Assembly (NCBI RefSeq): GCF_004210375.1
Contig: NW_027467782.1
Span: forward strand, 22,795,276-22,859,275
DNA from: Tachypleus tridentatus
Lineage: Eukaryota > Arthropoda > Merostomata > Xiphosura > Limulidae
Length of the DNA stretch: 64,000 bases
Reading direction: 5' to 3'
Every line of letters begins with the position of its first letter. Position 1 is the first letter of the stretch. Both the position numbers and the translations under genes were made by a program. Positions 1-64,000 of this stretch are shown here, piece by piece. Below the pieces are notes generated by a model. That model was given only the letters and a program-made list of their open reading frames with translations. It was not told where the DNA came from and searched no databases.

Positions 1-2
1 TT

Positions 3-104
3 GGTACTAAAGGCAGGCCTCCTCTTGTCGGTCTTCCTCACTTTGGAGCCCCTCTGAGGATTTATGCCAAGGAAGATCCTGTTAAAATTGATAAGCATGG
101 TTAA
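3..104 (+). CDS. possible C-terminal end of an unrecognised coding exon
   Basis: An open frame enters from the window edge and ends at TAA (102-104), giving 33 residues rich in Gly and Pro (begins GTKGRPPLVG). No family is recognised. It is called only because the frame is open from the first base and its composition is more protein-like than the AT-rich DNA that follows. It could be chance. Confidence 0.2.
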   Translation, partial: GTKGRPPLVGLPHFGAPLRIYAKEDPVKIDKHG

Positions 105-893
105 ATGAGCCATAATATCCTGGAATTCTGTTTTATATATATATTTTTTCATAACATTTTGACAATTCAAATTATCTGCATTATAACAAAATACAATAAG
201 GCCACAAGGAACAAATCTTTTGTTACTCATCCTTTTATTCCTTCTAGAGTGGGTTACAGGGGCACTTTTTTTTTTATTCTGACCAGTCCACTGTTCGATT
301 TGCAACAAAAATCGCTCAATTTTTCATACATGTCAATTCTCTTATAGAAAAAATTGTCATATTCTGCTGCAAATACCATGTACTTCTATTTCTGCGTACT
401 AGTGACATAACTTTTTAAACTAAATATTCAACCAAATACTTCTAGCAAATATACATTTCATGCTGTTAACATATAATATTTTAAAAAATTTTATTCAGTA
501 AAGCCATAAAAAATGTTTATAGGGCAACCAAGACTGGATGCAGATAGCGATGATTCACAAATCTGTATTTCTTGTGGCCTAAGCTTAAGTTTTGTATGGT
601 GAAACAGGTCTGGGACATGTGAGAGAGGACCTGTGTAGTAAGACTAACTAACTACTTCAGCTGACCTTGCATGTCGGCCAGTCTAAATACATGCAAATTG
701 ATTAGTACAAGTTTAAAACTTTTAAAAGACCAACTGTGAGTGGGGAACATTTAACCTTGGTCCTAAGAATGGCTCTATCAAACTGATGGGTAGCAACCAA
801 AGTACCGGTATTCTTTTGCATAGGAAAGAACTATTCATATTTATCATCTTCATTTACAGGTCAAAAGAAATTATGTAAGTAAATACAGGTAAA
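105..893. other. AT-rich intergenic DNA, nothing recognised
   Basis: Runs of A and T with no open frame resembling a known family and no repeat that I could pair with another part of the window. It lies just beyond the stop codon of the minus-strand SAMD3-like gene and so may contain its 3' untranslated region. Confidence 0.4.
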
Positions 894-3800
894 TTAAGCA
901 AGTGCTATTCCAAACCTTTGAATAAATTCAACAGTGTTGGCAATGGACTCTGGGTAGGTGATGTTCAAGTTATAATAAGCTGCTATGGTCAAAGCAACTG
1001 CCATCCGTAGGGTGACATTTTCTGCCAGGATACATCCTTCTACAACTGCATAGCAGTTATTTTCAAATGGATGGTTTCCTACAAAAATATAAAACAACAA
1101 GAGAACATTTTGATGTTCTTGTGAGGCATATTGTCTTGTTAATACTGTTATCAAGTTTTCAGCCCTGATAATTCAGGTCAGACCAAAACCTCATATGGAA
1201 CCCTGCAGCCTGTAGTGTGTAGTTTTCTTTTATATATCTCTCCTGATGTTACAAATAAAACAAAGTACTTAGCAAACTGCCTAACAAGGAAATAATTACA
1301 GCTGCCCTCTTCTATCAGAGGCAGCTATCATATTTTCAGTGACGTCTGTGTGTCTCCCTGTGTGTGTGAGTTGCCCACATTTTTTGCCATGCAGGACTGT
1401 GTAATTTTGACCTTGAATGGTCAAAAATTGAGATCTAGCAATTCACAGGTCTAAACTCTAAATTTACAGAAACATCAAGGAATTCTGAATATTGTATTAT
1501 ATAATCTGCAGTGGTGCCATATATTTTAAACATATCTCAAACTTTAGGCCTTCATTATCATTTTCTTGTTATTTTTAATATATTTAAAGAAAAACATGAC
1601 TAATTGTTCTTAATGAAGGTTTCAGAGTTTCAAAAAACACAATGAAGTCCATTAAATGGAAAAATAGGCATACAATGTGATGCACATAATCCCCCCCAAA
1701 AAAAAATATCCAAGTACAAAAACAGTATGCATGAGTAAGAATATATTAATAAGTATCTTACCTCTGATGACTACATGGGGGTGAGGTAGGTCATCATGTT
1801 GTTCTAAATCAGCAGATGTGATGATATCCTGTTGAAAAAAATTATATAATCCTATTACATGTATTTATAAATTAGTGTCTAATACTGGAAACATACAGCA
1901 GGTCAAGTGACAGCAAAAGTTGATTTGTAATCAGGATTATAATATGAACTTATCTGCAGCGCAGCCCTAATTTGACGGTCACATAAGTGCTTAATTCATT
2001 TGTATAAATTCTGCCAACTTCAGTGATCCATAATACAACATTCAAAATGGCTCATTTTGCTGGGGAAAATCTTCAAGGACTGGCAACATTGGTAAGGTTG
2101 ATGAATATTTTTCTTTAGTGAATATTTTCCTGTTTACAGTATAATCCTGTTTCAAATCTTAGATAAGCGTTTTATGTTAATTATGTTAATGCTGGTTACT
2201 GTCAGTCTACTAAATGTTTGTGAAAAGAGCCTTGGTACTAAGTTAAATTAGGCAGTAGTATTAAAATGTACAGTACTACAGAGAACAGTATTTCCTTAAA
2301 TAGTAGCCCTACCACAGGTCTCTGTTTTTTCAAGCTTATATTTGACATAAATTTGCTAATCCTATTTTCTTATAATTAAACTAGTCAATATTTACAGAAA
2401 TTAGCAAACATCTAAGAAAAATTTACCAAAATCTCTAAAACAGGAAGAGCATCTGGTCACTAGAGCTTGATGTATACAAAGGTATTTTAACTGAAATATG
2501 ATATCATTTTGCAAAATTTGCCAAAAATAAATTGTTCCCATTTTTCACTCATTATAAAAGCTGTAGTGAGAGCCTTACCTCTGCAGTTTTAAAGAGGTCT
2601 TCTTTATCTTCTCCAAAGATCAGAGGAAGCAGCAAGAGGGTGCCATACACCTTGGGACTAACATTTCCAACCACTTCGGCTAGCATTGTCAACTGGGCTG
2701 CTGCTGTTGCCACAGTTACATTTGTTTGTGATTGACAGTACCTCAGCATCTTGTCTGCCCTACTGCTCATCTCATGGTCAAGTCTTTCAAATAAACTGAA
2801 GTCCATAAGGTATTCAAAATGGCTTAGAAAGTATGCTGGCTGTAAAGGAAAGGCCAATTTACTCTCACTGCTAACAAGTGAGCACCTTTGTTAATAAGGT
2901 AGCTGTGACGGGTAGGTGCTGGTCATACTTTGAATCACCCTTGGCGTGTCGGTACTACCACGGTGGTATTCTTCTACAAGCCAGCACCTCTGCTGTTCCT
3001 GGCTTTCCTCAGTCTCCCGTCGGGCAGATCAGGCTGCCACCTGATACAGCCATAGCTATCCTGCTGCAGCACTGAGGCAGATTTTCTCTTAGCACTACCA
3101 GTTGTACCTCCATTTCCTTTTTCTTCCAGCAGCTTCCTGCGGAAAGAGTTGCCTCTGCTACAACGATTCAGGTTGTCAAATCTCTCAGAGAGGCGATTTT
3201 GAGAGTAGCATACCCTTTCCCCACCTGGCCATATCGTGCTATAGAATCCATGAAGGTTCTAGGATGCGTATCCACAATCTTCTTGGCAATAGCATTTAAG
3301 TTAGCTTTCCCAGGTTTGGGATTTACCTTAGCTATTTCTTGGCACAACACTCTTACTGCAGCAAGGAGATCAGTCTTGGCTGGGGTTGTCCCTTTGGCAC
3401 AAGCGTCTTGGACTGCATCAGGCAGCTTTTGCCAAGGGATTTCGAATCTCTCTGCCCAGCTTTGCGCCTCCCGTCTATATCCAGAACCTGAGGTGGTTGG
3501 TGTGATATTGTCCCTTGACAGTGACAATGGTGGGGGTGTGACGCATTGTTCGGCTGGTGAAGCTGCTGCAGCAAGGTTTCTACTTTTTGGAGTCCCAACA
3601 ACTGATGGGATACTTTCGGTGCCTTAAGAAAGTAGATTACAATAGAAAATTACAGTAATATCTAAAGAGAATTAAAGTATTTGAAAAAGCACTTGTACAT
3701 TACCCATCAAACCAAGTTTCACCTGCATTTTTGACAATTAAATGCAAAGTTCTGTTTAGCTGTATTTTTGACAATTAAATACAAATTGTAGTTATAATAT

Positions 3801-4526
3801 TAAAGTAGTATTGACAGTTTCTTGCAAATTCATGCAAGTTAAGTCCCCAACTTGTGCCTCTCATTTTGATGGGTGAGGAAAAAACTCTACACCCCTCTCT
3901 GACATGCAGAAAGGAAGACATATTAGATAAAGGGGTGGGTACAGGATTGGTCTTAAATCTCCTCCCAAGTAAGAGGATTTTTTACGGCTGGAAGGTAAAA
4001 GGGTTGCCTGAATTACTTGAGGGTGGGGGAGATGTATATAATATTGTTATTTCAGTAAAAGAATCCTACTTTAGGGCTAAATTTTTGCCCCTTCCCCTTC
4101 CAAACATGTATACTTTTACATAAAATTTTCCCTGCCCCCCAAAAAAAACTCCTCCATACATATTTAATCACATAAAAAGTTTATTTCCCCACTTTAGTAA
4201 AAAGGGCCCCAAATTTGGAAACACAGAATAAACATTAAAATATTGCCTGCCAAAAAGGATATTTAACTAAAGTTATATGCATTTGTTCATTAAACTTAAA
4301 GAATACCATTTGCTGTGAAGTGGGCTTTCAGTTTGAGGGCCAGTTTTCTGCAGGCAAGCAGGTTTAGTGTCCCTTCAAGATCTTTCTCAGGATCAAGAAA
4401 CTCCAAGTCTTCCAGATTTTCCATCCCAAATTCTTGCAGCTTCTCCTCTAGTGCTACCATCTTGTCTGCTGGAAGATGAAGAGCTGCTACAAGAAAGTTT
4501 TTCACTTCTTCTGACACAGAGGGCAT
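894..4526 (-). CDS. SAMD3-like protein, four exons, frame broken by single-base shifts
   Basis: Minus-strand spliced gene. Exon 1 is 4527-4307: acceptor TTTAG, then ATG at 4526-4524; it encodes a short SAM-like helical domain (begins MPSVSEEVKN) and ends at an ATG|GTATTC donor. Exon 2 is 3622-2579 (acceptor CTTAAG, donor GAG|GTAAGG). Exon 3 is 1828-1762 (acceptor CAACAG, donor AGAG|GTAAG). Exon 4 is 1078-894 and ends in TAA. All junctions keep phase, for example TAE|DIIT and RG|NHPF. Exon 2 carries the region typical of the family (YRREAQSWAERFEIPW, then KANLNAIAKKIVD) and the later motif WPFLYSQ. Inside exon 2 the homologous frame jumps at least four times near 3205, 3020, 2905 and 2840, always by one base, mostly in runs of A, G, C or T. 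These proteins are widespread in fish and invertebrates, often in many copies, and are probably transposon-linked. No biochemical role is known to me. The introns (684, 750 and 683 bp) hold nothing recognised. Confidence 0.72.
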
Positions 4527-4527
4527 C

Positions 4528-6419
4528 CTAAAGTCAAAGGACAACTAAATTAACATCTGATTAGACACAGTGCATATAAATAATGACACCTGTACTATTT
4601 TTTTGTCCAAAATAAAAGCTTAGAGATGGCAAATAAGTCCCCAGGCTAGACCAGAAGCGGATCCATGGGGGGGGGGCAGAGGGGCTAGGATCCCCTTTCT
4701 TGGCTGCAGCAATTTTTTTCGGTTTCAAACCAATTTTGCCACCTGGACTCCTTTCTTGTTGGCACCTGAGGACCTTTCAATTTAGGATGTCTTATTGGTC
4801 ATCATAGATTGGATCCCCCTTTACAAAAATCTTGGATCTGTTTCTTAAGATGGATGGACAGACAGAGGCTCACTATCTCCAACTTTCAGGCAGGGGACTG
4901 AAAAAACACCCAGTGCTAATGTACTACAAAAACAGGGTTTTAATGAAGGCTTACTAATAATTTTTTAGAAATCTTGTTTGCAATTGAATATAATGTAGAG
5001 GTTGTATTTAATTTTAATGAAATTGGAGGGTGGGGGTCAGCTTATACATGGAATACCAGTACAAGTTACAAAGCATAGGGGATGGGGGGATAGGGGGTGG
5101 ATTCGTAACAACTGCCAAAAATATGTCAAATCTGCAGTATGTGCTTGTCCGCACTAAAAAATAAATGTGCCTGGCTTCATGAGCAATGCTGTTCATGTGC
5201 CATTTACATCACACACTGTCAAAAGTGACTGGATTCATGAATGCAAAATGCAACTAAACTCAACTGAAAGGTGCATCCAGCTCAAAGTTGCATTTGCCTA
5301 TCTTCACTCAACAGAAAATGTGCCTGGCTTCACATGCAGATGCTGCTTATGTGCCACTAGCTTCACTTACTGTCTAGTGTGACTGGCTTAATGCAATATG
5401 CTTGTGTACAATATTACAAATGCTGAAATTTGGGCCTGTCCTCTAAAAATTCTGTAAGAGCAGACTAAGGGAGGTAGGCCAGGTGATTCAATGCACAAAG
5501 GAATTATTAACAGTATATATTACCAGGACCAGGGACTCAAAAGACCAAAGAAGGGCACTGAATTAGAACTTGCGTGCTTGTGGCCAGTACTTATTGTATA
5601 CACCGTATGCTTCACTTGTCATGACTGTGTATTATAGAAAAAATAAAAAATAATTCTCCCCAAACCACTTGTTAGAAACCAGTAAGTTCATGTTGATTGT
5701 ATTAGATGTAGGATGCTTTGGTACAACTGGGATAGCTCATGGGGTACCCAAAAACTTGGTGGTGGTGGGTAAATGGAGGGGTCCTAGCTTCTCAACCAAA
5801 ATATCATGGGTAGCAGGAAGGTTAATACTTTTTATCTGATCATGTTATTATAGACCTAACACTGTACAGAACACAAAATAATTATTTCCATCCCCTGCTA
5901 ACTGGGTAGGCCTTGAACAGGCAAAATTCTTTGCCTGTTAAACAAAATTTCCACTTTATATTATAAACAGTCTTGTTCTTATTGGGTTCCATGAACAATT
6001 TATCTATTAAAAAGTGGTTTGGTGCCTCAGGAAATACCACTTCCAACCAAATTTGCCTGAAATTCTGATTCTCTACATCAGTATTTTACACCATGCTGCA
6101 CCACCTTAAAATGAACAAAAAGTACCCAGATGGCACCTTAAGGATGAAGTGGGCTAGGCTGAGAACAGGGGTTATTCTAGGTTTTATAACTTGGGGCCCT
6201 TTCTTACTGATGTGGGAATTATTTAACGTGGTTTAATAGGAATGGGGGAAATTATGTTGTTGCAGAGGGGAATTTTGTACAAATAACAAAAAAATTGCCA
6301 GGGGGAAGAAATTCGGCCCTATAAAGGGTCTAGAATAATCCCTGGAGAACAAGGGAGACCAATATGAATATAGGCCTCATTGGAAGAATTCATGTCTTTG
6401 ACATCCAAAAGAACACGTA
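4528..6419. other. spacer or intron between the SAMD3-like and tnp2-like parts
   Basis: No gene is recognised. A good splice donor (CAG|GTACGT, intron beginning at 6420 on the minus strand) and a good acceptor (ending at 4528) bracket this stretch, so it may be one 1.9-kb intron joining the transposase transcript to the SAM exons. The TAA just before the donor would end the first protein, so the two products would be separate. The stretch contains a G-rich run near 4666 and the direct repeat listed separately. Confidence 0.4.
5163..5386. repeat. imperfect direct repeat, two units of about 70 bp
   Basis: Unit 1 is 5163-5232 and unit 2 is 5316-5386. Both begin AAATGTGCCTGGCTTCA and end GTGACTGG, with matching internal blocks (GCTG-TTATGTGCCA and CACTGTC-like). 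The spacer is about 83 bp. It is probably an old local duplication; no coding role is seen. Confidence 0.6.
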
Positions 6420-6420
6420 C

Positions 6421-9125
6421 CTGGATGACCTTAGTTATCCACCACAGCGTGTTTCAGAACAGCAAATACACTGGCACCAAATCTGTATAGCTCCAGGGGC
6501 CAGTAATCCAGTAGTTGGCTAAAAGGAACACATGTTGTTTTGAATTTTCAGATTCAAAAATTTTAAGCAATCCAGATTCAGTTCTTTGTGTATCCTTATT
6601 CTGAACAACAAAATAAATATCAGTATCCTTACTGAGAAGAACCATGGTGATTTCACCACAAACAAGGTGATTATCAGCATCTTTGGACAAAAACACTACT
6701 TGTCCTTTATGGTAGTGGACACCATGCACCACCATACTCTGGCAAACTACAGTACTTGAACTATTTCTCAAGTGAGGGAATTTGTCAACAGCCTTCTGGA
6801 TGTACTCTCCATACAAATCTGCATGGAATGCTAATGCTGAGTTGTATGACACCGGTGGTCGAAACAATGATCCAGAACTATACAATGCTTGCAACAACTG
6901 ATGTTTTTCTGCTAAGGACTTTGTTACATGTATATAATTTTGAGCTGAACGTGCACTCCTCTTGAAATAAGAGTGTTTACTCTCAAATCGTAATGTCCAC
7001 AATCGAATCAGGGGTCCACATTTCAATGTAAGCTCAGGATAGTGAGTCAGAAAATGGTGTTTTGCTCTTAAGTTAATGTTTGGAAAACGTTTCATTCTTT
7101 TTACAATATATTCTTTTATCAAGTCCAACATTATGGCAACCTGATCCTCAGATATCACTGGGGCACATATAAGTTCAACAATCTGTCTTAGCAATAACAG
7201 CAACTGCCACACTTCATTATTATGGTCATCAATTTTTCCATGTATTAGCAGTGGAAAAAATCGGAGCAAAACCCAGACCTGAACTGCATGCCCACTAACT
7301 GTCTTAGAGCTCAAAGTAAATGGGGGTTTGTCATTTGCATCAGATCCTTTGAATTTATAAGTCTGAATCTTTTTGTTCAGGTAATCATAATCAAACCACT
7401 CTGCTCGTACCAAGTAATTAAGAATCAAGTGTAGATCTTCCTTGACAATCCCTTCAAACAGGTCATGCCCAAGGCAAGGTGGGAGACCAGGGTTTGTAAC
7501 GTGAAAATGTTGCAATTTGTTCAATACTGAATCAAATTTAACCCCACTGTGATGCACCAGACCATTTGTACATACTTCTGATACTGAGCTATTGTAATTT
7601 TCTTGAGTTCTTAAATCAAAGTCCCAAGGAAAAATATTTCCACCTTCAAGGTCATCTTTGGATATCAAACAGTATCTACAATTGTGAGAAACAGAACTGA
7701 AGTTTTCAACAAAACCACCTATCATATGACTACCTAAATTGTCCCCTAGAACAAAGGCAACAGACCCTTTGCAGTTCCCAAATCTGCCTAAGTCTACACC
7801 ATTTGCTTCCAGATCAAGCAAATCTGTCATGATAGGAGTCAGAATCTTTTCCTGACCATGTGTCTTAAAGTCCTCTTCCCTACAGAGCAACAATAGCTGC
7901 TGTACATCTATTAAAGTCCTGAGAGCAGGATGCAGATTACCAATGGTATAGTAAATGGCCAAAATTTTGTGTTTTTTCTTTGCTGACCCAAGTGGATTCA
8001 CTATTTCAAATGAATCTTGATACAAGAGTAGCTTTAAAGCATCAGGATTTTCTTGAAAGAAAACATTTTCATTGCACACTTTACCATCTGTAAAGTCTGT
8101 TAGCACTCCTGAATCTCCATTATTTTCAGATTTTTCAAAGTAGTGACTGATTTTTCATCTCGAGATAGGGCCTGAAGTGAATCTTTTAAAGGCACATAGT
8201 AGCACAATGCCTTTGTATCATCTTTTTTTGTGTTTAGGCTCTGGATGTGGAAGTGGTTCAACATAATCAAATTTTTCCTTGTAATACTTTTTCTGTAATA
8301 TTTTGACCTTAAAGTGTCATGTACTGCTTTCAGGTTGTCATGTTCGTACTAGTGTATAATTTCCTGAATACAATCAGCAGAAAGAGTTGTTTTTTCTAGC
8401 TTTGCCTTCAATTGATGTTTTTGGAATTTCGCTTGCTCATTATGGAGGGAGCTGAATTCATCCACAATAACCTGAATAGTGTTCACTGGTACGTGGTGTT
8501 TTGTCTGTATTGATAAGAGAAATGTAGCTAATTTTGTTGTCAAGGCACTTTCTATTTCTCGGTCTGATAAGAAATTATTTTCATCCTCATCACTATGGCA
8601 AATTTCAGTACATGGTTCTTCATCATTGCCTGTATTATTGTTTTCATTAGTCTGGTTCTCTAAATTTCTATCATGACCATCATGATCACCAATGGAGAGG
8701 ATGGCTACATGCAGGTGATGAACTGAGGTGTCCTTGTGATATCTGCTCAAGTGAGAACTGAAACTTGACACAACCTCAAATCGCTTATCACATTGTTGGA
8801 AGGGACATGCAATTTTAATACCATCCTTTATATGTCCCTTCAAATGAGCAATAAAAGGTTTCAAACCCAAATATTTTGCTAAGCAATGCCTTATCTCACA
8901 TTGCAGCTGTATACTATCAGAGTCAACATACTGTTTTGAATATTCTCCCTTATGCTGCCTTGAAATATGTGATTTAAGAGAAGGAAATGTTGGCAAGTTT
9001 TCACCACAAACAGTCACTGGACAAGGTATAGTAGGATTTGGTAAAGCTGCATGGAATGAGTTATAATGACTGCCATACGTTCGCAGAGAAGATGTTCTAA
9101 AGTGACAAATAGTACAGCGATACAT
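6421..9125 (-). pseudogene. C2H2 zinc-finger / tnp2-like (CACTA/EnSpm-type) transposase gene with stops and frameshifts
   Basis: The first part, 9125-8349, has four C2H2 fingers (Cys/His at residues 4/7/20/25, 35/40/53/58, 76/81/94/98 and 107/112/125/130), then an acidic linker and a helical segment. It ends at a TAG after CIQEIIH, where homologous sequence continues (YEHDNLKAVHD). One-base shifts follow near 8300, 8225 and 8150, each in an A run. The long frame 8106-6454 (about 550 aa) is the transposase-like core: IVNPLGSAKKKHK, then YYTIGNLHPALR, then VLGDNLGSHMIGGF with Asp122, a CRYC cluster, and GHDLFEGIVKEDL. This arrangement matches animal proteins related to the tnp2 transposase family. 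A further shift near 6475 moves the frame to FAVLKHAVVDN and a TAA. The gene lies directly upstream of the SAMD3-like gene on the same strand and may be part of the same element. Because the shifts fall in homopolymers, some may be assembly errors; the TAG is a substitution. Confidence 0.7.
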
Positions 9126-10440
9126 TTTGAGTTTCAGTTAAACTCTAACAAACAAGACCAGAATAGTGAAAAAAAATTGATATAGGAAATGAACTAAGCA
9201 GCAGGGCATGGTGAGATCTCCAAGATTAAGTGGATAAGTGATGGGGGGGGTATGGCACAGGAATTAAAAATCTTGGCTTTAACCAACACGCCAGGCCTTG
9301 TCTGTTGAAAGAACTTGCGAAACAACTGATCAACTCCTGCTCACTTTCACTTACTTTTGGAGAAGCAATTCAAAATTCTTACATAACTGTTAATTACAGA
9401 AGGAATCACCTGCTAAAATGCACCAAACTGGGATTAATCATGTAAACCACTCAGGACCAAAAATGTGCCATGTTATATGATTCGCTCAAAGTTGGCCCAA
9501 AATTTTAACATAATCTCTTTATAATTTTGGAATACTCTAAACATCAGTAAAATTCTTGCCCTATATCTTCATGCCCAGCAGCCAGACTGATCATGCCATG
9601 TACTTGCTGTAAAACCCTAATATTAGCGAGCCTTTTACTTAGGCAAATTTGGTGACTGGAATATTGTTGCTAAATTAACTGGATGGTAATTTATCTAGCT
9701 AAACATACTGAAGAGTGCAATTTCATAAAAATGCTATGGCAGTTTTTAAAGAAAAACGTGAAGTTCAGCCTACCTACGATCTTTAGGCCTAGCTTCCATG
9801 CATGACTGAATCTAAGAATATGCTCTCACAAGGTAACCAGACGACCAGATCTGAAGAATCTACACTACTAGGACTTAGCCTATACCTATTATAGTATAAG
9901 GTTCATCAGATCATCAATCAGGAACCGTTTCTCATCAAACGGTACCCAGGTACCACACTTTCCCAAATACCTGATACGAATTGACCAGGCCTGACGTTAG
10001 ATCGCTAGAAAGCTACAATTTTAGGCAACGCAATAGGCCTAGAATATAGTTTGTCATGAAGTAGACATTGGGCTTCACGTTAGTAGATTTATCTATGTAC
10101 CAGTAATATCAATGGTTATGAACCAAATAAAATACAAACCTGCCTCCTGGAAATGCACAACACAAAGTTAATTTAAATTAAACTGAATCTGGATTGCGTA
10201 GGTCTAAACAAGGGGTAAATAAACTGATGAGGTGTAGAACGAAAGTTGACTGCTAGACTCTATTCGGAACAAACTGCATCCAGCACTGCGTCAGCAGAGT
10301 CCGGCTATAGCTGATAAACACGCGCGTACGCGCATCTAGCCCCGCGCTAGCTACTTTGCAATGCCATGTTCTTTGCGCCATGGGCTTGAAAGGCGGTGCC
10401 TGAGCGGGCCGCAGTGTTGATTACGTTGGTTAGCAGCGTG
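9126..10440. other. upstream region of the zinc-finger/transposase gene
   Basis: No coding match. The first 1.1 kb is ordinary AT-rich DNA. Near 10,318-10,430 the base composition turns GC- and CpG-rich (ACGCGCGTACGCGC and nearby). That could be a promoter or the terminus of the transposon, but I could not identify a terminal inverted repeat pairing it with sequence beyond 894. Confidence 0.35.
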
Positions 10441-10700
10441 ATTTCACGATGCTTACCAGCGTAGATCAGTAAACATGCGTAAGTTCCGTAAAATAACGAG
10501 GCATTTCTTTGTTATAAAACGGTTATTTTTACAGTGTATTAAAACCCAAATCAATCGAGTCAATAACCTTATCCGGCGTCTAATTAACGAACAAAAAAAT
10601 TGGTCGGAGTTATGTGCGTCATAAGACAATTCATACATTCTGGAGAAAGTTCAAGAGCATAAGTAACGACAGTTCAACTAACAGCATTGCCAACTTAAAA
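10441..10700 (+). mobile_element. Jockey-like LINE fragment (linker before RT), inverted relative to its neighbour
   Basis: Read on the plus strand with small frame shifts, this encodes KTQINRVNNL, RLINEQ, NWSELCAS and FWRKFKS. These match the segment between endonuclease and reverse transcriptase in the Jockey-like copy at 24.6-24.75 kb (KTQINRVTNL, INEQRDQNWSEFCAS). The adjoining 10,701-11,086 encodes the immediately preceding part of the same protein on the minus strand, so the 260-bp block appears to have been flipped in place. Confidence 0.6.
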
Positions 10701-11086
10701 CTCGACTGTCTGTACTGTTTGGTCTCTACTTTTCATGTGGAGTCGCCTGAGTTTCCTGCGTTCTTTAATAAGATTATGTATTTCTGGCGTCAATGTCCAG
10801 TTTTGCTTGGGAGTATTCTTTTGTCTAGAGGGCATGACTGTATCCACGGCTTTTGAAATAGCATTCGTGACGTCGTTAACATACTTGTATACTTTGTTTG
10901 TTTGTAACGCTTGTAATTTCGTCTGGTGAGAGTGTGGTTAGGGTGTTATTGAAGGTTATCCAGTCAGTTTTTGTATAATTATAGACCTGTGGGAGATCTG
11001 TTGGTAAATCCTGTTTGTTTTACGAGATTTTGAAAAAACTGGAAAAGGGTCAAGGTGAACCTTGAAATTCCGTGTATAAGGTAAAA
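10701..11086 (-). mobile_element. Jockey-like LINE B, endonuclease C-terminal part (left of the hAT insertion)
   Basis: Minus-strand translation gives RNFKVHLD, then a Gln/Thr-rich stretch, NDVTNAISKAVDTVMPS, then LTPEIHNLIKERRKLRRL. This is the end of the AP endonuclease and the start of the linker, as in copies A, C and D. It is the left half of a copy split by the hAT element; the right half is 14,043-14,215. Confidence 0.6.
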
Positions 11087-11309
11087 CAGTGATGGCGAAC
11101 CTTTTAGAGATTGCGTGCCTCAATTGTGACCCAAAATAATTTTGTCTATCCGAACGTGCCAGGATTTTCATTAAAATGACAGTTACTTTCCAATAAAATC
11201 CGACTTTTTGATGAGTATCTTTATTTTAAAAAAAGTCAAATTACAAAAGTTTCAATGAAACTAATAAATAGCCTTGACTTAAAATTTGTATATTTTGTCT
11301 TGAATTTTA

Positions 11310-13234
11310 TTAAATCAATGCGATCTCTGCTGTTGTGAACACTTGGATAACTTGTTTTGATGGTTCATATTTTGTTGATTTGAGAGCAACACATGCAGCA
11401 CTCGGTTCATCTGTAAGCTTGTTTCTTCTGTCTGATTTGATGAAATTCAAAGTTGAAAACAGCTGCTCACAAGCGTAAGATGATCCAAACAAAGTTAGAA
11501 GAGCAATTCCAAGTAATTTCATTGACTTAAAATTAATTAGCAAAGAATTCCACACTTTAAGAATTTCATTTTCACAACTCTTTGCAACGTTTTCTTCCAA
11601 GATCCCTCCACACACTATTTTCTCAAGTGTTTTACGCAGGGCACAGAATTTATTAGTTCAAGTATAGTTTTTCTGAAATTCTACCAGCTCCATTTCTAGA
11701 GTTTTCAAACCCAACCAGTGTAAACAGGAAAGATCGAGATCTTCAAATTCAGTTTTATCGGGAAAGGTAAGAAAATACAAAGTTTTTTTTTTCTATCTTT
11801 CGAAACTGTATAAATCTGTTACTAAAATTCTCCTTCGCTACTGCGATAATGCTTGAAAATTCTTTGGAGATTTCCTGTTTGCTTAAGGAACAGTCTGCAA
11901 ATGTTGTCGAGTTTTCTAAATGCATTTTCAGATTTGGAAAATATTTGAGTTCCCACCTTCGATGTCTTTTTCAAAAACTTGCAATTTTCTCTCAAATGCC
12001 TTTATATCACAGAACATTCTTTCTGCTGTTTTTCCTACTCCTTGTAGTTTTGTGCTCAGTGCATTGAAGTGTGATATAAAGTCTGTAAAGAACACGAGGT
12101 TATTAAGCCAAGCCACATCAGTGAGCTGTGGAAAGTCTTGTCCATTTTCATGCATAAAAATCTAATTTCGTTCAAGCAAGCAATAAACCTTTCCAGAAAA
12201 CGTCCTCTGCTCAACCATCGGATATTGTTATACATAATTAAAGTACTATATTGTGCTTGAACCTCATCAAGAAGTGTTTGAAACTGACGAAAATGAAGCG
12301 CACGAGTCATAATGTAATTCACCATTTTTGTAACATCTTTGAGTATATCATCTAATTTTTTGCTACTTTCTTTTGCACAAAGAGCTTCTTGATGTATAAT
12401 ACAATGAAACTGGATGACTTGATGTTTTATTTTGTTCTCAAACAACTTTATGAAACCAGATGTTGACCCAACCATACATGGTGCTCCATCACTAGTGATC
12501 GAAACTGTCTTTTCGTGCTTAATACTTTGTGTCAAAAAACATTCCATCACAGCATTGTAAATATCTACTCCTTGTGTTCTTCCGGGTAAAGAAATCAGTT
12601 TCACCAATTCTTCCCTCATGGAGTCACCAACAGCATAACGTAAAGTTACTGCTAACTTTGCATGATTATTTATATCCGTACTCTCATCCAAACACATGGA
12701 GTAACAAGAAGCCTTTTGTAAATCAGTACTGAGTTGTTGATTGACATCATTTGCCATACGTAAGATACGATCTTTCACGATATTTCTGCTAAGTGGTACC
12801 TCACAGATTCGTCGTAAAATTTCACGTTTATTTGAAAAATCACTAAAAAGGGAATCACTTCCAGCTAACATAGTCGTTTTTATGAAATCTCCATCAGATA
12901 GAGACTTACCATGTTTAGCGATACATAATGAAATATGAAAGCTGGCCTTAGTCAAACGATTAGGTTTAGAAAGAAAGTTTCCAAGAATAAGACAATGAGA
13001 ATGATATTTCCTCAGTTCGTTTGCAAGAAATTCCTCCTTTTCTGTTTCATCAAGTTCAGCAACATTTTTGTGGTTGGTTTCAAAATGCCGTTTGACACTT
13101 GAAGTACGACACACAACACTTTCACCACATAACATACATAACGCTTTTCCGTTGCGTTCAATGGTTCCAAATTTTGTCCAATTTTCTTGAAATAATCGTC
13201 CACTATCCATTAGCTTTGCCTTCTTTGCATTCAT
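11310..13234 (-). pseudogene. hAT transposase (BED finger, catalytic core, dimerisation domain), broken in the middle
   Basis: The start is ATG at 13,234 (MNAKKAKLMDSG). A BED-type finger follows (WTKFGTIERNGKALCMLC with a downstream H-x4-H, VKRHFETNH). The RNase H-like core shows CLDESTDINNHAKLAV with the first acidic residues, ITSDGAPCMVG, and HCIIHQEALC. The frame is open to about 12,160, then runs through shifts and stops to 11,615, where the C-terminal hAT dimerisation domain resumes (YACEQLFSTLNFIKSDRRN) and ends at 11,310. The family resembles the Charlie-like transposases from which ZBED5, FAM200 and GTF2IRD2-like host genes descend. It would act as a cut-and-paste transposase in the nucleus, but it is not functional as written. 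Confidence 0.8.
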
Positions 13235-13760
13235 TTTTTGGTATAACTTAAACACACAAAAGTAAAGTTTAATGAAACAAACTTTTAAAAATTTACTTAA
13301 ACAAAGAACAGTTAAATATTTAAACAAATTAAATTGGCCCGTTTTGTTACTGTAGCTTTTTCAATGCCATGGTAATGTGGAGTGCAAAATTTAAAACTAA
13401 ACACGATTGTTTGAAAAATATTCTCAAGTTAATCAATAGTTTATAATGTTTTGCATTTTTAGCTGCATTTAGCTTGTATTATATTCAAATTTTCAATAAA
13501 ATTACAAAGAATGATTTATGACAAGTTTTCTGTTTTTTGTATAATTCTTCATGACTGCAGAATAATAAGTAACCGATATAATTATTTATTCATATTGGTT
13601 GAAGACCAATACGAATAGATGTAATGACTTACGATGCCACCCCCGTCGTTCAAAAGGTTCGACATGCAACCTGTAGGGATAATATCCCTAATATATCCCT
13701 GGGATATATTATAGTATTAATCTAACCCGAAGCAGAGACAAGGGCTGACGTTAAGGCGCA

Positions 13761-13997
13761 TTAAACTGGGAACAACGATTTCCCAGGCTTTACCGATATC
13801 CAATCCTTCTCATCGATCCTACCGGGAATATCTCTAGTTCTAGTGTTAGCTACACTTAGGTGCATTGCCTCCTCTGCACCACGAGGAGGCCCTAAAAAAT
13901 CGAAGTACTTGAACCCCAGTGCTCTCAGGTCATGCCACCTCTCATAATTACCTAGCTCGCTACATACTTCTTCGCAAAGATGCGGAAATCCTATCAC
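13761..13997 (-). CDS. unrecognised 78-aa open frame inside the hAT 5' region
   Basis: An open frame beginning MIGFPHLCEEVCSELG, GC-richer than its surroundings and lying between the transposase start and the right inverted repeat. No family is recognised, and no ribosome or splice evidence supports translation. It may be captured sequence or the body of another repeat nested in the hAT. Confidence 0.2.
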   Translation of the reverse strand: MIGFPHLCEEVCSELGNYERWHDLRALGFKYFDFLGPPRGAEEAMHLSVANTRTRDIPGRIDEKDWISVKPGKSLFPV

Positions 13998-14042
13998 GTG
14001 CCAGCAATCGTGGCCTCGCGTGCCATAGGTTCGCCATCACTG

Positions 14043-14215
14043 GACTAAAAGATAGTCGGGGACGATTACAAGGTCAAGTACGTCGTACATGTCTGTCGTT
14101 TATGGCGTGCATGTTATTGTTTTCTAACATTTTAACATTCTTTCATTTGTGTTTGAGAAAATGTTTCTTTCGATTTCTATATGTGGGCTGATGTTATACT
14201 TAAAATACATTACAT
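14043..14215 (-). mobile_element. Jockey-like LINE B, endonuclease part (right of the hAT insertion)
   Basis: Minus-strand reading gives MYDVLDLVIVPDYLLV, matching SYDVLDFIIAPKDMV in copy A (about 16.8 kb). The match fades above about 14,130. Together with 10,701-11,086 it is one interrupted copy. Confidence 0.55.
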
Positions 14216-14218
14216 TCC

Positions 14219-14600
14219 TTTGGTTTCACTCGTTCTCGGTCTCGAGAATGAGTTGAAACCAGGTAACTTGACATTATAGTTATCTTTTGCCAATGTTTCT
14301 GATATAATTATGTTCTTATTATATTCTTTTACTTTGACTCTTTAGGTGAAGGAGTGACGTTGGTCATAATACTGATGAGTGAGACAAAGGTAGCACCGGA
14401 GAGACCAGCCAGACCAGATCCCGAAAAGCAGATGTCAAACTAAATACGAACATCAACATAAACGCGAAACGACCCGGTTCGGGGCATGGCAATAATGTTG
14501 CCTTGGCTGTGGGGAAAACGGGAGTGCCCTGAGAAAACCCACTGTCACAGGACAGGTGCCGAAAGATTTACCTGTCCTGTGCCCGAGACCTGAAAAAGAA
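14219..14600 (+). ncRNA. structured module M1 (candidate RNA) at the 3' end of LINE A
   Basis: A long hairpin (14,222-14,260, GGTTTCACTCGTTCTC pairing with GAGAATGAGTTGAAACC apart from a bulge and a G.T) runs into CAG|GTAACT. A possible 80-bp intron ends at TTTAG (14,345). Further on, GGCAA-TAATG-TTGCC forms a small stem. The core (14,509-14,542) has GTGGG pairing with CCCAC around CGGGAGTGCCCTG. Then CACAGGACAGGT (14,546-14,557) pairs perfectly with ACCTGTCCTGTG (14,570-14,581). The module is adjacent to the C-terminal end of LINE A on the opposite strand. A 22-codon frame (starts MSETKVAPER) lies between. Confidence 0.5.
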
Positions 14601-17352
14601 AATGCATAATATTTACGCGAGTTTTGTCCTTTAAGTACTTTGTTGTGTGATTTGTGATTCCTGAAGTATGTTGTATGGTGAAATAAATTTGATTGGTGCA
14701 CTGGTTAATTTACAGAGTGATGCAGTTAGTTTGTTTCTGTGTTCTGCTTTTAAATAGTATTTGTGTGACATTTCTGTTAGTCTGTTTTTTAGCGTTGGTA
14801 AGCTACTGATTTGATGTATATAATTTACTGGAGTGTGTGATTGTAGTCTGAATGCAGATCTTAGTATTTTGCTTTGTTGAACTTGGATTTTCTGGAGCGT
14901 GTTATTTGAATATTATATGTGACTTGACATCCATACTCTATTAGGGGACGTATGTAAGCCTTGTATATTTGGATAATGGTTTTTGGTGAGCATTTTGAGT
15001 GTTTGCTGGTAAGTATCATTAAGTGTGAAATGCGTTTTCTAATTTATGAGTGTATGTTGTCAGCATGCTTTTTGTGTCGAAAGTGACACCAAGGAATGTG
15101 ACACGTTTGCTCCTGTTAATGGGCGTATTTCAGAGTGATAATTTTACTTTTTCTAGATTTTTTCTGTCTTTTTAGTTTCCTGTAGAAGGTGATTGCTTGT
15201 GTTTTGGTTGGATTTAAAACTACTCTCCACTTGTTACCCAGGTCGAGACGTTGTTAAGTGATTCTTTCACACTAGACATGGCCATTACTGAGTTTCTGGA
15301 GGTATTCCAGATAGCGTTGTCGTCTGCGAATTATGAGTATGTATTAAACTGGGGAAAGGTATATCGCTGACAAAAATAATGTACAGTAGTGGAGAAAGGA
15401 CTGATCCTTGGGGCACTTCTGCAGTTATTTTGAAATATTTAGATATAGTTTTATTGATTTGTGCTGTTCTATCTGTTAGGAAGTTTGATATCCATTTAAC
15501 TATAGTAGGGTTTATTTTTAGATGAGTTAGTTTGTACTTAATGGCATTGTACTATACACTGTCAAATGCTTTTAACGTCTAGAAATACACCAATGGTTAC
15601 TTGGTTGTTACTAAAAGCTTTGTAGACTGATTCGGTGAGTCGTGTGAGGTGATCTGGTGTTTGCCTGTTTTTTCTGGAGGCATTTTAGGATTCTGGAAGG
15701 ATATTATTTATTTCACGAAAGTGAAGAAGACGGTTGGAGATAACCCTCTCCATCAGTTTGCCAAGACAGTTTAACAGACTGACAGGACGGAAATTATCTG
15801 GATTGGTCCTGTTAGTTTGTTTCTTTAGAATCATGGTTATGATGGCTTTTTCCAAGTGTCAGGGTAATATCCAGTTGTTAGTGAAATGTTCATGATGTTT
15901 GTGAGGTGTTGTAATAAGAGAGTAGAGCTTTTTTTCAGAATGTTTGGAATTTGGTCATGTCCGGGGGAGAAGTGTTTTTCACGTTTTTAATATTTATTTT
16001 TAGTTCAGTGATGGTAATTTTCCTGTTGATTGAACTTGAGTATGCTTACAGTGTCTCGCCAGGGAATTGTGGTGAGAATGAAGCTTGGTTTGTATTTATG
16101 AAGTTGTTGACGTGATGTTGGTGTTGTGTGTGTCAAAATCGACTAAATTTAGGTTGCTGAAGGAGCATTCGCAGTAGTCGGCTTTCTCTACGTCCGTCCT
16201 TGCGATTATATTGTTGTGTGCGATATGTTGAAGCATGTGATTTGGGTTTTTGTCTGAAGAAATGCTCTTGAATTTTTTCCAAAATTCTTTATTTTTTCTA
16301 AATTTGTACAAAAGTTTTGCCAATTAGTTTCTTTTGCTATTTTAATTTCTTGTTTAATTTTTGTATTTGTTCTGTTGATGTGTTGTGTTTTAATAGATGG
16401 ATCACGTGTAATATAGTGTGTTCGTTCGATTATCAGTGCATGAATTTCCGGTATTAAAGTCCATTGATTATGTGAGTGCTTTCTCCTTGTTTTAGGGATT
16501 GTGTTTTTATGGCTTTATGTATGGCTTGTGTAACTTGATTTACATAATTGTCTAGTTCTGTTTTGTTGTTAGCATGTTCAATTGGGTAGGGTAGATATGA
16601 GTCCAGTGTAGCATTGAAAGTGAGCCAGTCAGTTTTGGTATAGGTGTATGCAGAGGGAGTCACGTACGCCACAGCAGGGTGGCGCGGGTGAATCATACAT
16701 GAAATTGGGAAGTGGTCACTAGTGATTTCATCATGCACTTTAAAGTTAGAGATTCTGTTTACCATGTCCTTGGGTGCTATGATGAAATCAAGTACGTCAT
16801 ATGAGCCGTTGGCGGCTGAAAAGTGTGTAGGTGTATGGTCGTTTATTAGGTGCATTTTGTTACTAGAAAGAAATGTTTTATACACAACCTTCTGCGTGTG
16901 TTTCTGTTTCCCCTTAGTTCTGTATGCAGAGAATTAAAATCCTCAATAATAATTGGTTTGGGTTTGCGATTACCACATTTTTGAAGGAAGTTAATGTCAA
17001 TATCTTTAGTTGGTGAGCAATATATGGCTAGAATCGGAATAGTTAGCCGGTTGTTAAAGTGTATATTACAAAAAATTGTTTCATTTATGTTAGATCTAAA
17101 GGAATCTTCTATCGAGATTAAATGCGATATTTTCGTACTAAAGTAAGCTATTATACCTCTGTTGTTTTCTGAGTGAGGTATGCTGTGCGTGATGAATCCG
17201 GGGATTGTGGTGTTTTGTTTCTCTGTGCAAAGTGTTTCTGAAACGATGATTATGTTGGCATTTATATGTTTGTTTATGTTGTATATTTCTATCCTTTTGT
17301 CTTTGAGATTTCCTTGGCAGTTGATGTGTAAGATTTTAATGTGTTGTATCAT
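14601..17352 (-). pseudogene. LINE A ORF2: AP endonuclease and reverse transcriptase, decayed
   Basis: The start is ATG at 17,352 (MIQHIKILHINCQG). Endonuclease motifs seen are HINCQGN, IIVSETL, AIYCSP and IIIEDFNSLH (normally GDFN). The frame shifts at about 16.9 kb into SYDVLDFIIAPKD and SDHFPISC. Reverse transcriptase motifs appear near 15.4 kb as VPQGSVLSPLLY and FADDNAIW, preceded by a stop. The C-terminal thumb is hard to follow below 15.2 kb and ends near 14.6 kb at module M1. The clade is Jockey-like. The ORF overlaps the end of gag by a few codons. It cannot make an intact enzyme as written. Confidence 0.68.
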
Positions 17353-18826
17353 TGTGTTGTTTTATTTCCCTTGCATGAATTTTGAGTGAAAGATGGTGTG
17401 GTTTGAGGTGAGGAAGGTTAAAATAATAACTTGCAAGGCTACAAACAGATTTGAGTGACTCGTGCCTCGATTCGAATGTGGGGAGATCACTCAATTCTAT
17501 TAGCATTGCGAGTAAGTTTGTGGTGAATTCTGTGGGGTTGAATGCTTGTGTTGTTTTCGGGCGTGTGACGTCTGCGAAAGTACGTGTTGGTTGAGGTTGA
17601 GAGTGTTTGATTTGTGAGTCTGCTGGAGTTTGTAGTAAAGGTTGTTTGGTGATGTAAAGGGTGCCTTGGGTTTGATTGTTATTGTTCGTGGTTTTGAAAA
17701 TAAATCTATTACGTATTTGAGTGTATTTAGGGCAGCCTTTGTAGCTGGCTGCGTGAGGGCCTTGACAGTTTGCGCATCTCACTTGGTTACGCTCGTTTGG
17801 ACACTAAGCAACCTCGTGAGGTCCGCCACAACTCACACATCTGTCCTTGGCCATACAATTGGTTTTCGTGTGTCCGAACCGTTGACATTTGTAGCATTGA
17901 ATAATGGGCTTTTGGTGTGTTTTTCCTGTTCGGTCGTGTGTCTCTTGAAAAATAGGAAGCAACCGTTTTTAATAATTTGTCTTGATCGTCTTTATTGTTG
18001 ACGGTTACCTTGATCAGTGGCGTTTTTGTTTCGTTCTAAAGGATATGATTCGGTTTGATGATACAATGTCTTAGCCTTGAGTTTTTAATTCATCTGTGAT
18101 TTCATTATCTTCGATGTCGAAATCGACACCTCTGATAATGACAGTAAATTTTGGCGTGTTGTTTTTGGTGTACTAATGGTGGCTTGGACCCCGAATGGGC
18201 CAGTGGGCCAAAATATGTGCAAATTCTTGTGGTTCAGAGCATTTTAACATGATTCTTCCATTAGGAAGACGTTTGATGTCCTTAAACTGGATGCCCGGGT
18301 AATAGGCCCTCAGTTGTTTGACTATCTGTGGGATGCGTGTTGTGTTGTTAATTCCTTCAATGAACAGAGTTGGGATTCTGTAATGAGGAGAATCGTGTGT
18401 TTGTGTGACAGTGGTGGTGTTTTTAGAAGTAGTGGTGTTAGCGGTGTTGTTAGTATTCAGGTTAGTTGCGTTATTTTTTTTAGAACTAGTGGCTTTGTCA
18501 TTATTAACATTGGTTACGTTATTAACACTTGAATTTTTAGTATTGTTAGTAGTGTCATTAAGGTTAAGGTTAATAGTATTGTCCGAAACCATACTTACCT
18601 TGTCCTTTTTCTTCTTCAGCCTCCTCTTGTTTGAGGTCGCATTTGCTTCTTGAGATTCTTGTCTCGATAATTCTTCTGCTTCTGAGTATTCGCTTTCAAA
18701 ACTCTCTGTCGAACTGCTCAAGGATTCTGAGGCTGGTCCTTCGATCGCCTTGTTTAGCATTTCAATGATTTCTTCGTTTGATAGGGCTTTTCCGTTAGAT
18801 CGCGTTGCGATCTTCCTCCTCTTCAT
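17336..18826 (-). pseudogene. LINE A ORF1: gag-like nucleic-acid binding protein
   Basis: The start is ATG at 18,826 (MKRRKIATRSNG). A Ser/Glu-rich N-terminus and a long Asn/Thr-rich tract (about residues 85-150) lead into an RRM-like region (IPTLFIEGINNTTRIPQIVK). A shift near 18,173 is followed by three CCHC knuckles at about 17,930-17,740 (FGHTKTNC, then CVSCGGPH, then CANCQGPHAASYKGC) with one TAG inside. The C-terminal part (17,782-17,336) is open. In this family gag binds the element RNA in particles. The hydrophobic plus-strand frame over the Asn/Thr tract is only its shadow. Confidence 0.7.
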
Positions 18827-18841
18827 CCTGTTTGTTTTACT

Positions 18842-18857
18842 AGTCCTGATCAGGACT
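18842..18857 (-). promoter_or_regulatory. 5' leader stem-loop of LINE A
   Basis: AGTCCT-GATC-AGGACT, a perfect 6-bp stem with a 4-nt loop, 15 bases before the gag ATG. It is equivalent to the stem-loops at 27,069, 31,790 and 32,420, which have the same geometry but different bases. Confidence 0.45.
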
Positions 18858-19020
18858 AAGGGTAAACCTTTTAGAGTAAAATTTGGGAATTATGCACTTC
18901 AACAAAGTATACCTTGTCTTTAAAGTACGTGTCTCGCAGCTCTCGACTTACACGTCTACTCTGCTTGACGGCGGCCTTGAAACTCCAGAAACTGTATATT
19001 TCATTTCATTTACACTTGAC

Positions 19021-19440
19021 AGTAATTTTGGTTTTAAAGACCTTAGGGGACCCCTAAGGCAAACCAGGGGCGCTCAGAAACTTTTGTTTCTCTTCAACCC
19101 CGCGCATGATTGAGGGTTCAAGATCTCTCGATGAGCAAACTGGATCATTGGGTAATTTCTAGAGCGTGTTTTGAGATTAGTTGGATATGGTCGAGCAGGA
19201 GACAAACGAAGTCGGAGGAGAACGGGAGGGGCGGTACATAAAGTGGAGGAGTGTAGAAAGATACAGGAGAAGTTCGGGATAGGAAGACGTACCTGTTTTC
19301 AGGGCCTGGGTATAGGCATACCCAAAAATTTTGCTGTGGGGAAGGGAGTGCCCCGAGAAAACCCACTTTCACGGTCAGGGCGCCGAATAGTCTATCCTAA
19401 TCGTGCCTTAAATAGCAGGGAAATTTGTAACAAAGGTTTA
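19021..19440 (+). ncRNA. structured module M2 (candidate RNA) between LINE A and the R2-like element
   Basis: It opens with a palindromic hairpin CCTTAGGGG-A-CCCCTAAGG (19,041-19,059), then AGAAAC-TTTT-GTTTCT (19,076-19,091), and CTCTTCAACCCC. A plus-strand frame (LRLVGYGRAGDKRSRRR and on) resembles the RQEKLRK region of M3 only weakly. Near the end come GGGTAT-AGGC-ATACCC, the core with GTGGG/CCCAC closing GGGAGTGCCCC (19,337-19,365), and a terminal stem CACGGTCAGG (19,370-19,379) against CCTAATCGTG (19,396-19,405). It has no reverse transcriptase directly beside it, unlike M1, M3 and M4. Confidence 0.5.
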
Positions 19441-22200
19441 ATGAGGGGATAGGTATTGTTCTTTGACACATAGGCGATGCAGCTTTATTCGGAGCATAGC
19501 GGAATTTAGGCACTCTGGATCGCGACGGTGTATTCCAAACGGAGATCTTATTATACTTAAACTGGGGATAGAAACTAGGTGAGTATCTTGGTCGTCATCA
19601 TCGGTCTGAGGGATGACGAGGCATTTGGCTATCGATATTATACGATTACCCAATTTTACGTCAGGGTCGACGATATCGACAGATGCCGATAGTGAAGACG
19701 CATAAAGATCAATTCATTTGCACATTATACCTACATTGGTCTAACAACAAGAGGCTGTTTAAATTTCGTCATGTGTTGTGGGCGGTAATTGCCTTACCAG
19801 GCGAGGTGTTTTTCATTGTTCGCCTTCCACAACACATCTAGGGTGTAAAGCATCGCACGTCGGCACAAGAACTCTTCAAAATATTTAGATCTTATGTCCA
19901 GGTCCGCCAGTACTTCCGTGTTTCTCGGATACCAGGCACCGCGGGCACCAATTGGTAAACCGTGGAAAACAATAGAAGTTGCACCAGTTAGATCTTTAAT
20001 TTGTGGTGCGAGCTCTTCATAGCGGGCGACCTTGGAATTGTATGCTTCCTCGAGGGAGCTATACATGAGTTCGTATCGGACCGTCACATCAACAACCACC
20101 GCTTTATCCTCACGATGGAAGATCAGATCCGGTCTCCGACGCTCACCATTGTCTGTCTCAATGGTGGGTTCTACGAGTACTTTCCACCCTTTACTTACAC
20201 ATTCTTTAACTAAATGGTCACAGATCTTGTTGTGACGCCGTGTCCTCATAGATTTTAATTTAAGACATTGACCACTAAGATGACATATGGTCTCTCTCGG
20301 GGCAGAACAACTCCGGCATTTCGCAACTTCTTTGTTCGTACTCAAATTCCCTCGACTGAGGGCTTCCCGTGTGGGATATACATTTGCCCTCAAAGCAAGA
20401 CACTTCACCCAGTGGTGGTCCTTCATTCCCACTGGTTTAGGTAACCAGTGGTTGGCAGATCTTGAACCTTTGAAGAGACTTACACCGTGCCCTTGCAGGG
20501 CAAGACCTTCCCAGCGCTTCCTTTCCATATCCCTCCAATTAGAATGATATGTCCCAAAAGTCTGTTCGGGCTTAGGGATCGGAAGTCCCGCCTTTAAGGC
20601 AATTCATTGGATGTTATCGAGTACGTTATCAGTTTTGGCTAAATATGTAATAGTTTTGTCCGTTGAATGGACATGCCTTAATCATGTCTTGATCTTAAGA
20701 GTAGGAATCGGAGATTCCAACTTGACAAGTGCTAGGCCACTGTCTCGATAACTGGAATAGAGTAACCCGTCGGTCATGCAAGGCGGAAGATGACACCAGC
20801 TCTTCACGGCCTTTTTAATTAGATTGTCCATTTCTCTCAATAATTTACCACTCGATGCTCCCAATTCGAGTTGGTAAAGGAGCCGGGGTACCGCAAAACG
20901 GTTGAGAATCTCAACACGTTGGTGTGGTTTTAGTGGTACCCTCGAGATGTTATCTATCCACTTCTCGAGGAGAGGAAGTACAGGCTCGCTGTACACCCCG
21001 GTCCATGGACAGACATTGGCCCCTAGGTAACGGTAAGATTGTTCGGGTCCAATCATCGGGAGTCCTTCGCCATTAACTGTCCATGGTGAACAATTATTGA
21101 CGGTAAAGGTCTTACTGGACCCCCTAATCAGCATTCCGGCACTCTTCGAGATGTTCAGTGAGAGGCCGTTACCCAAACAGTAATCGTTCACGGTGTTCAA
21201 CATTTCCTGTAAGCTAACATGGTCTTTTGCCAGCACTGCCATATCATCAGCATACGCCAAAGTAGAAACTGGATCCAGCTTCTTGTTTAGCGATATGCCT
21301 CGGCCAACCTCTTCGATCTTACGGATGAGAGAATCCAGGGCAATGTTGAACAAAATAGGAGACATGGGGTCCCTTTGTTTAACGCCTCTGTAGAGGCGAA
21401 TAGGTTTGGTATTCTCGATACCAACCCTAAATGACGTTACACCATCTTGATACATGTCCCCTACAAGTCGGACGAAATGTGGGTGGACATGAAATCTGGC
21501 AAGGCTGGCTAGAAGATGTTCGTGGCCAACCATATCAAAGGCTTTACACAGGTCTAAAAAGGCCATAGCCAGAGTCCCATTTTGCTTGGCTTTCCTCATG
21601 ATGAAACGGAGCAGGAAGATGTTGTCTCTGCAATCAGTTTGAGGAATAAAACCACGCTGTCTGGGATTTATCTGCACGGCCTGCTCGAGGCGACGGGCCA
21701 TAATCCTGGAATATAACCTAAGCACGATGGAGGATATCGTGATAGGTCTCCAGTTTTTGACCTCGTGCAGATTACTCGAGAATGGGCGATCTCGTCAACC
21801 CATGTTTTGGTCACAACTTCGACCTCCTGCCAGGTTGCTTCGTCGAGTCCCTTCTGATCTCTCAGCTGACATATGTACGGACAGAACTTAGAACTCCGGT
21901 CGGGGATATTAATCCCTTTCCAGTCGAGCTCCTCGTACTGAACGACGTCAGCAGGATCTCCACGACTCTTGATGGTGTGTGAAGCAGTGCACACGGTTGG
22001 TTTTTGTTTATTAAGATATCGTCGTTTGTCAGAGATCTGTTTTGGAGTTTTGCCGGGTAGATGTTCTGCACAAAGAACATTGATGTTCTTTTGGCCCGAG
22101 TATACTACTACCATCTCTCGGAGGGTTCGTACTTCTTCCTAATTAATCGGTTATTTTTAACCGGGTGCAAGCCTTAGTCTGATTCCGGTCTCCTGATGAG
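19441..22200 (-). mobile_element. R2-like non-LTR retrotransposon E, 5'-truncated
   Basis: A single-ORF element with a central reverse transcriptase and a C-terminal restriction-like endonuclease, the domain order of the R2 clade. The 3' untranslated region is about 19,441-19,793. The 5' end is lost within the N-terminal DNA-binding part near 22.15 kb. It sits between modules M2 and M3 and in the same orientation as the Jockey-like neighbours. No 28S rDNA target sequence is seen on either side, so it is not in the classical R2 site. Confidence 0.7.
19794..22114 (-). pseudogene. R2-like polyprotein: partial Myb-like region, reverse transcriptase, restriction-like endonuclease
   Basis: The first frame (22,114-21,668) has a remnant of the Myb-like/linker region (HLPGKTPKQISDKRRYL) and shifts near 21.7 kb. 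Frame 21,725-20,682 (347 aa) is the reverse transcriptase: RGFIPQTDCRDNIFLL, AFLDLCKAFDMV (motif A Asp), RGVKQRDPMSPILFN (motif B), TLAYADDMAVL (intact YADD), then the thumb. A shift and a TGA between 20,690 and 20,600 separate it from the open last frame (20,528-19,794). That frame holds the CCHC cluster (CRSCSAPRETICHLSGQC) and the endonuclease core RRPDLIF plus KAVVVDVTVRYE. The enzyme class nicks target DNA and primes cDNA on it. Both catalytic centres look intact, and only about three lesions separate this copy from a continuous frame. Confidence 0.78.
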
Positions 22201-22284
22201 ATCTGCGCCGCGGTTTCGCGCTCTGCTGTCGTTGATTTTTCAGGTAGTCTCCACTTGTAGTATTGGTGCCTGACTGTGTCAGAC

Positions 22285-22910
22285 AGACAGATCTAGGTAG
22301 GAATTTTGGTTAAATTATTATTTCGTTCTGGTCGAACGAAAAATAACCAGGAGCAGTCAGAAACTACAGTTTCTCTTCACCCCACACAAGGCAAGAATAA
22401 ATTAACGAACTGATCACGGAAAAAGATGATTGGGCTGAAGTGGCGTGTAAGTTGTTCGACTCGCACGATGGTCACAAATTACCTGGAAGTCGATAGTTTA
22501 TTGAATTTGATTGAGGAGCGTCAGGAGAAACTGAGAAAGAGTTGCCGGCCAGGGAGACAACGAAGAATGACGAGGAAGGTCCAGCATCACATCCACCAAA
22601 GTTCGCATAATCACATCGTGAAAGAAGAAGTGGTTTGCGTTAACACAGAGTGAGCGAGCAGAGAGATGCAAGCAGTGCGTCAGCTTAGTTTTATCTTCTG
22701 ATTTTATAATATACATCTTGAACTTTTAAATTGACTAAAATGTGTTCTGGGAGGCCTATTTTCAGGGCTGGGATCTATAAACCCAAAGTAAGAGGAATTT
22801 TGATGTGGGGGGAAACGGGAGTACCCCGAGAAAACCCACTTTCACTGGTGAGGCGCCAAAAAAACTCAACCTCACCAGTGCCTGATGCTGGAAATGAAAA
22901 AGAGAACATG
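22285..22910 (+). ncRNA. structured module M3 (candidate RNA), the best preserved copy
   Basis: The first stem is TTTCGTTC (22,321-22,328) with GAACGAAA (22,334-22,341). The second is AGAAAC-TACA-GTTTCT (22,359-22,374), followed by CTCTTCACCCC. A plus-strand frame from ATG 22,471 (MVTNYLEVDSLLNL) runs about 60 codons with ERQEKLRK and Arg-rich parts. A likely acceptor TTTTCAG lies at 22,764, then TGGG-CCCA. The core is at about 22,805-22,839 (GTGGG/CCCAC closing CGGGAGTACCCCG). The last stem is CACTGGTGAGG (22,843-22,853) with CCTCACCAGTG (22,870-22,880), 11 perfect pairs. The minus-strand LINE C ORF2 stop lies only 36 bases beyond. Confidence 0.55.
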
Positions 22911-22915
22911 AATGG

Positions 22916-25687
22916 TTAGACACTTGAGTTTACATTCAGGGCGTATATGTAATTATAAGGCGAGAGATATCGCTGCCAAGAGCGTAGGGTGGCTGCTAAT
23001 CGTGGAATTTGTTTTGTTAATGATGTACGGTTATTTGCTTTTTTATAGTAGTTGGCTGCAAGATAAATGAGTCTCTTCTTAAGAGGCGGGATGGAGCTCG
23101 CTTTACTGACGTATGCTAACGGGGTGTATCTGGGCAGGCGAAGCGCAAGACGAATGGCAAGATTTTGGGCCCATTGTAATTTCTTACGATGGGAAGAGGG
23201 AGCGTTTACCGTGATCATGCTACCATCTTCAATTATCGGTCGAATGTATGTTCTGTAAATGGCGAGGATCGTGTTGGATCTACATCCTTGGACTATACTA
23301 CCAATACGTCTGAGGTAGTTGATTCGTTTATAGACTTTAGAAAGTATGGTTTGAAAGTGATTTGTCCATGTAAGTCATCTATTAAATGTAATGCCCAAGA
23401 ATTTTACAATAGACGAAAATTTAATTTCGGTGTCCATAATTTTAAGTTTAACTTTGGAAATAGATTTGTTTTTTCTCCCAATTTTGCGTTTAAATATTAT
23501 GGCCTGTGTTTAGTGGCATTTAGTGCAACCCGCCAGGTATTACACCAGGCGGTAATGCTATCTACTGTGGATTGGACTTTCGCGGCGGCGAGGAGGGGAT
23601 CGCGTGACATGCTCCATACCGCGATATCGTCGGCATATTGCGACGCATGAGTATATTTGAGCTGAGGAAAGGGGATATCATTAACATAGAGAATATACAA
23701 CAGAGGGCTGGGTACTGACCCTTGGGGAACACCTGCCGAGAGGCGAACAGTGTGAGATATAGTGTTATTGATTCTAACTTTAACTGTTCTATTGTCGAGA
23801 AAGCTGGTCCATCTCGTTAGGGTGGGCGGAAGGACAAATTTGAGGAGTTTGAATTTAAGCCCCTGGTGCCAGACTGAATCAAAGGCTTGTTTCACGTCTA
23901 AAAATAAGCCGACCGTGGTGTGATTTCTATTAAATCCTTGTGTAACTGATTCGGTTAACCGAACCAAATGATCAGCTGTCTGTCTGTTTTTCCGGGAAGC
24001 ATTTTGTATTTCAGAAAGTAGCTCCTCACTTTCCAAATACCATGTAATTCGAATGGCTAATATTTTTTCAAGCAATTTGCCAATGTTGTTAATTAAGCTG
24101 ATGGGTCTATAGTCTTTGGGGTTACTGGATGCAGGGTTTGTTTTAGGTATTACTTTAATTATGGCTGATTTGCATGAAGGCAGATAGTAGCCTGAATAAA
24201 AAGAGAGGTTAAATAAGGCTGTTAGATGTCTTAAGAATGAAGGTGATGCTTTTTTTGAGAATGATATTTCGTATACCATCCTCACCTGGGGCACTGTTTT
24301 TAATGTTTTAATTATTAATTTTATCTCAACCGGTGTTATTGGTTTGATTAGTTTTTGAAGAGCAGTAGAGTAGACATTGCTATTGTGGGGAAGACAGCAC
24401 GGGAAATGCGAACTGAATGCTGTTATATTATTTTGAATAAAATTTTGAATGTTACCCAGATGAGTATGATTAAAGTGCGGCAAGTTAGGAGTGGCGAAAA
24501 CCTGCTTATAGTAATCAGCTAATAAGTTGGCTTTCTCGAGGTCATTGGTTGCTGAGCTGTTATTATGTTTTAAATTGGGAATCCTATTGGTTGAAGTGTC
24601 GTTACAACTACTTTTAAACTTCCTCCAGAATGTGGCCAGATCTTTATAAGAATTATCTAGAGATGCACAAAACTCGGACCAGTTTTGATCTCTTTGTTCG
24701 TTAATGCGGCGCTTGATGAGGTTGGTCACCCGGTTAATTTGGGTTTTAATCATAGGGTTTCGGAAGTTATAAATTGACGTCTCAGTTTGCGCCTTTTGGT
24801 GATCAGTAAATGTACTTCACTAGTTAGTTTCCAAGAATTTGGATGACTAATAATACGACGTTTGGGAATTATTTTGTGTATAGCATCAGTTGTTGCGTTA
24901 GTGATGTGAAGTAGATAGTCATCAATAGATTCTGTGTCGTTTGCCTGAGTAATGACTGGAGGTAAATTTCGGTCAAGAAATTCCCAGAAAGAGTTCCAAT
25001 TCGCGGCCGAGTAATAAAAAAGATTTGGTTGAGTGTTTGGGGTTTGAGGATAGGCACCATTTAAAGTAACAGATATGGGGTAGTGATCACTTCAGATATC
25101 ATGGTGGACTGTGAAATCTTGAATGTAGGGGGATATTTTTGTCGTGTATAATGCAAGGTCCAGAATGTCTTGGGTCCCATCATGGTGAGTATGGGTTGGG
25201 ATATTGTTGCCTAATATGAGATCATGCTGAGAAATAAAATTATTAAGAATTAGACCATTTTGGTTGATTGACCTACAGTTAAAATTGCTATGTTTGGAAT
25301 TGAGGTCGCCAATAATAATTGAGTACCGGAAGCTATTAACTACATGGAGGAGTAAATTCGTGTTAGGGGTGGAAGAAGGGGGAAATATAGATACCAAGGA
25401 TTGCTATTTTGATTAGGATAGATAGAGGCAAGAATGTACTCATTAGTTGTGTCGATACAGAAGTCGGGAAATGATACATTAAGTTGTGTCAAGTGGAGTA
25501 TGGCGATACCTCTGCGACCTGGACTTTAGGTTTATTGATACATTGATAGCCTGGTAGGCTGAAATTACTATTCTCATTTAGAGTGTTTCACTAATGATTA
25601 TTAAATGGATGCTTTCTTTTTTGCATAATTTAAGTAATTCATATTTTTTGTGTCTGAAGTCGCCCTGAATGTTAACCGCCAAAATGT
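22916..25687 (-). pseudogene. LINE C ORF2: AP endonuclease and reverse transcriptase
   Basis: It begins just below the gag stop near 25,687 (NIQGDF, IIISETL). The endonuclease includes SIIIGDLNSKHSNF and HDGTQDILDLALY (25,397-25,092). A long intact frame, 24,753-23,497 (418 aa), covers the linker (KTQINRVTNLIKRRINEQ) and the polymerase: KDYRPISLINNIGKLLE, LFLDVKQAFDSVWH (motif A), SAGVPQGSVPSPLLY (motif B) and ASQYADDIAVW (motif C, intact). The thumb continues below with shifts and ends at TAG 22,916 after ALNVNSSV. Breaks are mainly in the endonuclease and thumb. The clade is Jockey-like, and the element lies in the same direction as all array members. Confidence 0.75.
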
Positions 25688-27042
25688 TTAGGAACTTACC
25701 TCAATTTGGTCCGTTGTGATATTATGAAGCATGATCTCTTCAAATTCCTCAGGGCTGAACGGTTGAAACTCAAAATAGTGGGGCATAGAATTTGCAATTC
25801 CTCTAAACATTTCTTTCTCGGATTCGTATTGACCTCCCCAGGCTTTACGTATAGTCTCAGCAACAAACCCTACTATACTTATAATGAGTCGTTTATGCAT
25901 CTCCTTAGACTTGGAAGTTTCACGACTACGGACTGTAGCCTCGGCGTAGGTCCGCTTGCGAGATGAAGGGGCTGAGGTAGCAGCTGGCTGGGGCTGCTGG
26001 ACTTGCTTCTGGGTTGTTGGCTTGACGGTATTGCTGGTCAGTGTTTAAACGGTCCATGTTAGTCGTTGGGTTAGTCGTCTTAAGATTTGCCGACAAGCTG
26101 GAATTGAGGAATTTTCCTCGTTTTAGAGCAAGGACTTGGAAATATTTGGGGCAACCACGATAGGAAGCCGCGTGAGGGCCTTAGCAGTTAGCGCAGCATG
26201 TGTTTTCCCTGTTTCTTTGGCAATCTTTTACTGTATGTAATCCACTGCATCTGACGCATCTGGGAGTAGCTTTGCAGGCGTTTTTGGCATGACCAAATTT
26301 CTGGCAATTGAAACACTGTAGCACTGTAGCTACAGCAGGTTGCCTGGACTTTTCAACTCGGAGTTTTAAAAACCACATGGTTATGCCCTTAGCAATTAGT
26401 TGATCGGCTAGAGCTATGTCGTTTATGGTAATTCGAACGAGCGGCGTGGGGAGGCCGTTCTTGGCCGATTTTATTCGTTCAATTTTGGATACTTTGATGC
26501 CTTGACTGGCTAATTCCTCTTGAATTTCTTGTTGGCTGATGTCACTATCGAGCCGTTTTTGCATATAAATTTAACTTGACTCCATTGAAAGCTTCTGGAG
26601 GCCGTGGTTTCAGGAGTTTCGCGTAATCCTTCGGTTCTTTACTTTGATGACTAAGCCACCTCGGGAAGGCGGCGAACCTCAATAAACGTCACGGAGGGAA
26701 AAAGAGCTTGGAGGTGTTTCGCGATATCTGGCTGGCGGGTAGTCGCAGGGATTCCCTCCACTATGATTGCCGGTGGCAAAACTGTTTTCTTCGATTGTGC
26801 GTGAGCGGTTTGGGAGGCTTCAAGGTCAGACCCTTTCAACTTTTGTCCGCGTTCATTGCCGTCAGACTTGGCTGGAGAGCTCCTGGGGAATTCCGGCCAG
26901 TGACCGAAGAGCTGCTTGTGTCAAGGTCAGATGACACACTGGGCGATTCGCCTTCGGAGGAAGGCATGTCTACCACTGTAGACTCGAGGAGTTCTAGTTG
27001 GCTACTGTCTGAAAGCGGCGGTCCGGAGGCTCGTGTTCTCAT
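25688..27042 (-). pseudogene. LINE C ORF1: gag-like protein with CCHC knuckles
   Basis: The start is ATG at 27,042 (MRTRASGPPLSDSS). A Ser-rich N-terminus is followed by a shift near 26,837, then AIIVEGIPATTRQPDIAKHL (conserved in all gag copies here). Another shift near 26.6 kb precedes the RRM-like segment and the knuckles CFNCQKFGHAKNAC, CVRCSGLHTVKDC and CANC. A TAA lies at the third knuckle (copy D has GG there). The C-terminus (25,900-25,688) ends DQIEVSS. It binds element RNA in family terms. Confidence 0.72.
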
Positions 27043-27068
27043 TGCCGAGATGTTGAGACGTTAAGACA

Positions 27069-27084
27069 AGCCCTGAAAAGGGCT
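27069..27084 (-). promoter_or_regulatory. 5' leader stem-loop of LINE C
   Basis: On the element strand this is AGCCCT-TTTC-AGGGCT, a perfect 6-bp stem with loop TTTC, 27 bases upstream of the gag ATG. Stem length and loop are those of the histone mRNA 3' stem-loop, but the invariant first G-C pair is replaced by A-T. Confidence 0.5.
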
Positions 27085-27239
27085 TAAATCTATTCTGAGA
27101 AAATACTCTTGGTTTAAGAGTTAAAATACAGACACACGAGACGAGAATAGTTTGACCAAAAAATACTTAGACTGGGACTTACGTAACTTGAGATGCTTGT
27201 TATGGAAAAGGAAAGAAGTCGATGAAAGCTCCGTCATCT

Positions 27240-28639
27240 ATCAATCCATCCGATAAACTTCCTAAAACCGCCTGACTGTGTCAAAAGCTTTTTGTATATT
27301 TAAGAATACCGCTAGTGTAGCTTGGAGTTTATTGAACCCTGTAAAAGTTGTTTCTATTAGTCGCACAAGGTGATCTGTAGTTTGTCTGTTTTTTACAGCC
27401 TGCGTTCTGAATATTAGACAGAATGTTGTCGTTTTCTAATTTCCAAAGCAATTTGTTTGTGATAATTTTCTCCAGTAGTTTGCCGATACAATTTAATAAA
27501 CAAATTGGTCTGAAGTCACTAGGGTGTTGCGAGTGAGAACCTTTCTTGGGGATTAGGATAATAACAGCTGATTTCTATGCATTTGGTAAATAACCAGAAA
27601 GAAAGGAGAGGTTAAAAAGGTTAGTGAGGTGTAAAAGAAGTTCGTTAAATGAATTTTAAGTATTATATTTGGTATGTAATCTTCTCCTGGGGTTTTGTTT
27701 TAAGTTTACTTATGTGTTTCTTGATCTCTACTGTAGAGATTGGGGTTGTAATATTATTAGTGGTGCGAATATGAGTAAGGTCAATTGGGAAGTTGACTGA
27801 GAAAAAGTTTGCTATTGTCTGTGATAATAGTTTACTTTAGACTAGTGTTTGTTAAAAGTTTTCCAAAAGGAGGCTGGGTTAGGTTTGAGGCTAGCAAGTT
27901 TAATACAAAAGTTGTTCCAGTTTTCTTTTTGTTGTAATCTTATGAGACGTTCTATATTGTTTTTGTCTTGGTTAATTTGTGGTTTAAGTAATGGATTGTG
28001 TGTAGCGATAATTCGCGGCGAAGCTTTCTTCTTGTAATGATCAGAGAGTGAATTTTGGGGGTTAGTTTCCAGGTATTAGGTGTGTTCTGTGTAGGTTTGG
28101 TTGGGACTACTTGCTGAATAGTTTTTGATATGGAAGTGGAAATTTTTGATAATAGCGTTCTATGTCGTCTATAGTGTTTGCAAGTTTTAAGTGTTCGGGG
28201 AGGAGTGTCTAAGATGTGGTTAAAGGACAGCCAGTTAATCTTAGAAAAGTTAAAGGAGTTATTAGGGGTTTTAGTGAATGTAGTTCTGATGGAATTATTC
28301 CAGATGGGGTTACTTAATTGGAAGGATAAGGGGTTATGATCTCCTCCGATGTTATCGTGTACCTTGAAGTTATGTACTAGGTGTGTGATTGATGGGGTAG
28401 CGATCGCCAGATCAATTAGACTTTGTGTTCCATTATGTGTATCTGTCGTTGAGTTGTTATTGATTACATTTAAGTTGTGTGTGTGCATGAAGTAGGCTAG
28501 AATTCTGCCAGAAGTGTTTACAGTGTATCCGCGGAGTGTAGGATGCGACGCGTTAAGGTCGCCGAGTATAACTACATTATTAAATGTGTTAATAATGGAG
28601 AACAGAAATGTAATGTAAGGGGTGAACTGGGGATATATA
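27240..28639 (-). pseudogene. LINE D ORF2, part left of the mariner: endonuclease end and RT start, 3'-truncated
   Basis: The frame 28,677-27,952 (its first codons lie in the mariner end) carries VVILGDLNASHPTLRG (endonuclease), DTHNGTQSLIDLAIA, HNFKVHDNIGGDHNPLSFQ and the linker LTPKIHSLIITRRKLRREL. Below 27,950 the reverse transcriptase continues in pieces (motif A region near 27.3 kb on the plus strand reads as complement of an AFDTV-like segment) and stops at about 27.24 kb without the YADD motif or thumb. The truncation meets the 5' leader of LINE C. Confidence 0.62.
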
Positions 28640-29995
28640 CAGGGTGAGCCAAAAGTAGGTGGACAGTAAAAAAACATTTATTTAGAGATCACGTATACGT
28701 ACAACTATATGTAATAAGACAATTATATTAATGAAAATAAAATGTTATTTATTAACGCAAATGCTCAAATTGTTTTCCTTCTTGATTTACACAGCTTTGA
28801 AGTCTCTCTTACGCTTCGACAACCATTTTTGCACAAGTCACTCTGGGCATTAATTTCTTGAAATGCATCTCTTATGTAATTTTTTAAGTCACCGACACGT
28901 GGTTTTTGACTATAAACTTTTTCCTTGAGTACTCCCCAAAAGAAAAAATCCATAGGGGGTCAAGTCCGGTGAACGTGCCGGCCAATCGATTGGACCTCTT
29001 TGACCAATCTATTTCAATGGAAATGTTTCATCAAGATACTCACGAACTCCTTTGGAATAATGTGGAGGGGCCCCATCTTGTTGAAAATAAAAGTCATGTA
29101 AATTAGGCTGTTGCTGTAACTGGGGAACAACTTGATTCCTTAGAATTTCGAGATACTTATTTCCTGTAATTGTTCCGTCCAAAAAAAAAAGGTCCATAAA
29201 CACCAGAACTTGAAATACCACCCCAAACATTGACACCAGGCTGATTTAGCTGTTGTTCTAATGTTAAATGCATGTTCTCACTATACCAGTAAACACAATT
29301 ATGTCTATTGACATGACCGGATAATTGAAAAGAAGCTTCATCACTCCACACAATGTTATCTAAAATTCCTGGGTTTTCTTCAATCTTGTTCAGCATAATT
29401 TCACTAAATTGCAGTCGCCTGTCTGGATCATCCTCCAATAAGCCATGAATTAGTTGCGGTCGATAGGGTTTCAACCCAATTTGTGTTATAATTCGCCTAA
29501 TAGAGGTTTGTGGTATGTTCAATTCCATAGAAGCTCTTCTGGTGGACTTGTTTGGACTTTGAACAAATGCATCGGCAATACGTTGCTTATTATTCTCTGT
29601 ACAGGCTGTTTTTGGTCGACCAGTTTTAGCAGCATTAAGGATTGAGCCAGTGGCGTTGAATTTGTCACGGATACGGTAAATGGTTTGTCTTTTTGGAGCT
29701 GGAGTATCAAATGTTTCAACCCACTTTCTCCTTACGGTTTCAGTATTTTGAGATTTCCAATATTCTTTTAACACCCATATTCTTTTATCTGTATTTAAAG
29801 TATTTGACATTATGGGTTCTATTAACAATCTAAAAAAAAAGAAAACAGATTAAATTAAAACAAATGTAATTATAAAATTGTAATTATATAACACAACTAA
29901 TATAGTTGCAACATAGTTATAATATACAATTGCATTAATATAACCGATACATAAACCTATTCCAAATGCTGTCCACCTACTTTTGGCTCACCCTG
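28640..29995 (-). mobile_element. mariner/Tc1-type DNA transposon in LINE D endonuclease
   Basis: Near-perfect terminal inverted repeats begin CAGGGTGAGCCAAAAGTAGG at 28,640, with the complement ending at 29,995. They extend about 29 bp and are flanked by TATA on both sides (TA duplication). The length is 1,356 bp. The excised sequence restores continuity of the LINE D endonuclease. The well-kept ends suggest that it is younger than its host. Confidence 0.9.
28765..29828 (-). pseudogene. mariner-type transposase, three or more lesions
   Basis: The frame opens near 29,828 (an ATG gives MSNTLNTDKRIWVLKEYW). Helix-turn-helix regions cover about residues 15-120. The first catalytic Asp is in NIVWSDEASFQLSG. 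At the A run near 29,175-29,185 the frame slips by one and continues as FFLDGTITGNKYLEIL, then FYFQQDGAPPHYS with the second Asp. A TAG replaces the expected Trp codon after FPLK (29,009). The third acidic region (WPARSPD) follows, then another slip near 28,955 into FFWGVLKEKVYSQKPRVGDL. The ending is about 28,765. It is a cut-and-paste enzyme by family. The A-run slip could be an assembly error, but the TAG is not. Confidence 0.82.
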
Positions 29996-30310
29996 TATAG
30001 CCAAAAGGGTTATGTCGGGTAGTGATGGTGATTTGATGTTACAAAGTATATATTCATGGGAAGTTGGTTTGTTGTGGTCGATCAAGGTGATGTTTAAGTT
30101 CTGTTTGTGTAAAAGTGCAATACCTCTGGTGTGAGTGGTTTTAGGTTTAGAAATAACCTTGTAATGGGGGAGTCGGAAATAGTTGTTATTGGTGAGTAAA
30201 GTTTCATTAATTGCAATAATAGAAGCATCTAAGTTAATAGCTAAATCTAAAAGTTCGTATTTTTGTAATTAAGTCCACCTTGAATATTAATATGTAAGAA
30301 GGTGAGGAAA
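29996..30310 (-). pseudogene. LINE D ORF2, N-terminal endonuclease part right of the mariner
   Basis: A minus-strand reading in two or three frames gives NIQGGLNYKN, NETLLTNNNYFRLPHY and RGIALLHKQNLN, matching the start of the endonuclease in copies A and C. It joins 28,639 once the mariner is removed. Confidence 0.5.
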
Positions 30311-30323
30311 TTTTTGGGCTTAC

Positions 30324-31663
30324 CTATTCGGAGGCTTCGGAGAGTCCATCGGTGATGTGTTGGTCGGGGATATCGGGTGATAAACCTCGGATCATCAAAT
30401 AGTCTTGAGCTGCTTTACATGCCGCTAAGAGGAACTGGTCACGATCGAGATTTTCGTTAGCAGCAGCAACCAGAACTTTAACGATGAATGCGATGACTTG
30501 TGAAGGCTTAATGACTGGCTGAATGGCAAGTTGTACTTCAGTTGGCTCTTGTTCCCTGTATCGTGGTTGTGGTGTTTGTTTTACTGTGTCAGCATAACTG
30601 CGGGTTTGTTGTTGTTTGCTAGTAGATGGTTGATTGACAAAGGTGGTTTGTTGAGGTAGAGTTGGGAACTTGCCGATAGGTACTGGTGCGGTTTGCACAC
30701 GTGGAGTCTTCGAGAATTTTGCCTTGATAGCGGCAACAAACTGGAATTTGGGGCAGCCTCGGAAACATGCCGCGTGTGGACCTCCACAGTTACTACACGT
30801 GGTGTTGTTCCTTTCTTTTGGGCAGTTGCTGATGGTATGATCGCCTGAGCATCGAACGCAGCGTGTTTTGGCGGTACAAGCGTTTTTCGTGTGTCCAAAA
30901 CGCTGACAGTTAAAACACTGCAAGATATTATTATCAGGGAAGTTAGGCTCCTCGAATCGAAAACGACGGAACCACAGAATGACTCCGTTTTTCAGGAAGG
31001 AGGTGGCCTGGGTGTTGTCAGTGACATTGATTTTGATAAGAGGCGTGACTTGCTGCGTTTCGCTGATCTTATTCTAGAGAAGTTAGAAAATTTAACTTCA
31101 CGTAGTATTAATTCCTCGTCAATTTCTTGGTCCAAGGTATCGAGAGGTATACCTCGGATGACGATGGTTTTTCTGGGGGAGTCTGAAGGTACCCGTTGAG
31201 TTAAGGGGATACCACCGAAAGCATCCGTTGGCCATGCTTTGAGAAGAATGGCGTAGTCTTTAGGACATTCGGTTTTGATAAGTATTCCACCACGGGGTAA
31301 TCGGCGAACGTTGTTGAACTTGACGCTTGGGAATAGTCGTTTAAGTTCAGCAGCTATTTGTAGTTGTCTTACTGTCGTGGGGATACCCTCTGCAATAATT
31401 GCAGATGGCATTTTAGTAGTAGCGGAGTTAGAGGAAGAGTTGGTAGCTTTTGAGTTAACCATGGGGCGTGATTCTGGGCACTTGCTGGTTTTGACCGAGC
31501 TAGTTGAAGTCGCAGTGAGGGTGGACAGAGAATCGCTAGAAGTGTTCGGGTCATCATCGGTAGAAAGAGCCGTGCTTGCGGTAGCTTGTAATTTCAGGCG
31601 CTCGGCGTTGGTAAGGGACGGGCCCTGCGAGCGGGTGGTCGGCCTGGGTATCTTCTTCTTCAT
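30324..31663 (-). pseudogene. LINE D ORF1: gag-like protein, nearly intact
   Basis: The start is ATG at 31,663 (MKKKIPRPTTRSQGPSLT). The Ser/Thr-rich N-terminus leads to AIIAEGIPTTVRQLQIAAEL, RRLPRGGILIKT and the RRM-like RKTIVIRGIPLDTLDQEIDE. A slip near 31.0 kb is followed by 30,923-30,324, which is open and contains CFNCQRFGHTKNAC, CVRCSGDHTISNC and CSNCGGPHAACFRGC. A Gln/Thr/Pro-rich linker (FPTLPQQTTF, TRSYADTVKQ) and a helical C-terminus ending GLSEASE follow. Essentially one lesion separates it from a complete gag. ORF2 follows within about 20 bases. Confidence 0.75.
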
Positions 31664-31789
31664 GGCCGTTCGTTTTTCCTGTGAGACCCCCAGAGTGGGA
31701 GTTTAGCTTGGTGGAAGACTTGGTAGGAAAAATAACACCTGTGGTAGAGCTTTAATTGAGAGTCTAGTAGGATCGAAAAAGCAATATGT

Positions 31790-31805
31790 AGCCCTGAAAA
31801 GGACT
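31790..31805 (-). promoter_or_regulatory. 5' leader stem-loop of LINE D
   Basis: On the element strand AGTCCT-TTTC-AGGGCT pairs with one U-G wobble. On the opposite strand the same position is a C-A mismatch, so only the element-sense RNA keeps the stem. It lies 126 bases before gag. Confidence 0.45.
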
Positions 31806-31914
31806 GAGGAAATTCGGATTGTATAGAACCTTCACAAAATTAACTGCACTAACGAAAGCTAGTAGCGTTCACTATCACTCGTTGACAACGTCGTCGTGAC
31901 TCGTGTCTAAGATT

Positions 31915-32560
31915 CCACCGCGAGGTAGGTGGCGCATGTTGTTGAACTTGACGCTTGGGAAGAGTCGTCGAAGTTGAGGCAATTTGGGGTTGTCTAACGG
32001 TCGCGGGGATACCCTCTATGATAATTGCAGGTGGAATCTTGATGGTAGTGGAGTTAGTGAAAGTATTGGTAGACTTAGAATTTTCCGTGGGACATGTTTT
32101 GGGGCTCTTGTTGGTCTTGGCAGAGCAAGATGAAGTGGCAGTGAGAGTAGAAATAGAATCACTTCATGTGTTAGGGCCCTCGTTGGTTGAGAGTGCCACG
32201 CTAGCGGCGGCTAACAATTTCAAGCGCTCGGTGTTGGTTAGGGACGGGCCCTGTGAGCGTGTAGTCAGTGTTACTTTCTTCTTTTTCATGGCTGTACGGT
32301 TTTTCAGTGAGACTCCCAGGGTGGGAGTTCAGCTTAGTGGTAGACTCAGTAAGGGGGGAAAAAGCACCTGCGGTATAGCTTTTAATAAGAGGCTTGTATA
32401 AATCAAGAAAGCAGTAAGTAGCCCTGAAAAGGACTGAAGTACTTTGGAATATAAAGAGCGTTTACTAAATCGACTACTATAGACGTTAGCTAGTAGCGGT
32501 CTCGTCTGTGACTCGTCGACTGAGCTCGTCTGTGTGACCATCTAACACGCTGTTCACTCA
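31915..32560 (-). mobile_element. LINE F: 5' end and first third of a gag, cut by LINE D
   Basis: A second gag start at about 32,290 (MKKKKVTLTTRSQGPSLTN) closely resembles LINE D gag, then AIIIEGIPATVRQPQI and RRLFPSVKFNNM to RHLPRGGIL. It stops abruptly at 31,915, where the LINE D 5' leader ends. The simplest reading is that LINE D landed in the gag of LINE F. One in-frame stop is present near 32,170. Confidence 0.65.
32420..32435 (-). promoter_or_regulatory. 5' leader stem-loop of LINE F
   Basis: Identical to the LINE D stem-loop (AGTCCT-TTTC-AGGGCT on the element strand), about 130 bases upstream of the LINE F gag start. Confidence 0.45.
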
Positions 32561-32585
32561 CCATTCTTTTGACATTAGTAGGAAG

Positions 32586-33190
32586 GAAACACTGGATAGG
32601 AATTTAGGTTAATTTATAATGTTGTTCACCAAAGGGAACGAAAAATAACCAGGGGTGGTCAGAAGCTACTGTTTCTCTTCACCCCACAAGCGACGAGATA
32701 AATTTTACGAAGTACGTGATTAGTGAAGTGAACTTGAGTGGCAAGATATTTGTTTATCTGAAATGGTGATTACAGATGACCCCGAAATTAACATACTTGT
32801 GTGACTGTTTAAGGAGCGTCGGAAAGAGCTGCGGAGGAGGCCTCCCGAGTCTGTAAGAGATCAAAGACTGAGACGAGAGACTCAGCAACTCATTCATCTG
32901 CTTGAAGGTTTCTTAGACGTAAATGTAGTCGTAAAAAGATGAAATGAGACGAGTAGAGAGATGCAAACAGTACGTCAGCCTGGTTAAAACTCATAATCTA
33001 AATTAACCGAAATTTTGATACTAGAATTTGATGATTTAAGATGCATCCTAACTAGCTCATTTCAGGGCATGGACCTATAAATCAAAGTATTTTGATGTGG
33101 GGGAACGGGAGTACCCCGAGAAAAACCACTTTCACAAGACGAAAGAAAACAACCCCACTAGTCCCCAACGCTGGAAGTAAGAAGGCATAC
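32586..33190 (+). ncRNA. structured module M4 (candidate RNA)
   Basis: The start has GTTC/GAAC (32,62x-32,639) and AGAAGC-TACT-GTTTCT (32,661-32,676, one G-U pair on the plus strand), then CTCTTCACCCC. The small frame from ATG 32,763 has an early stop but keeps FKERRKELRRR, parallel to IEERQEKLRK in M3. A likely acceptor TTTCAG lies at 33,064. The core is at about 33,098-33,129, with GTGGG, CGGGAGTACCCCG and ACCAC (one pair lost). The terminal stem has lost its 5' arm; CCCCACTAGTCCCC remains. The RT thumb of LINE G follows on the minus strand. Confidence 0.48.
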
Positions 33191-34360
33191 ATGATTAGTC
33201 ATTCGAGTTTACATTCAGGGCTTGTATGTAATTGTATGGTGAGAGGTATCACTGTCAAGATCGTGGGGTGGCTGCTTGTTGTGGAAATTGTCTTGTTAAT
33301 TGTGTTTGGTTGTTTGCTTTTCTGTAGTATCTAGCTGCTAGATAGGTACCGTATTTTTCGCCTAATAAGCCGAATTTCTGGCCCTAAATTTTGGACCTGA
33401 TTTTTGGGGATCGGCTTATTGGCCGATCACTCCTTTCGGAAATTTCTTCTTCTTAGGAAATGTTTTTCTTTTGAAAATTACCATAGGCGGTAATTTTGTC
33501 CCATCAGCAAAGCACGTTAAGACTACAGTGAAACGTTGTTTCTAGAATTTCATTGGTTACCTAATTACAGTGAGTGGAGCCAATAACGAATGACATATTG
33601 ATTCCATCTCTGTCTCAATACGACACGTTCTGCTTTACTACAGAACGACAATGATCACACGCAACATGCATGCTGACGCTGAAACGAGACTAAGAAATCA
33701 TTTTGAAGAAACTTGTCACTTCTTAAAAATGGCTTTGGCTTATTGGGCGGTAATAACCAAGAACCCTCATTTTCAGAGCTGAAAATTGGCCTCGGCTTAT
33801 TAACCAGAAAATACGGTAAGTCTTTTCTTGAGAGGTAGGGTGGTACTTGCTTTATCAAATTAATCAATCGGTGTGTACCTGGGGAGTCGATATGCTAGTT
33901 ATATGTCAAGATTCTGGGCCTGTTGTAATTTCTAAAGATGGAAGAGGGGTGCTTTTGCAGTGATCATGTTGCCGTATTCAATGATCGGCCGAATGTAAAT
34001 TCTGTATATGGTGAGAATCGTTTTTGTTCTACATCCTTTGACGATACTACTGATTCTTCTGAGGTAGTAGATTCGTTTATAGACTTTTGAGAGAATGGTT
34101 TTAAAGTGATCAGTCCAAGTTAGCTTCTTGTTGAACGTAATGCCAAGGAATTTTATAGTTGAAGAAAATTTAAGTTTAGTGTCCATCATATTAAGTTTAA
34201 CCTTAGAGATAGATTTTGTTTTTCCTCGAGATTTTGCATTTGAATATTATAGCTTGTGTTTCAATGGCATTAAGCGCGACCCTCCAGGTGTTGCACCAGA
34301 TGATAATGCTATTTAATGTGGATTGGACTTTAACAGATGTCCAACAGAGGGGATTGGTTT
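33191..34360 (-). pseudogene. LINE G ORF2: reverse transcriptase thumb only
   Basis: The frame 34,189-33,932 reads TIKFLGITFNKKLTWTDHF, then ILSKVYKRIYYLRRISS and PIIEYGNMITAKAPL, the C-terminal part of Jockey-like reverse transcriptases. It continues below the MITE to 33,200. The endonuclease and catalytic palm are missing: at about 34,340-34,365 the sequence passes directly into gag. Confidence 0.62.
33347..33818. mobile_element. TA-flanked MITE inserted in LINE G
   Basis: Ends TACCGTATTTTTCGCCTAAT and, at the right, the complement of TACCGTATTTTCTGGTTAAT. The inner repeats continue with AAGCCGA. The length is about 472 bp with no coding frame. Comparison with the matching part of LINE C (23,060-23,090) gives the empty site AGATA..GTAAGTCT.., so the duplication is TA, as in Tc1/mariner-type non-autonomous elements. 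Confidence 0.8.
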
Positions 34361-35310
34361 GCCAAGCTTCAGATTTTTATGTCTAAGCATTTTTTGATAT
34401 TTTGGATAACCAGCGTAGGATGCTGCATGTTCACCATTGTAGTTGCTGCATGTGGTTTCTTGACATGGCCTCTGGCAGTTACTGACATGGTGTAGACCTC
34501 CGTAATGAACACATCATGGAGAGGCTTTACGGGCAGCGTGAGTATGGCCAAAGCATCGACAATTAAAACGCCTAAAAAATGGCATTATTCTGCGAAGATG
34601 GAATATTTGGCTAACCATAGGGTTATTCCATTGGCAACAAGGTTGTTGGCTATGGTTTGGTCTTGAAGAGCAAGTTTCACGAGTGGGACTGGTAGTCCAG
34701 TCTTGAAAGATTTGATTCTGTCAGTATAGAGAGGGCAGATGTTGGAAGCAGCAAGTTTGAGTTTGATTTCATCCATAGTAGTTTAGCAGAATGCCTTGAA
34801 TGAAAGCACTTAACTATATAGGTAAAAACGGCTCGTTTGGGTCATTGTCATGACCGAAGAAGGTCGAAACGTTGTTCACTCCTCTCTACGTAAAAAAAAA
34901 ATCTCAACCCAAATGAGGCGTTTTTCATATATATTTCTCTACAAGTGGGTTTCCTCGACATCACTGAGAGGACTTAACTACTATTCCCCTTTCGGGATTC
35001 TTCCGACTTCAGATTATTCAATATTCTGGAAGTTTTTAAGTATTTTTCGTGCAATATCAGGCTGACAAGTGGCTGGAATGCCTTCAGTAATGATAGCTGG
35101 GGGGTTTTCAGCATTCCTACAAGTGGTGGAGACTTCCATGGGATAGTATTATCAGGCTTAATATTGGATGGTGCAGGCTTTAGTGGAAGATTGCAAAGAA
35201 TTCAGTGCAGTTTCAGACGAGTCTTCTGAATTATTAGCGGATTTTCTAGACAACTGATGATGTATTCTTAGTCTTTCTTCATTGGTGAATGGCATGTATA
35301 CTAAGTTTAC
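34361..35310 (-). pseudogene. LINE G ORF1: gag-like protein, decayed
   Basis: From 35.30 kb downward: MPFTNEERLRIHHQLSR, then a Ser-rich piece, IITEGIPATC, the RRM-like frame 34,776-34,585 (IKSFKTGLPVPLVKLALQD) and knuckle remnants near 34.55-34.40 kb (FGHTHAARKA, CVHYGGLHHVSNC, NYNGEHAASYAGYPKY) with several Cys lost. It is interrupted by a short foldback element at 34,824-34,925. Confidence 0.6.
34824..34925. mobile_element. short foldback element (about 100 bp)
   Basis: AAAAACGGCTCGTTTGGGT at the left is nearly the complement of ACCCAAATGAGGCGTTTTT at the right (17 of 19). The interior has GACC-GAAGAA-GGTC. It is non-coding and lies within the gag of LINE G. Confidence 0.65.
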
Positions 35311-38300
35311 TGTAACTGTCATGCTTTCATATGAGGCTCAAAGTGTTCATCTGTATAAAGTAGTGCCAAGTTCTTAAACTACTTTTATTTTTAATTAAAG
35401 TTTTCAGAATAAATAGCAGGAAAAATTTACTAATAGTTTTTCTTTATTACATTTTTGTATTTATTTCAGAATAGTTTTATAATTTGATATACAAATTTTT
35501 ATTAAACCCATTAACTTAATTTTTATATCAGTATTTTAACATTACTAATAAAATATTGTAATTTATTACAAGTCTTACAACTGATGTATAGAAAATCCTA
35601 TTAGAGTAAGTGAACTTAATTCAGGAATCTTTTCAGTACCCTTTGTGTAACTATGTAATGTTTGCAGGATAGAATAACAGAGCTGTGTAAATAAATGGGG
35701 TATTTATCTTTAAGCCATTTATCCCAGGAACTTTGTTTAATGTAAAGGATGAATTAACCTTATCAGTGGTATGCCGTAAGTCAACATACACAAATTTGAC
35801 TACCAGATTGAAGAAGTTAAATTAAGGATTAGTGGATATTTAGATTGGCTAAAAGTCGTTGCATTCATGGTAAAGGAATTATGCTATCTCATTCGGATTA
35901 TAAATGTAGGCTTAGACATTAAAGAACTAACAGGCATATCAGAGAATATTCGAGATTTACCTTGTATGAAAGAACTTCAACAGTGTGTAAACTGTTTATC
36001 TACAGAATAAATTAGGATAGATGAGTGGAAACGGACTGGTTCAGTGAATATAACATTATGCTTGGTAGGAATACTAGTAAGTATAGTGTTATACACAGTA
36101 CATGAGGAATTGGCTTTAATGCAATTTTGGAAGTTAGATGGGTTATGTAAATTCAAAATGAAAACCAAAACAGGGCTAGGCAATAATAGAAGGTTGTCTT
36201 ATTCAGAGGCCACTGAAGTGGTTGCTTTACTTGACGGTGACCCATCTAATTAGGACGAAGATTGATTTGTTAGAGACTGACAAAATTTGAAGTTATTTAA
36301 CCAATTGATGAGGTCAGCTAATTATAAAGTGAATATTACAAATCAAAATTATGAGGGAAAATTAATAGGATTAAAAATCACTGTCACTAACACCACCAAC
36401 AAAAATGTTCGAGAAGCAAGATGTAAAAAGTTGTTCGAGAATTCAAAGACGATTAGAATGAGAATTAGTTAATTGAAGATGACCATAGATTTAAGAAACA
36501 AACGCTAAGAGAGCAGGAATTTGGAATGAGTAACAAGACAGTAGGACTTTCCGGGTTAGTTGTCATCTGTAGGGATACGAGTGAGACATACACCAAAATC
36601 TGTCGAAGAGTTTGGAGGTGAGGCTCATCACTTGACTGATTTTGCATGTGTAGACGTTAAACTTCAGTTATTTAGTATAGAGACAATTGACCTGCAATAA
36701 TCATGTGATGTGATTATCGTATTCAACCACTTGAACATTGTGATAAGATAAAGGCTTGTGCATTATACAAATGGATCAGAAACAGTGAGTCGGTGTTTTG
36801 TTCTTTCAACACGAATTCTGAAGATGAGAACATAACAAAAGAACAGTGTCTAGAAGACAGGAAGAAAGGAATCACTTGACTGTAAATGATTGTCTTCAAT
36901 TTGATGTAATAGCTAGATGATATTAACATAATTATGAGATAATGTTAAGTTTTTGCTTGTCATATCAAGTGTTTATATAATTATATAGTTTAATGAGAAT
37001 CAAGCATATAATTGTGGTCTGTAATTGTTATTGTAGTGTGTTAATGTTTATTAGATACAAACACGAGCAAAGTACATATGATTCATGTTTAAAGTTTATT
37101 AGAAATGATTGATGTGTGTGTCATATATTTTAAAGTTCAATTTAATTATGAGGATAGTTAAAGAATAAAGGAGTAAAAGCAGTAACTTGTTACCCAGTTG
37201 AAGATTGACTGACTAAAATGCAGAATATTAGGGAAAGTATTGTAAATGTCCCAAGATGTCTAAACAGAATGATAGAAATGGAGAAGTTTACTCAGTAAAT
37301 ATTTACCAAGAATAAAATTATCTTAAGGAGGAAAAAATTTGTGCATTTCAAATGCTTCGTGTATTGAGCAGTTATATGCAGTAAGGAGAAGTGTGATGTA
37401 TATTAACAAAAGTATAAAGTATTATAAAATGGCAATTACCTTAAAAGAGAGATATGTTGAGAAACGTTTCTACTCGTCTATTTATGCAAGTGACGCTCTT
37501 AAGGTCTTGAGAAGGGTAACGAAAGTCTCATTCATAAGATGAAACTAAGGTTGTTATACAGAGACTGTCGTCATTGCAGCATGGGAGAAACTGCTGCAAA
37601 TGCTAAATCCTTCCTTGGCATCACAATGGAAAGTCGCGAATTTGATGCAGTATCCATTTCAGAAGTATATGTATGGATACAAGTAAGCAGGCTGCCAACT
37701 AACTGACTTCATCTGTAAACAACGAGCAAGTGATTTTTGATTGTGAAACAATCAAGGAAAATAACCAATTAAGTGTCAGATCTACTTGAGGGCAGTTGTG
37801 TACACTATTTGGAATATTGTAATATTGGAAAGAGTTTGTATTAAAACTGATGTTTGAAGCTCAAACGTTAGTTCTTATGAATTCAAAGTAGGTTCTGCAA
37901 AACTTGTGTTTGGAGGCCAAAGAGCGAGAAGAAATTGGGTGTTTCAAACCATTGCAGCCATCACCAGGTGAACCTCTGAATCTGAATAATGGTCGTGACC
38001 ACTCCAGTGATGAGTTTACCAAACGTTTCTCACCTAAACTCTCTAAGTAACTTACTACAATTACTCATGGCATTGGATAACATAGTCGAAGACAGTGGAG
38101 TTGATACATTGTAAAGACTTTGTTTTGTTGGTTATACTAAAAGAGCTTTGATTAAACTAAACACAACTAAGTAGTCAAAATGCATTGTAATATAGCTTTT
38201 CGAAAGTATATTAAAAGTGCTTTATTTTGCAAAACTTAGTGTCTGAATCAGGTTCTTTAAATATAAGTATATCGAGTTAGTGCTTGTGTGCTCTATTGGC

Positions 38301-38958
38301 CACTGCATTTCTCAGTTAATATGGATAAATTGTGGAGTGGAAGAATTAGCCAAAATGCAACAGCTAGCCTACCCAGACTGTCTGTCTTGTATGTTTTTCA
38401 TCTTGTGGTAGATGATGCTCTCATTAGGGAGAGTCAACTTTGATTCAAGTATTGGAATTACAATGGTTACTGTTCTAGTTGTGTATGAAATGTGGTTGGT
38501 ACTGTAAGTGGGTAGATTCAGTGGGTTCCAATGGTGAGTTGCTTTTGAGGGTAGTCTGCTGTTGTCGTTAGACGTTCCATGAGGGAAGTAGTAGGAAAGT
38601 AAGCCAAGAGATAGGTGTGAGAGTTTGGTGTTTTCTAGCAGAAGCTCTGTCCGACTTGATTTTCGGACACATCTACTTTCTACATTAAACAAACTACTAA
38701 TCTCTTCCTTCTGATAATACATTCTTACAAACACTTCAAACAACCACCATTCCTTCACTTGTTAGCAAATTCACGTTAGAATTGGAAGTACTATAACATT
38801 GTTCAATACGTTTATATAGCTGTTTATGCTGTTCTAATGATCTAGAGTATCTGAGGTCAAATAATTCAAAAATATACATTTTGGATCTTGTGCAATTATA
38901 TAAATAAGGATTAAAATTGAATATTTATAAATGTGCTCCCAACCCAAGGACATGTAAA
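35311..38958. other. AT-rich DNA, no recognised gene
   Basis: Only short frames, broken by stops. The plus-strand stretch 36,040-36,470 has a few protein-like pieces (ALMQFWKLDGLCKFKM, SYSEATEVVALLDGD) and could be the remains of a polyprotein, but I cannot place it. The minus-strand frame 38,758-38,369 is 129 aa and also unplaced. Confidence 0.4.
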
Positions 38959-39006
38959 ACATTGGATATAAATATTTTCTTCACATTGGATATAAATATT
39001 TTCTTC
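38959..39006. repeat. perfect 24-bp tandem duplication
   Basis: ACATTGGATATAAATATTTT plus CTTC occurs twice back to back (38,959-38,982 and 38,983-39,006) without a mismatch. It is either recent or a sequencing artefact. Confidence 0.85.
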
Positions 39007-39049
39007 TATGCACTGAAATGCCAGATAATTCTCACCACAGTGTACACAT

Positions 39050-39235
39050 CATGCTTTTACTTATAAGCATCCGACACGTGTTTGCGTCTCTCACAATTGA
39101 AGCATTGTGTTACTAAAATGTTAGTGTTTTTGCCTTCTCCACTGTGTATCTTTGATACTCTGATTGGCTTGTGGAGACACAATAGAGTGAGTAAAGATAA
39201 CTTTGCCTAAGCTCGATATTTAATATAGGATAGAA
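39050..39235 (-). pseudogene. gag knuckle remnant of a Jockey-like LINE
   Basis: Minus-strand pieces ILWLHKPIRVSKIHSGEG, CFNCERRKHVSDAY and, one frame over, CVHCGENYLAFQC correspond in order to the RRM end and the first two knuckles of LINE C and LINE D gag. It is short, isolated and decayed. Confidence 0.5.
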
Positions 39236-39249
39236 ATCAAGCTAAACCT

Positions 39250-41180
39250 CAAAGCTGAAAAAGACAATCAATGTCTCGAGGTCAAAGAAGCCCATATGGA
39301 TGTCAAGAAAGAAATGGAAATTGTACTCACTACCATCAACCAAGGCAAAATGACAACCTTAATATATCTATTTAGTACAAAATATCACCAATTGATGAAA
39401 ATGATTTCTATAGATATATCCAACATTTTGAAAAAAAGTGCCCAATACATGGAATGGCCCTCTGAAAAATGGTCAATATTATTGAAAAGTATTTTAAGTG
39501 GTGAAGCACAAAAAGGTTATGATGCATTGTCTTTGGCAGGTTGTACATATAATAATGTTAAAGCAACTATTCTCAACCCATATGAATTATATGGAATGTG
39601 CCCAAGAAAATGAGGTTTATTTTGGTTGATGATGTAATGCTATACACATTAGCAACAGTTTCGACAAACCAAGTTATTTCTAATGCAGGAACTTAAATGC
39701 TATACAAACCTTTCGTGTATGAAAATAAAGTTGAAACACTACAAGAAGCAGGTGCTCATTTTGATTATTACATGAACACATAAAATCATTGTTTTATAAA
39801 TAAGTGTTCCCGACATTGCAGCAAAAAAACCTATATCTGTTCAACAAACTAAAGTTGGGGAGTCTTCTAACAATCCAGCTCACCTTATGACAATTAGAAT
39901 AAAATTTCATGAAATTCATCAAGGTCTGTCTGCCAGTTGTGTAAAACAACCTCCTCATGTTATGTCCAAAAAGACAGGGAGGCAACACAGAGTGCTTTTG
40001 CATATACAAATGGGCGTTGTTTCACCAAATCATCCAATATTGTTGATTTAGAAAAGATATGCTCAAGATAGTTTTAAATGGTGTGTCCAAGAGAAAATGG
40101 AGACCACCAAATGTGCCACATAGAGACGACTGTTCTGTACTTTGTGAAATCGTTGTTTTTTAAAGCAAGTCATTCTGAAATATTTAAAGCTGCTTGTGAA
40201 CTCACCATGGAAGGTTATTTAGGTTTTAACAAGACATGTGACAAAATTATGAGATTTCTTTTGGCCACAAGTTAAGCAAGTTGTTTCTCTGTTTTTTAAA
40301 ACTTGTCATACCCGTCAAATAGTTACGTTTTCTGACTAAAAGGTTGCTATTGCTCATGTGAAACCTATTCAAACTTTCAAAGCACCCTACAGATGTGTTA
40401 TTGATTGTGTTGAATATTTAAGAAACTTCGTGATGGAACAAGCATTTGTTGACTATCATGTGTGCATCCACACAATTTTCTGAAGCTATCCTTATAAATA
40501 TTTAAGACAAACATTTCCACTGCTTTGATTAATTTCTTTACTTTTATGTCTCGCCTAAAGAAATTAAGTCTGATCAGATATTAAACTTTGGGTTGTTTCA
40601 ACAGGCTGTTTACCTGCTTGATGCTAAACAGATCAAATCTAGTGAATACCATCCCGGATTACAGGGGTGCTCTTGAGAAATTTCATTCTACCATGACAAC
40701 CTGCGATACAGTCTCGATAATGAGACAGATTTGAATGAAGGAGCTAATTTATTATTTGCTGTTTGATCCATTTCGGTAATAATTATGGTTTAGCTTATTT
40801 GAGTTGGTATTTAGCCGTTAAGTGCATGGTGCTTTGAAGGTCCTGAAGGAACAATGGTGGGAGGATGACTCAAAGGAAATACACCTACTGGAATGTGTTT
40901 TCAGTCTGTTAGGTGTTCTGAATTGGCTCGGAAGAAATTGAAGTAATCAGAAGCTAAAATGAAAAACATTTACAACCATAAAACTAAAGAGTATAAGTTC
41001 TGTCATGGTGACATGGTCTTAGTTACGTTATCCACCATGGGACATTCATTCAAAGATAGGTACCATGTTTGCTGTGAGGTTGTTTGCAAACTCAGTGAGG
41101 CATAAGAAGGCTATCTAGCTGTGTCATGTTAATACCTTCAAGCCCTATTACATCTGAGATGCACCTAAAGCATCTTAACC
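39250..41180 (+). mobile_element. decayed Ty3/gypsy LTR retrotransposon (gag and integrase remnants)
   Basis: The gag frame 39,296-39,613 contains WSILLKSILSGEAQKGYDAL followed by NNVKATILNPYELYG, the capsid signature of a common gypsy group. Integrase pieces follow on the plus strand: APYRCVIDCVEYL at about 40.38 kb, LLTIMCASTQFSEAI, SPKEIKSDQ near 40.55 kb, and the C-terminal CEVVCKLSEA and HVNTFKPYY near 41.08-41.15 kb. Protease and reverse transcriptase are not visible. No LTR pair was found. Stops and shifts occur every few tens of codons. Confidence 0.6.
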
Positions 41181-43865
41181 ATTGAGTATTCTACTGAAAG
41201 ACATTCTCTTTGACTCTGGCTCTCGTAAATTTGAAAATATTGTAGATGAACACAAAATCAAATTCCGTAATTCTGATACTCTGGGCAATCTTAATGCAAA
41301 ACCTCGATCACTTTCCTCCTGTAGAGAAAAATCAACTTGTTGGGTTATTGAATGCAAATTTCCAGATCTTCCTAATCAAATCAACATTGTTGTTCTAAAT
41401 GTAGATATAAGTGATGCTTCTGTGAAAACAACCTTATTGTGTGGGTTCAATTAAGGCTGATAAGATACATAATAAAATACCTTATGGGCTGGAAAATGGT
41501 ATTATAGATAAGAAAGATATGATACCACTATTGGGGTTTCCTTACTTCACACCAAACTGAAACTATACCATATTATGAGATTGTGATGCAAATACTAGCT
41601 TTATGAATAGGACTTACACAAACAACACGAAAACAATAATAATCTCGATGCACCTACACACATATACTACGTACACAACAAGATTAAAACAATCTTGTCA
41701 CACATACACTACTTACATAACAAGATTTGTAATAATATGCTTTACAAATCAGTATATTTGTTTTGTTGAACATTACCTATGTATTACTTCTAAGAATACT
41801 CAGTTAAATATACATTGAAGTGTTGTGAAAGCAGATTTGTTTATGTGAAAAAGTATAAAATCGGTCACCAACCTACTACTCCACAATCAGTTACAATAAA
41901 ACATTTAAAATTAACTCCAGTGTGCCTCTTAAGAAAGTAAAACTAAACATTCGTTCAATTATCAATTCATAGAAGTATCTGGTTAAACTTACGCCGTATA
42001 AACAAGGTATGTAAATTAGGAAATATCGTATATAAACTCTGGACCAATAATTTTAGTTTTTACAATGATATTCACCAAACACTAAATGTACAGTGGCTAG
42101 ACACAATGTTGCTAAAAGAAGATTGATTAGAATGAAAAGGTTGTCAAATATAGTACAACTATTTACTTCTGTTATGATTTTAATTTTAAAAACGCCTCTC
42201 ACACTTTTACATGTCTTCTTCAATAACGTTCATTACAATATATTTCTACATTTCTATCAATATGTTTTACAATACGTTACTAGTAGTAAACCCGGAATTA
42301 TCGTGGCAATAGGATATCGCCTAACGTTAACAGGCTGCCACAGGGGATGAGAATTGAAGGAGAAACATCAAAGATGGCGAGGTCGTACTTCTAATTGTTG
42401 TCAACAGAGGACGCACCATCAGGGACGCGTTGCAGAAACTAGAACAAAATGAAAGATCGATTCTATTGGAATATGTCAGATAACATGATTATCTTAATTA
42501 TCCTACGTTTAGAAAAATTATTGTTATATATTACATAAATATGTCAAATAATTTACAATGACTAATTGTGATTTCTCAGTATCAATAACTTTATTGTTAA
42601 TCAAAGACAAAAGAAAGATTTTTTTGCATAAACATTTCATTTGGGAACACCATGTTGGCATCACTCTTTGCAAAAACAATTTCACATGCATACGTCACAA
42701 ACTTCGTAACTGTTTGAAAGATTTGTTCAGAAAGCTCCAAAATACGCTATGATACTATTTACGAAATTTTGTTAATGTGTAAAAAAAAAAAAATACCAGA
42801 CGTATTGTTTTATGGTTAAATTACATCCCATGAGTATTAGTTTCTAACACACTTTTATCTTCTATGGAAAAACTCGTGTTTTGTCATAACCTGGTGTAAA
42901 ATCACATATTTAACAAGCTTAATGGAACATTTGTGAATGAAACTTCAAGATATACTAATATGCTGTTTAAGAAAACTTAAGTTAAAAAATACCGACACAC
43001 ACTTCGATATAATAGTACCTGCCATATATAGATGTTCGAGTAGGTTATCATAAATCAAGCATAATAGGCAAGTAATCTAAGCTCCTTTATTTTAGAAACT
43101 ATATAAAACCTTTGAAAACTAAACTGCTTATCCCAACATCATTTTGACCTTGATATACCAGTCTTATACATCTTCAAACAGATGTGAGTAAAAGTTTGTG
43201 AAGTATCACACAAACATATATATATTGTATATTATTACACAATATACTTTGCAACTAAAACAAACTTTATGTCTACTACACATTAACTCTGACAATGGTT
43301 TTATATCAAGATAACTTTATACATTTAGCTTTGTGTAATGTTATCTGAAACGTAAGAATATATATTAATAATGTTTGATGTTTCAATTAGAAATTATTTT
43401 CTACTTTTGGGTTACTATTGTCTAGTTTTGATCTAGAACTCAAGTATGTTTCGTTTATATATAACACATATTTATATACATAGTCTAACTTCTTGAAGGT
43501 GTAATAATTTAGACGCATATACATATCAGTGTCGTCCATCTTGCAATTTGAACAATTTTTACCTGAGGGTCAAATTCACCTGAGAGTATAATAACCTTTG
43601 ATATTTATAAATAACACAATGCGTGTGGACTACCCAGATTAAATTAGCTGTCATACAAGTTAGTGTATAAAGTTATATAGGGAATTTGGAAGGGGCTTCG
43701 TAAAAAATTCCGTTTTTCGCTACATTTTAGTAAAAATAGGTGAAAAAAAAACACCTATATAATGATTAGATAAACATTTGAAGTTATTCAGTAATTTATG
43801 GACCAACCGTCAGATAAAATCATTCAATATATATCATCTACGAAGTCCTTACAATATATGAAGAT
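41181..43865. other. AT-rich DNA, no recognised gene
   Basis: The plus-strand frame 41,182-41,454 (90 aa) is not recognised. The rest has no protein-like reading and is very AT-rich. It contains a short duplicated segment (listed separately) and an A13 run near 42,780. Confidence 0.4.
41657..41727. repeat. two copies of a 29-bp unit, 42 bp apart
   Basis: CACACATATACTACGTACAC at 41,657 and CACACATACACTACTTACAT at 41,699 are each followed by AACAAGATT. AATCTTG between them is the complement of CAAGATT, so the block can also fold. Confidence 0.55.
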
Positions 43866-43867
43866 AC

Positions 43868-45210
43868 GCTGCTGGCTAAAACTTTAAGGCCAATGAACAT
43901 AAAGAAAAAAATTGCACTTTGCGTTGTTATACTCAACCACTTATTTGAGTAGAGCTTCGAAAGATGGCAGTGAGAAGAGGGAAAATAAAAATAAACAACT
44001 TTTTAGCATTTAGTAAAGAAAATGTGAACACTATGAAATTAGCCTAACTTCTAGCTGGTCGAAAGTTTAAGACCATACTGAAACGAAGCGTATTTTGGTA
44101 AACACATCACGAAATTTAGTCATTTGTATTCAAGCATTAGCGTTGTCAACATCTCCCGCTGACATTTCCTGTGTTACGTTGGGTAAAAACATGGCAAAGG
44201 CTAAAAAGGTGACAGAGTTTGAACGTGGCAGAAATGTCGAGCTGCAAAAGCAAGGTCTTTCTCAACGTGCCATCACTGGTGAGATTGGGCGTAGTAAAAC
44301 TGCTATTGCAAATTTCTTAAAAAGACCCTGAGGGATATGGAACAATAATTACAAGTGGCCAGCCCAAGAAAATTTCGCCGGCGTTGAGGAGGAAGATTCA
44401 ACGGGTTGTCGATTGTTGAACCAGATTAAGGCCCTTACGGACGCAGAATGCAATTCAAGAACAATAAGACAGCATCTGCGAGAGAAAGGCTTTAAAATCC
44501 GTAAACGTCTTCAAAGGCCACGCCTCCTTCCACACCACGAAACAGCTCGGTTAAACGTTTCTGAGAAGCACCAAACATGGGACGTAGAAAAGTGGAAAAA
44601 ATTTAATCTGGATGGTCCAGATGGCTTCCAACATTACTGGCACGATAAGGATATCTCACCGGAGACATTTTCTACACGACACAGTGGAGAAGGCACCATC
44701 ATGATCTATGGCGCTTTTCTTCCATGGAACAATGGAGCTTCAGGTTATAGAGGGGCCTCAAACAGCAGCTGGCTACATTGGCGTGTTGGAGAGAGCATCC
44801 ATATTGACTAGAAATGGCTGAATATTTCAGCAGGACAACACTGCAATCCACAACGCCTGCAGGACATAGGACTTTTCCATGGCGAATAACCCTGATTCTT
44901 TTGGACCATCCAGCGTGTTCACCCAATCTGAACCACATTGAAAATGTTTGTGGGTAGATGACAAGGTAAGTCTATAGAAATGGATGTCAATTCCAAAGAA
45001 TGCATGATTATCGTAAAACCACCTTCACCACTTGGAATAACATTCAAGCCAGCCTTCGGAAAACACTTATATTGACCATGTCAAAGCGAATGTTTGCAGT
45101 TATTAGCAATGATTGCCGTGCAACTCACTGCTGAAACCTCTTGTTGGGCATTTCCTACCCTGTTTAGAACTGCTTTTTGGTATGGTCTTAAACTTTTGAC
45201 TAAAACAGAA
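43868..45210 (+). mobile_element. Tc3-like DNA transposon, decayed
   Basis: Inner inverted repeats: CTGGTCGAAAGTTTAAGACC at 44,054 and the complement of a matching TAGTCAAAAGTTTAAGACC near 45,185-45,207. A related motif, CTGGCTAAAACTTTAAGGCC, lies 181 bp further out at 43,873, suggesting the two-site (IR/DR) left end known in Tc1/Tc3 groups. I could not find its right-hand partner. The transposase between them is broken. Confidence 0.65.
44191..45134 (+). pseudogene. Tc3-like transposase with many lesions
   Basis: ATG at 44,191 gives MAKAKKVTEFERGRNVELQK and a first helix-turn-helix (QRAITGEIGRSKTAIANFL), then a TGA. The second domain resumes at 44,413 ([20 protein letters not shown]) and continues to [21 protein letters not shown]. 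About ten residues that normally carry the first catalytic Asp are missing between KWKK and [17 protein letters not shown]. It runs on as [11 protein letters not shown], then shifts; QQDNTAIHN-like sequence at 44,830 and DHPACSPNLNHIENV-like sequence at 44,905 can be followed only across frames. The stop is at 45,132. Confidence 0.75.
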
Positions 45211-46140
45211 AAATAAAAAACAACCTTAGGAAAAGACACACTAATTCGATTAAAACCTAAAACAAGACAAAAAACATTAAAAGTCTAAAAACAGGTAAAC
45301 GAAATGCTATAGTCATAATGAACACAAATGAATACATTCACGAAATGAAGAACATCCTATCAGACACAAACAAATTTAAACCAATACACTTCAGTGGCAA
45401 AAGTCACCCACTGCCTCTCCGATAAGAATGTATAATAATGGAAAATAAACTCCATTTGGAAGTGACACAGGTCATATATACAAAAGTTACTTTTGAAAGA
45501 TATATTTGCAGTCATTAAATACCTAAATCACCTGGAGCTAACAAACTATATTATATATATTACCATCCTCAATACCTCCAAAATTAAGAATTCGCCAATT
45601 TATTAATCAGTTGACCATCCTAATTTAAAATCTCCATTCGTCTGTGCTAAATTTAACTTAAATTCCAACCACGTGTTAGTAATACTTTCAATTGCAAGTG
45701 TTGCTAAGCCTCCAAGTTTATGCTCTTTATAGATAAATTCTGTGATAAAGATAACCAAAAACAATGCTTTATTACAGATGTGCTAGTGTATCACACATAC
45801 TGGATACTACATGTTACACATTCAATTAGATAAACAATATTTTATGTCGTGAAAGTTATAAGTTTTGTAATTATGTATTTAACAATCATATGGTCTTCAA
45901 TTAATATGAACAGTGAGCTTCTTATGGTCAAATATGTTATCGTACTTTATCACCTTCTTCCCTACATTCTGGATTCTTTTCCTCTAGCCTGTCAGTTCTA
46001 AACTATAGATAACTAGCTTAAATAACCCTTGATCAGTTTTTCATTATTATGTTTTCCCTTTTAAAAAATTTAAATATTCAAACAAAACTTATTTTTAAAG
46101 ATTTTTTTATATGCTTGTTTATTCCTTATGATATTTTATA
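45211..46140. other. AT-rich DNA, nothing recognised
   Basis: No open frame of note and no repeat that I can pair elsewhere in the window. Confidence 0.4.
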
Positions 46141-46395
46141 TGAATTTCGCCAAAGCTATACGAGGGCTGCCAGCGCTAACCCTCCTTAATTTAGCAGTGT
46201 AAGACTAGACGGAAGGCAACCTAGTAATCACTACCAACTTTTGGGCTACACTTTTACCAACAAATAGTGGGATTGACCATTACATTATAACGCCTTTACG
46301 GCTGGAAGGGCGAGCATTTTTGGTGTGACTTGGACTCGAACCAACGACCCTCGGAGCGCGGGTCGAGCACACTAACCGCTGGCCATGTCAGGCCT
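46141..46395 (-). mobile_element. tRNA-derived SINE 1
   Basis: Read on the minus strand, a tRNA-like head (from 46,395) contains A-box-like TGGCCAGCGGTTAG and B-box GGTTCGAGTCC. A body follows (TCTAGTCTTACACTGCTAA), and the tail GGCAGCCCTCGTATAGCTTT then GCGAAATTCA. The tail resembles that of SINE 2. RNA polymerase III promoter boxes are expected for this class. It is not a functional tRNA gene because the body continues past the tRNA part. Confidence 0.75.
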
Positions 46396-47940
46396 TATGA
46401 TTTGATATGTAGCATTAAGAGCTTTCTCTTTTAAATGAGTTAAATTGTCTGTTTATATATTTATATAATAGTTTTTCATATTTGTGTATATAAGTACCTA
46501 ACTGTATACTGTAAATAAGGAAAACATTTCTTTCAAAATTTGTCTTTGTTCTACTATTTATGCTCGATATATAAACCCCTTTTTAATTTTGTTTAATATT
46601 TAAGAAATATCGTCAGGGCGCATTAAGCCTCGATTTTAAGATTTGTTAATAACTCGTAGTCTTAAGATGTCAATGCCGGCATTATCTTAAGCAATACACT
46701 GTATTCACGTTTGGCAGATCATAGAGTGATAAGCAAAGCACGTGCTGATACATAATGGACTTTATTTTAAAACTGGAAAGTGGGTGTAGCTTATTATGAA
46801 ACGGTTACAACACGGGTAAACTATATTGTTCGGCACCTGATCCATGTACAGGAATGTCCGCAGGAAGGACAAGAGCGGGCAGTTGAACATTTGTATTTCA
46901 CAAAAAGATGCTCGTGTTATGATGTAAACTTATCATTGTAGTTAAACTAGATGAACTTAGTATATACAATAAAACTGTCAATCTGTGCTCGCAATTACGC
47001 ATACAGAAAACCCATTGTTTTAGCCAATTGACTTACAGTGTCAAAGCTGAGCCTCTATGTACATGTTTTTCTCTTTGGAATATTTCTGTAGGCCTCCATA
47101 TTCGAGAAAGTAGGTTTTCTCTGAGTATACTCCGGTTTGTTTTACATAGTAATTTTTTCAGTGTGCATTTCTTCAAGTAATCGATATACGTGTGTGTGTG
47201 TGTGTGTGTGGATTTATAAATATATACATGTATATTATAACCATACTTTTTTCAAGTCAAAACACATTAAAATACACGCACACACTCGTGTAATGTTGTA
47301 ATGTCTGTATGTGAGTATCACATCACTAACTCATAATCGATGTTCTTCTTGCCCTCCTATGTCTTCCCAGTTACGTCATCGACCGACCGAACTCCTCTGG
47401 ATGTCTACAATTCCATACTTCGACGTGTCAATACATCAACATGTGCGGACACTCTCTCTTCCTCGTTTTTAGCTTTGCTCTGACGTCTTACATACTAATA
47501 TATCAGGTAAAAATTCACCTTTGTTACGCTTCTTAGTTTCCTGCAGGTCTGAAATAATTGGTTTCACAGGTTTGCGAATTTTCACTTCATAAAAATTGTT
47601 TAGATTTTAATAAGGAATTTTCCATAACCTAGTTGTGCACATATCGAAAAGTAATATTCTTCTTTTTTCTATTAATTAAGAAAGTTTCATAAATCCGGAA
47701 TAAAGAAAACATATTACCGTTTCTCAGCGCCTCAAATTGTTTTTTAGGCTTCAGTCTATTAATTTTGATGCTTGTAATCCTAATTACCTGTAAAGACTGT
47801 ATTGAATTGGTTATTATAAAAATAATATTTTGTGGGTACACTCAATTCAGAGTCTTAGTGCTTTATCATGTTTAATAACTCCCGAAAAGAACTGCATGGC
47901 ACCCACGTGAACATACATTTCTTTAGCATCTAATATCGAC
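46396..47940. other. unassigned DNA up to the gap
   Basis: No gene is recognised. It includes a (GT) microsatellite at 47,190-47,211, and a C-rich, promoter-like patch near 47,340-47,470 that I could not assign. Confidence 0.35.
47190..47211. repeat. (GT)n microsatellite
   Basis: Eleven uninterrupted GT units. Confidence 0.95.
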
Positions 47941-48440
47941 NNNNNNNNNNNNNNNNNNNNNNNNNNNNNNNNNNNNNNNNNNNNNNNNNNNNNNNNNNNN
48001 NNNNNNNNNNNNNNNNNNNNNNNNNNNNNNNNNNNNNNNNNNNNNNNNNNNNNNNNNNNNNNNNNNNNNNNNNNNNNNNNNNNNNNNNNNNNNNNNNNNN
48101 NNNNNNNNNNNNNNNNNNNNNNNNNNNNNNNNNNNNNNNNNNNNNNNNNNNNNNNNNNNNNNNNNNNNNNNNNNNNNNNNNNNNNNNNNNNNNNNNNNNN
48201 NNNNNNNNNNNNNNNNNNNNNNNNNNNNNNNNNNNNNNNNNNNNNNNNNNNNNNNNNNNNNNNNNNNNNNNNNNNNNNNNNNNNNNNNNNNNNNNNNNNN
48301 NNNNNNNNNNNNNNNNNNNNNNNNNNNNNNNNNNNNNNNNNNNNNNNNNNNNNNNNNNNNNNNNNNNNNNNNNNNNNNNNNNNNNNNNNNNNNNNNNNNN
48401 NNNNNNNNNNNNNNNNNNNNNNNNNNNNNNNNNNNNNNNN
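47941..48440. other. assembly gap, 500 N
   Basis: Exactly 500 undetermined bases, the usual placeholder for a gap of unknown size. True distance and order across it are not established by the sequence. Confidence 0.99.
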
Positions 48441-48601
48441 AACAAATTGAAAATAAAATTGTTAAAATTCGTAAAACGGAATCATGTTAAACAAAACAGT
48501 CTAATTTTTCAATTAAAAATTTAAATATTATTAAATCTCAATTTTTAAATCTAGTTTACAGCAGTAAGAGAGAAAATAAAGTAATGCAAGTTTTAAAGAC
48601 T

Positions 48602-48727
48602 GTAGCATTCCCCAGTGGCTCACCGGTATATCTGGACTTACAACACTAAAAACCGGGTTTCGATACTCGTGGTGGGCAGAGTACAGATAGCCTATTGTGT
48701 AGCTTTGTGCTTATTTCCAAACAATAA
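48602..48727 (+). mobile_element. tRNA-derived SINE 2
   Basis: Head with A-box-like CAGTGGCTCACCGGTAT and B-box-like GGGTTTCGATACTC, then GTGGGCAGAGTACAGATAGC, CTATTGTGTAGCTTTGTGC and a short TTCCAAACAATAA tail. From memory this is a repeat common in horseshoe crabs. Confidence 0.75.
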
Positions 48728-48737
48728 CTGTAGCATA

Positions 48738-48830
48738 AGTTTAATTATTATAACTCGCTTGGATGACTAACGGATAGGTCCTGGTTTCGAGTTATTTGGC
48801 GTCACGGCCATTTCCTAATTTTGTATCGAA
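48738..48830 (+). mobile_element. possible second tRNA-like SINE fragment
   Basis: TGGATGACTAACGGATAGG and GGTTTCGAGTT have the spacing and wording of A and B boxes. No tail is seen. Weak call. Confidence 0.3.
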
Positions 48831-49429
48831 CTAGTTTTACTTTAATTCGTAAAAAGACATCATGTTAAACAAAACAGTCTAATTTTTGAATACTTAAATA
48901 GCGTTGAAAAGGCCAATGACCTTAAAAAACTAAAACATATGTAAGGTGGACAGTGTCATCATTGCCAATGACACTTTTCATTATCAGGGATAAACCTTGG
49001 GACAAAATATGTCTTAAAATGGTGCCGTCGTTGACAAATCGGAGAGTCGTACGAAATAAAATTGTAGTGCGTAAGTGTGCAAACTTTTTTTTTTTATCAT
49101 TTACAAACCTCTTGAAGAAGCCTCATAATCACATATATTACATACAAAACAAATACACAAATAAAATACACAGTTATATATAATTGAATACACCTAATAC
49201 TATCTGTAATTGCTCATATTAAAGGACGAACAAGTTTAGAATAAAATTGAAAGAAAGAATTGACATCATTACGAATAACACACCTGGAATAATCAAAACT
49301 TATTTTCTTTCTTAACTGAACATTATAAAATGACAACAGATTTAAACGGATATTTTTGGCTAAACAAATTTTCCTAACAGTCATAATACAATATTTGGCT
49401 TATATAATCAAAAATATGCACTGTAGGCT

Positions 49430-49625
49430 ATCTTTTCTTAATCCTTCTAGGAAGCCCTGTACAAGAATTCGTCGTTTCTGATTCATTGGAACTGATTTTG
49501 AATGATAAAAGAAATAGTCTCGAAAACTAACGTCCATAAGGGTTAAACTATCGGACACAGGCAATATAAATGTCTCACTGTTTCAGTTTCTTTACCACAA
49601 GGTGTACATAAGACAGAACCATGTT
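49430..49625 (-). pseudogene. C-terminal zinc-knuckle remnant of a LINE ORF2
   Basis: The minus strand reads VLCTPCGKETETVRHLYCLC, a Cys-x2-Cys ... His-x4-Cys pattern found at the C-terminus of several LINE polymerases, followed by PLW and a helical region (SKSVPMNQKRRILVQGF, another frame). No reverse transcriptase lies upstream within reach. Confidence 0.4.
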
Positions 49626-50802
49626 TTTTGTGTGTTTTTCTCTTTATTCATCCCACCTCAAAGAGGGGTATATACAGAAATACATCAAATAAAACACAAT
49701 TTAATGAATTAGCATGTAATAATATCTCAAGAGATCACCATGCTGGAAATTACAACAAAGTTAAAAATTAGGATCATGTTTTTGACATTGTGTAATTCTT
49801 GTTGCTCTGTCTATGTTACATTATGTTTTCATATATATATTATTGTTTCGTTTCAAAATGTTCCTTAGGGCTTGTCGTTAACTAATAAGGCTTGTTTCTG
49901 TCTTGGAAAAAAAGTTACTCGGAGAGTTGCCATAACTGAAAAAATAATAAAAAATGTAATTTTATATAAGAGGATTTACATATTAATGAAAAATAATAAA
50001 AAATTAAGGTTATTTTAAAATTCTCACAAAATCTGAACTATTGGTTAATAAATACCGCTAGTTCAACCACTACCGCACGTGCAATAACTGATAGTCCAAG
50101 AACAATTGTTAAGCGTCATTGTATCATAGCAACGTAACGGAAATTCGAAAAAATACAATAATTCGAATAGTGAGAAAAGTTTACACCTCAAAGTCTGGAG
50201 GAAGAGGTCTAGTGCACCTGACCCTCTAGGGTATTCCACATAATTACCCAAACACCAACACAGAGAAAGCTCAAAAGTGTAAGCACAAGAAATTATCGAT
50301 ATTAAATTAAGTGGAAGTAAACACAAAACAAACAAATCTTATAAATACTTCTTAATAAAGAAGGTAAAACAAAATGATTTGTATTTTACAAAATTCTCTA
50401 GAAGGAATTAGCCGGTAAAAATATACCTTAAATTTTAAAAGTAAGCAGTTGCTTACTTGGGTTCAAGTAAAAATGCCTAATATAACTAAATTAATATATT
50501 AATGTTATATAACATTCTCATCGTAATCTTCCCATAATGTCGACAAGCGTTTAAAGTTTTTTCCGTCAAATACAAAATAGTTATTATTAAAAGAATACAC
50601 ACGTATATATATGTAAAAGACCATGCAACGTTTCGATTTTATACTTAGGTTGTCACTATCCTTTCAGTTTTATCTTTGGTGAAATTAGAAGAAAAAATCT
50701 GTAATATATCTGAACGTTGTTCTTTTGACATCATAATATTATTATTATTACGTTTGCTCAAAGTCATAATTACTTTGAGGCGAAAGGTACAAGCAGTTCA
50801 GG
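49626..50802. other. AT-rich DNA, nothing recognised
   Basis: The minus-strand frame 50,335-50,063 (90 aa, Leu/Cys-rich) is not recognised. Otherwise only short frames. Confidence 0.4.
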
Positions 50803-51050
50803 TAGGGGCGTAGCCAAGGAAGGTGTTACCTCCCCATGGACCCAAAATTTTTAGATAAGTTCAGTTGCCACCTGTGAAGTTTCACAAAGATCCGTGATTG
50901 CATGACAGATAATTTCACACACGACAAATAGTCAAATGCACAGAACTAGAGAAATAAAATCAAATACCTATAAAGGCTCAAACACCTGTTCGTTCTTGCC
51001 ACGACATCTATAACACAGTTTGATTAAACTTTAATATCACGGTGAATGTA

Positions 51051-53518
51051 TTATGAGGCCAGGCCATTCAATCGATCTTCAGTGGTGGTATTTCTCAAAT
51101 ACGTTTTGAGTCTTCTGAGAGTTGAAAACGAATGCTCCACTGAGCTCGTTAGCACAGGCAGCGTGGCAAATACTTTCAAGAGTCTAGTAATGACTGGAAA
51201 CATTTCTGCATTGCACATTGCATATGCATCTATGACATTTTTTGGTCTGTTGTTTGCAAGTGATTTGTACCAAACCCTAAGTTCACCTACGGCAGCTAGT
51301 GAAGTGCTGTCAGCTGCCAGCCCTGTATATATTGACCAACTCTTTACTTTGGTCACATTGTTGTAATGTAGGTTCTGACCGTTCTGTGGTATACCCTGAT
51401 AGTTTTGTGACTGGACAGACGGTCAAATATTTGTGAAAGAAAGTGATCAATAAATGGTACAAATACAACAATACGAAAGTACTCCTCAGGGCTAGTGGTT
51501 TGTGGGTTAGCACGGTACATCTGTCTTTTAGCCTGCCTTGGCATTATGATGTCAATTTGAAGTTCACTACACAGAGTTTGAGCCTCACAGAAAATGTTGT
51601 TAAATTCATTCACAATATTATTTTTAAGTGAACGGATTAAATCTTCCACTATTTCTGCATGATGCATCGCAGCACCTAAATCAATGTTCTGTTGCTGCAG
51701 GAAGTTGTACAGAGGTAAACTAAAAGAAAACAATTTAGCAATGGTAAGTAGCGTGATGATGAATTCCAGCTGCGTTATAGAAAACGATTGGCTTGCGTGG
51801 CAGAATCTCTGTCTTGTGAACCTGAAATGATCTCAAGGGCATCTGCAACTGCATGGATTAATTCTAGAAAGACAATGACTGAGTCATGCCTCTCAACTCA
51901 CTGGATGGGGCAGAGACCTTTCAAACTTTTTTTCGATTAAGATGCTTTATTCTCCACCGTTTGGGTGTATTGAGAAAGTTTTCAATGCTAGAAATTACTC
52001 CCATGCAATTTCGCACAGGAACTTCTTTACAAGCATCAGAAATTGCCAAGTTTAGGGAATGGGCACTGCAGTGTACATTGGGTGCAAGTGGGAATTTATC
52101 AGTTATGTGTCTCTGAACATCATTAAATTTCCCACTCATAGAGGCAGTACCGTCGTATCCTTATCCTCGCAGGTAAGCCATGTCAATACCATATTTTGTC
52201 AGATTGGTTATGATAACATCACACAAGTTTCTGCCTGTCACATCATAAAGAGGTATAAATTGCAAAAAATCTTCTCTCATTGCAACAGAGTTGTCATTGG
52301 CATGCAAATATCTAACACACAGCGAAAACTGTTCAATGCCTGAAATATCTGTTGTTTCATCAGCTAATATTAAGAAACATTTTGCAGCATTAACCCTGTT
52401 GACCAAATCATGAATAACATGAGTATTATAGGCATTGATGATTTCATTTTGAATTTGAGGACTCAGATACATAGCATTCCTCTTTGTACTCTTAAGGCTT
52501 GTTGAAAGCTTGACATCACCCTTGCCCTGTAGCGCAAAATTGCCCGAAAATTCCCATCATTATTGATGGGCTCCTCATCAGTTTCACCAACAAACATTGG
52601 ACCAGAATCATATTTTCCCCTCAAATCTAAACCCTGTCTCCCACACAGCAATACAGTATCAATAATAGGCATCAAATATTGCCGGTTCTGTTCAATTTCT
52701 TGCTTGTAATTAGCATCAAGCTGCAAGTGCACAGATGAACTTGTGTTTACAACCTGTAAAAAAATGTTAGCTTTTTCTTTGCTGTCTTGGTGATACTGTT
52801 TCAATTCATGTGCCTTGAAGTCTTCAACAGCCTTCTTCCAGTTTGTGTATGGAAATTTCACTAGTTGTCCCAATTTCTGGCTTCCAACACCAGCACCATC
52901 AGAAGCAAAAAAGACAGCAGCACTTGCAGAAAACACCCTTTGCATGTTGACTGTAGAGTAGCCATCTCCACTGTGAAAGCCAACGATGCTGAAAAGGCAG
53001 CTTTCTTGGACCACGCTGGGGGAAAACAATCACTCCCTGGCTTCCAGACATTCTCAAGGAAGCATTTTTGGTTTCAGCGTTTATCTAAAAGAGACAGAAA
53101 TACATAGTTCTAATTAAGTTATTTTGCACATAGGAAAGTATGTTATAAGAGTACAATAACCTCGAAGAGAAAGGCTTAGAGCTGTACTTCACAGAGCAGG
53201 CGTAACATCCTGCTAGCAATGAATATTCAGTCTAAAACTCAGAGTGTTTGCATGATTTTTAATACAAAATTAATTTAATGAGGAGTCGACTTACCTGTTT
53301 ACCAATGCTGATATCATCAGAAATATAATTTCCAATATCCCAAACTGGACCTGAGGTGGTAGTGGCAGCACTAGTAGAAGGCCACGGTGATAACTGAAAA
53401 TTCAGTTGACAATTCAGATTCAACCTGATTGGCTGCAGCAGATTGATCAGGTTCAGCCTTATAAATGGGCTTTTTTTAAAGAACCTATGCAGTGTCTTTT
53501 GCTTTTCGGGCTTGACAT
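51051..53518 (-). pseudogene. hAT transposase (ZMYM1-like: TTF finger, DUF4371-like core, dimerisation domain), one intron
   Basis: The likely start is ATG at 53,518, shifted one base from the open frame KPEKQKTLHRFFKK. Exon 1 runs to 53,295 (IGKQ, donor CAG|GTAAGT). The 210-bp intron ends at TTTTAG (53,085), joining in phase to INAETKNASLRM. The TTF-type finger follows (RWLLYSQHAKGVFCKCC). Frame 53,029-52,463 covers LGQLVKFPYTNWKKAVEDF and the helical part. Frame 52,472-52,161 holds AKCFLILADETTDISGIEQF with the first acidic residues. A stop replaces a residue after YLRG. Later pieces are NVHCSAHSLNLAISDAC, then YFRIVVFVPFIDHFLSQI, and the dimerisation end FATLPVLTSSVEHSFSTLRR at 51,051. It would be a nuclear cut-and-paste enzyme by family but is inactive as written. 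Confidence 0.8.
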
Positions 53519-53568
53519 AGTGAGTGATTGTATATTGCAACTTCTGTTTGTTAACATCACATTCACAA

Positions 53569-53621
53569 TACCACTGGCGCCATCTATAGTGAATAATTCA
53601 CTATAGATGGCGCCAATGGTA
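53569..53621. repeat. near-perfect palindrome inside the hAT
   Basis: GGCGCCATCTATAGTGAAT meets its exact complement at about 53,595 (53,576-53,614). The match extends outward as TACCACT / AGTGGTA-like with one mismatch. The arms are about 26 bp each. The GGCGCCATCTA part resembles the core bound by CTCF in animals. Confidence 0.85.
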
Positions 53622-54088
53622 CTAGGTTAGTGCATGGTGCTGCCAGCCTGCCACAGTGCCATCAACTGTTTATTTGTGAAGTTAATTCTTGAAATCCAGG
53701 GCCATGATATTTGAATACATATTATAGACACTATACATATATTTTGCACTCTCCTGAGTGACTCTATATTTTATATGTTGATGACAGGACTGTAGGCCTA
53801 CTTTGCTGGGCCTGAGGACTTTAAGTTATATATTATGTATATAGGCCTGTATATTTATTTATGATTAAAAAAAAAATAAGACAAACACTTCAGTGTGCCA
53901 TTCTGAAATTTGCCAAAAACGTTGTCTCAGAATGCATAATTCAGGCTTTTCTTTTATGTTTTTATTTAAACATTTCCTGGGGGTGGCATGCCTCCGGACC
54001 CGCTTAGCATGGCTTCGCACCTGCGGTGCTTGCATGAAGCACTCAAACTAAGCACTCCCCACAATGGCTATTTCTGGCTACGCCCCTG

Positions 54089-56590
54089 AGTTTAGGCAAT
54101 AATTTAAATATAGTTATTGACATATGCGTATCACACCCGTTTTTTGTAAAGTTTTTCGTGTATACTTATATGCACAACAACATTCCTTTATCAATAATAT
54201 TAGCATGATATCCACAGAAGCAGTCAAACTTTAAAACTATTCCAAATACGAATCATGAAATTATCAGGTTACCAGGGAACTCAACATTTATTAATTTAAT
54301 TATTGTGGTGATACATCATAATTTATATATATATAAATGTAAGTCTCACAAATGTTTTCCTAACTTACATAGGATAATAGTACAACAACAAACACTGGGC
54401 ATGAGAGGTTCCGCTTCTTAATATTATGGACAAAAGACATTAGATCTATAAAAACTTTTTATGTATATCTAAAGAGACGAAGAGGAGTCACTGAGCGTTA
54501 ATTTCCTCCCCCTCGTTAAAGTTGTAGATAATCTTTGGATTGTGATAAAGAGAATTAACTACTCAGATTATTTAAATACTTCTTCAAGACCCTGGTGTAT
54601 CTATTAGAGGTACTTGTGTGGTTTATTGAATTCTATAAAAACTATTAAATAAAATAGTTATGTTGTAAATAATTACTTTCTGTAAGATATTTAACTCAAG
54701 CAAACCTTCTACCTTAATTGTATACCAACGTATATATGTGATATTAACATGAATTCTTAACTATGAAATTTTCGAAACATTTCACTGTAATGATTTTAAG
54801 ACACAGTTAAATATGCTTGTTTTTGTTGTAGGTTTAAAATACTGATTTTATTTATTCCTAAATCGTTTTAAAAACGTACCGATTATTGTATATTTTTAAA
54901 ACTACAAATTTTGTTTTTGTTTTGATTTGAAAACAAAGTACACAGTTTGCCTCTGCACTGTGCTATTGGAGACATACAGGATTTTAAGAAAGGAAAGGCC
55001 TTGATGGCGAAATGTAACTTCGTTTGTTCGAAAGTGAAATGACTTATCTAACCATACATTATCTTGTTCCATAAAATAATATGTATTCTCTTATCATAAT
55101 TCAGCCTCGTAATTCAAATAACATACAAAATGATAAATCATTCTTTTCAAAATTAAAAAAGTTCTATAGTTGTTACAGAAATTGTTCACAGACATCTTTT
55201 CTTCTAATATCGTATCATCAGTTGAGCTTGTACTTTTTTAGTTTATACCTGAAATCATATCCTTACTGAAATAAATCCCTCTATGATTTAAACAGTTAGA
55301 AAGAATGGAAAACTTACATGACGCGTTTTCATCAGTAAACTATGGCATTGGGAAGGTAAGTAGTGGCAATGGTATACATCACGACATCCGAGATTGTGAA
55401 ACAGCAATTGGCTAAAATCAATAAAAACGCGTTTTTACTCAAGTTAGAAGAGCAAATTGTTTCAATTTTATTTCAAACTATTGTGCTTTTCCAGCTTTGT
55501 GGCTAAGGGTGCCATATAACACTCATATAAATAAATATATTCACAATCATTACTAGTTGCGTTAGAACTGCAACTTAAAACTAAAATAAAAATTCGTGAC
55601 TTTAATTTATATGTACAAAATGGAATAAATTAAAAAGATGTTGATAGATATTAAACTGAAGTTTTTAATGTTTGGAAATACAAATGAAAGTTTGTTGAGT
55701 TTTTTTACATAAATTTATTTTATTTGGTATTTTTATTCATTCATTTCACTTTGTAATTAAAGGTATTAAAACACTTAAGTCAATTAATTATATAGTTTTT
55801 TAACTGTAGCACTAAGATTTAATCTTCTAGTCTGATGATTGTTTATTGAGAAAGTTTGAGTATTTTTGTGAAAGTTAAAGTAAACTTGTATACATTTACT
55901 TTGTATTTATTAACGTTAATGGCATTACTGTAGTGAAGCCCCTGTTGTATTTTACAGGCAATGTATTTATTATATAAAATTGTTACCAACTTATGTAATA
56001 ATAATGACTTAGCTGCTTAACTCAAAAATATCACAGAAACTCAACAAGAAACTGAATGTAAACAGAAACAGTTTGAAGGTCAAGTACAAGAGGTGTGAAT
56101 GAAGTTAGAAGGTCTGAAGAGAAAGAAGGGTGATGAAGTACACTATTAGTAACATTTCACTACAGAAAGCCCTACTAGTATTTAGAAACATTGTTGTCAC
56201 GTGTTGAGTCAAGTAAATAAATAACTTGAGTAGTTTCTTATGTAGTTAATTTTTGTCTTATATGAATAAATGTTATTAATTCTTAACTATCACAGAAATT
56301 AATTTTCGTTAAATAAGGAGATGGAAACTTTCTTGATATTTCAATAAGTAATGTTTCACAGGTGGTTAAACACAAAATACACATGCACTGTTATTCTGTG
56401 AAAGATAACATGCAATAAATTAATCAAGCAACAAATAATGTTTAACATTAATAATTTTTATAATGCTCCTCTATAGATTTACCATGAGCAAAACTTCAAA
56501 ACTGAATTATTATTTTTAATCAATTTTAGGGTAAATTATTGTGTAATTTCTACATAACTGGGAGTTTTTGTAGATTTACAAGTACTAGGG
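54089..56590. other. very AT-rich DNA, nothing recognised
   Basis: No coding match. The plus-strand frame 55,081-55,269 is not recognised. A helical, Lys/Gln-rich reading at 56,030-56,140 (ITETQQETECKQKQFEGQ) may be the coiled-coil start of the LINE that follows. Confidence 0.4.
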
Positions 56591-56599
56591 GAAATCGAT

Positions 56600-57050
56600 G
56601 GGATCACAAGGTATGTTTTTGTTAAGGATTGGAAAGTTATAGTTGTAGACAACTCTCTAGTTAGAAAAAGTAGTGTGTGTAGTGAATAGGAGCAAAAAAA
56701 AACAACAACTTATGCTATCCAGGAGCAGGAGGTAAAGGATATCGCTGATATAGCCAGATAGTTAAGGATTCTAGTAGCAGCACAGTTTTAGTGCTAATGT
56801 TGAGGATAGTGAGGTAAGGAAAGATGGATCTAAAGAGCTTATTGATGAGTATAATTTAAGAAAAGGTGTCAGTTTGATATTGTCAAGAATAAATTCTGGG
56901 GATAAGGTGCTAAATAGGCCACTATGATTGAATGTCTGGCTTTGATCAATATGTAGGGATGAAAAAATAGATTGGCTAAATTTGTAGGGTAGTTTTAATA
57001 GGAAGGTTAATCTTTTTGGAATGTATGGTTTACACATAAAAAAGCAGGAA
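56600..57050 (+). pseudogene. CR1-like LINE ORF1: SGNH-esterase remnant
   Basis: Pieces in order: VIVVDNSLVRKSSVCSE (family form has GDS at the Ser block; the Gly is lost here and the text reads DNS), KTTTYAIQEQEVKDIADIAR, KDGSKELIDEYNLRKG and ILSRINSGDKVLNRPL, then DEKIDWLNL and LFGMYGLHIKKQELA (the Asp-x-x-His end block has become MYGLH). This matches the esterase domain that some CR1-clade LINEs carry in ORF1, but stops are frequent. Confidence 0.5.
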
Positions 57051-57189
57051 TTAGCATGTTAGCAAAGGCTCTTAACTCAGCTCTAGTGGTAAATTTAAAC
57101 TAGGGTTAAACAGAGGTGTGGGCTATGATATTAGTAACACTAGAAATATAATTGATAGGAAAACATGTACAACAGGCATAATATATTTA

Positions 57190-59010
57190 ACTAATTGTTG
57201 CTATTGCAATGCTAGATATATTAGAAATAAATCAGTTCAAAGCAGTTGTGGAAACTGAGTATTTTGATATTATGGGTATTGATGAAATGTGGTTGGATAT
57301 TAACAACTTTGATTATGGAATTTTTTTCAAAATATCAGACTACAGATTATTTACTAGAGATAGAGTATGAAAAATAAGGGGGGAGTAGCTTTATATGTGA
57401 GGAGTGAAATACATCCTGTTGAGGTTGGATCATATTAAAGAAAACAGCGATAAGTTTGAGTCAATTTAGATTAGTGTTAGTAGATATAGATGGAAAAGTC
57501 TTGTAAATGAGATTTGTTATAGATCATGATATCAGAATGTAGAAGTTAATCAGAAACTATATAATGAGATCAGAATGGTACCTGAAAAGGATGTTATTAT
57601 GGGAGACTTTAATTTTAGTGGTATTGATTGGAGAATTTTCAATTTGACAGTGAGGGGGATAGGTTTTTGAAAACTTATAAATACTTTTATATACCAGCTG
57701 GTGTCAGAACCTACAAATGAGGAAGCTAGATTTAATATTATCATCTTATGTTAATATGATAAACAGAAGTTGTGACTGGTGAGCATTTAAGTGCAAGCAG
57801 CCATTGCACTATTAGGTTTAGAATTTTACTGCTTGTAGAATTTAAAACCGATTTAACCCTGTTTCTAAATTTCAGGAAAGCCAATTTTATGGAATGAGAC
57901 ATGATCTGGCATCCATAGATTGGACTAAAAGTTGGGATCTTGAAACATTCATTTGCATGCAGACCATACATATTCCCTACAGAAAAAATAGGGCAGAAAA
58001 GTATGGTTTAGTATAGGCTTAAGAAACCATATTATGGATAAACATAAAAATTCAAGAAATTCAAACTTACTGTAAATAATAAGAACTTGGAAGACTGTAG
58101 GATATCAAGAGAACAGGTTAAAAAGGAAAACAGAAGGGCAAAACTGTATATGAAAGAGCATTGGCTGAGAGATTGAAATCAAACAATGAGGAATTTCTAG
58201 TTATGTGATTGGTAAGCAAAATGTTAGAATGGGGATTGAGCATCTTAAAAGTGATAGTGGGAAGCTGATCTTGGAAGATTACAAGATCATAAACTTGTTA
58301 AATTATGCGTTCTTTTCACTTTTTATAAAGGAAAATTAAAGTGTTATGCCTCAACTAGAGTACGTAATGTATAAGAAAAGTATTGAAATAACAGTTTTAA
58401 TTTTTCTTTCTGAAATTGTGATAAAAGTTGGGAAACCTCAAAACTGTTAAATTCCTGGGCCAGACAACTTTTATTCTGGAGTTTTAAAGGAACATAAAGA
58501 ATTTATTTTTGAATAACTAGCTAATAGTTTTTATAGATTATTAAGTAGTGAAAGAAGACTGGAAGTTGACTAATGTTAGTTTAATATTTAAAGAAGGTGA
58601 TGCACATTGTCCAAGCAATTATAGGCCAGTTAGTCTTACATCAGTGGTTGGAAGGATTTTGGAGATTGTGATTAAAGGTGCATTGCAGGATCACTTAAAG
58701 TAGTTTGACATAATGTCAGAGCCAGTGTGGTGTCACTGAGGGAATATCTTGTTTAACAAACATTCTGACATTCTTTGAGAATGTAACTGAAAGAGTTTGT
58801 GAAGGATATTCTGTGGATATAGTTTACATTGATTTTCAGAAAGCATTTGATAAAATGTGACTAACAAAAGACTTGCTATAAAAATTAACTGTATGGGTGT
58901 GGGGGAAATGTTATTAAACTGGTTAGAAAATTGGTTGGAGAGTAGTAAGAAATAGAATTATGTCTGACAAGATTTTCGTTGTAAATGGTGTTCTTCAGAG
59001 CTTTGTGTTG
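57190..59010 (+). pseudogene. CR1-like LINE ORF2: endonuclease and reverse transcriptase remnants
   Basis: The endonuclease shows EYFDIMGIDEMWLDINN, DYRLFTRDRV, GGVALYVRSEIHPVEV and VIMGDFNFSGIDW. The reverse transcriptase shows ASSLTSVVGRILEIVIKGAL (finger/palm entry), then VDIVYIDFQKAFDKM (motif A Asp). It fades after INCMGVG and EMLLNWLENWL near 58.95 kb; motif C is not reached. Stops and shifts throughout. Strand and order agree with the esterase remnant upstream, giving one element of about 2.4 kb. Confidence 0.6.
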
Positions 59011-59222
59011 GGTCCTTTGTATTGCCAGCCAGTTTACCATTTTAAGTTTAACTAACACTTTAGTTTTGTGAACAATGTAATCATGGGTTTTCAAATGAGT
59101 AGGTTTTATTCCATGGTTACAATTAAATATGTTTATTATCAATATTATTATTATCATTATGCTTATTATCATAAACAGATATTAAGAATAACTTTAAGTT
59201 AATTGGACAATACATTTTAGAC
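59011..59222. other. short AT-rich spacer with ATT/ATC runs
   Basis: TTATTATCAATATTATTATT-like low-complexity sequence. No gene seen. Confidence 0.5.
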
Positions 59223-59731
59223 TTGTTAATTCAACACACTTATTACTTATTTTCCCCCTCGGTGTGGATTCCTGTACGTGGTGAGGGGACCTCCCAGGGA
59301 AGGTTCTGTTCTGTCTGGTTACCTTCTCTGGGATCTAAACATCCACCCACATGTTTGCCGTGCGTGGCGACCCGTGAAGGGGAGGAAAGGATCCTGGTGG
59401 TTGAGGGGTCCAACCCTAACACACCACTTTGGCCTCGAATTCCTGTAGACAGGCGGCCTTTGGGTGGCCCCCCTTGGGTCAATCGGCTGGTCCACTTGGG
59501 CTAGAGTCAACCAAGTACCAGTGTTGGAAGTTCTCAACGGGTGTTGTAGACATTGTGCCTGATGCTGGTGTTTGGGTATAGTGCTCACGAAATCCTGGCG
59601 TTGTTGCATTGTCCTTGTAGTGCGTCCCCTTGTAGGGCTCCATGGTGGGTGGGGTCAGTGGGTACCGAAATTTTTCCTTTTTCCTATGGATCCTCCAAAA
59701 AATTTAAATAAAATTGTGAAAAAAACAGTCG

Positions 59732-60951
59732 ATGGGTAAGCGACCACGTCTTGAAGACTCTAAACAGCAATCTTCAACATCTGTAACACACGTACCTTAT
59801 TTTCTTATATTACATTCTCTTTCGGAAAAACCTTTAGGGCAAATGTTCCCCTTTTTTATTCAGAAGGGACTAGAGGGACTTGCTGGCTCTCCAAAGTCAG
59901 TAAAGAAGCTTCGATCTGGAGACATATTGGTTGAAACATCCACACCACAACACAGTGAACTCCTCTTGAATTCAAAGGCAATTGGGGATATACCTATTGA
60001 GTTTACACCTCATGCTACTTTGAATTCTTCACGAGGAGTTATTGTTGAGAGGGATTTGAAGAACGTTCCCGAGTCAGAGATTCTCGCTGGTCTCTCCACT
60101 CAAGGAGTTTCTGCAGTGAGGCGCATCTCCACTCTTAAAGATGGAGTTACACTGCCAACAAATACCCTTGTGTTGACATTTACTTCATCACGTGCACCTG
60201 CCACCATCAAGGCAGGTTATCTCATTTGCAGAGTTCGGTCACACATTCCAAACCCTCTTTGATGTTTCCAATGTCAGAGATTCGGCCACTCAAATACATC
60301 ATGTCGTGGTTCCCTGACATGTGCTCGTTGTGGAGGCAAGGACCACGATGCCCATGAATGTGACATGGACCCAAATTGCGTCAACTGCAATGGTTCTCAA
60401 CCCTCTTACTTTCGTTCTTGCCCAAAATGGTTGGAGGCAAAAGAGGTGCAGCATTTGAAAACGATACATAACATTAGTTATCCTGAGGCTCGGAAATTGC
60501 TGCCCACCACTCCATCTCGGACATATGCTGCTGCACTTCATTTCACAACTATAGTGGGATGCAGATAGATCTCTCTGTGCCTCCAGGAGAATCGTTTGCA
60601 AAACAAATGAAAAGCCTTTTGAACTCCGTGGTTAAAAAGGTTGATGAATCGACTTCCACACCCATCTCTGTTCCTCCCATACCTTCCAACAAACCACATG
60701 ATCCACGTCCTTCAGTTTCAAATACAGACATTTGTTTTAATACATCTTTTTCTCCCACCCCAAGAGGCAAAACAATTATTCGTTTGCGTCCTCAGTCACT
60801 GGTCTCCCCTTCCAATAACAAAGACCTGCCCACTTGACCCAGGGCAGGATCCATGAAGGTTGGTATACTTCTTCCGACTAAGGACAGTAAAGAAAAAAGA
60901 CGTGGTCGTAAACAGAAGGGCTCTCCAGCCACTTCACCTACCCGTTCTTAA
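59732..60951 (+). pseudogene. LINE ORF1: gag-like protein with CCHC knuckles
   Basis: ATG at 59,732 (MGKRPRLEDSKQQSSTS). The RRM-like part includes KSVKKLRSGDILVET and RGVIVERDLKNVPESEILAG. A TGA at 60,260 sits where a CGA codon would read straight into CFQCQRFGHSNTSC, CARCGGKDHDAHEC and CVNCNGSQPSYFRSC. A one-base shift at about 60,560 moves to QIDLSVPPGESFAKQMKSLL. A second TGA (60,836) also sits at a former CGA position, and the frame ends at TAA 60,949-60,951. The Pro/Lys-rich tail is RRGRKQKGSPATSP. In family terms it packages the element RNA. Confidence 0.75.
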
Positions 60952-60954
60952 AAA

Positions 60955-63900
60955 ATGGCCACCTTGATACAATGGAACTGTCGAGGTTTACGTTCTAATC
61001 TGGATGATATCAAAACACTGATTGCTTCCTACCATCCTGTTTGTCTTTCCTTACAAGAAACATTTCTCAAACCTGCTGACACAGTCTCCATTCGGCAGTT
61101 TTCTCTGTACAGAAATGACAGGCATGTGTGATGTACATGGAGGGGTAGCACTATTGGTTGATCAGCATGTGCCCACCATGTCTTTGTCACTCAACACATC
61201 CTTGGAGGCCGTAGCCATCCGTGTTTCCTTGGGTCATACCATCACTGTTTGTTCTCTGTACCTGTCCCCTGGAGAGACATATGATCAATCAGACCTTGAT
61301 GCTCTCGTTGAACAGTTGCCGTCTCCATTTCTAATCCTGGGGGATTTTAATGGACATCATCAACTCTGGGAAAGTGCTGTTATTGATGGGAGGGGTCGAT
61401 CTGTAGAGCGTATTGTCTCTGATCACAATCTTTCTCTTTTCAATACTAGTTCTTCCACTTACTTTCATGCACCAAGTCAGTCCTTTACCGCTATTGATCT
61501 CTCGGATTGCTCCCCTTCATTATTCTCCCATTTTTCATGGAGGGTTGACAGTAATCCACTAGGCAGTGATCATTTTCCTATCCTTTTGAGAGAGACTGGC
61601 CGTGGTCGATGCCACCCTACCCGCGTGCCCCGGTGGAAGCTAGATCAGGCAGACTGGTCCACTTTCACTGCTCTCGCATAACTTGATCCTGCCATCGTAA
61701 ATCAGCCATCAATAGACGACTGTGTAGCAGCGGTAACTGGCTGTATTATACAAGCAGCTGCTCAGTGTATTCCTAAAACCTCGACACGTTTTCCACGTTA
61801 TCCTCATCCGTGGTGGAATCCTGCTTGCCACTTAGCACGGAAGGGTCAAAAACGGGCCTGGGATACTTTTCGTAGATATTCCACACTTTCAAACCGTGTT
61901 GCTTTTCAACGGGCCTGTGCACATGTTAGGTGGGTAAGACGTCAAAGCCAGAAGGAATCTTGGATTAAGTTCACAATTAGCATATCTTTAACCACCAGTT
62001 CCAAAATCATATGGGACAGGATTCGAAAGGTTAATGGGCACTACAATTTAGTCCCCTTCTTGATCTTACTCTCTGATTGTCAGGAGGTGGCTGATGTCCG
62101 GAGCATCGCTGATACTCTAGGTGAAAGCTTTTCCCGGGCATCTAGCACTTCTGCTTGTTCCTCCACCTCCTTGGCCATCAAGACTCGAACAGAGCGATTA
62201 CCTCTTTCCTTTCGAACTGACTGTTTCTTTGACTACAATTGTTCCTTTACCCTGGTGGAACTGAAAATGGCCCTTCATCGGTCTACTAGTACATCTGTTG
62301 GACCTGATGATGTTCATTATGACATGCTGCACCATCTATCTCCTGCTTCTCTTGATGCTCTTCTGATTGTCTTTAACCGGATCTGGCAGGAGAATGTTTT
62401 TCCTGATGCCTGGCGCCAGGCTATTATTTAACCTTTCTCTAAGCCAGGAAAGATCCCAAGATTCCTTCAAACTACCGTCCAATTGCTTTGACGAGCTGTC
62501 TCTGTAAGACCTTAGAAAGAATGGTTAATGCTCGTCTTGTTTGGTTCCTCGAATCAAACAATCTCCTCTCGCCCATCTAATGTGGGTTCCGACGACAGCA
62601 CTCCACCACAGACCACCTAATTCGTCTTGAAACATCTATCAGAGAAGCCTTTCTCAAACGCCAACATCTTGTATCAATATTCTTTGACATAGAGAAGGCT
62701 TACGACACAACATTGAGGTATGGCGTTTTGCGAGACCTCCATACATATGGGTTACGTGGCCATTTACCCATGTTTATTAAAAAAATTTTAGTGGACAGGA
62801 GATTCCAAGTTCGTGTGGTTTCGACACTTTCCCGTTCTTTTGTACAGGAACTTGAAGTCCCTCAAGGCTGTGTATTGAGTGTCACACTTTTCAGTATAAA
62901 GATAAATGCCATCACTGAACAACTTCCTGTCACTGTTGCGAATGGGCTGTATGTCGACGAGTTTCACATCTCATGTCAGTCGTCAAACATGAGATACATT
63001 GAGCGACAACTACAAACTGCCCTCAATCGTGTACTGAAGTGGACTCTGGCGAACGGCTTTAATTTCTTTCTCTCTAAAACCGTATGCATGCACTTTTGCC
63101 GTCAACAGGGTATTCACCCTGATATTGGTGAAGTTTTGCTGCCAGTGGTCCCTGAGACCAAGTTCTTGGGGCTTATCTTTGATCGTAAACTGACCTTTAT
63201 ACCACACTTAAAGCAGCTTCGGGTCAAATGCACAAGAGCACTGAACATCCTCCGTGTCCTCTCTTCTTCCAGTTGGGGAGCAAATCGATGTTCAATGTTA
63301 AAGGTATATCGTGCTCTTATTCGATCAAAACTTGACTATGGATCAATGGTCTATGGCTCTGCCAGACTCTCGGCCTTAAAGATGTTGGACCCTATTCATC
63401 ATCAAGGACTTCGACTCTGCACTGGGGCTTTCCGTACCTCTCCAGTTGAAAGCTTATACGTTGAATCTCATGAACCTTCTCTGCACCTTCGCCGTTTGCA
63501 ACTATCTTTACAATATACTTCGAAACTTCGTTCCTTACCAAAGCATCCCACCTGGGAATGTGTTTTCCTTCCTCGGTGTGCAGTACTTTTTCAGAACAGA
63601 CGATCTGTCATTGCTCCGTTTGGCCTTCGCATCCGGGCGCAATTGGATGAATTGGGTCTGTCCTTGGATAACATTGCAGATTCCACAGGTCAGCCCATCC
63701 CACCATGGCTTATTACAGCCCCAAATTTGACCTTTCTTTCGGTCACCTAAAAAAGGCAGATACTCCAGATTCGAAGTACCGTCTTTTATTTAATGAATAT
63801 CTTTCGAACAATCATTCAGTTCCCATTTATACAGATGCTTCCAAATCAGGTAATTCAGTGGGCTCTGCTATGGTTTGCTGTGGTTCAGTAGTTGCGCACA

Positions 63901-64000
63901 GAATCCCCTCTACAGCTTCTGTGTTCACTGTTGAATTGTATGCCATATCTCTTGCCCTGGATCATATTGCAGCTGAGCAGTACTCCATCTACACTATTTA
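60955..64000 (+). pseudogene. LINE ORF2: AP endonuclease, reverse transcriptase, start of RNase H
   Basis: ATG at 60,955 (MATLIQWNCRGLRSNLDD). Endonuclease: SLQETFLKP, then a one-base shift at about 61,115, TVCSLYLSPGE, FLILGDFNGHHQLWE and LGSDHFPI. Linker 61.7-62.0 kb (HPWWNPACHLARKGQKRAW). Polymerase: TSVGPDDVHYDMLHHLS, a TAA at 62,429 after WRQAII, YRPIALT, TLERMVNARLVWFLE, FFDIEKAYDT (motif A), EVPQGCVLSVTLFS (motif B) and GLYVDEFHIS, in which the second catalytic Asp of the usual VDD is Glu. The thumb ends near 63,750. RNase H begins at about 63,815 (IYTDASKSGNSVGSAM, then ELYAISLALDHI) and runs off the end. Confidence 0.78.

Follow-up and report, generated by a model that had tools for sequence, protein, structure and literature searches.

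A hairpin module with covarying stems in the 3′UTR of putatively Jockey-like LINEs of Tachypleus tridentatus and its possible relation to the V-SINE central domain

What is the module that recurs in a stretch of 64,000 nucleotides of the Tachypleus tridentatus genome (the window), and what keeps its RNA structure while whole stems change in sequence? The four copies claimed by an earlier note on this DNA (M1–M4) were all found roughly where it had placed them and are diverged copies of one module. The exact core pattern occurred about 1,500 times in the genome, and a reversed-pattern control gave no matches. The presence of coagulin genes in this genome points to a horseshoe crab. An Rfam scan of the window gave no matches at the gathering score. 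The core had no matches in viral and prokaryote genomes, which is no more than expected for an animal repeat. The sequence AGAAAACCCAC was found eight times in the window with at most one mismatch, against 1.8 expected, and none of 100 shuffles reached eight; as a stand-in for the module it was dropped, seven of the eight fetched matches lying in other sequence (six in one other repeat). The features of the window are given below; bit scores are those of model R1, the training set of which included M1–M4 among others.

14222–14260, minus strand: terminal hairpin E of M1, stem GGTTTCAACTCATTCTCG/CGAGAACGAGTGAAACC, in sequence unlike those of M2 and M3
14488–14502, minus strand: hairpin C of M1 (GGCAA..TTGCC)
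14509–14542, minus strand: core of M1 (100 bits)
14546–14581, minus strand: hairpin A of M1, 12 bp
14590–14604, minus strand: 3′-splice-site-like tract of M1, CATTTTCTTTTTCAG
14670–18889, minus strand: LINE E1, upstream of M1, with gag (17336–18889), EN (16454–17361), and RT
about 14670–16427, minus strand: RT of E1, without a long open frame
19030–19065 and 19067–19101, minus strand: hairpins E and D, respectively, of M2
19308–19325, minus strand: hairpin C of M2
19336–19366, minus strand: core of M2 (92.9 bits)
19370–19405, minus strand: hairpin A of M2, not formed in the minimum-energy fold of M2 alone
22308–22349 and 22350–22383, minus strand: hairpins E and D, respectively, of M3
22769–22785, minus strand: hairpin C of M3
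22805–22839, minus strand: core of M3 (131 bits)
22843–22880, minus strand: hairpin A of M3, 11–12 bp
22888–22905, minus strand: 3′-splice-site-like tract of M3, TCTCTTTTTCATTTCCAG, directly after the RT stop codon
22916–26806, minus strand: LINE E3, upstream of M3, with gag (26070–26806), EN (24750–25685), and RT (22916–24816)
32608–32685, minus strand: hairpins E and D of M4; for the E region alone, the best structure is not E
33097–33129, minus strand: core of M4 (model R1), outer stem minus one pair
33133–33165, minus strand: hairpin A of M4, degenerate, part deleted
33201–35289, minus strand: LINE E4, upstream of M4, a gag piece closely followed by the RT C-terminus
33347–33818: MITE-like insertion in E4
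47056–47182, plus strand: weak fifth copy, core GTAGGTTTTCTCTGAGTATACTCCGGTTTGTTTTACA (19.2 bits, E 0.002)

The module had been described as a plus-strand feature, which was not borne out: its sense strand is the minus strand, and it is the 3′UTR of minus-strand LINEs. M1, M3, and M4 lie directly downstream of the RT coding sequence on this strand. Matches to RVT_1 (E 4.9e-33 for the RT of E3) and Exo_endo_phos_2 were above the cut-off; the EN of E1 had a weak match to PF14529 (E 0.0012), under the cut-off. Three CCHC knuckles were recognized by eye in the gag of E3, for which the PRE_C2HC (E 0.0011) and zf-CCHC matches were under the cut-off. RNase H was not found by Pfam in the piece preceding the module. 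Judging from their domain content (gag, APE-type endonuclease, and RT), these LINEs are probably Jockey-like; the points of similarity to Jockey-group LINEs are the gag with CCHC knuckles (by eye) and a weak PRE_C2HC match, EN, RT, and the lack of RNase H by Pfam in the piece preceding the module. An R2-like LINE adjoining M2 was rejected as the owner of M2: the module was absent within about 700 nt after all six other copies inspected (149 matches). The 3′UTR match of the R2-like copy in the window itself stops after 192 nt.

Upstream coding sequences were examined for 88 module copies. In 63 of them, RT (41 copies) or gag (22 copies) coding sequence in the same orientation ended less than 600 nt before the module; at least three of these (L038, L053, and L059_1445) had a mapped extent below 75 nt, and their upstream coding sequence may be part of a neighbouring element. 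Eighteen of the 25 copies without RT or gag upstream start at or within the module, and the remaining seven extend further without a coding match. The mapped 5′ extent was at most 75 nt from the core in 15 of these 25 and in 18 of all 88 copies; three of the 25 (L078, L080, and L081) are one insertion with an 11-nt flanking repeat, as judged by eye. Gag-only elements also carry the module, without RT between the gag ORF and the module, and head-to-tail runs of elements were seen. Both features are also known from elements such as HeT-A and the half-LINE HAL1; the difference is that no zinc knuckles were seen by eye in the gag-only ORF of L024 (381 aa from stop to stop).

The order in the sense direction is stop codon, 3′-splice-site-like tract, hairpin A, GTGGG..CCCAC core, hairpins C, D, and E, and a short repeat tail. 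The hairpins are spread over roughly 400–560 nt, with hairpin A and the core located some 250–500 nt upstream of the 3′ tail, where hairpin E sits. The two core helices reported earlier, GTGGG/CCCAC and CGGG/CCCG, were present, but not uniformly: inner pair 2 is A.C in M1, and M2 lacks one of the inner pairs. The missing pair in the outer stem of M4 was also confirmed. Most copies have CGGG/CCCG as their inner stem; a different LINE lineage has CCGG/CCGG at this place. Among 100 places listed of the 1,500, inner pair 2 was paired in 93; a 3′ G occurred solely with a 5′ C or T (five of five in a hand tally of the same 100; two of the five cases are in duplicated loci, and the Fisher p of 8e-8 ignores relatedness). 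No two-sided change was detected in the outer stem in alignment A2.

The variable stem next to the core is hairpin A. As had been claimed, whole stems differ between copies while pairing is kept, at an offset that is constant across copies. Genomic sampling comprised 72 core-pattern copies, all on contig 1, obtained with search patterns that fixed most core letters. In the broad alignment A2 (29 rows, M1–M4 all included; seven of 35 representatives, those without hairpin A, were excluded: L027, L042, L046, L049, L055, L059, and L067), the covariation score was 0.280 versus 0.149 ± 0.010 for shuffles (0 of 500), with a slid-control maximum of 0.105; given the relatedness of the copies, among them a few duplicates of the same insertion, the shuffle counts are not probabilities. 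Alignment A3 consisted of 29 rows chosen for an intact hairpin A (further exclusions: L008, L017, L031, L032, L069, L070, L073, L077, L078, and M4; additions: L030, L045, and L048; 7 of 12 V-type copies used) and scored 0.479 versus 0.141 ± 0.016 (0 of 500), with a slid-control maximum of 0.082; pairs changed on both sides were not above shuffles in A3 (7 versus 6.9, 404 of 500). At least 9 of 11 pairs were kept in 72 of 87 copies (L082 was skipped). Hairpin A had on average 9.93 pairs with its own arms versus 7.51 with arms mixed between copies, and 3,332 of 14,558 mixed-arm draws (23%) reached nine pairs. The loops are near-constant across copies, with the conserved letters UUCGGCG. The covariation of hairpin A upholds the earlier view of a selected RNA structure. 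In M4, the variable stem is degenerate. One variable stem had been noticed earlier; C, D, and the 3′-terminal E also vary in stem sequence. For hairpins A and D, a ribozyme and a box C/D RNA were considered by eye only and dropped.

Inner pair 2 of hairpin D, parsable in 57 of the 88 copies, was G-C in 43, A-T in 13, and A.C in one. Folding z values of M1, M2, M3, and M4 were −2.86, −0.01, −4.73, and 0.19 for the minus strand and −4.80, −0.03, −3.50, and −1.24 for the plus strand, respectively; M2 and M4 alone fold no better than shuffles. Single-copy folding is mixed and settles neither structure nor strand; the case is made by the comparison of copies.

The reading that we favour, and consider reasonably probable, is that the module makes up the 5′ half of the 3′UTR in a group of Jockey-like LINEs and in related gag-only half-LINEs, its hairpin chain being kept for recognition by the retrotransposition machinery, by analogy with stringent LINEs. 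The LINE RNA would carry A, the core, and C, followed close to the 3′ end by D and E, and ORF1p and/or ORF2p would recognize this chain. Loops, junctions, and core sequence would stay near-constant for protein contact, and the stem sequences would be free to change while pairing holds. The chain would thereby be bound by the LINE's own proteins and may act in template choice for target-primed reverse transcription. In the available part of PMC4176376, two stringent zebrafish LINEs depend on a 3′ stem-loop to which their ORF2 protein binds. Swapping the stem in one of these LINEs left about half of the activity, and swapping the loop caused a far larger loss. The recognized stem-loop of stringent LINEs, as described there, is in the 3′ tail, whereas A and the core are far upstream of the tail here and may therefore serve another purpose. 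UnaL2, ZfL2-1/2-2, and SART1 are similar, according to excerpts of PMC4176376 and PMC3747384, in 3′UTR hairpin(s), short 3′ repeat tails, and SINEs sharing the tails; here, however, there are several hairpins, the best-conserved part is distant from the 3′ end, and a splice-site-like signal stands ahead.

This signal, a YAG preceded by at least 11 of 15 pyrimidines, was found at −70..−38 in 56 of the 63 copies with coding sequence upstream, versus 4.4% of 32-nt control windows from the coding sequence and 9.0% of those from the 3′UTR; a branch-like YTRAY at −100..−62 was present in 40 of the 63 versus 26% of control windows. The tract was found with all three 3′-end types and in gag-only elements. 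These frequencies and this distribution, together with the 5′ ends of some copies near the putative junction, would fit an acceptor exon with a real 3′ splice site, onto which LINE or host transcripts are spliced and whose hairpins mainly protect or regulate the junction. We regard this as unlikely: inspection by eye revealed no copy in which a foreign 5′ exon was spliced to the module, a T-rich tract following a stop codon has other possible origins, and the gag-only elements retain the tract, so they were not generated by such splicing. Short RNAs with a LINE tail, if formed in this way, would be seeds of SINE-like elements.

It is also rather doubtful that the module is read by host proteins and acts in the nuclear export, stability, or translation of the LINE mRNA. 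Its position soon after the stop codon, its conserved loop letters and core, and its presence behind gag-only ORFs are consistent with such a role, but common descent could just as well explain why different lineages in the same host have the module. Descent alone, with unselected LINE remnants and chance hairpins, is already disfavoured and very improbable. Many copies are indeed old and broken, and the folding of M2 and M4 agrees with it; against it stand the compensatory stems in several lineages, the near-constant loops, and a core differing at few places between M3 and M1, the LINEs of which (E3 and E1) have about 35% of RT residues in common.

The earlier note mentioned a core-like motif in fish and other animal genomes and considered the structure unnamed. 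We retain the animal-wide link: the core is, as we assume, the central domain of V-SINEs (V domain), which presumably contains GTGGGTTTTCTCCGGGTACTCCGGTTTCCTCCCACAG in the SINE sense and has GTTTGCATGTTCTCCC as its 5′ part. The lineage with the CCGG/CCGG inner stem is the one matching a putative V-SINE central-domain pattern, GGTTTYCTCYGGGTRCTCCGGTTT; this pattern had exact matches at 42 places in the genome (control, 0), and all 12 fetched matches were in LINE 3′UTRs, in the same orientation and with RT upstream. ARAGORN found no tRNA in the 12 V-type loci, no box-B-like motif was found within 260 nt upstream in any of the 88 copies, and the sample contained no tRNA-headed V-SINE. The module differs from V-SINEs in that its core follows RT or gag and in its long hairpin A with a changeable stem. 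That the structure is unnamed is doubtful, the V-SINE central domain being already named in the available parts of PMC6887750 and PMC3747384; the latter part gives HER1, CR1-3DR/ZfL3, and LfR1 as V-SINE partner LINEs.

The LINE module may reveal the source of the V-SINE core. Tentatively, and with somewhat less than even confidence, we propose that the V domain is a LINE 3′UTR hairpin module that would predate the chelicerate/vertebrate split, was kept for recognition of the LINE's own RNA, and was captured by SINEs; the horseshoe crab would retain several diverged LINE lineages with it, behind a 3′ splice site through which any transcript could become joined to the module, giving rise to new SINE-like RNAs. 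SINE bodies were reportedly traced by Kojima in 2018 to LINEs of the RTE and Vingi groups, but to their 5′ regions, not to 3′UTRs. The conservation of SINE central domains is posed as an open question in the portion of PMC6887750 concerned. A LINE-borne, covarying version with its coding context opens this question to experiment: should the domain serve LINE recognition, retrotransposition assays can be run on its mutants. A printed V-SINE core was not found in the literature by sequence search, and turbot matches to the core were 18S primers; a zebrafish primer containing GTTTGCATGTTCTCCC is given in the available part of PMC8618266.

The earlier note described four copies of the module (M1–M4) in the window, and these are real; it placed them on the plus strand, and the RT and gag ORF context sets the sense strand as minus instead. 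ORFs of minus-strand retrotransposons took up much of the 14–38 kb region of the window, encoding endonuclease, reverse transcriptase (RT), and a gag protein with CCHC knuckles; these neighboring ORFs show that the module is part of LINE 3'UTRs read from the minus strand. The RT C-terminus was encoded directly upstream of M3 and of M4, and the similarity between these copies extended from RT across the module to a shared 3' end (22298–23065 with 32597–33344; 23070–23580 with 33819–34331). M1 lay downstream of a different element of this kind, whose RT is broken; the RT match stopped 127 nt upstream of the M1 core. M2 was the downstream neighbor of an R2-like LINE, which was rejected as its owner: the module was absent after all six other copies examined (of 149 genome matches, many ~93–97% alike). 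Since these copies lack the module and the 3'UTR match of the window copy stopped after 192 nt, M2 is a separate, truncated piece. One match of the R2-like LINE (C11:848982) was fully identical and may be a duplicated segment.

Module cores and other elements in the window
14509–14542 (−), core of M1
19336–19366 (−), core of M2
19797–22138 (−), R2-like LINE encoding an RT; a zinc-finger and endonuclease-like region at its C-terminus was read by eye
22805–22839 (−), core of M3
28636–29999, Mariner-like element (by eye) with perfect 31-bp inverted ends, inserted into a LINE between gag and endonuclease
31279–32520, ~615-bp tandem duplication (75% alike) within a minus-strand LINE, in its gag region
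33097–33129 (−), core of M4
33347–33818, MITE-like insertion in the M4 LINE, within the sequence for the C-terminal part of RT; inverted ends of 27 bp, 85% complementary
60062–64000 (+), another kind of LINE with gag, EN, and RT matches, continuing past the window end

LINE and half-LINE copies were arranged head to tail (window 14000–35000; fetched loci L022–L024), one beginning just past the tail of the preceding copy, as if that tail were the target.

The window corresponds to C19:22795276–22859275 in a 2.17-Gb assembly. Coagulin (PF02035), a protein known from horseshoe crabs, had 19 matches in this genome and 0 in 14 control genomes, and the host was accordingly taken to be a horseshoe crab. 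The core pattern GTGGGTTTTCTCNGGGNACTCC occurred 1,509 times in the assembly, and its reversed form did not occur; a second pattern, leaving core pair 2 open, gave 1,500 occurrences against 0 for its control. Of the 88 copies sampled, 76 matched the core pattern (M1–M4 and 72 genome copies) and 12 were drawn from the 42 V-type copies, in which the inner stem of the core is CCGG/CCGG. Among 100 listed places, the first 30 loci plus 40 other regions supplied the 72 genome copies, all on contig 1; the sample is thus non-random and includes duplicates of single insertions (L012/L013, L084/L085, L078/L080/L081). Copy L008 entered only alignments A1 and A2 of the module copies. Coding sequence ended less than 600 nt upstream on the same strand in 63 copies (RT in 41/88, gag in 22/88), and in three of them it may belong to a neighbor. 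Among the 25 copies with neither, the mapped 5' extent was at most 75 nt from the core in 15, three represented the L078 insertion with its 11-nt flanking repeat, and seven reached further.

Gag-only half-LINE families (L024, 195–1340 (+), with a 381-aa stop-to-stop ORF; L025, L026, L019, L030, and L013) were kin of the LINE gag, by eye without zinc knuckles. The 3'UTRs of these families can be of recent origin, as in L009 and L010, which lie at separate places and were 99% alike over 464 nt. Another abundant repeat, near 1500 in L002–L007, carried CTACAAGTGGGTTTTCTCG ~70 nt past a GGTCGAAACGTTGTT-like stretch; it has 15 letters in common with the module (AAGTGGGTTTTCTCG), by chance or kinship.

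Parts of the module in sense order
(1) stop codon
(2) pyrimidine tract with YAG at its end; branch-like motif ahead in 40/63 copies
(3) hairpin A, with a near-constant CAC/GTG base, six variable pairs, and a near-constant GG/CC top
(4) three-base spacer, mostly AAA
(5) core, GTGGG-UUUUCU-[inner hairpin]-CCCAC
(6) hairpin C, of GGAUC..GAUCC type
(7) hairpin D, GGGG..GAAGA-GRAAC/GUUYC-UGA..CCCC
(8) terminal hairpin E, of at least three sequence types and one peculiar to M1
(9) short repeat tail, e.g., GTTTA units in one type

At least 11 of 15 pyrimidines were found in the tract of 56 of the 63 copies with upstream coding sequence, compared with 4.4% of windows in coding sequence and 9.0% in the 3'UTR. 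The loop of hairpin A ended with UUCGGCG in most copies. Hairpins D and E were read only at motif-search matches; 21/88 copies had no match, and a few matches were located elsewhere.

The variable stem (hairpin A) had been proposed in the earlier note to covary, and it scored above shuffled controls in alignments A2 and A3. In the broad alignment A2 (29 rows including M1–M4, after exclusion of the 7 among 35 representatives that had no hairpin A), the covariation score was 0.280 against 0.149 ± 0.010 in shuffles, with 88.9% against 81.1% paired cells and 61 against 23.9 ± 3.8 two-sided cells. Ten pairs with two-sided change were found against 7.6 in shuffles, a number reached by 32/500 shuffles; the outer core stem had no two-sided changes in these 29 rows. 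In A3 (29 rows chosen for intact hairpin A, M4 excluded and seven V-type copies added), the corresponding values were 0.479 against 0.141 ± 0.016, 94.0% against 76.4%, and 84 against 27.2 ± 4.5; the number of pairs with two-sided change showed no excess over shuffles in these selected rows (7 against 6.9). Hairpin A kept at least 9 of 11 pairs in 72/87 copies (L082, with an altered core start, was skipped); own arms formed 9.93 pairs on average against 7.51 for mixed arms, 23% of which also reached 9. Half-changed stems, CACACGACAGG with CCTGTCCTGTG, occurred in six copies and were intermediate between two fully paired forms. At core pair 2, among 100 places listed of 1,500, 3' G was found only with 5' C or T (5/5). 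Predictions from single-sequence folding are weaker evidence and do not distinguish between the strands.

The V-SINE core, which we take to be CTCCGGGTACTCCGG, has the inner stem CCGG/CCGG, whereas M1–M4 had CGGG/CCCG or decayed forms; the genome was therefore searched for the CCGG/CCGG form, which occurred 42 times against 0 for the control. RT C-terminal sequence lay upstream in all 12 V-type copies fetched, within 300 nt in 11 and at ~1 kb in L093, and hairpin A kept at least 9/11 pairs in all 11 V-type copies scored. These matches, together with the pattern at core pair 2, show that the CCGG/CCGG form is a real motif of LINEs in this genome and a candidate match to the V-SINE core. A box-B-like motif was found upstream in none of the 88 copies. 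Among the papers listed from the open-access literature, no report of the V core in LINE 3'UTRs was recognized, which is weak evidence of absence.

Loops and junctions were near-constant while the stems changed in compensation, and the module 3'UTR therefore looks like a protein-recognition RNA. Two zebrafish LINEs of the stringent type require their 3' stem-loop, to which the ORF2 protein binds; for one of these LINEs, a stem swap was better tolerated than a loop swap (PMC4176376). By analogy, the module would be recognized by a protein in the same way. This reading does not account for the splice-site-like signal (the pyrimidine tract with YAG) or for the crowding of 5' ends near hairpin A. 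Short insertions are normal for LINEs. Mapped 5' ends, blurred by alignment edges, clustered around hairpin A (18/88 at −75..0 from the core, compared with 2 and 7 in the two 75-nt intervals that follow). Some were located at the 5' edge of hairpin A near YAG (L010, L051, L077, and, as judged from its flanking repeat, L078).
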